Below are positions 1-64,000 of a DNA stretch of 64,000 bases, piece by piece; position 1 is the first letter of the stretch, and each line of letters starts with the position of its first letter. This DNA comes from Heterotrichella gracilis. Lineage: Eukaryota; Sar; Xanthophyceae; Tribonematales; Xanthonemataceae. The stretch spans positions 1-64,000 of the forward strand of contig JAULBX010017747.1 of assembly GCA_032358255.1 (NCBI GenBank), in the 5' to 3' direction. The position numbers and the translations under genes were made by a program. The notes under the pieces are model-generated. The model did no database searches and had not been told where the DNA came from. It worked only from the letters and a program-made list of their open reading frames with translations.

Positions 1-356
1 GGGACGCTAACTAGTAAACCCCACTTTTGAAAAATCACAAACACCTGAGAAAGCGCTGTTGCCACCTCCAACTGGGAACAAAATGCCTTGAGTATATTTA
101 ATGCGCATTTGCAGTAACAGACTACTACCAAGTTCGCGTTGATAGACCATTACCATGCTTTCAATAAATGTTTTCTTCCAGAGAATTACATTACTAAGAA
201 AAATGCCAGCTTGATACGACGAAGAGTGTCCAAAGCCGCAACTTGATGCCCATCAACGTTGCACAGCAATCAGTATTGATGTTGTTGCCTTCGTTTCCAT
301 CCCTGTTTGTCCTGTGACGCAAACCGCTGACTGGTTTGTCCATTCACAATTTGCAG

Positions 357-1725
357 GCGTGCACACCTGAGATGTGGTCAAGGATTATAAATCAGGTCAA
401 CAGCACGGGGCTGGAGGGGAATGTCAACGGACTGATGCAGGTGTTTCAGGTATGGTGTGTAGACAATACAGCAGTGCCTGGAGTGCCATTGCCCAATCCT
501 GTGTCCATCTCTTACCTGGGCATCATATACCAGCTAATTGCTGGATATGTAATTTGCATGAATTTCGTTCCTTTTCAAATAGCCCTTGTTGTACTAAATT
601 CATTCATTGTCCGCCTGCTCCCGTTCACCCTCGTGAATGATGCACCTACACAGCAGGTTGGCAACCGAGTAGATTTTCCATTTCATGCAGGCCCGCCTCC
701 TTATGGCCATTGACTGGCCTGAAGCCAGCCTACCCACGCACCCCGCCCTGCTGGAGCAAGCCAGGGCTGCTTGGATCGAAGCCAGGGACCAAACCATCAT
801 CAGCCCTTTCCACACCAGCGTGTCGTGCATGCTGCAGCAGCTGGGCGTGAAGCACAGGGTGGAGCAGCTGACCCAGGATGAGCTGCTGTCTGTCGACATT
901 GCCCTGGAGGGTAAGGGTTTATGGTTTAGGGTTTGGGGCGCATGGTCACGTGGGTAAGGGCTGGAATGCTTGTGCTGTTGGGCCATGTGGCACAGCAGTG
1001 TGTGCTACCCATGGGCTGCTTGGGACAAGGGACTATTCTCCTCATGTGCTTCCCGTATTCACAAACCTGTCACCTTACTCCCCCTGCCCCCCAGATTCCC
1101 GCATCGCCATTGAGGTTGACGGCCCCTCCCACTTCACCAGCAACCCCCCCTACGAGCCGCTGGGGCGCACCCTAGCCAGGCGGAGGCTGCTTGAGGCAAG
1201 GGGGTGGACGGTGATCAGCGTGCCATGGTTCCACTGGGAGACGGCATCGGACGAGCAGCGCAAAGCGATGCTGGTGCAGGTGAGCGATCGCCCTGTGCTG
1301 AATACTGATTACTTATGGACTGGTCGTGGTTTTTGTAAAACCCCTTGTGTGGTTCCACTGGGAGAGGGCGTGAAATGTGCATGGCAAGGCATGGCTGGTG
1401 CAGGCAAGGAGTAGTGGAGCCAGCTGTGCAAATAAACTAAACGCCACACATGTATGGAAGAAAAAAATTGAGTATGGGCCTATGGTCAGTGAGGTACTCA
1501 CACTCGTGACGGCATGACCAGCGGCATTTCTTCTTCTTGAAGGTGTTCTGCATTGCCGCATGTCTGAACCTTCCCTGCTGGCTTTGAATCAGTGCAGTAG
1601 TTAAGTGGATTCCAACGTGCGTGGGATTCTCATGTTCTTATTGCTGTTCTCTGACAGCTACTATCGGGTGTGGGCAGCTGGTCTATGCAGCCAGGGCGGG
1701 CGTGGTGGCGCGCAACGCGCAGTGA
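357..1725 (+). CDS. OPR/RAP-domain protein, 3' part only (paralogue of the next gene)
   Basis: Four 3' exons are visible: 357-449, 691-910, 1095-1279 and 1678-1725; the 5' part lies before the window. The exons are in phase and end at a TGA. The third exon encodes a RAP domain (IAIEVDGPSHF ... GWTVISVPWFHWE), a putative RNA-binding or nuclease-like fold found in organelle RNA-processing proteins of algae and apicomplexans. Exon by exon it matches the downstream gene: CTPEMW against CTPQMW, LLEQARAAWIE against LLEQARVAWIE, and a last exon starting LVYAARAG against LIAAARAG. The protein is therefore probably an OPR-repeat protein imported into chloroplast or mitochondrion to stabilise, process or translate an organelle transcript; the target cannot be read from sequence. 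The intron after 1279 carries a short echo of the RAP exon near 1350-1365. Positions 1-356 look like intron and hold no exon I can support. Confidence 0.8.
1350..1365 (+). repeat. Exon-edge echo, first OPR/RAP gene
   Basis: GTGGTTCCACTGGGAGA repeats a piece of the RAP exon (about 1226-1242) inside the following intron. Confidence 0.5.
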
Positions 1726-3648
1726 CCGGGAGAGGCTGGCGGGGATTCGCCACAACCCAGAGCTGCTGGAGCCACCATGGGGCGCTGCGCACCCCTGACT
1801 AGGCCACCGCTCTGGCGGCTGTGCGCAGCGCCACTTGAGGCTAGCAGGCAGTGGGGAAGGTGGTTCATCAGCAAAGTGCCGTACTTGGAGTCAGGCAAAG
1901 TCAGTAGTAGTTCCGACTCCCATTCAGGCCGATCTCGCCACCTTACCTGCCCGTGCCAATTCATCCCCATGAGGTTCTGTCTACCCTAACTTATTAACAC
2001 TGCTCCCTGCTGGGTCAGCTCCTCCCGCTCCTGCCAGCGCCACTCCTGCTGCTACCACGTTGTTCTCCTTTCTAGGATTAAATGTCTAGAGTGAACTGGT
2101 ATTCATTGCTTGTATCAAGTATTGAATTGTTGGCTGGCGCCGCTGGGCAAGGGTTGCACCTCATCGAGTACAACTTGAAGGCACCAGTCTGACTGTTATC
2201 CGCTTTGCAAATTACGTTACCAGCATGGTTGGAGTGTTTGCAGAGTAATTGAATTGGAACTGTTTTGTTTCTGTAGCGCACTCTTTGTGGTGTCTAAGCT
2301 GCGCATGTGCATGCCATGCATGCATGACACCTTGTGCACACGACTGCTGCACTGCAAGCACCAAGGACAGGGTATGGGGGGCAGCCAAGCATACTTACAA
2401 CCCAATAATGGCGACGAGAGAAAGAATGTGCTGCAGATGGCTCAAACAAATCCTCCCAGGCAGTCACTTATCGTCCACTTATGGAACGGATTTGAGGACG
2501 CTTAAGCGCGCTTGAGGACGCCCACGTGCCCCTAAAGCGTCCTCAGGTTCCCGCCATAAGTGCGAGTAAATTTCCGCGCTTTGGCACATTGTCACAGTGC
2601 AACTCAGCGTGGGAACCCCAGATTAGGGTTTGCATCGGTAACTGCACGCACATCTGCCGCATGCACCACTGGACCCCAATCTCTGCATATTTCCTTGTCA
2701 AGAACTGGAATTAGGAGTGCTGTGGATACTGACAAAGGTCCACTCGACCCACCAAAGCCTCTGGAGTAAAACAGCTGTTGCTGTACTGGATAGTGCTCAC
2801 CTAGGCCCACACGAAACCTTGCAGGAAGGCGAGCAGAGACGCCTAGTGCCAAGGGCAGTTTAAACTAAAGCGGGGAACGACATAGATGAGCTGGAAACAT
2901 CCAGCGGAAGCTTATTGCCCAAGCAGTTTGTGCCAAGTGAGTGTCCGCCACCAGTTCTGCGTCCGAATTGCTTGCTCCTCATCTGTCCGTATTGCAGCAG
3001 ACATCTATCCTCAAGTCTGTGCCAACTTATAGGTAGCTGCAAGTATGGCTGCTTGACACTCGTACCGGTCACATCCTCTCACCATGCTGAAATGTGCGTT
3101 ATATGCATGCTTTAGCATTATTGATGCATGCATATTCCTTGACGCTCATTCCACCATGTGGGCTGCCTGAAAGGTGTCAAAGTACCAGACAAGCTCTCTC
3201 TGACACCTGAAGAGGCGCTACAACCTTGCTAGCCACATACCTGGCTAAGCCAGCCACCAACGCTGGGATTCAGCAGCCGCACAGCACCCCTTGCGCATGG
3301 AGGCCCCCGCACCACCAGCTCCTGCGGCAGTGTGGGGACACCAGCAACTCTGTTGAGCCGCCACAGCCTCACAGGCCCCACTGCAATCTGCCTAGCCATG
3401 CGGGAAACTAACTGAAGGGCATGTGCAGTTGCAGCTCCTGGCATACTTTGGCTACCACCACGCAGCATGATGGTGGGGTTGAGTAGGTCCCCTTGCCTGG
3501 GCACGAGCACTTTGCAGGGCAAGCGATTGCTTGGCGGTGTCGGCGTGCGGTGCAGGTATGTGTGGATGCGTACAACGGGGTGCCATCCGAGCATAGTATG
3601 CTCACAAATATAGCCTTGCTGGAGTGCTCTGATATACGTGCGTTGTAA
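1726..3648. other. Intergenic stretch between the two OPR/RAP genes
   Basis: About 1.9 kb. It should hold the 3' UTR of the first gene, the promoter and probably an unrecognised first exon of the second. A small inverted repeat (arms about 2492-2504 and 2535-2546, TGAGGACGCTT) is visible. A 140-codon frame on the minus strand (3229-3651) has no recognisable domain and I do not call it. Confidence 0.5.
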
Positions 3649-3651
3649 CAC

Positions 3652-6600
3652 TTGTGGGAACGCTTTTGTGTTTGTTGTTTGTGTGTGGCACTTGTGGGCA
3701 CCCCTCAGCTAGCACCCCACCACCAGTTGCCGCGGCGCGTGTGTGTTTGGACAACCTCAAGACCAGTCTGCATACACAGGATTCCAAGGGAGAGTGGCAA
3801 TAGGAGTGCTGCAACAGCGCACGCCACAGGCGCCCTTTCACCTTCAGAACCAACAGAAAAGAGGCAACCGCGAGGAAACGGGGAGGGGGTCCCTCGCCAC
3901 AAGAGCGAGCGGCCAAACACAGGCAGTGTGTATCCACGCCAAAAGCAAAGAGATGGCCCTAGGGTTTGGCAGGGAACTGGTCAAAATCCAAATGGAGAGA
4001 ATGGAGCCAGTAGGAGGCGTCCGCCCATCCCATTGCAAAAGCGGCGAGGTGCACTGATCTCGATCAAGATCAACAAACAGATCACCAGTGCAGAGAAAGT
4101 TGAGGTATGGATAGCATGGAAGGCTGTATGCTTGGCGAAGCATTAGCTTCTATGTGCAAGCTTGTGCATGGTACAGCATCTGACTTTCTGCCACACCTGC
4201 TGGTGGCGCGAGTGCATTACCTCTTTGTGGATGCAGTACTGGGAATGTTGCCTCTACATTACACTCACATGTCCTCAGAGGATGCTCCTTGCATGGGCCA
4301 GCTGTTGTGCTCATCATGTCCTCTGGTAGCAATTTTTACAGAACTGTGATCATGTCCAATGGGAACCTCCTTGGTTGTGAACCGCGATTGCACCACATTG
4401 GCTGTCCACCAATCAAGGTGCATGCATAGGTAGGTTATCGAAAATCAAGTGATCATTTGCAATCGTCTCTAATCGCAGGACATCCTGGAGATTGTGCGCA
4501 CCCAGCGGTCCGATTTCGACGACATCTGCATTAGCACATGTCTCCACCGGCTGGCAAAAGTGGTCACCACCGTCCCTGGTCAGGCGAGGATGAAGGGGCA
4601 CCTGCTGGGGAGCGCTGACTTCAAGGACTTGCTGGTTCTCACAGGTATGGTGGCTGCCAGCTCAGCTGCAGATGCAGATGGATGTCAACAGCAAGTGTTA
4701 AGGTAGCTGCAAGTTGGCATACTGTCCACCAATTGTTTTTACTACAGCAGGCGTCCATGCACCTGCATGCAGCATGCAGTGTCAGCATCAGCATCGTCTA
4801 AATGAACTGAAACTTGCTGCAGCTTAGTTCATGCCAGTGCTTCGATATCAATAAAACACATTTCATCTTGCACATTTTCTCCATTGAATTCATCTGATTT
4901 AAGTTCTGTATTTCATTATAAAGGCTAGCCATTCCATTTTGTCCTATTTTCTTCCGCCCAGCTCACCAATCTCCCTTGCCTTGTAGAGAGCAGGCTGGAC
5001 GGCTTCCAGAGCCGCAACGTGGTCAACATCCTGTGGGCATTTGCCAAGGTGTCCTACGTGCCACCCCAGCCCTTCATGCCCAAAGTGTACGGCTACCTCA
5101 TCCACCACCTGCCCGGCTTCAACCCGCAAAACACCTCCAACACCGCCTGGGCGCTGGCCACACTCGACTGCCAGCTGCCGGAGGAGCTGATGGTGCTGCT
5201 GGACCAGCGCAGCGCGGCAACTATGGCAGATTTCAACGTGCAGAACCTGACAAACATCATCTGGGCGTTTGCCACCATGGGCTACAAGCCCTCGGGAGCG
5301 TTCAAGGATGCGCTGCAGCAGCAGATCCTTGTTGTAACCAACTCAGGGGGGATGAACTGCCAGGGCCTGTCAAACATGACGTGGGCATTCGCTGCCCTTG
5401 GTGAGTGCCCCAGCCAGCCGGTCCTCCAAGCCTTCCAACGGGAGATCATCGCACAGGCCAGCGACCTCAACTCGCAGGCCCTCTCCAACATCCTGTGGGG
5501 ATTCGCCACGCTGGATCGGGTCCCCAGCAGGGAGCTGCTGCAGCGCATGCAGGGGCAGATTTTACTGAAAGCCAACAGGTTCAATGAGCAGGAGCTGTCC
5601 AACACCCTGTGGGCCTTTGCCTGCCTGGGCCACCGGCCCGAGGAGGCGGTGATGCAGGCGCTGCTGAAGCAGGTTGCTGCAAAGGCTGCGGGGTTCACTG
5701 CCCAGGCCATTGCCATCACGCTGTGGGCTGTGGCCAAGATCACCAGCGGCGTGCAGAAGTCTGGGGACGTGAAGGCAGCTGTGCAGCAGCTGGAGCAGCA
5801 GATCCAGGGGAAGGCCAGTGGCTTCCAGGCGCAAACCATCGCCAACGTGCTGTGGTCGTTCGCTGTGCTCGGCTATGAGGTTGATCCAGAAGTGATGGCC
5901 TTTTTGGAGCTCCAGGTGGGGATGGTATTCAATTCCTGAAAATCCCGCATCCTTGTTGGTCATGTTAACTTTACTGGAATCTTTGTTTTCATGTAAGCTA
6001 AGTTGATTTCCTTCCTGCAGATACTGGCCAGAGCGCAGGACTTTGCTCCCCAGACCCTTTCTAACACCCTCTGGGCCTTCCCCAGCCTGGGACACCGGCC
6101 CAGCAACCAGGTCCTGGTTGTGCTCCAGGAGCAATGTGTTGAGAAGGCGGGGGGCTTCACTGCCCAGGCGCTGTCAAACAGCATGTGGGCCTTCGCAGCA
6201 ATGGCCTATTTCCCAAGTGAGGGGTTGCTGGACTCTTTCAAGCTGCAGGCAGTGGAGAAAGTTGGGGATTTCAGCGCGCAGTCGGTGGCCAACCTGGTGT
6301 GGGCGCTGTGCAAGTTTGCTCACTACGATCCAGCCATCATGGACTGTATGGCGGCGCGGGCAATCGCCTTGGGACAGGTCAGCATGTAAATCTTCAATGC
6401 ATGTCTGTATGACTCACAAACTCAATGTGGTTATCCTGCAAACCTGTTGCAAAAATTGCACATTATCACGTATCCTGTGCGTTGCAAAATGAAGAAATTA
6501 TCGGACCACTTGCTTGAAACCCTCGTTTGGGACTCCTTTGTCACTTCTTGGATCCCTTGCATGAAAGCCTTCTTCTTGTTTTTTGGTTTGCAGGAGCTCA

Positions 6601-8816
6601 ACCATCAAGATGTCAGCACTCTGATTCTGTCATACGCTGGCTTGGGTATCCACCAGCCAGCCTTGGTGGAAGCTCTCAGCGGACGGGTGGAGAAGAACGT
6701 TGAGAATTTCATACTGCAACAGCTTGCAAACATCCTCTGGTCCCTGTGCGTCCTACAGGTAAACAGTTTATCATCATCATTTTATATATCGTTTATTCTT
6801 CAACAGCTCAAACCGACCAGGAGGGGTGTCTGACTCGCGTGTGTGTCGTCTGCCCTGCTATGTGGAGGGAACAAAGGTCACCCAATGTGAACATGCCCTC
6901 CCTGCTTGTTTCAGGTGTGCACCCCCCAAATGTGGGCATTGCTGGTGGGCCAAATCGAGAAGCTGGAGGTCGATTGGGAGGGGCTGAACCAACTGTATCA
7001 TGTGAGTTGCATTTTCCAGCAGCCACAGACCTGCTTTCTAAACTCAGTCTGCACCCTTGCAAAAATTAGCAGCAGCTGGGATAAAATGCTCTCTGTAAAC
7101 TTGGAATTGACCATGGTGCAATTTCATATGCACACTTCCCGCACTGTGTCGTTTAACCCGTACTGTGGACACACACCGCCCATCAGCCCGCATTGTACAA
7201 AACAGGGGAATACAATGGAGGCAGCATGCATAAAAACCATATTAGCATAATATATCTATGTTGGTCTGTGTGCTCGTGGCTTTGAACGGCTCCCACCCCA
7301 CTGCAGACCCCTCACCTGCTTCTGGGTTCTTGCCATGCAGTCGCACCTCCTCATGGCCCTGAACGAGCCCGAAATTGCTCAACGGGTCGATCCCAAGCTG
7401 CTGGAGCAAGCCCGCGTGGCGTGGATCGAGCAGGCAACCGAGAACATCGTGGTCAGCGACTTCCACAGGGAGGTCTCCGGTGTGCTGCACCAACTGGATA
7501 TGGGCCACACCATGGAGCAGATGACGCAGGACAGGCTGTTCTCTATGGACATCGCCCTGAAAGGTGAGCCTAAACCCTAAACCCTAAACAGACTGTTCAT
7601 AGTTGATGGACATCGCCCTGAAAGGTGAGCCTCCACCCTAACCCCAAGTCTGCATGCTGCTGCTCCAGATAGGGGTATCGTTAATTTTATTGCACTGCAC
7701 TGTAGTTGATGGCGCTCGAGTCACCATATGCAAATTGAAACAGGAGCTGTGTGCGGCATCAAACGCAGACTATGATGTTTGGCATTAATGTTATGCTCAA
7801 AATCGTGGGAAAAGGGTTCCATCACAGAACTCAGCACCACACCACCTGAACAAACAACACACTTGGCAAGCCCACACAACTCTTCATCTCTCCTCGCCCT
7901 ACATTTCATTACAGTACAGTACATGCGTGCCCCCAGAGGGATGCATCCACAACCTTCACCCCTCCTTGCCCTTGCCCCCCAGATTCCCGCATTGCCATTG
8001 AGGTTGATGGCCCCTCCCACTTCACTAGCAACCCCCCCTACCAGCCGCTGGGGCGCACCCTAGCCAGGCGGAGGCTGCTTGAGGCAAGGGGGTGGACGGT
8101 GATCAGCGTGCCATGGTTCCACTGGGAGACAGCCTCTGATGACCAGCGCAGGGTCATGCTGGTGCAGGTGAGCAATTTCACCGTGTTAAATACTGATCTG
8201 GTAAATGTCTAGGGTCCGTGATGGTGATGGCAAAACCCTAGTGATCAGCGTGCCCTGGTTCCACTGGGAGACGGCGTCCGATGACCAGCGCAAGGCGATG
8301 CTGGTGCAGGTAGGGATGAGCCTGTGGGTGACATGCAGTGCAGTGTTGTCTTCGCACAGCCACAGTTACATCAGTACACCATGCTGATCAGCGGGCAAGA
8401 CTTGTGGATACATTCTCATTATGCTGTGGGGGCAGACATGAAAACAAATAGATCCATGCAACTTGCATGGATACACCCTCGTGGCCGTGGAATCGCATCG
8501 CCACACTGGTACGCCTATGCACCTCCCCAACTGACTTGCCCTGTTAGATAGTTAGTTAGTTACATGCATTCCAGCACAGCCAGATTAGCAGTCAGTCTTG
8601 CACATGCGGCGCCACGCAGCTGTTTGAACCACTTATTGATCCCACGCTTGCTCTGTACGGTCCTCAAAACCCTGCTCAAGGGCCTAGCCTTGCCTGCTGC
8701 ACCTCCCCACCGCTGCTGAACTTTTAAATTTGATTTGCCTGCAGCTGATTGCGGCGGCCAGGGCGGGACAGGTGGGGCCACAGCAACAACAGCAGCCAGC
8801 CACTGCTGTGTTGTGA
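3652..8816 (+). CDS. OPR-repeat protein with C-terminal RAP domain (organelle RNA factor)
   Basis: Exons: about 3652-4104 (left limit uncertain), 4479-4644, 4987-5915, 6021-6377, 6594-6758, 6915-7001, 7341-7563, 7983-8167 and 8745-8816; all junctions are GT-AG and in phase, about 878 codons. Thirteen degenerate ~38-residue repeats with the core LSNxLWAFAxLG fill 4987-6758, the octotricopeptide type whose helical pairs bind RNA base by base. The RAP domain is in the exon 7983-8167. A basic, Ser/Thr-containing N-terminal exon suits an organelle transit peptide. The segment ITSAEKVEDILEIV followed by STCLHRLAKV resembles the N-terminal part of other RAP proteins. The first exon's reading frame has no ATG (its open frame begins at about 3649 after a stop), so the true start lies in an unrecognised upstream exon or the exon begins later. 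The last intron holds a 69-base echo of the RAP exon end (8241-8309). Target transcript unknown. Confidence 0.85.
7571..7589 (-). repeat. Interstitial telomere-like repeat (CCCTAAA)
   Basis: TAAACCCTAAACCCTAAAC directly after a donor site, between an exon end and its echo. Confidence 0.9.
7589..7632 (+). repeat. Exon-edge echo with donor site, OPR/RAP gene
   Basis: Bases 7606-7632 are identical to 7545-7571, the last 19 bases of the exon plus eight intron bases including its GTGAGC donor. Similarity extends upstream to 7589 (ACAGACTGTTC). A (TAAACCC) run fills the gap at 7571-7589. Confidence 0.9.
8241..8309 (+). repeat. 69-base echo of RAP exon end, with donor
   Basis: Encodes VISVPWFHWETASDDQRKAMLVQ-like residues in an open frame, followed by a GTAGGG donor, inside the intron 8168-8744. 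The parent is 8099-8167. It starts just after CCCTAG, an acceptor-like site, so it could act as an alternative exon. Confidence 0.9.
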
Positions 8817-10985
8817 TGATGATGTTGATGGCGTGATGACCACATGGCAGGGATGCTCTGAGCCAGGGAGAAGTGTTCGCCAGGGACGTTTATGCTTCAC
8901 CCTACCTTCCCCCCCCTTAGCAAGTGCCCCGCAGCCCGCACCTGGCCCCCCTGCCTCTTTGTTCTCGCCTCACCACTTCAGCTCCCATCCGTTTCTTTCC
9001 TGTGCACATCGCGAGTGTGCAAACTTGTAGCTCCTCCCGGACAAAATGCGGCATGTACCAAGTGTTACAGCAGTGTGGCAGTTAGTGTAGCATTTTATTT
9101 GGTTGTGGCCTTTTTAGGCCCAACCCCAGTGGACGGGCCAGTGCTCCTTAAGGTTTCAAAATTGCAGCACAGCTCAGGGAAGCAAGGCCAAGGCGTGCAC
9201 CAACACAGGAGGTTGGCTCTGGGATGGGCGTATTTAATATTTAGGAGTTTTCTCATCATAGATTAGTAGATTGTAGTGCATGGGGATCGCACTGATGCCA
9301 CATGCTGCACATGGAAATTGACTAAAGTTACATTTTTTTGGCAAACCTGGGGTTGGACCATTTATATCCTGGACTTGGGGATGGACCACATAATTTATGA
9401 CAATCACTGATGAGGGTATGAGTTAGAGGCCTGTGAGGGTACCGCACAACCCCACATTATTTGCTCAAGCCTCGAGAGCTTGTGTGCATCAGATATGCAT
9501 TGTGATTGTGGCTGGTTGTCAACTGGATGCCATCATGGCATGGCATGATGATCTGAGGTCTACCAGGGAAATTTCTGATGGATTTGTTTTGGTCCCAGTG
9601 GGCTTGTGTTGGCAGCCGTTCTGCCAGTGGCTCAGCCTGGTTGTGGTGCCCTAGTGCAAGTCATGCCTGATCAGTGGCCCCCAGCCCCTGGGGCTTACAT
9701 CCGCCTCTGTAAGTTTCAAAGTTACCGGCGGTCATTATGATACTGAGTATGATACTGAGTGACGTAAAGATTGTCAATTCCGCATTGCGATCCAATCGCA
9801 TAGTAATGAGTTGTGGTGCCTTGGTGCGCGCCAGTGGTCCCCTCACTCCTCCTCTCAGGTTGCGCATCCCCTTTCTTTCTTTCTGAAAGACTCAATTTGC
9901 ACGCCGGCAGCATTGGTCCTGGACCAGGGTCACCGCGTCTGCTGTTGACATCAGTAGCCAGCATGGCGCATCCCATGTTACGATAAACGCGAATTTGCAA
10001 CATGCTGCTTGTTACAGATGCGCGCGGTAGCACGGGTACAACCCAAACGACACCCTCGCGCTCCGTCACGGTGCAAGTGCATGTTGCCGCAGCGACTAGA
10101 GTCGACACCACCAGAAGGGTTGCCAAACAGGCGCACAGCACCTTTATAATTGGGCAAAAACAAAAAGGAACCAACGCTAGTACAGCCACAGCAATCTATG
10201 TCAAACTTAGGCAAACACTACAGGCACGGGACTACCACTACAAGAATACACGCGTTCGCATGTACCATAGATACAGAACAGGGCGGCTCAAGGGCAATGT
10301 TTGCACATCATACCAAATCCCCATCCCCATCCCCACCCACCCCTTCTCTCCCCAAAAGTCTGAGAATGGCACCTGGCCAGTACACATAGCCAGCTACGCA
10401 GGGTGCATCCAAGCGGAGTTACTAGGAAGAAAAAAAAGACAGTGCCACTACAGTTGGCAACTCATCCGTTCAACCAATGTACACAGCACCATTTCAACTT
10501 TCCCTTTCCCAGTACCGCACAACTGCTGTTGGCCCAATGGCCCAGGACTAATGAGAAGATCTGCGGTAATCTTTGCCAGCAATAATGCGCATATCGCGAC
10601 TGTGCGCTCCTTGGCTTAATGTAGGAAATGGACAAATCCTCGAAATTTCCACCAGGGTCCCTCCCTCCCATCCTCGTAGTGTACCTATGCGTATTTTTTC
10701 TCAATTTCCGTGTTTTGGAAAAGCGCAACTGCAGCTGTGCTGTGCGTACACACCACCAGAGCAGCGCGCGTCAGTGTGCGCGTTTTAGAGCATGCGTTCC
10801 AAAGGGTTGGCATGCCACACACTGCCATGCATTCGCTAAAACAGCCTCATTCCAGCAATTGCAGCTCGAAAACCAACTATGTAGAGAGTACATCACCAGT
10901 GCGCCCAACGCTACAAACCCCTCCTCCCACCCAAAGCTACCCCCCCTTCCCTTCTACCCAGCCCACCCCACCCGAGCCTCCCCAT
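8817..10985. other. Convergent 3' region between OPR/RAP gene and GOGAT
   Basis: About 2.2 kb, AT-richer than the exons, with no exon I can support. It should hold both 3' UTRs. Minus-strand TGTAA elements near 10011 and 9696 could be GOGAT poly(A) signals, giving a long 3' UTR. It contains two copies of a short dispersed motif (about 9640 and 9815) described separately. Confidence 0.5.
9640..9875. repeat. Short dispersed motif, two copies here and one near 30351
   Basis: TGGTGCCCTAGTGCAAGTCA ... CAGTGGCCCC at 9640-9682, TGGTGCCTTGGTGCGCGCCA at 9815-9840 and TGGTGCCCTGATGCGAGCCA at 30351-30370. The last two run on into GTTGCGCATCCCC or TGTGCGTCCCC and T-rich sequence. Possibly remains of a SINE-like element; no clear A or B box. 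Confidence 0.45.
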
Positions 10986-28032
<17,047 letters not shown>

Positions 28033-28750
28033 GCTATTGCTGTTGAGCGTCCAGGCGGCGACTGGGTGGTGAGATGATGGCAGCAGTACTAAGAGTGTGC
28101 GTGGCAAGCACCACGGTATATCGGAAGCGAGCGAGCGCTGATCCCAATAACGTGCCACTCAAGTAGGCGGTTTCGGCCTACGATCGGCGCATCAGCCCAC
28201 GTTGTGGTTCGAACCAGTGCGTCTCGGTGCGTAAAAGGGTTTCAGCAAGGCTTAGTGACGACACGACAGGCGAGTAAAGGAGGCGCTTTTTCAGGAAACG
28301 AGGGAGAAACTGGCCGTTATCCCCCTTGCAAAGATGAAAAATATCTCCACCGTGATTATCACGTGCACCTGGGCTAAACGTGAGTAAAAGCACGTTTGTT
28401 CTTGGTAGTAATAGGCTGCAGGCTAACTGTCAGGGTGGGTGCTGGCAGCTGCTTGCTTTGTATCGTACCGACAACCAGCATTGACGGCAGGAGTGTTGGC
28501 ATCAGGTGGGTCGCGGATTGCACATGCATGCATGCATTCATGGTTTGCGAAGGTATGGCCGCATGGGTGTGAGCTGGCACCTGTTGACTTGCTTTCCCGT
28601 TCTGGAAGTTCCAGAGGCTGCTTGAAACCACCCTCTTTTCAGGGTTCTAGCAGGCGCACCACTTGTTTGAAGTTTAAACGCCCATGTTGCACCCCTCTTT
28701 CCCCTGCAGGTCCATCCGCCAGCTGAGCCTTGGACCAGGTACCCATAGTC
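28033..28750. promoter_or_regulatory. Divergent promoter region, GOGAT / F-box gene
   Basis: About 720 bases separate the two start codons, so both promoters and 5' UTRs must lie here, possibly with an F-box 5' UTR intron (a CTGCAG acceptor-like site ends near 28709). A G-box CACGTG lies at 28360-28365, within the larger palindrome CGTGATTATCACG. No convincing TATA box. Regulation is inferred from position only. Confidence 0.4.
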
Positions 28751-30040
28751 ATGGTGAGCGACAACAGCCCAGTCATAGGCGCCCAGCAGTGTGAAGGGTG
28801 CCCCATACACTCCCTCCCTGACCACCTCCTGCAGCGCGTCTTTGGGGCTCTGTCAGGCACCGAGCAGGCTACCAAGCAAAAGGCGCAGCTGCAGCTGGTG
28901 TGCAAGCGCTGGAAACATGTTCTTGAAGGCCCGAGCGCGGCCTGGGGTGAAGTTTGCTGCCCTGCCCTCAGCACGCCGGTCATGGACTGGCTGTGCTCTA
29001 GGCTGGGAGCCACCAGGTCTATCACTAGGCTTTGGGACGAGCCAAAGGCCATGCTGCGCGTGCTCAGCAGCCTCAACCCAGCTTGTACCACTGACCTGCA
29101 GTTGGAAGAAGGCGTATACACCGGGCACAGTGTGGGGCAGCTGCTTGAGGCCACCTTCCGCCTCACCTCGTTGACTACTTTGAACCTGTGGCTCCGCTGC
29201 GCCCCAGAACAGGTGGCAGCCTGCCTGCCTGCCATGTCAGCACTGGTCAACCTGGACAGCCTCTACCTCAACGTCAGGAGCACAAACCCCCGCACCGCAC
29301 ACTGGTGGCCCATGCTTCCACGCCTCAAGAAACTGCGAAAGGCAGGGGTGGCGGTTAACGGGGTGGACTACGTTCCGATGCTCGCCCATCAGCCTGCGCT
29401 GGTCAGCCTGAGGGTATGTCACGGCTGGGGTGACATAGAGGGTGCAACAGTTGGCACCTCCTTGCGGCAGCTCACCCGGCTGAAGAGCCTGCATGTGAGC
29501 GATTCCATGGAGCTGCCACCTGGCAGCTTCCCCACGTCGCTGCAGGAGCTTAGGATCAGCAAATATCGTGATGTGGCTCTGGATGCCATGGCGGTTCTGC
29601 TCCCAGCCCTCCCCCACCTCACATCCCTCCACCTGGACTGTTCAAACATAGAGCGCCTGAGCCCTGCCCTTGCCAGCCTCACCGATCTTCGGAAGCTGGT
29701 GATTGACAGGATGCCGGAGCTGCTGGTGCTGCCCGACATGCCCAGCCTCACTCTGCTGAACATAACGCGTGGGCATGGCGTGCAGCTGGAGGTGCCAATC
29801 AACCGCAACCTACGCATCGTGCCACGGCACGGGTGGTACGAGGGGACACACGGTAAGGGGGTCAGGATCATGGGGCGGCACGGGGAGTACAGCATGGCCA
29901 TGGATGTGTATGGCTACGTTGAGATATTGCAGCGCCTGGCCCCGGGAGCTCTTACAGATGGTGTCCGGGTGCACGAGGCGAGGGAAGAGGAGGAGCGGTG
30001 TTTTGAGTGGCTGCGCACTGCTGTGGGATGGGGGTCTTAG
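28751..30040 (+). CDS. F-box / leucine-rich-repeat protein, intronless
   Basis: One open frame of 429 codons from ATG 28751. The frame stays open upstream to 28730 but without an ATG. An F-box-like segment lies near residues 14-60 (IHSLPDHLLQRVFGAL ... LVCKRWKHVL), the Skp1-binding helix pattern of SCF ubiquitin-ligase adaptors. It is followed by irregular leucine-rich repeats such as LTSLHLDCSNIERLSPAL and LRKLVIDRMPELLVLP. It probably selects a substrate for ubiquitination by a cullin-1 complex; the substrate is unknown. It is the only intronless gene here, which could mean a retrocopy or one of the many single-exon algal F-box genes. It stands head to head with the GOGAT gene, about 720 bases apart, and a UGUAA-like signal lies 565 bases past the stop. 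F-box assignment is moderately sure, LRR character surer. Confidence 0.8.
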   Translation: MVSDNSPVIGAQQCEGCPIHSLPDHLLQRVFGALSGTEQATKQKAQLQLVCKRWKHVLEGPSAAWGEVCCPALSTPVMDWLCSRLGATRSITRLWDEPKAMLRVLSSLNPACTTDLQLEEGVYTGHSVGQLLEATFRLTSLTTLNLWLRCAPEQVAACLPAMSALVNLDSLYLNVRSTNPRTAHWWPMLPRLKKLRKAGVAVNGVDYVPMLAHQPALVSLRVCHGWGDIEGATVGTSLRQLTRLKSLHVSDSMELPPGSFPTSLQELRISKYRDVALDAMAVLLPALPHLTSLHLDCSNIERLSPALASLTDLRKLVIDRMPELLVLPDMPSLTLLNITRGHGVQLEVPINRNLRIVPRHGWYEGTHGKGVRIMGRHGEYSMAMDVYGYVEILQRLAPGALTDGVRVHEAREEEERCFEWLRTAVGWGS

Positions 30041-30180
30041 CACCACACATAAGCACATCAGGCAGGCAATTTTGCAGCCGACTTCTGCGCCTTCAGAGGC
30101 AAGTAAACAGCCGGTTCGAAATTCACATGGTATGGTGTGGGAAGATTTACTCTTTGGTGTAGTAGATTCACTGTCTACCG

Positions 30181-30299
30181 GCAACTCGGCTGCAATGTAT
30201 AGTGTGGCCATCTTGAAGTTCAGTGTGGGTCACAGGGATCACTGTATACAACTCACAGTGAACTTGAGGATAGGCCACACTATATAGCAGCCGAGTTGC
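30181..30299. repeat. Inverted repeat after F-box gene
   Basis: Arms 30181-30227 and 30254-30299 pair (GCAACTCGGCTGC, TAGTGTGGCC, AAGTTCA with their complements), an imperfect ~45-bp stem of MITE or hairpin type. Confidence 0.8.
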
Positions 30300-30427
30300 T
30301 GGTTATTCAAGCTGGCGTTGGCTAAGGCCTGTGCTTGACCGTTCTGGCTGGTTTGGTGCCCTGATGCGAGCCAGTGGCCCCTTCTACGCCCTTGTGCGTC
30401 CCCTTTTTTTTTTTTTTTTGAAGCAGC

Positions 30428-30470
30428 GAAGGTTTTTGTTAAGTTCACAGCGAACTTAACAAAAACCTTC
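30428..30470. repeat. Perfect 19-bp hairpin after a T run
   Basis: GAAGGTTTTTGTTAAGTTC at 30428-30446 and its exact complement at 30452-30470, with a five-base loop. Confidence 0.92.
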
Positions 30471-30604
30471 ACTACTAGTACATGTGGTGAAGAATGTGTG
30501 TACTTTATGCTTTGCGCATGTGTGGTTTTGAATTATAGTCAGGGCACATTTGTTATTGTGCAAGGCTTATTCCCAAGAGTAAGTGAACAGTGCCTATATG
30601 TCCT

Positions 30605-30609
30605 TGTAA
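30605..30609 (+). terminator. TGTAA poly(A) signal, F-box gene
   Basis: UGUAA is the usual green-algal poly(A) signal. This copy lies 565 bases after the F-box stop. A five-base motif is weak evidence alone. Confidence 0.35.
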
Positions 30610-31712
30610 GGAATTTATAAATAATAAAGTACCAGGTCCTGTGTCTAGACAATTATTACTGGTCGCCATGCCGCGCGCATTGTGTCAAGGGTGAGTCACG
30701 CCAGGTCACTCTCCATCTTGACATGCCATGGATCTGTGCTTATGTTCCATCAATTGCTGCGGCAGCCGCTGCGATGCCATTTTTGGCAAAATCGTTGAGC
30801 TGGCACGTCCTGTGGGCTTAAGCAATTGCCTGTTGTCACAAAGTAGCTTAATGCCAATGATTGGAGGTGTGCTGCCATGTATGGAGCCAATAATTTTAAT
30901 TTAATTTCTCCTCTTGAGCGGTGCGTATCGAAGACCTAAGCATTGGGCCGCCCCTAGGCCCATATTATATATTATTAATCAGCAGGTGACAGTGTCTCTC
31001 CACTCCGAGGTTCTGCCACAGCAGCCGCTAAAAGCACAGTACTTGGCATGCACTGCATTTGCCCCGGGGCACCAGGCCATTCATGGCATCGCATGCCATG
31101 GCATCGCATGCCATTGGCGAGAAATGGCATCAGGGCAGCCCCCCTCCAGGACCTACCCCGTGCGCTGCAATATGATAATAGATTGACAGGGTGGCTCCGC
31201 AAAATTTTAAAGCACAGTAATATTGAACCTAACCGAGCGGTGGCTGCGAGGGGTTTGCAGCGCATTGCACCATCATTGCACTTACGAAAATCGTTCCAGG
31301 TCTTGCTGTGCAGGTTATAATGAAATCCTCGGCAGCATTTTGAACAAAGCAAACTCTAACAGCAAGTTTCAGTGCATCACACTACCCCTGTCAGGTGCAC
31401 CCTCCAGCCTTGCTCTTAGCCCAGCTATCTCGCCGTCCCTTAGTGCCCATCCCAACCGCACGTTCCCACGTGGTCTGAGCCACAGCCCCATTCCAGCAGA
31501 ATACGACGTTGAGCGCTGTGCTATGAGACGCCTCCCAACAGCAAGTCGCCAGAAGCTGCCGGTGCAACCTTCCCGTTGGGCGCTGCACTTCTCATCACGT
31601 GCCATGTACACCCCGCCATGCACGGGTTCACTTTTGCAACCTCCACCCACTGGCGCACACGGCGCATGGGCACACCGGCGCCGCGTGCTACGTACACCTC
31701 CCCTGGCACCCA

Positions 31713-33343
<1,631 letters not shown>

Positions 33344-34832
33344 GTTGCCCCACTGGTTCTACAGATACCTGCGTGAGTTGAAGGGTTAGCCATTCCGTTG
33401 AGTTGGGGGTAGGGAACTACTCCCAAACAAGCGGCAATACATAAGCAGGTAGAAATAGCTACCCACAGCACGCTCCAAACAGGCACTTGGGGTTGTTGCA
33501 CCAAAACAAGGGTGGTTGCACACCAAAACCAGGTGCGAGGCAGAGTTTGCTGTCGCACCGAGGAATATGCTGTCACAAAAAAGGCAGTTCCCTTGTGTTG
33601 GGATCTTATCTGCCGTTGTGGTAACTCTGCAAGTGCGCTTGGCTCAGGACCCCAGAGTTGGTTGCCCAGGTGAGTAGAAAGGTCAACTTGGAAGCAAGGT
33701 CACCTGCAGGCCACAGACATGAAAGCCTACAGTCAGATCAATAGAGGAACACAAGGAGGGCACTGGCGTAGTTTGCCATGTATGTTTCAAAGAGGCACTA
33801 CAGCATGGCCAAGAACCCTGGTGACTGTGGAGTGCATGACCACCATCCTGGGCCGTGCAACCTATGTTCAAACAGCAGCAGCCCTGTACCAGATCAGGCT
33901 TTATCTAATCTTGCAAATGACATTTACTGCCCTGCAAACTAGACATCTGACTGGGTACAACCTTGCACTTTGCCCAACTGTTGATGGGTCCCGACTGGGG
34001 TGCTTTCAGTGCACCTCACACCTTACGAAGAACGATGACCATGAAATATGGCTTGTCTGTGAACGGCAAAGTAGAGTTGCACTACCACGACATGCGGCAG
34101 CACAAAAGCACACAGGTACCAGTTGGGACCGGTGAGATCGCTCTATGCATGGCAATACCCATTTTCTGCCACGACATAATTATCTGTGTGTGTGTGACGA
34201 TCATGCAGCAATCAACCTCGTCGATGCTTTTCACTTGCTGAGTTTGCCAGCAGGCGGAGCTGGCGCAGTTGCTGGTTCAGTCGCACCTCGTACAAGCACC
34301 TCAGTCCGCACCCCAGCCGCTGATCCAGGCAACACTTGGCTTCTCTTTAACTGGTTCCCGCTACCTTAAAGTCTTCTGTGCAAAGCAACCTTGCTAAGGC
34401 TTTTACTTGCCTTCGATGCTGGTAGGTTTTGACTGCAGCCTGCTCCCTGTTCAACCGGGCCTTTAATATATTGTATTTCGTTGCCAGGGAGAATAGATTT
34501 TAACATTCAGCATTATTTTCTGAAAATGTGTCGATTAAAGGCCTTCGTGTCAACGTGAAGTCTTGCATACCAAGCGGACCCTCAATCCCTCCAGCGTTCA
34601 TATGAGTTCTGGTTTGCTCTCCTTGACGAAACAAGTGCAATCCCACCGCATCACCCACCGCCATGCATGGTCCCATGCCCATGCCAATCATTTGAACCGT
34701 TTTTGTGGGGCACACACCGTCGTCTCTGATTTGAGAGTTGACAAGACTTTGATTGCTTTAAAAAGGAGCTGCTTGAAAGTTGTAGCACTTGGCAACTCTG
34801 CACAAGAGGTCTCCTGGTAGGAGGGGCTCGCC
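33344..34832. promoter_or_regulatory. Divergent promoter region, Rab6 / IBR5-like gene
   Basis: About 1.5 kb between the start codons. It is AT-richer than the neighbouring exons and carries a possible small gene at 34035-34397. No clear core promoter element was recognised. Confidence 0.3.
34035..34397 (+). CDS. Possible two-exon small protein gene (74 aa), unrecognised
   Basis: Two segments look exon-like and join in phase: 34035-34115 (ATG ... ACACAG, then a GTACC donor) and 34254-34397 (after AG, to TAA). The predicted protein has a MKYGLSVNGKVELHYHDMR start and a Q/L-rich second half (AELAQLLVQSHLVQ). I do not recognise the family and see no signal peptide or membrane segment. It lies just upstream of, and on the same strand as, the IBR5-like gene, so it might instead be part of a longer 5' structure there or chance coding potential. 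Given only because the phase and splice sites agree. Confidence 0.28.
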
Positions 34833-36966
34833 ATGGCCAGCAAGTCCAAGAGGGAACGAGAAGACCCGTGCTTCACCTGCGGGCACTACCACGATGTAAG
34901 TCCTTTTCAAAACCGAGAGCTGTCAGCAAGCTATGGAACCGCCTCTCTCGCCTCTCCTGTTTGACGCTCAACTATGTTGCAGTACGAGAACGGCGAGCCA
35001 TGTTCGGTCTGTGGGCATACCTTAGTGCTGACTACTGAGTCGCACAAAGAGAGCGCCTTTCCTTCCACAATAGTCCCACAGTTCCTGTACCTCGGAAGCT
35101 ACGACAACGCCTCTAGATCTGAACATCTCAAGACACTGGGCATCAGTCATATACTCAACGTACGTGGGCACAACCCTAGACCACCACTGCTGTCAGCACA
35201 CCTATGCATGCATAATCGAAAGACCCGCATATTGGCAACTGCACCTTCTGGGAGTTGCTTCATGGCCAACTCTTGTCTTTCCCTGCAGACGGTACCCACA
35301 TGCCAGGCGCTATTCAAAAACTCGTTTGTGTACCACACGGTGTCAGCGACGCCCCCTCCCCTGGAAGAGTGCTTTCAGTTCCTAGGTAAGGTACCTGGCC
35401 TGGTTGAACCCTGCTGAACAGCATCTCACCCCCTACTGAGTGCCACAGTCGCTATCCCCGTGAAAACCTCCCTAAGGGTTTTCTGTTGACGGGCGCAGAC
35501 CAGGTTCAGCAGGAGGGCGGGCGCGTGCTGGTGCACTGCATGTCTGGGACAAGCGGGTAGGTGAAATTGCCAAGCACGCTGTGCATGCTGGCCCTGGCAC
35601 TCCATGCAATTCTGCTCTTGCATGTAGTACGAGCTGCATTTGGAGCAGGTAACCCACAAGCTGCATCCCATAGCAGCCCTTAGGGCACCATTTTGCACAC
35701 TCCTGTCAGAATCAGATCCACAATCACTGCCGACATGCCGTAGCAGCAGTCGCCCATATTATCCCATGCACACGTCCCTATAGGGCATGGGCATGCAACA
35801 GGATAATCTTGGGTGTTGCCGCCTTGCCCGGTCGGCAACCCCGCACTCACTCCATGCGCACATTGCTGGCTAGGTCCCCCATGGTGGTGATTGGCTACCT
35901 CATGCACCTACGGCGGTGGAGGCTGCAGGAGTGCTACAACTGGGTCAGGGACAGGCGGACAACAATCAAGCTCAAGCCAGGTGGGTCGCCAGGCACTGAT
36001 TCAGTAGATGCATTCCAGCAGCGCAGTGACACATGCAATCACCTGGCTCTGCTTGCCGGGCCGTTCACCAACCTCTGAAACGCTAGCTATTACGATCCTG
36101 AGCAACTGGGCACCCCATGGGTGGCATCGACCAAAATGCATTTGCTGCTACCTGTTTTGTTGATCGGTGGTTTTCAATGGTGACTCTTGAACCCTAGAAC
36201 CTACATTAGAGACCCTAAATTTGTTGGCAGTGGTCACTGATGTGGCCCTCCACCCCATGCCTGTTGACTGATCCTCAGCTGGGGTTGTTGCTGCAGAGCA
36301 CCTACAAAGGTTGCAGGAGCTTGAGCAGCAGCAGTTTGGCCTTGCCTTCCCCACCCCCATCAACACAGCCCCATCCAACCCAGCCCTGCAAGGTACCATG
36401 TAGCTACGTTTGGGCCCGCCTGTCATGCCACTAGATGCCGAGTGTCTTATGCCATTCACCTAGTTGACTTAGGTGCATGCGTTGCAACGGTGCAGCTAGA
36501 TTAGTAGTTGTGCATTGCGCAACCCAGGTCCCGGCAGGCCTTGTACAATTTCTGAATGAAACTATGACTTTTCAAGATCCCGAGCCCATGCCGCATATGC
36601 GATTCCATGTCATACTACATCCCATTCTTCTTTTATAGTACTAGTTTATGTCCATCCATGAACCTTGCATAAGTTATGCAGCATGCTTTGGTCAGTGTTG
36701 CCGAGGGTAGACTCCATGTCTACGGCCTTGTCAATCCGATCTGCCCTCCCACAGGTGCACAGCTGTTCAGTTGGAACCCCGCCACCATACCCCAGCAGCA
36801 GCACCAGCACCAACACCAGCAGCAGCAGCAACAGCATTCGGCGGTGGTTACCACCGGTGCCTTCGCAGCGCAAGGCCCTGTGCATGTCAACTTCAGCAGC
36901 AGCAGCCACATGGTGTTTGGCGCCAGCCCCGCCAGTGGCGAGCAGGGCAACTCAATGGAGATGTGA
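34833..36966 (+). CDS. IBR5: IBR5-like dual-specificity phosphatase family protein, catalytic Arg and general acid absent
   Basis: Seven exons: 34833-34895, 34983-35159, 35289-35385, 35499-35556, 35874-35980, 36297-36392 and 36755-36966, in phase, 269 aa. The N-terminal Cys motif CFTCGHYHDYENGEPCSVCGH matches plant IBR5, a MAP-kinase phosphatase acting in auxin and abscisic-acid signalling. The DSP core follows (PQFLYLGSYDNAS, SHILN, RVLVHC, WVRDRRTT). The P-loop reads HCMSGTSGSP: Cys126 is kept, but the Arg of CX5R is Gly132. The position of the general-acid Asp, about 32 residues before the Cys, is SAT. Every GT donor that keeps the loop makes residue 132 a glycine. So the protein is predicted to bind phospho-substrates but hydrolyse poorly or not at all, unless the base is a sequencing error. 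The C-terminus is Q/H-rich (CAG-type repeat near 36793-36835). Confidence 0.88.
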
Positions 36967-38102
36967 GGGGGGCGCGGGTGGAGCACACAATGCATGCAGT
37001 GACATCGGGGCGATGATGCGTGTAGAGCACCCATCACATGCGGGCACATCAGAGCCACGGGAGCACGCAGCGCATGTGGTCCACATGGGGCTTTGAGATG
37101 TGTGCAAGGGGAATGCAACACATGCAGGCGCATTCAAACTCGGGGGGGCAGGCACGCATGTGTTCCATGTCGGAACAGTGGCACATTCCATGAAAAGCAC
37201 CCACCAGCGCATGGGGGCGCTTCGGAGCTGTGAGGCGCGCAGCAGGGGGCTCAAGCCGCATGTGCGCACGTGGGAGCCAGGATAGCCACGCAACGCATGT
37301 GGGGCCATATTGTACATGGTCACAGACCAACCCCTGTACGATGCGGGCATGTCGGAGCTATGGCTTGTTTGAGGGCGCACCACCGTCGCCAGTGCGGCAC
37401 ATGCTGGAAGCGGGAGGTGCTGTGGAGGAAGGATTTCCTTGAAGACCCACGCTGCCATGGGGAGAGGGGTATGGCAGTGGATGAAGAGAGAGAGGGGCAG
37501 ACGGCGTGGGCGCATTCAGTTGGACGAGAGCCATCCTGATGGGAGCAAATACTGGGGCCCATTTCGATTTCGGGGCAGACTTGGCTCTCATGCATTGAAC
37601 TGAGGCTGCATGTACCCACACTGTGTGAGCTGTATTAATGACAGCACTGGGGCACATCCCAGGGGTTGGCCAAATCACAGCGCAAGCACAGCCAGGGATG
37701 GGTGAGGTGTCTGGTGAGGTGCATTGTCTGCCCAGGGATATCATGCGGATCTCTCGGGGTAGGCCCCTGCTTTGCTTCAGTGCATGTACCAAACTGCAGA
37801 GTTTTATAGCTCCCTTTCTTACTTTTCACGTGCGCCTTGATCAGTGGTTGCCACACAACGGATCAAAAATGAACAACACTGTGATGGACCTAGCACTGGT
37901 TGGGTATTGTAGTATTTTTTCCTGACCGTTCAGCAGTAGACTGTATTTTTGTCACATTGGACCCTTTGTATGTGTGTGCAACGTGTGCAAGGTCGCTGTC
38001 GTCTTTACTTCATTTGAACGGCTGGGCCAGGGTTTATGTTAAGTTCGAAGGCAAACAGCAGCAAATAGTCGAAAGACGAGACCGCGTCAAGGGGGTGGTG
38101 CA
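36967..38102. other. Spacer after IBR5-like gene, with degenerate CATGTG-rich repeats
   Basis: 36967-37330 repeats variants of GCGCATGTGG and CACGCA at irregular 40-50 base spacing, for example near 37068, 37150, 37258 and 37295, like a decayed minisatellite in the 3' UTR. 37400-38100 shows nothing I can name; the promoter of the cupredoxin gene should be here. Confidence 0.35.
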
Positions 38103-41100
38103 ATGGGAGCTATGGCGAGGCTGCTGTGTGTGTCACTCCAGCTACTGTTGTTCGCGGCCTTCAGCGAGCCCAAGAAGGTTGTGGTGGGTGGTGATGTTGG
38201 ATGGGAGGTTGGCGCGTCGCTGCCAGCTATGAACGGACTGCCTGTTGGCGATGTACTGGTGAGTTTTTAGCTGAACACGGCCGGAGGCCTCCTTGCTGGC
38301 TCGCTGAAAGCTCGTGGCTTTCTGTACAAAATGTCAAGGAGAACAGTTTTCCTTGCGATGCCGGCAACAATACATATGCGCTCTGGTGATAGCACGGTAT
38401 TTGCATTAGTACTTGTGGTTGTACAAAGTACGTGCGTTCCAAGGTTTCCATTGGCCCAGCTTTCGCCCACAATGTACCTTTGGTATTCGCCAACGCTACC
38501 ATATGCAAAGTGGTAACAATGCAGAAGTCGGAAATGCTGCATATATATGCAAACCAAACAGTACAAAGCTTGACACCGTTAGGCGGCAATGCCATGCATG
38601 CAGTTTTGTTGCGCGCACGCATGCATGCATGGCATTGCCGCCTAACGGTGCATGGGCATATAACCTGCTTTGCCCTGATTAAATTTGAAGCCGGCTTGTA
38701 GTGTGGCTACTTTTGATGGTTGGTGTTTGTATAAACTTAGAACAAAGCAAACGCGAGGAACATTCACCTGCAAACTTTGACTGAATTGTGAACAAACAAG
38801 CACTTCACCCACCTGCAAATTCCAGCTGGACAGTCATATCGGTATCTTTGGCAGCTCATATGCGTTCTAAACAGTGACGTCCACACCTGAAAACTGAGGA
38901 CATGCAGGAATGGATGTCTACACACTTCAAGATTAGTGTACCATTTGTGTATGTGTGTGTGGTACAAGCTTCCTTTGGCTCATACGCCGAGTATAGGTCT
39001 TGCGGGATGGCCAGCGGTTTACAAAATTAGGCTGACTAGATATGGGTCACACTTCATTGTCACAGTTTTTGTGCAACTGCAGGAGTTCAACTGGGTGCGT
39101 GGGTATCACGATGTGTGGCTATTGCCCACAGCAGACTGTAACTTCAGTGCCAAAGGAGCTCGCCAGCTTGCTGACGCTTACAGCACACCCTTCACCTTCA
39201 ACCTCACAGCACCCGGTCAATACCAGTTTGCCTGCTCAGTTGCGGAGCACTGCTTGGCTGGGATGCTCCTCAGTGTCAGTGTTGGGCGCCAGCAAGCTCC
39301 AGCAGGTGAGGTTTTCAAGAGGTTTCTAAACATGCGTTGATGTACAAGCTTTTCTATGCAGCACTGGCTATGCTACCACCAAGGGTAATAGGATAATAAT
39401 AGGACTATCATTATCTTATTACCCTTGATACCACCCCTCCTGCAGTGAGAGAGGACCCCGTTCCATATTGACCTTCTGACAGCTGGCACACTGCAGGACA
39501 GCTAACATGCAATATGATTCTTCCCTGTATGATCACCAACCGTTCTCCCTTGGCTGCAGGCTCCACCCCTTTTCAGCTGGCACCCAGCCAGTCTACCCTG
39601 GGTCAGGTGCTAGCGGGCACACAGGTGTTGGACACGCCTGCAACGTGTAGCGGCCCAACAAAGGTTGGGGCATTGGGGGCCAAGGACCTGTGGGAGGTGG
39701 AGTGCAGGACTGTGGAAGTGTCTCTCACACCAGGCCAGGCAAGGGCTGCATCATGACTGGACACACAGACAAATAAACAAACAGAAAGCCATTTCCAGCC
39801 GTCATTACTACTGGCTGAATGGGAATGTTATTCATCAGTGCTGTCACTTGCCATTGGATGGTACAGGCTCGCTGCTGATGATAAATTGTGGTATAGAGCG
39901 CGTTAGTGTTACTTGTTCTAATCTGCTGTTCACCAATCACAAACACAGTGCATGGCAGCACCTTGCATCATTGATGAGTAAGCCTGGATGCAAGCAATTG
40001 GTGTATTGTGCATGATGAACCAGCCTAGGCTGGCTGATCCTTACGTACGTGCGTTGACATTTGAGGGTTTATGCGATCACGTTTGCTGAGAATGCCAGTA
40101 ACAAAGCCATTGCATCTTTATCCATGCCATCGCATTGTTAGTATTTTCTTAGCGGGGGCCCTTACATAACTTAAACAACTCAATTCATGGCATGATCCAC
40201 TGCACTCATTGCTCATGCTAGTTTGCATGCTATGGCTTGGGCTCATCAATTACCGGATGACTGCAAGCCTTGAGTCAAGGTGCCACCAGGCGGTCTTGCC
40301 TGAGATGGAAGTTGTACGAGCTTAGCTCAAGAGTCCTAATATCAAATTGTGGCCCGTGCTTGACTCTCAAACCAGCCCCTCTGTGCACCCTGCAGAACGT
40401 TATCGTCAGCGTCCCAGCTGAGGCACCCCTTCCGGCTGACACGCTCATTGCTCAGCACAGAATCAGCTTTGACCTGCAGGACAGAGCTAACCAGTCCGTG
40501 CCTCTCACAGAGGTGAGCTGCCTGGGACTTTTCAATGGATAAATGTGCGCTTTCATGGGCTCTGTTTGAACAATGGAGGTCTGAGCAGGTGAAGTGCTAG
40601 GTGACGTAGAAGCTCATCAAAGGCATGGTTGATGCTCCCGCATGTTCTGAGAACGGCATTTGGTTTTGTTAAAGCAAGGGTCAGCTACATTTGAGAAGCA
40701 GCATGGTTAGGTGCCCCCCCAGTAGCCCCCCTGCCCAACAGGCCTACTAGGCTGAGCTAAAGCGAATTGCAATCTATCTATCAATACGGCCACTGCAAGC
40801 GCAGCGTGTGCCTCAGCATGTTGCTCTGCCACGCTTACATCTGCAACATCTCATTCACAGCTGCATTGGCACACCGCACTGCAAAGCAATCCTGTGCATA
40901 AACTCCAGGCTGAAACCCTGTCTAAAAGTCTGGAACTGCGAGCTTGTTCAGCACTTGCAATTGAGTTTTTGCCTCTGTTTGTGGAGGTGTACGTTCACCA
41001 CGGCTGGGGAGGCTTTGTTGCATTCGAGGCGGAATACAGGGGCGTGGCAAAGTACCCTCCCTTCCCGTCTCCATATGGCGTCATCTACAACACATCCCGG

Positions 41101-44007
41101 GTGGCTTCCGACCTATCAGCAAGGTGCGCATTCAATGTACCGCAGAAATGATGTGTAGCCCGCTAAACCTGTGCACTTGTATCTGGATGTGGTGATTGTT
41201 TCCTATATGGTTGATATCTGGTGTTGATGGCAATTGTGGGGTGGTTTAAAGCACATGTTCCATGTGCAAGCTCCGTTCTGTCATTGCGCCCTGCCAGTAT
41301 GTTGCTCAGTGATCCCAGGCATGCGCGCTCTGTCTCCTGCCAGATGCCAAATGCCAATCTTGGCAACCCATGATGGCGGCCATGGTCAATGATGCATCTG
41401 CACACATCCAAAACAACCTATACGTTGTAAAATGCCCATGTTTTCCTCCACCCAGGCGCGTGACGCTGCACCTCATCCACACTGAAGACACCCCAGAGGA
41501 AGACGTCAAGGCATGCATCGAGTGCTGGTGCTTTGGGGACCAGCGGCGCATTGCTGCCGGCAACCTGTTTTGCTGCCACACGTGCCCTGTGGAGGCTGCC
41601 CCACAACCTGTACCGCCCAGGATGGTACATCTGCAGGTACAGAATGTGGAAAAGCGGGTTTCCCCAGGGGTTTCCCATGCATTATGTCTGTGTGCACCCA
41701 CTAACCAGACCAGGTCTGCAACAGGCACTGTAACAGGCAAGATCAAGTGCAGGCTGAAGTTGTGCCATGTGTCCCTGCAGTTCAAGGTGCAGTACACGTT
41801 GGTGGATGCGGCCCGTGACGACCTCCGTCCAGTAATTTCCCGCATGATCGACATCCCCGGCCAGGAGGGCTTTGTGACCGAGTACGATGTGTTCAAGGTT
41901 GGGCCAGGGGCGAACGATACGATTGAGTTGGAGACGGCGGTGGATGAACTGTGCCCACAGAGCCAGGCCTTCAGCATTGTGGGCTGCTTGGGGCACCTGC
42001 ACACCGGTGAGACATCTGCCAGTGATTGAATCAAATGAATATGCTAGAAATTTTGCATTTTCTTTAATATATGTGGCCGTTACAGGAGAATGTATCAAGT
42101 GATATATTTAAGTCCTCTTGGCTGTTTACATCATGTAAGGTACATGCATTCCAGCAGTACAGCAGTACAGGTTAGACATGGCATGCATGGATTGCAACTG
42201 CTTCCTTCACGCAAGTATAATTTGTGTATCAATTGTTACAGACTAGCAACAGCAGTGAAGCATAGCTATATTTTTGGTATAGCCTATACCCATGTAGATG
42301 TGATCTGGTAGGTACGTGCCAAGCATACCTCGCCACACAGGCAGTCCCCTACCCCCCTCTGTCAGTACCCTCAACCCTTCACATTCCCACCACCAGGCGG
42401 CGAGTGCGTGCGCATGTACGACGTCGACACAGGCGACCTCATCTGCGACTCGTGCGCTGTGTATGGGCAGCGCGAGGGGGTGGCTGGGGACGAGCTGGGC
42501 CACCTGGTGGAGATGCCGCTCAACTTGGTGCAGGAGCCGTACATTGTCCAGCCTGGGCAGGTGCTGCGAATCACGGCAACCTACGACGCTTCGGACAACT
42601 ACTTTGGTAAACCCTGAACCCTACACCCTTTATATGGGGAATTTTAATGCAGTGGATGTCGCGCTGGGGTTGTGTGCTGTCAGAACGAGACATGTCGCCT
42701 CATCAGATTCATTGCTTGGCTTTATGTGCATTGCAATTGAGCAGTGCAAGCGGCGGAGTTTTGGCGCTTGTAAACCTGTTTGTGCTGTGCATTGGGCGGC
42801 ATCTTGGTCGGTGGTTAGCCCTGCATGCGGGCTCTTGAATCCAGTGTGTCCACCAACCTTAGTGTGCCCTAGAGGCGCTTGAACCGGGTGTGTACATCAA
42901 CCATGGTGTCCCTGGATGCAGGCGTGATGGCCCTCGCCATCCTGTACCTCGCTGACTTTGACACCACCGAGTGCCCCTCCCTGGTCATGGCTGGCACCGT
43001 TACCCAGCCCATGTGGGACCAAGCGGTGCAGTCAGCCAGGCAGCCAGGAGGAAGGGGTGTGGTTGAGCCAGCGGCAGGGACCTCAGAAGCATCCGTTGGT
43101 CCGTCGCCGGATGACATGATGGGGCGCTACCCTGTGCTGGCCACGCTGACAAGCAAGTGCCAGGGGAAGTACCAGGAGGTGAGGGCCAGCGCATGGAACA
43201 ATTATTTATTATTATTATTGTTATTGTGTGTTATAAGCGTTCCGGCACAAAGCCAGATCAGCATGGAAGAATGGGATGGATGATGGGATAGGGGATTTAT
43301 GCCGAGCATCGGATGTGTCGGTGGCAGTCTCTTATGATCAGCCATCAATTCAACACCTGAAATAGCCAAACATTTTAATTTTGTTGCTTACAAAATATAT
43401 TTAATCAGCAAACATGTGGGATTGGACTGTCACAATCTAGAGTGGTGGGTGCAGTTGCACAAGTTATTGAGTAAACACCAGTTTCTTCACAAACTTTGAG
43501 GGTCTATTCGATTTTGGTGCAAAACTGCCTGACAGGTACAGTGCATGCAGCCCAATGCCTACCCTGATCTGCACAGAATTTGATCTGTCTTTGCTTACTG
43601 CCTTGAAATGGTCATCTGCCACTAGTCACACAAATTTGCATTGCGCGCAGATGTTCTCTGCCTGCAGCGCCTACGCCCAGGATGTGAGTGGAGCCAACAG
43701 CAGCCAGCTCATCACCTCCTCGACCTGCTGCATGCTGGGGACCCTCCCCGTGTACGTTGATCGGCAGGCTTGCTTATGCCCCCTGGTCAACCTGGTCATT
43801 GGCTCTAGTGGGGGTGCTGAATCAGTGAAGACAGACCCAGGCAACCTGAAGAGTGGGGGAGGTACTGGTACATTGGTTGCCTCGGCAGCAAACTTGTTGG
43901 CATGGATGGCGCCTGTGGGAAGGGGATGCCTGAACACGTTTGGGAGTGGTGGGAGTGGTGGGGATGGGGGTTCTGGAGACCTGCTGTCGTTCATCGGGGC
44001 GTGTTGA
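38103..44007 (+). CDS. Secreted phytocyanin-like domain fused to SURNod19 domain
   Basis: Ten exons: 38103-38258, 39083-39305, 39560-39738, 40396-40512, 40987-41123, 41456-41636, 41781-42006, 42397-42606, 42922-43178 and 43651-44007, in phase, 680 aa. A signal peptide (residues 1-21, LQLLLFAAFSE) leads into a cupredoxin domain, about 25-120. Its copper ligands are visible: His61 (GYHDVW), Cys103, His108 and Met113 (CSVAEHCLAGM), with Cys71 and Cys109 placed for the phytocyanin disulfide. After a linker, residues about 185-560 match plant stress up-regulated Nod19 proteins: LTEVYVHHGW, the Cys-rich CIECWCF and LFCCHTC, GCLGHLHTGG, and PGQVLRITATYDAS before GVMALAILYLADFD. The tail is Gly/Ser-rich. 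Likely extracellular, copper-binding; enzymatic role unknown. The intron after 39738 needs a GC donor (CAG|GCAAGG); otherwise the frame stops at 39756 and this would be two genes. Confidence 0.84.
38574..38650. repeat. Perfect 29-bp inverted repeat in cupredoxin intron
   Basis: 38574-38602 is the exact reverse complement of 38622-38650, with a 19-base loop. It lies in the first intron of the cupredoxin-SURNod19 gene. Such a perfect stem is young, or kept, and could be a MITE or small-RNA precursor. Confidence 0.93.
39381..39426. repeat. Short hairpin in cupredoxin intron
   Basis: AAGGGTAATAGGATAATAAT faces ATTATCTTATTACCCTT; a near-perfect stem of about 18 bp. Confidence 0.8.
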
Positions 44008-45572
44008 GGGTAACAGTGACTGAAGGGCTGTCAGCGTTAGCCAGAATAATTATGAGCAGAGAGGTTATAACTATCAGCAGGGGAGAATATTATAATATCT
44101 ACCTCATCACTACCGTTAATGGCTAGTAAAATAATTATCTTGGCTCAGCCGGGCTGGGGTTTTATTATCCGTTTTTGTACTGTATGGGAGATTACAGCTT
44201 GATGCCACATATTTTTGTCTCCCGTCAAGAATTCAGTAAGGTAGCTAGGGTCCTGGGAGAAGAACCCTCTGCAGGGCAGGTTGGCACAGACTGATTACAG
44301 TGTGAAGGGGTATTACAAAACGGTTTGGGAGGTTCGTGGGCAGCGAAGTTCTTTATGAAATAACATTGCAGTTTCATTTATTTTTGACGAATAAGTCCCG
44401 CATTGCCAATCTTTCCCGTCAGGATGATCAACACCCTCTCAGACTGGCATTACCTGCAGATCATCTACCGTATATGATAGTATCATGAATCATATCTGAT
44501 AGCTGATTCCGGTAGGAGGCTCATATCATATACCATAATGGCAGCTCCATCTAGTTTAATTTATCCGTCGGAGGCTCCCATGGTATGGTCAAGTTGGCAA
44601 CTCAGTAACTGCCAACTGCTGCAGTCTGCCAGACGGTCGATAAATGCCACAGTGATTCAATTTGAATCTGTAATTACTGGTAACATCGTCAATCCATGTA
44701 GCAGTTGAAAATATGCGGGTTGTCGAACTTCGAGTGTCTGGCCTGGTGAGCACACTGTTGGTGTCAGACAACCAAAGCCAGGCTAGTCCCGTGTAACCAC
44801 TTCCTTTCTTTCAAAGCTTCTCGCTGGCAGGTCATCACGGTAAACATTTTGATCGGCCATGGTTTGAGAAGGGATGCTGGATAATCAAACGGGAGAAAAC
44901 ACTGATGCAAGACCCACATCTCACTCAAAATTCTACATCACCCAGCGCATGCCAACAATACAGGGGCAATCGGCTACATCCGGTGTCATACGTGGATTTG
45001 AGGCTGGGTTTGACTCTGGGTTGACGACACATCAATCTAGCACCACAGGCAAAGAGAGCAGACTCCTGACAAAAAAAGGGACATTGAAACCTCCTGCAAA
45101 CCCTGTTACGGACATATCAAAAGCGTTCTAAAAAGGCACAGCCTGCTTTGTTACCATCATGCCACGCCTCCAAACTCCCCCCATTCTCATCTCTAACATG
45201 TAGCGACACTTCCGACCTTACTCCATCTCAATGGCTGGCCAACAACCCTCATGCAGCGGAACCAGTGTCCATAAATGCGACACTATATATGCCAGTACAT
45301 TCCAACCAATCTGACATGACATGCAGGCAAGTGACCCTTAGTAAATGGCCCCCACGGTATACCACCCCGATACTGTTGCTGGTTGTGGCTGTTGTTGTTG
45401 TACAGGGCGCCAAATGTCTTGCAGACAAACTGCCCCAGGGGTTTGGCGGTTTGTGGGGTAAGGGGCTCATAAGTTACCACCCCAAAGCTGAAGCTGCTGC
45501 TGGCCCAGGGCGCCAGATGGCTTTGCAACCCATTGCAACAGACTGGCATGCACAGGTGTGTGGGTAAAGGGC
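44008..45572. other. Convergent 3' region, cupredoxin-SURNod19 / JmjC
   Basis: AT-rich and mostly featureless up to 45130, with an 85-codon ATG frame (44874-45131) of no recognised family that I do not call. Its right end (45330-45572) is made of diverged copies of the last JmjC exon's edge, listed separately. Confidence 0.45.

Positions 45573-45590
<18 letters not shown>
45340..45590 (-). repeat. Two extra diverged copies of the last JmjC exon's 3' edge
   Basis: Three successive units each carry a TACCACCCC core, a CTG/TTG-rich stretch and, in two, CAGGGCGCCA: about 45335-45455, 45456-45565 and the genuine exon end from 45566. The extra units lie after the stop codon, so tandem growth here is in the 3' UTR rather than an intron. 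Confidence 0.65.
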
Positions 45591-54727
<9,137 letters not shown>

Positions 54728-55362
54728 TGCGCCCGTCCCACGCCGCAGATTCTCCTATCTACCTTCAAGCACCCACGGCAGTAGTACGCCACAGACATGG
54801 GGCTGCTCCTGTAAGCATTCCTCTCGGTTCAGCGTGCCTGCACGCTGCTTTCAAACCTAGTCCCCGAACCGGTGAGGCTCCTCGCGAGGGAAGACGCGTT
54901 ATTCAAACCTGCCACGGACTGCTGACCGCCTCTCGATGCAAACTCAAAACCATGCCACACGAGCGGTGCACGAGCCAGCAGCAGTGGGGACAAAGACGGG
55001 CGAGCGATGGGAGCAACAGGCTTTTCGCTGCACCTCTGCACCAAAAGAGTCTGCAGCAGCTGGTGCTGCAACAAATCGAGGGGAGCATCATATAGGTTCC
55101 TCCTCGCACACTCGGGGCAGTGCCAGCTAAGCACAAATTTAATTAGATGGCTATTTTTGCAGTGGCGACCACCATTTATAATACAAGCGTTTCACCTTGT
55201 GTGCGGACTTGGTAGCAGTGATATCAATAGCAAGGCTTGCCAAGGTTGAAGAACCCAGTGCATTGATACCTTCCCTTTGGACCACCGATCGTCGCAAGGA
55301 GCTGCTTCCTGACGTGGGGGCAGTGGTGAACCGTTTGAACTCGCACCAACCCCAGCTGCAAA
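54728..55362. promoter_or_regulatory. Divergent promoter region, JmjC / PUB gene
   Basis: About 630 bases between the start codons. A TATA-like TTTATAAT at 55175-55182 lies about 185 bases before the PUB start. Otherwise only position supports promoter function. Confidence 0.4.
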
Positions 55363-56162
55363 ATGGGCTACGCAGGTCAGTGTATGGTGTGTGGCATATG
55401 CAGCTTTTGTGCTTCTTCTGTTTGCACGAAAACTGACCACTTTATGTGTTGCGTCTGCAGGCTATGTCCCGGCCAAACTACCACCCAGCAAGCTCACACC
55501 CTTCCAAGCTTCCCTCAAGCTAATTCAAAACCTAGACACGTTGGAGATCCTTGGGAAGCTCATAAAGAACGTGGTTATCAACCCCACTGAAGAGAAGTAC
55601 AAGAAAATCCGACTGACCAACGCCAAGATCCAATCTGCAGTCGTGGAGGTGTCTGGTGCCCTCGATGCACTGTTGGCCCTGGGGTGGGTGTTTGATCCAG
55701 AAGACGAGGCAAACCTTGTTGTCCCCAAGGGTGTCAAGCTGACAATGGCAGAGGTAAGCAGGGTTCAATTGCGAGCAGAGGGCGTGGTGTGTGGTTTGAG
55801 GTTGTGTGTGTGCTGGTGCCATTGCAGGGCCAGTTGTTTTGACGTGTGTTTGTGTATGCTTTCAAACTGTGGGTACTGGGTTGTTTGGTTCTGAAGCTGA
55901 AAACAACTCTGTGCAGGTGAGGGAGATTGAGGACACCAAGGACAGGTTGAAAAAGGAACTGGCCAGGCACATCAGCAGGAGCTCATCCTCATCCTCGATA
56001 AGGAACGAGGAGCAGGAGAAGTTGAAAGCTCAGCTGGAGGCAGACAAGCTGGAGCGTGCAGCACGCGACCCTGTGGACAAGGCCAGCAAGGCGCAGCCAC
56101 TGGGGCCTGGCACCATGAAGACAGCAGGCGACGCTGGCCTGACCGGGGGAGGCTGCTGCTGA
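55363..56162 (+). CDS. PUB-domain protein (p97/CDC48-adaptor type), 183 aa
   Basis: Three exons: 55363-55375, 55461-55753 and 55917-56162, in phase. The 13-base first exon gives ATG GGC TAC GCA G. The PUB domain fills about residues 18-98 (LKLIQNLDTLEILGKLI, YKKIRLTNAKIQ, LLALGWVFDPED). PUB (PNGase/UBA or UBX-associated) domains bind the C-terminal tail of the AAA-ATPase p97/CDC48, linking it to ubiquitin-dependent degradation or peptide N-glycanase. Next comes a short charged helix with a run of serines (HISRSSSSSSIRNEEQEKL) and a Gly-rich end GGGCC. No UBX, UBA or transglutaminase domain follows, so it is shorter than UBXN6 or PNGase. The CC end could be lipidated, which is only a guess. 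It stands head to head with the JmjC gene. Two TGTAA elements lie about 420 bases after the stop. Confidence 0.88.
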
Positions 56163-56577
56163 AGCCGCTGGAACAACACCACTTGATACAATTCGTCACT
56201 TTCATCATATTCTTTCAGCGCCCTTCCATAGCATGATGGGGCACAAGTGATATCCCCGTGGGTAGCTGAGAAGTGCTGTTACAGTACTTCAGTGATTGCA
56301 ATTCTACCTTATGCCCGCTACCGTGTAGCGGTTGTTCCTGTATTTGTATCTGCTGCGAGGGCTAGGCCGCAGCTTTGGACTGCAGTTTTAGGCAGCTTCA
56401 CTTTGCTGTACCATTTTCAGTCTATTGACTACCCCCGGGCATGCACGTGAATGCCAGATTCAGTGATATTATTTGAATTTGTACTCAACTGATGAGCAGC
56501 ACAAAACAAGTATTCGTGGCCGCCCATTGCAAGGCAATAAACACTGTCAGCGGGAAGTAAACTCAGCGTTCACATTG

Positions 56578-56595
56578 TGTAAGGGATATGTGTAA
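56578..56595 (+). terminator. Two TGTAA poly(A) signals, PUB gene
   Basis: TGTAA at 56578-56582 and 56591-56595, about 420 bases after the PUB stop codon. Confidence 0.4.
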
Positions 56596-56811
56596 CCGAA
56601 TCAGACTCAACACCAAAGTTCAATATGTCTCAAACTGAAGCCAGCACCCAATGGTCTGAGTCAGCTTACAACCAATTGCAAGGTGCAGATCCAACCAACC
56701 CACGTGTTCGGCATCCACGACAGGCCCCAGCATTCACCCCCACAATTATGCTTCCTCACACCACTGACAAGGGGCGCAACTGGTCGGCATTGATGGCACA
56801 GCAGTTCACTC

Positions 56812-56816
56812 TTACA
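56812..56816 (-). terminator. TGTAA poly(A) signal, RF1 gene
   Basis: Minus-strand TGTAA 44 bases after the RF1 stop; a second lies near 56666. Confidence 0.35.
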
Positions 56817-56859
56817 GCGCTGTGTCCAGTCCTTTGCATTGCCCACTTTGACTCGAGAG

Positions 56860-59800
56860 TTAATCCGCCAGACTCGCCAGCATCTGCGTCTGGTAGTGCA
56901 CCCCCAGCGCCCCAATGAACACATCCAGCCGCTCCCCGCCCAGCACCTCCTCGATGCCGTGCTCCGTGACACCCACCCGGTGGTCCGTCACCCGGCCCTG
57001 CGGGAAGTTGTAGGTCCGAATGCGCTCCGACCGGTCCCCGCTGCCCATCTGGCCCTTGCGGTCCTTTGAGAGCGCCTGCATGCGCCGCTGCCTGCATCCA
57101 TGGCAGGGCAATCAATCAGCCAGGCCCATGTGGGCCATTGTTGCATCGCATGCATGGGGACACTGTCATGTCATTCCAGATTCATGCAGAGCGTTGCCAT
57201 GTCAACTCAGGCCCATGCATGTAAGCCCCAAACCCTTACTATGGATGGAGTCGTTTGGTTAAGTTGCCAACTAGGCTCGCACATTGATGAAAGTGTGGAC
57301 ATGCATGGCACGTCATTGGCAACGCTGCATGGGCGGAAACTTTCTCATCTTAGATAACGCTGCCTCACATGCTCACCACCCACTGCCGAGACATTTACCC
57401 AGCGTGCGTATCCCTGCCCCACCACTGCCCCTGCACAGAAAGCACAAGCAGCCCAACACCACAATCGCCCTTGCACACCCCACCACATGCCACACCGCCC
57501 ACACCCACCCACCCCCGCCGCGCACCTCTCCTGCTCAAACAGCCTTGCGCGCAGCACCTTGAGCGCCTTGGCCTTGTTCTTGTGCTGGGACCGCTCGTCC
57601 TGGGAAGAGGGGGCCGCCAAAACTAATTAAAAGGGGCAAGCAACAGCAACATCAATTGCGTTTGTTTTTGGTCAATAAGTGTTGTCAGCTGCAACTGTAG
57701 GCTACACAATGTACGTTAGCAGCCAATGCATGCATGCACCCACACCCACACCCAATTGCGATGATCATAATACTTGAACATGTCTGTGGCTAATGCAGAA
57801 GAATTTGCTTCATGAGAATTATTAGTGATTTCCACGACATTGGCCCCCACCTGTATGGACACCACCAGGCCGGATGGCACATGCGTGATGCGCACAGCGC
57901 TGTCTGTGCAGTTGACGTGCTGCCCACCCGCGCCACTGGAGCGGTAGGTGTCGATGCGCAGGTCCACGTCCTTGATCTCAATGTCTACCTGCATGGGTGG
58001 GTGGGGGTGGGGGATGGGTTGGAATTGGCGGGGGATGCGGGGTGAATGCGCAATTTTCTCAACGTCACCCTGCTTGAAGGATGGGTGGGAATTGCGGGGG
58101 GGTGCAGCGTGAAAGGCGGTCCTTCTGCTACGCAATTCTGACATCGCAATTTACATCTTGTTGCAATATTTTTCTCATCTTGGACCAGCTCGTCCTAAGC
58201 CCAGTTTGGCTCACATGGCTGCACACCCACCTCGTCTGCCTGTGGCAGAATGGCCACCGTGGCCGCACTAGTGTGCACACGCCCGCTGGACTCCGTCACC
58301 GGCACACGCTGCACACACACACAAATATATATAATTCAGCACACACAAAACTCGAATTCAGCGCAATTCCATCCATGCCTGCAGCTTGATTCCCATCCTT
58401 CAAGCCCTTGACCACTGTAATCACCTCCCCTAGATCAACAACTTCCTCCACAACCACAGGCACAGGTGGCGGTGGGCCAGAAAGAAAAAAAACAGGCCAT
58501 TTACGTCTAGTTTATGCACATCCATATTGCAGTTCCACACCCTGGCTGAAGTGCTGCCTGAATCCCCTGCAGATTCACCCATCCATGGATGGCCGTGCAT
58601 GCGAGGGGGGGTCTCCTCACACCTTTAGCGAGGTGTAGAATTGCAAAATGGATGTTGATAAACAAGGATTAGAAAACCTACCACTGCCAGTGCCTATGGC
58701 GATGGGGGGACGTCTTCCACTTCCTTTCGCAGGTAACAGGTAATGGATATGGCACTTGAATCAAAATCACCAGTCTACAATTCCAAGGTTCACCTTCAGC
58801 CCAAGAGCCCCATGCACCTTGCCTTCCCCGGTGCCACCCATTACCTGCACTCGATGGATCCCGCTCTCGAATTTGAGCGCCCCAAAAATGGCCCCCGATC
58901 CCGAAATGGCCGCGCTCCCCGATTTGCACCCCCCGTGGTCCGACTCGGCCAGCTCCAGAATCTCATATTTCCACCCCTTGAGGGCGGCGTACTGCTGGTA
59001 CATGCGAAACAGGTCCATGGCAAACAGCGCAGCCTCGTCGCCCCCCGTCCCCGCGCGCACCTGCGCAGCCACCACCCCTTGGCGCATCAGCACCGGTGGC
59101 GCATGCGCCATGTGGCATGCCGGTAAATTTGCGCAAATGCGCCATGTCAGCAGAGCAGGGCAGGTTGCACCAACCACATTATGGTACAGCACACCGCACA
59201 TGATTCATGTCACACATGATTCGTGTGACATGCCCCGACCACGAGCTGCTCTATCATGCAGCTGCACAGGGAGAAAAACCACCCCCTCTTTGGGGTTGAG
59301 AGTTTGGCCAGTAGTACTAGTACACCCTGGCCGACGTACCTCTAGTACCACCCCCCTGTCATCCGCCTCGTCCTTGGGCACCAGAGACAGCAACAGGGAT
59401 TGCTCAAGGGTGGGGATCTGAGAGGGCGGAGGAGGAGGGGTTACTATTTTGCACGAGGAGAGCCCTAGGGCCTACAACACATAAGGGCCTACATGTCCAG
59501 GTGAACGCATGGTTGGTGGCCGCATGTATGTAACTATAGGTACAATCAGCAGGTAATAATAGACAGTATAACTTGTACTTCACACAATACTGTTGCTGCC
59601 TCTGACCCAGCTTGCCCATCATGGCACAGATACATGCTGCAGAATGGGATTGCATCAGATGTGATATAATGTGCCCAACATGCGACAGAATGGATTGCAA
59701 TAAAATGATGATTATTGCTGGAACTTCAAGGCCCTGTTTTCTATTTATCCTACTGGTACCGCTCATGTGTATGAAGCATATTTAACAGGTAGAACGGCAC

Positions 59801-60767
59801 ATGCGAAACATTCCAACGCCCACCTGCTTATGCAGCAGCGCCCTTTCCTCCTCAGCCATGCTGACCATCTCCCTGTCCCCCTTGGCCTCTGAAACCATGG
59901 CATCAAGCTCATCCACCTGGCAAGACACAACTACAATTACAATCACATTCACATTGTCAAATATTATGGCATCCTGGCCGTCCACACACGCACAATGCAG
60001 GAGGAGGGTCTACCCAGAACGCCCCGATAAAAGGGAAGCCACGTCAACGAGGGGTGTTGGCACAAAACCCAATCTGTAATGCAATGCAAATATGATGTTG
60101 TGCAAGGGTGCCCCAACCACTCCCTCCTCTTGCGCCGCCACGTGTTTAGGGTTCTGCCACTAGAGTTTTGCGCTAGGGTTTTTTGCTGGGGTTCCCTCTC
60201 ACCTCCCTTCTCTTCCTCCGTAGCGTGGCCAGCGCCTCCACTGTGGGCTGCAGGTCACTCAGCTCCTTGCCAAACTTTGCCAGCTGGATGGGGTGCAGGT
60301 TGGCGGAAGATTCGTCTGACAATGGGGAGAAGGTAGCAGTAAGGAAGGGTGTGGCGGTGTGGAGATATCCGTGAGGATGCAGTGCGTGTGTGGTGGGGGT
60401 GCGGGTGGTGGGGGGAAGCGTGGGGGATGCTGTGGAGTGGGCGCATGGTGGATGGGTCGGGTGCGGGGGCGACAACTAAGGTAGGCTTTAGGGTTTACCT
60501 GGCAGCTCCAAGCACAGATGTTTAGGGTTGAGGGTGTGGGGGTTTTTACCTGACAGCTCCATGCACAGCTGCTCATATCTGGATGTTATTCTGTCCAGCT
60601 GGGCCTCAAGGCCAGGGGTGAGGCGCACGGTAGGCACTGCAGCGGGGGGAAAGAAACCCTAAAACCCTTGCGGTATGAGCCAGGGAGGTCAAACCCTAAG
60701 CGCCACCTATGTCCGTCTCAGCAGGAAGGATGGCGGCACCATGTTGGCAAGCGAGGCAACATGGCAT
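56860..60767 (-). CDS. prfA: Organelle peptide chain release factor 1 (bacterial RF1 type)
   Basis: Reads UAA/UAG on organelle ribosomes and triggers peptide release. Exons: 60767-60707 (tentative), 60636-60550, 60315-60203, 59916-59824, 59417-59340, 59060-58845, 58308-58231, 57988-57851, 57599-57526 and 57091-56860; all in phase, 389 aa. The family marks are present in order: [30 protein letters not shown], the RF1-specific tripeptide PVT ([10 protein letters not shown]; PxT class), [10 protein letters not shown] with the catalytic GGQ, and the C-terminal [13 protein letters not shown] then [18 protein letters not shown]. The PxT tripeptide argues against RF2, which has SPF. The first exon gives only 19 residues before the conserved domain, short for a transit peptide, so plastid versus mitochondrial targeting and the true start are open. 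An echo of the exon end 60550-60570 sits at 60486-60510. A TGTAA on this strand lies 44 bases after the stop. Confidence 0.93.
60486..60510 (-). repeat. Exon-edge echo with donor, RF1 gene
   Basis: TTTACCTGGCAGCTCCAAGC repeats the donor edge at 60545-60564, with TTTAGGGTT in between. Confidence 0.8.
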
Positions 60768-62218
60768 GTCATTGAATTGTCAGAAACATTATGTTGAAGG
60801 AATGGTTGTGTCACTTGCCAGCTGCAAATCTCCTCACAGCAAGCTCCCACAGTGGGCGGTGGGCAGGGAAGGCTGTTTTGTGCAGGCTAGCGGGGCTCGT
60901 CCAAGCAGTTGGTTCAGTGAATGCCCTGTTCAATGCGACCAAAATTGGGTTTCAAGTTGCGCACCAGTGCCATGGAGCACAGGTTTGGACTAGTGGGTGG
61001 TGTCACCAGGCGGGGGGGTTGTACAGAGCAAGATGGCAATGAACAGTAGCATCGGTATGCAGACTTCTCACTACCACGTTGTTAGACGATGTAAGCAACA
61101 GCAAAGAACCCATATGGGCGACACTGCTTCCACATCAAGAGTCTAGCGCCAAGGCAATCACCACATGGCCACCGTGACCCACCTGCCGACAGGCCATGGC
61201 AAGGTTTTCCACACACTGCGTCCTTACCTCCAAGCAACCCCCGACGTCGTCCGCTGCGCTGCGAGCCTGCAGAGCACCTTGTGGGCACGTGCGCACCACA
61301 CCATGTTGCATGCATATATGTGTCACACCACACCGTCATGCATGCATATACATGTGTGGCACGGTGGCTAACGACGAGTAGTGATCCAGAGCAATGCCAG
61401 GTGTTTCAAAATCGACTACGTTGTCCAGACAGCGATGAGGTGGCTGTCGACGCGATAGAAGCAAGCCTATAGGCTGTATGCATGCATATGTATCCACGGC
61501 GGCTAGCGACGGGCAGTGATCTCAACGCATGCTAGCTACGACGACGTTGCATTCACAGTGAGATGCGCCTGACTCACGCGATAGAAGCGACCGAACAACG
61601 GCAGAGGTACATATGATTTATACCGGTAGTATGCAGACTCTTGACGTCAGAAGTAACCCGGTTTCGCCTCCGTGCGTGGTTTCCCGCGCTAAAATGTTGT
61701 AAATAAAGCTAGCTTCCATCAACTCCGCGTACAAGGTTTACACACGGTTGCGGTTCATAGTGTTTTCAGGCGCAACGCTTGGGTATTTATTATTCTCTGG
61801 AGCACAGACGCTTGATCCAGCAAGTTGCTCCGCACATGCTCATCAAGTACCATCGTTGTTGTCTAACGCAGCGAGCTCAACCTGGGGCCAAAGCTGTCTA
61901 CTCAGACGGTTGTGCATGGTGAAGCAGTCCGTTACAGCCCAGATCGAACTCTGACCGCGCCACGCGCTATTGGATCGTCCAGGACACCACCATTGGTTTT
62001 TCTTCCAAACAGCCCGTATGAAGTAAGCAAGTGGGTGTGGCCAGGAGGCCACACTCACCGCTTAAGATCACTGGACAGCACTCAAGGTTACAACAGTCCT
62101 GTGTTGGCAGCCCATGCCTGGCTCAACCCTTGGAGCTTGCGGTGTCAATGACCCCATCCACCCTCGTGTGGGGCCACCATCAGCCACCATGTAAAGCAGC
62201 GCCCTCAACCCATACACC
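60768..62218. promoter_or_regulatory. Divergent region, RF1 / membrane protein gene
   Basis: About 1.45 kb. It may hold a further RF1 5' exon that I could not find, and both promoters. A diverged two-copy tandem repeat fills 61336-61600. A 68-codon ATG frame at 61748 has no recognised domain and does not splice in phase in any way I could see. Confidence 0.35.
61336..61600. repeat. Diverged tandem duplication, about 140-base unit
   Basis: Unit one (about 61336-61474) and unit two (about 61477-61600) share CATGCATATAC/G, CGGNGGCTANCGACG, GCAGTGATC-like, ACGTTG and CGCGATAGAAGC in the same order. It lies in the RF1/membrane-gene divergent region. Confidence 0.7.
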
Positions 62219-63917
62219 ATGACCAGTTCAGGTCCTAGCTACAAGGTAGAGCCTGCAGGAACGCACCATCAGCTGAGCCATTGTTGCCCGCACCCGCCAC
62301 ACCTTTTGCTGATCAAGTGGGGTTCCATGGACTGGGGTGTGTGTTGTGCTGCAGGTGCTCGTCAGCTTCATTTTGGCCACTGGCGTGTTCACCTTCTTCC
62401 TGCACCAGCGGCTGCAGTACAGGGTACGTGCTGCACACGCATATATTCACGCACATATAGGGTTCACACGCATATATGCACTACGCATAGGCCTGCCTCG
62501 GCCCCTGGCTTTGGCCTTGGTTTCACACCAAGGCCCTGCCTGCATTTGGCCTTGATCTTGCACCACGTGTGAAGCACCAAACCGCCCTTCCAGTGCACTT
62601 GCCTGCTATGAGCAACACTGACTGCCAACCGCACTCACGCGATTTGCATCAATGCTGCAGAACCTAGAGCAAGATGAGAGGACTGTCCGATGGGCACAGG
62701 TAAGGGTTTAGGGTCTAGGGTCTTCGCCCAACCAGCACAGCAGCGCACCTGCTAGCACCTGTCACACGCCTCTGCACTGCACCATGCTCAGCATAGCACT
62801 GCACCTGCGCTTGTTGATCAGCCCGATGCGCTTTTGCTCAGCGACCCCACTGTCGTTGCATCCCACTCACCCACTGCCTGCCTTGCAGCTTGAGACGCTC
62901 CGAGCTGTTGAGAAGCTGACTGAGCAGCAGTCAGTCAACACAAAGAAGCTGCTGGAGCTGGCCAAGGAGGTGGGGCATAAACCCTAAACCCTAAGTTACA
63001 AACCCTAATCCTAAACCCTTATCACCCAGGGAGCTGTTCAACCCGGCCCAGGCTGTAGGGCTGTGTAGGGGCAGTTGATGGTCACTACGTACATGCACAA
63101 GAAACTCTTTGAAGCCGAGCAATGGCTGTTGGCATACCATTGTGGCAAAGCAAGTAAGAAAGGAGAATGCAATTCCCAATGTGGGGCGTTTGCTGCCAGG
63201 TGACAAGCTGTCTAAGAAGCTACAGGCTGGGTTGGGGGTTTAGGGTTTAGGGTCAGGGTTTGTGAATATAACTGTGGCGGTGTGTGTTGCTAGGTGACGG
63301 AGCTGTCCAAGAACCTACAGGCAGGGTCAGTGAACACCAACCCATGGAGCTCCTACCTGGCAGACGACACAAAGGTGGGTGGTACCTACCCCATGCAATT
63401 TCAGCACCACCAGCATAGCGTTATGGGGGTAAAATTAATCATGCTTGAGGGTTTAATTTTCCGTGGCTGGATCCGGTATTCTTGGACATTTATTAAACCA
63501 AACCCCACATTCAACTTTGGTGCATGGATCAAGCAACACAGCCGGGTCAGCAATCAGCCCTGCACTAGCGGCGCAGAGCAGTGATAACGTTGCACTCTTT
63601 ACGCCTTGTAAATTAGTCCTGCAGAAACTTGACAGCATGTACTGCAGGAGTTTTTTCAGGATAATACTTCCAACACAATTTTTCTGATTGTTTCATCCAA
63701 TGCTCCCAACCTAATTTGTGGACCACGGGCCTCTCTCGCTTTGTGCCCTCCTCCCCGCTCACCCCATTACCCCCGCTTCCCCCCTCCAGTCGAGCTTCAT
63801 CGACAGTGGGTACCGGGACGCATGGAGCACAAACTCCTATGCCACCACACGCCACCCCAACCCGCCGCGTGCGCCCTCGCCGCCCCTGGCGCCTGCGTCG
63901 GAGGACGAGGTCAAAAA
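62219..63917 (+). CDS. Single-pass membrane protein with coiled coil, 3' end beyond window
   Basis: Six exons join in phase: 62219-62245, 62355-62423, 62661-62699, 62889-62969, 63294-63374 and 63790-63917 (donor GTGCGT). The gene continues past the edge. The first nine residues lead straight into one membrane helix (VLVSFILATGVFTFFLH), then a basic stretch (QRLQYR), a heptad-like coiled coil (LETLRAVEKLTEQQ ... KKLLELAKEVTELSKNL) and a Pro/Ser-rich tail (NPPRAPSPPLAP). I do not recognise the family. A short N-terminus, one helix and a long hydrophilic coiled-coil tail suggest a tail facing the cytosol or stroma and taking part in assembly. Echoes of the fifth exon's start (63197-63231) and of the last exon's end (63988-64000) flank it. 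It is head to head with the RF1 gene. Confidence 0.62.
62978..63020 (-). repeat. Interstitial telomere-like repeat (CCCTAAA), degenerate
   Basis: Several AACCCTAA units starting nine bases after a donor. Opposite-orientation copies follow at 63236-63255 and 63922-63947 in the same gene. Confidence 0.88.
63197..63231 (+). repeat. Exon-edge echo with acceptor, membrane protein gene
   Basis: AGGTGACAAGCTGTCTAAGA and following bases repeat 63292-63326. TTTAGGG repeats lie between the copies. Confidence 0.9.
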
Positions 63918-63987
63918 GTGCGTTTAGGGTTTAGGGGTTAGGGTTTGCATGCCACATGTTGGTACCTGTTAAGGTGCCCGGGTCTAG

Positions 63988-64000
63988 GATGAGGTCAAAA
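63988..64000 (+). repeat. Start of an echo of the last exon end, cut by window edge
   Basis: GATGAGGTCAAAA repeats the exon end at 63905-63916 (GACGAGGTCAAA). Its full extent lies outside. Confidence 0.45.

Follow-up and report, generated by a model that had tools for sequence, protein, structure and literature searches.

Direct copies of exon edges in the adjoining introns of the alga Heterotrichella gracilis and their association with its telomere repeat

Introduction

The gain and growth of introns is a long-standing question for which there are few direct traces. In the xanthophycean alga Heterotrichella gracilis, a stretch of 64,000 nucleotides (contig JAULBX010017747.1, positions 1 to 64,000, hereafter the window) raises it in a particular form: are its introns lengthened by copies of their own exon edges, and by what route? 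An earlier note had described such copies, which we call echoes and define as direct copies of an exon edge (donor or acceptor) within its own intron. Among the matches listed for the open-access literature, no prior description of such echoes was found, which is weak evidence.

Exon-Edge Echoes and Their Controls

The edge test covered 324 kb, namely, the window and 26 other 10-kb stretches from contigs chosen by number and not at random, with 998 predicted edges. The gene models came from self-trained prediction with a minimum intron length of 45, predicted exons shorter than 40 bp between introns being counted as intron; the homology check concerned a few borders of one gene only, and a first gene finder was discarded for splitting genes too much. 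At an alignment score of at least 30, a direct copy in the own intron was present for 41 of 499 donors and 23 of 499 acceptors, compared with none of the 998 edges for inverted copies and none of 4,613 swapped exon–intron pairs (0/2,283 and 0/2,330). At a score of at least 26, 50 donor and 24 acceptor echoes were obtained, with two inverted and two swapped matches in the controls. Self-alignment of the exon edges thus yields an excess over both controls (64/998 edges), and the copies are a real observation, recurrent and, at the stricter score, always in the same orientation, as the earlier note had stated. Furthermore, 18 of the 27 stretches contain at least one echo, and their spread over the genome is supported.

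In the window alone, strict echoes were found at 11 of 218 edges (9/109 donors and 2/109 acceptors). Weaker cases below the strict threshold are the pairs at 13718, 18877, and 50769, and others were recognised by eye at borders 12839 and 60430. A laxer scan of the window returned 23 duplicate pairs, with telomere repeat in the gap of 15; three of these pairs fall within the coding exons of a single RAP-domain gene, where they resemble protein repeats. The kind of feature first described is therefore confirmed, and the count of about 20 cases in 64 kb is somewhat too high if strict exon-edge echoes alone are admitted. With regard to the window as a whole, local direct repeats at distances of 20–700 bp are more numerous than inverted ones and than in Markov shuffles; exact 14-mers at 101–160 bp number 11 in direct and 0 in inverted orientation, against a mean of 0.1 in 10 shuffles.

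The aligned copies are 18–60 bp long, with a median spacing of 114 bp for donor and 110 bp for acceptor echoes, and of 61–162 bp (range) in the window. The splice junction had been said to be included, which is true of reach, 54 of 64 echoes extending to within 12 bp of the edge, but less so of the signal itself, as GT or AG is present at the projected position in only 40 of the 64. The 10 echoes lying farther than 12 bp from the edge were excluded from the counts of unit homology, of filler on both sides or the far side, of age, and of decoy donors. The copies are diverged, as reported, with identities of 0.79 to 1.0 in the 54 echoes that reach the edge.

Echoes in the Window

On the plus strand, an exon end (donor 1279) is followed by a decayed echo ending at 1403, which has lost its GT (1226..1403). 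At 7545..7629, the exon end and donor (7545–7568) are separated by telomere-like filler (7569–7589) from an identical echo (7606–7629). At 8108..8309, the exon end runs to 8167 with its donor, the intron carries AAACCCTA at 8233–8240, and an echo of at least 60 bp, with GT kept, ends at 8309. The borders 1279 and 8167 are matching borders of paralogous RAP genes, each with a similar echo by eye; judged in this way and not from a tree, the presence of an echo at both suggests that it predates the RAP gene duplication.

The other loci are on the minus strand. The GOGAT gene harbours an acceptor-side pair, made of an exon start (12161–12195) and its echo (12247–12281) with telomere-like repeat between, as well as an echo (18877–18901) separated by 13 bp of telomere-like filler from the real exon end and donor (18915–18939), and a further echo (24904–24984) with two telomere-like motifs before the real exon end (25019–25098). 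Telomere-like repeat also lies between the members of a donor-side pair (13718–13745 and 13769–13796), for which the gene model takes the inner donor, adding 51 bp in frame, or 17 codons. Further along the contig numbering, an echo at 25498–25520 is separated by a telomere-like motif from the exon end at 25627–25649, and telomere-like filler separates the echo at 46662–46684 from the exon end and donor at 46737–46759. The echo at 47970–48021 and exon end at 48074–48126 enclose irregular telomere-like filler of about 53 bp. Of the 11 strict window echoes this pair is the most alike: aligned without gaps, its copies match in two pieces at 100% identity each, and the gapped alignment gives 98% over 51 bp. 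Three copies (48521–48579, 48630–48675, and 48740–48798) and a fragment (48353–48371) occur with telomere-like filler between them. At 49514–49554 (echo) and 49615–49655 (exon end), TAGGGTT runs on from both donors. Lastly, the acceptor border at 50404 has a diverged echo about 162 bp off, with TTTAGGG repeat between (50404..50566), and the echo at 50769–50792 is followed by telomere-like filler and the exon end at 50843–50866.

The Telomere Repeat beside the Copies

The telomere repeat of this genome is TTTAGGG, contigs C70 and C140 starting with (CCCTAAA)n, and the repeat in the echo fillers matches it. Its presence beside the copies, absent from the earlier reading, is the main clue. Of 292 telomere-like sites, 60 have direct repeats on their two sides, compared with 59 of 1,620 controls placed over 200 bp away from every such site (Fisher p 7e-21; 9 of 301 sites were excluded as too near a stretch end), and inverted repeats flank 0 of 292. 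An inverted or hairpin origin was rejected on this count and on the 0/998 inverted edge matches. Likewise, the gaps between local duplicates contain telomere repeat in 33 of 100 cases, against 13.6 expected under random placement. Within 60 bp of the edge, the repeat is found at 23/41 echo donors versus 66/458 other donors, and at 8/23 echo acceptors versus 49/476 other acceptors. It occupies the gap in 25 of 50 duplications between exon or border and non-coding sequence versus 1 of 16 purely non-coding ones; pairs involving an exon may be over-represented, one copy being conserved and recognisable for longer. No exact 8-mer of the repeat lies between the copies in 28 of the 64 echoes.

The motif is concentrated in introns, with 14.2 per 10 kb in predicted introns versus 3.3 in non-genic sequence (UTRs being unannotated in the gene models), and it marks 168 of 499 introns. 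A peak lies 10–30 bp after donors (61 in 9,980 bp versus 78 in 102,536 bp of interior, about 8-fold) and a second one 20–50 bp before acceptors (48 in 14,968 bp). Its two orientations are equally frequent near donors (38 and 38) but not near acceptors (36 to 4), where TTTAG/G would make a false acceptor; we infer that insertion on either strand was followed by filtering through splicing. In the whole genome, a donor word with AAACCCTA occurs at 1,013 places when near versus 373 at 101–121 bp, and with TAGGGTTT at 1,280 versus 450, one donor before a repeated motif possibly being counted twice; reversed-pattern controls gave 2 to 5 each. Donor and motif also form units in tandem arrays, for example, at C23:72994/73106/73218 and C76:114116-114805.

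Growth of Existing Introns

An upstream exon end copied at the intron 3′ end, as expected of a new intron, was found in 2/499 introns at score 30 and 4/499 at 26, and a downstream exon start copied at the 5′ end in 0/499 at both scores. Duplications touch both edge types at 2 of 73 non-overlapping loci, overlapping ones having been reduced to the best per locus. Nearly all copies duplicate the same border, which indicates growth of existing introns; of the intron gain and growth first proposed, it is thus the lengthening that stands, and the formation of new introns was rejected as the chief route.

Recurrent local direct duplication, the route suggested initially, is likewise upheld, but as plain tandem duplication across the border it accounts for only part of the cases. 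In 9/35 donor echoes and 9/19 acceptor echoes the homology extends across the intronic half as well, giving 18/54 plain tandem units, or about one third; L032:9535, identical over 30 bp up to an assembly gap, is a possible 19th. Among the 13 youngest echoes (at least 95% identical), four are whole-unit duplications, or five counting L032:9535. Telomere repeat is present in the filler of 8 of these 13, three of the eight being whole-unit duplications; the other five lack whole-unit homology, which points to new DNA between near-identical copies.

Proposed Origin and Alternative Explanations

We tentatively read the echoes as scars of recurrent break repair near exon–intron borders, often with telomeric filler, and give this reading almost an even chance of being right. 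The start would be a break at or near a border whose ends are long and staggered, or an equivalent event of copying and joining; fill-in and rejoining would then produce a direct duplication of some 20–60 bp across the border. In about half of the cases, telomere repeat (TTTAGGG, either strand, often irregular) lies between the copies, presumably through telomerase acting on free ends or through capture of telomeric DNA. If the splice site of the outer copy still worked, the inner copy and filler would be absorbed into the intron and the gene would survive; the intron would thereby grow by about 100 bp, which would afterwards decay. A simple model in which telomerase extends the nearer 3′ end fails in its predictions, 20 sites agreeing and 19 disagreeing on strand (p 1.0) and the repeat abutting a copy (within 3 bp) at 7/26 loci versus 4.9 expected. 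Pure telomere insertion was also rejected, one third of the echoes being plain tandem units. A search for an empty allele or a paralogue without the copy, made genome-wide with two echo-rich regions, found only short diverged matches and no such case, a point against the break-repair reading.

The order of events could also be the reverse, telomere-like motifs being present at intron edges at the outset for some other reason and acting as fragile or G-rich sites that stall replication; template switching or polymerase-theta joining would then have duplicated border and motif in small tandem units. This alternative, to which we ascribe a substantial probability that is nonetheless clearly below evens, draws on the 13/54 echoes with telomere repeat on both sides within 60 bp, on the plain tandem units (18/54, the 19th reaching an assembly gap), on the 66/458 donors that have the motif within 60 bp and no echo, on the arrays at C23 and C76, and on the strand and abutting tests, which give no support to insertion at the joint. 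Against it, whole-unit duplications make up only four or five of the 13 youngest echoes, and the repeat is found in the filler only more often than on the far side only, 15 to 5 at 60 bp (p 0.04). The latter bias is weak, being 12 to 7 at 40 bp (p 0.36); its weakness counts, like the plain tandem units and the 28 of 64 echoes with no exact 8-mer between the copies, against break repair with telomeric filler, a reading which also does not fully account for the approximately 8-fold motif richness of borders over intron interiors. A bolder version, in which telomerase or telomeric DNA would routinely take part in break repair in transcribed genes, with a preference for exon–intron borders, and be a main source of intron growth, is in our opinion rather unlikely; it derives from the 168/499 introns with the mark and the 64/998 edges (about 6%) with a duplication.

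Selection could keep the echoes because they act as reserve splice sites, as decoys, or in splicing regulation. This reading, whose decoy role the earlier note also raised, finds little sign in the data and appears very improbable. Retention of GT or AG in 40/64 copies, scores of at least 5 bits in 21/35 echo donors, scores equal to or above that of the real donor in 13/35, and the 17 in-frame codons that the echo at 13718–13796 would add speak for it. Nevertheless, GT is lost in 9/35 donor echoes, mean donor scores are 4.1 bits for echoes versus 9.8 for real donors, and identities are graded from 1.0 down to 0.79. For 21 of the 26 GT-bearing donor echoes, a stop would fall within the added exon sequence, and the spacings, taken modulo 3 (10/10/6), reveal no frame preference; frame-conserving alternative exons were rejected. 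Introner-like mobile elements aimed at splice borders would explain recurrence at gene borders throughout the genome, but with telomere repeat masked, none of 1,971 cross-locus filler pairs share a local match at score 32, the two echo-rich regions have only short diverged matches elsewhere, every copy derives from its own exon, and repeat length varies, so that we regard them as extremely unlikely. As to chance, annotation error, or assembly artefact, the predicted gene models and the gap at L032:9535 leave an opening that the controls (0/4,613 swapped and 0/998 inverted), the divergence of the copies, and a direct-repeat excess independent of gene models reduce to almost nothing.

Comparison with Known Systems

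In Daphnia pulex, new introns are described as forming at staggered double-strand breaks, with direct repeats of 4–12 bp at exon ends and internal repeats in 55 of 90 (PMC4202315). Both systems show an exon-end direct repeat beyond filler and suggest repeated break repair feeding intron sequence, but the introns here pre-exist, the same border is copied, and the filler is often telomeric. The repeats here are about 20–60 bp long, and our threshold would miss those of 4–12 bp, which may also be present; the counts for new introns (2/499 for the exon end and 0/499 for the exon start, at score 30) likewise apply to repeats long enough to pass it. Tandem genomic duplication has also been reported to make new introns (PMC4974935). 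There, as here, intron sequence arises by tandem duplication of neighbouring DNA, in contrast to a new-intron signature of at most 2/499 here at score 30. Introners, as presented in PMC9860276, resemble echoes in their recurrent genome-wide origin of intron sequence, but the 64 fillers here have no common element body.

As regards the telomere repeat, its insertion at breaks is documented in mammals, with target duplication at some loci (PMC7215372, PMC2246262), simple duplications being given for 3/66 horse, 6/130 rodent, and 4/25 primate loci. What the two cases share is an internal chromosomal location of the species' own repeat, accompanied at some loci by duplication of the target; in those accounts duplication is a minority outcome without a tie to splice borders, whereas here 60/292 sites are flanked and the peak is at intron edges. 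Plant telo boxes are, like the motifs here, short AAACCCTA motifs within genes, favouring 5′ UTRs in Arabidopsis and rice, for which a role of telomerase at free 3′ ends linked to transcription has been put forward (PMC3022908). Their intron density in that source is 150.7 (Arabidopsis) and 72 (rice) per Mb, versus 1,244 per Mb on both strands in the predicted introns here, although strand counting may differ. The green alga Chlamydomonas also has interstitial telomeric repeats, considered possible relics of chromosome fusion and, in the account of PMC6549138, not tied to intron edges or copied exon edges, unlike those here.

If the echoes are such scars, one genome offers many of them at differing ages, their filler can be recognised and suggests which enzyme is a candidate, and the break-repair view of intron growth becomes testable. 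The data also suggest that in Heterotrichella the telomere repeat is spreading through genes and is tolerated via splicing.

Genes of the window

The window spans the initial 64 kb of contig C178, which belongs to an assembly of 68.5 Mb and 903 contigs, and consists of eukaryotic, intron-rich DNA. It carries an NADH-type glutamate synthase gene (10986-28032) and a JmjN/JmjC gene (about 45573-54719), both on the minus strand, and two copies of a RAP-domain-type gene (372 to about 8800). At its end, the JmjC gene contains a long CAG/CTG repeat (45592-45686) encoding a glutamine run.

Exon-edge echoes

The earlier note had proposed that introns carry direct copies of the neighbouring exon edge, here named echoes, and their existence is confirmed. 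No gene model is needed to see this: inverted repeats and Markov shuffles are both outnumbered by exact direct repeats at distances of 20-700 bp, and x-drop extension finds 107 pairs scoring at least 16 in 264 kb, compared with none in three shuffles. The self-alignment of exon edges that had been suggested as a check was then run on 324 kb of the 68.5 Mb, namely, the window and 26 other 10-kb stretches, with exons predicted by a small gene model trained on the same DNA (636 exons; donor CAG|GTGAG, acceptor TGCAG|G). For each exon edge, the 60 bases nearest the border were aligned with a 300-base stretch of the adjoining intron; thresholds were chosen by us, and several values are given where they were run. 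Direct matches scoring at least 30 exist for 41 of the 499 donors and 23 of the 499 acceptors, compared with no inverted copy among 998 edges and no match among 4,613 introns swapped between stretches. Lowering the score to 26 yields 50 donors and 24 acceptors, versus two inverted and two swapped matches. Echoes occur in 18 of the 27 stretches, with a median spacing of 114 bp for donors and 110 bp for acceptors. Inspection by eye shows a decayed echo at the corresponding border of both RAP-domain-type copies, suggesting that it arose before the gene duplication.

Telomere repeats between the copies

The sequence AAACCCTAA, or TTTAGGG, overlooked in the first reading, is often present between the two copies of an echo pair, and is the telomere repeat of this genome, as it stands at the start of contigs C70 and C140. 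In 264 kb, words of this repeat belong to the most frequent 8-mers. The 324 kb contain 301 separate telomere-like sites, 277 of them within predicted introns, 14 within exons and 10 elsewhere (14.2, 1.4 and 3.3 per 10 kb, respectively); at least one is found in 168 of 499 introns. Between 10 and 30 bp past the donor, 60-62 sites occur per 10 kb, and between 20 and 30 bp ahead of the acceptor 50, whereas the intron interior has 7.6. In the whole genome, CAGGTGNG is followed within 21 bp by AAACCCTA at 1,013 places and by TAGGGTTT at 1,280, compared with 373 and 450, respectively, at 101-121 bp, these far counts including echo pairs about 100 bp apart (contig positions C12:125981/126091, C16:146481/146591, C21:117685/117781 and C23:72994/73106/73218, for example). 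A tandem array at C76:114116-114805 is built of units of about 96 bp, each containing TAGGGTTT and a word resembling a donor; among the matches listed, the largest exact (CCCTAAA)4 cluster that is not at the start of a contig lies at C173:89224-89497.

The link between telomere repeat and duplication is firm. Direct repeats flank 60 of the 292 telomere-like sites with full flanks, versus 59 of 1,620 control positions, and inverted repeats flank none of the 292. The 73 non-overlapping duplication loci comprise 10 across a donor (6.9 under random placement), 14 across an acceptor (6.6) and two across both borders (1.0), together with 24 that join exon and non-coding DNA (16.1), 16 of non-coding DNA only (33.5) and seven of exon only (8.9); non-coding pairs may be too few partly because they decay more quickly, neither copy being conserved. 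The gap holds the telomere repeat in 25 of the 50 loci with a border or with exon and non-coding DNA, against 1 of 16 non-coding and 0 of 7 exon-exon loci; with a looser repeat-alignment score and gaps of at least 10 bp, the figures are 24 of 50, 0 of 14 and 0 of 6. Once the telomere repeat is masked, none of 1,971 pairs of fillers from different loci match, and the fillers thus have no other body in common. The mean G+C of telomere-free fillers is 0.47, and that of intron starts 0.53. Some of these fillers look AT-rich (L022:7878-7935, L022:2314-2360, near 4223 in L028 and near 6648 in L031, the L handles denoting 10-kb stretches), and may stem from another kind of patch DNA, for instance that of organelles.

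Plain tandem duplication or filled copies

Local tandem duplication, favoured in the earlier note, accounts for part of the echoes. Similarity extends through the intron half, as in a plain tandem unit, in 18 of the 54 border-reaching echoes, and in a 19th up to an assembly gap; in others it breaks off a few bases at most from the splice site. The 13 echoes at least 95% identical have an intron-half identity of at least 0.70 in four cases (five with the gap case) and of 0.67 in two, the remainder being within the range of unrelated introns; eight of the 13 have the telomere repeat in the filler, five of them without whole-unit homology. The filler at about 48022-48073, which separates near-perfect copies, is made up of telomere-like units in an irregular series, and this irregularity was thus probably present from the start. 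Within 60 bp, the repeat occurs in the filler only in 15 cases and beyond the echo only in five (p 0.04); within 40 bp, the counts are 12 and seven (p 0.36). Its strand fits extension of the nearer 3' end in 20 cases and goes against it in 19, no better than chance, and it abuts a copy no more frequently than under random placement (7 of 26, 4.9 expected).

Coding copy and splicing

When aligned with solved enzymes, the predicted glutamate synthase shows no junction gap at the echo-bearing borders 25030, 18922 and 12193, and near a fourth, 25620, a 3-residue difference lies about ten residues upstream; at these places it is thus the outer copy that codes. Although clear, the pair at 18922 falls under the edge-test threshold.

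The idea that echoes serve as decoy or alternative splice sites finds little favour. GT is lost in 9 of 35 echo donors; in the 26 retaining it, the added stretch contains a stop in 21 and is open and in frame in three, and spacing modulo 3 is distributed 10, 10 and 6. On the other hand, 21 of the 35 still reach at least 5 bits, and 13 at least equal the real donor. We read echoes as mostly neutral by-products. The pair 13718-13796 may be an exception, because the gene model continues to the inner donor without a change of frame and thereby lengthens glutamate synthase by 17 codons; this is possibly an alternative donor.

Known systems and the preference for borders

As far as the portions of these sources go, Daphnia neointrons, telomeric insertions at mammalian breaks and plant telo boxes each have one part in common with the present echoes, and interstitial telomeric repeats are mentioned in Chlamydomonas (PMC6549138, in part). 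No description of these features combined was found in the open-access literature, among the matches listed and in the parts seen of them.

The motif strand is even within 30 bp of donors (38 and 38) and, over the same distance from acceptors, strongly skewed (36 to 4), with CCCTAAA prevailing on the sense strand. Since sense TTTAGGG would make a false acceptor (TTTAG|G), we infer that the motif would enter intron edges in either orientation, the harmful one near acceptors then being lost. The excess of the motif at borders over the interior exceeds what splice filtering alone should yield; possibly, breakage is preferential at borders or in exons, or the motif has an older role there.
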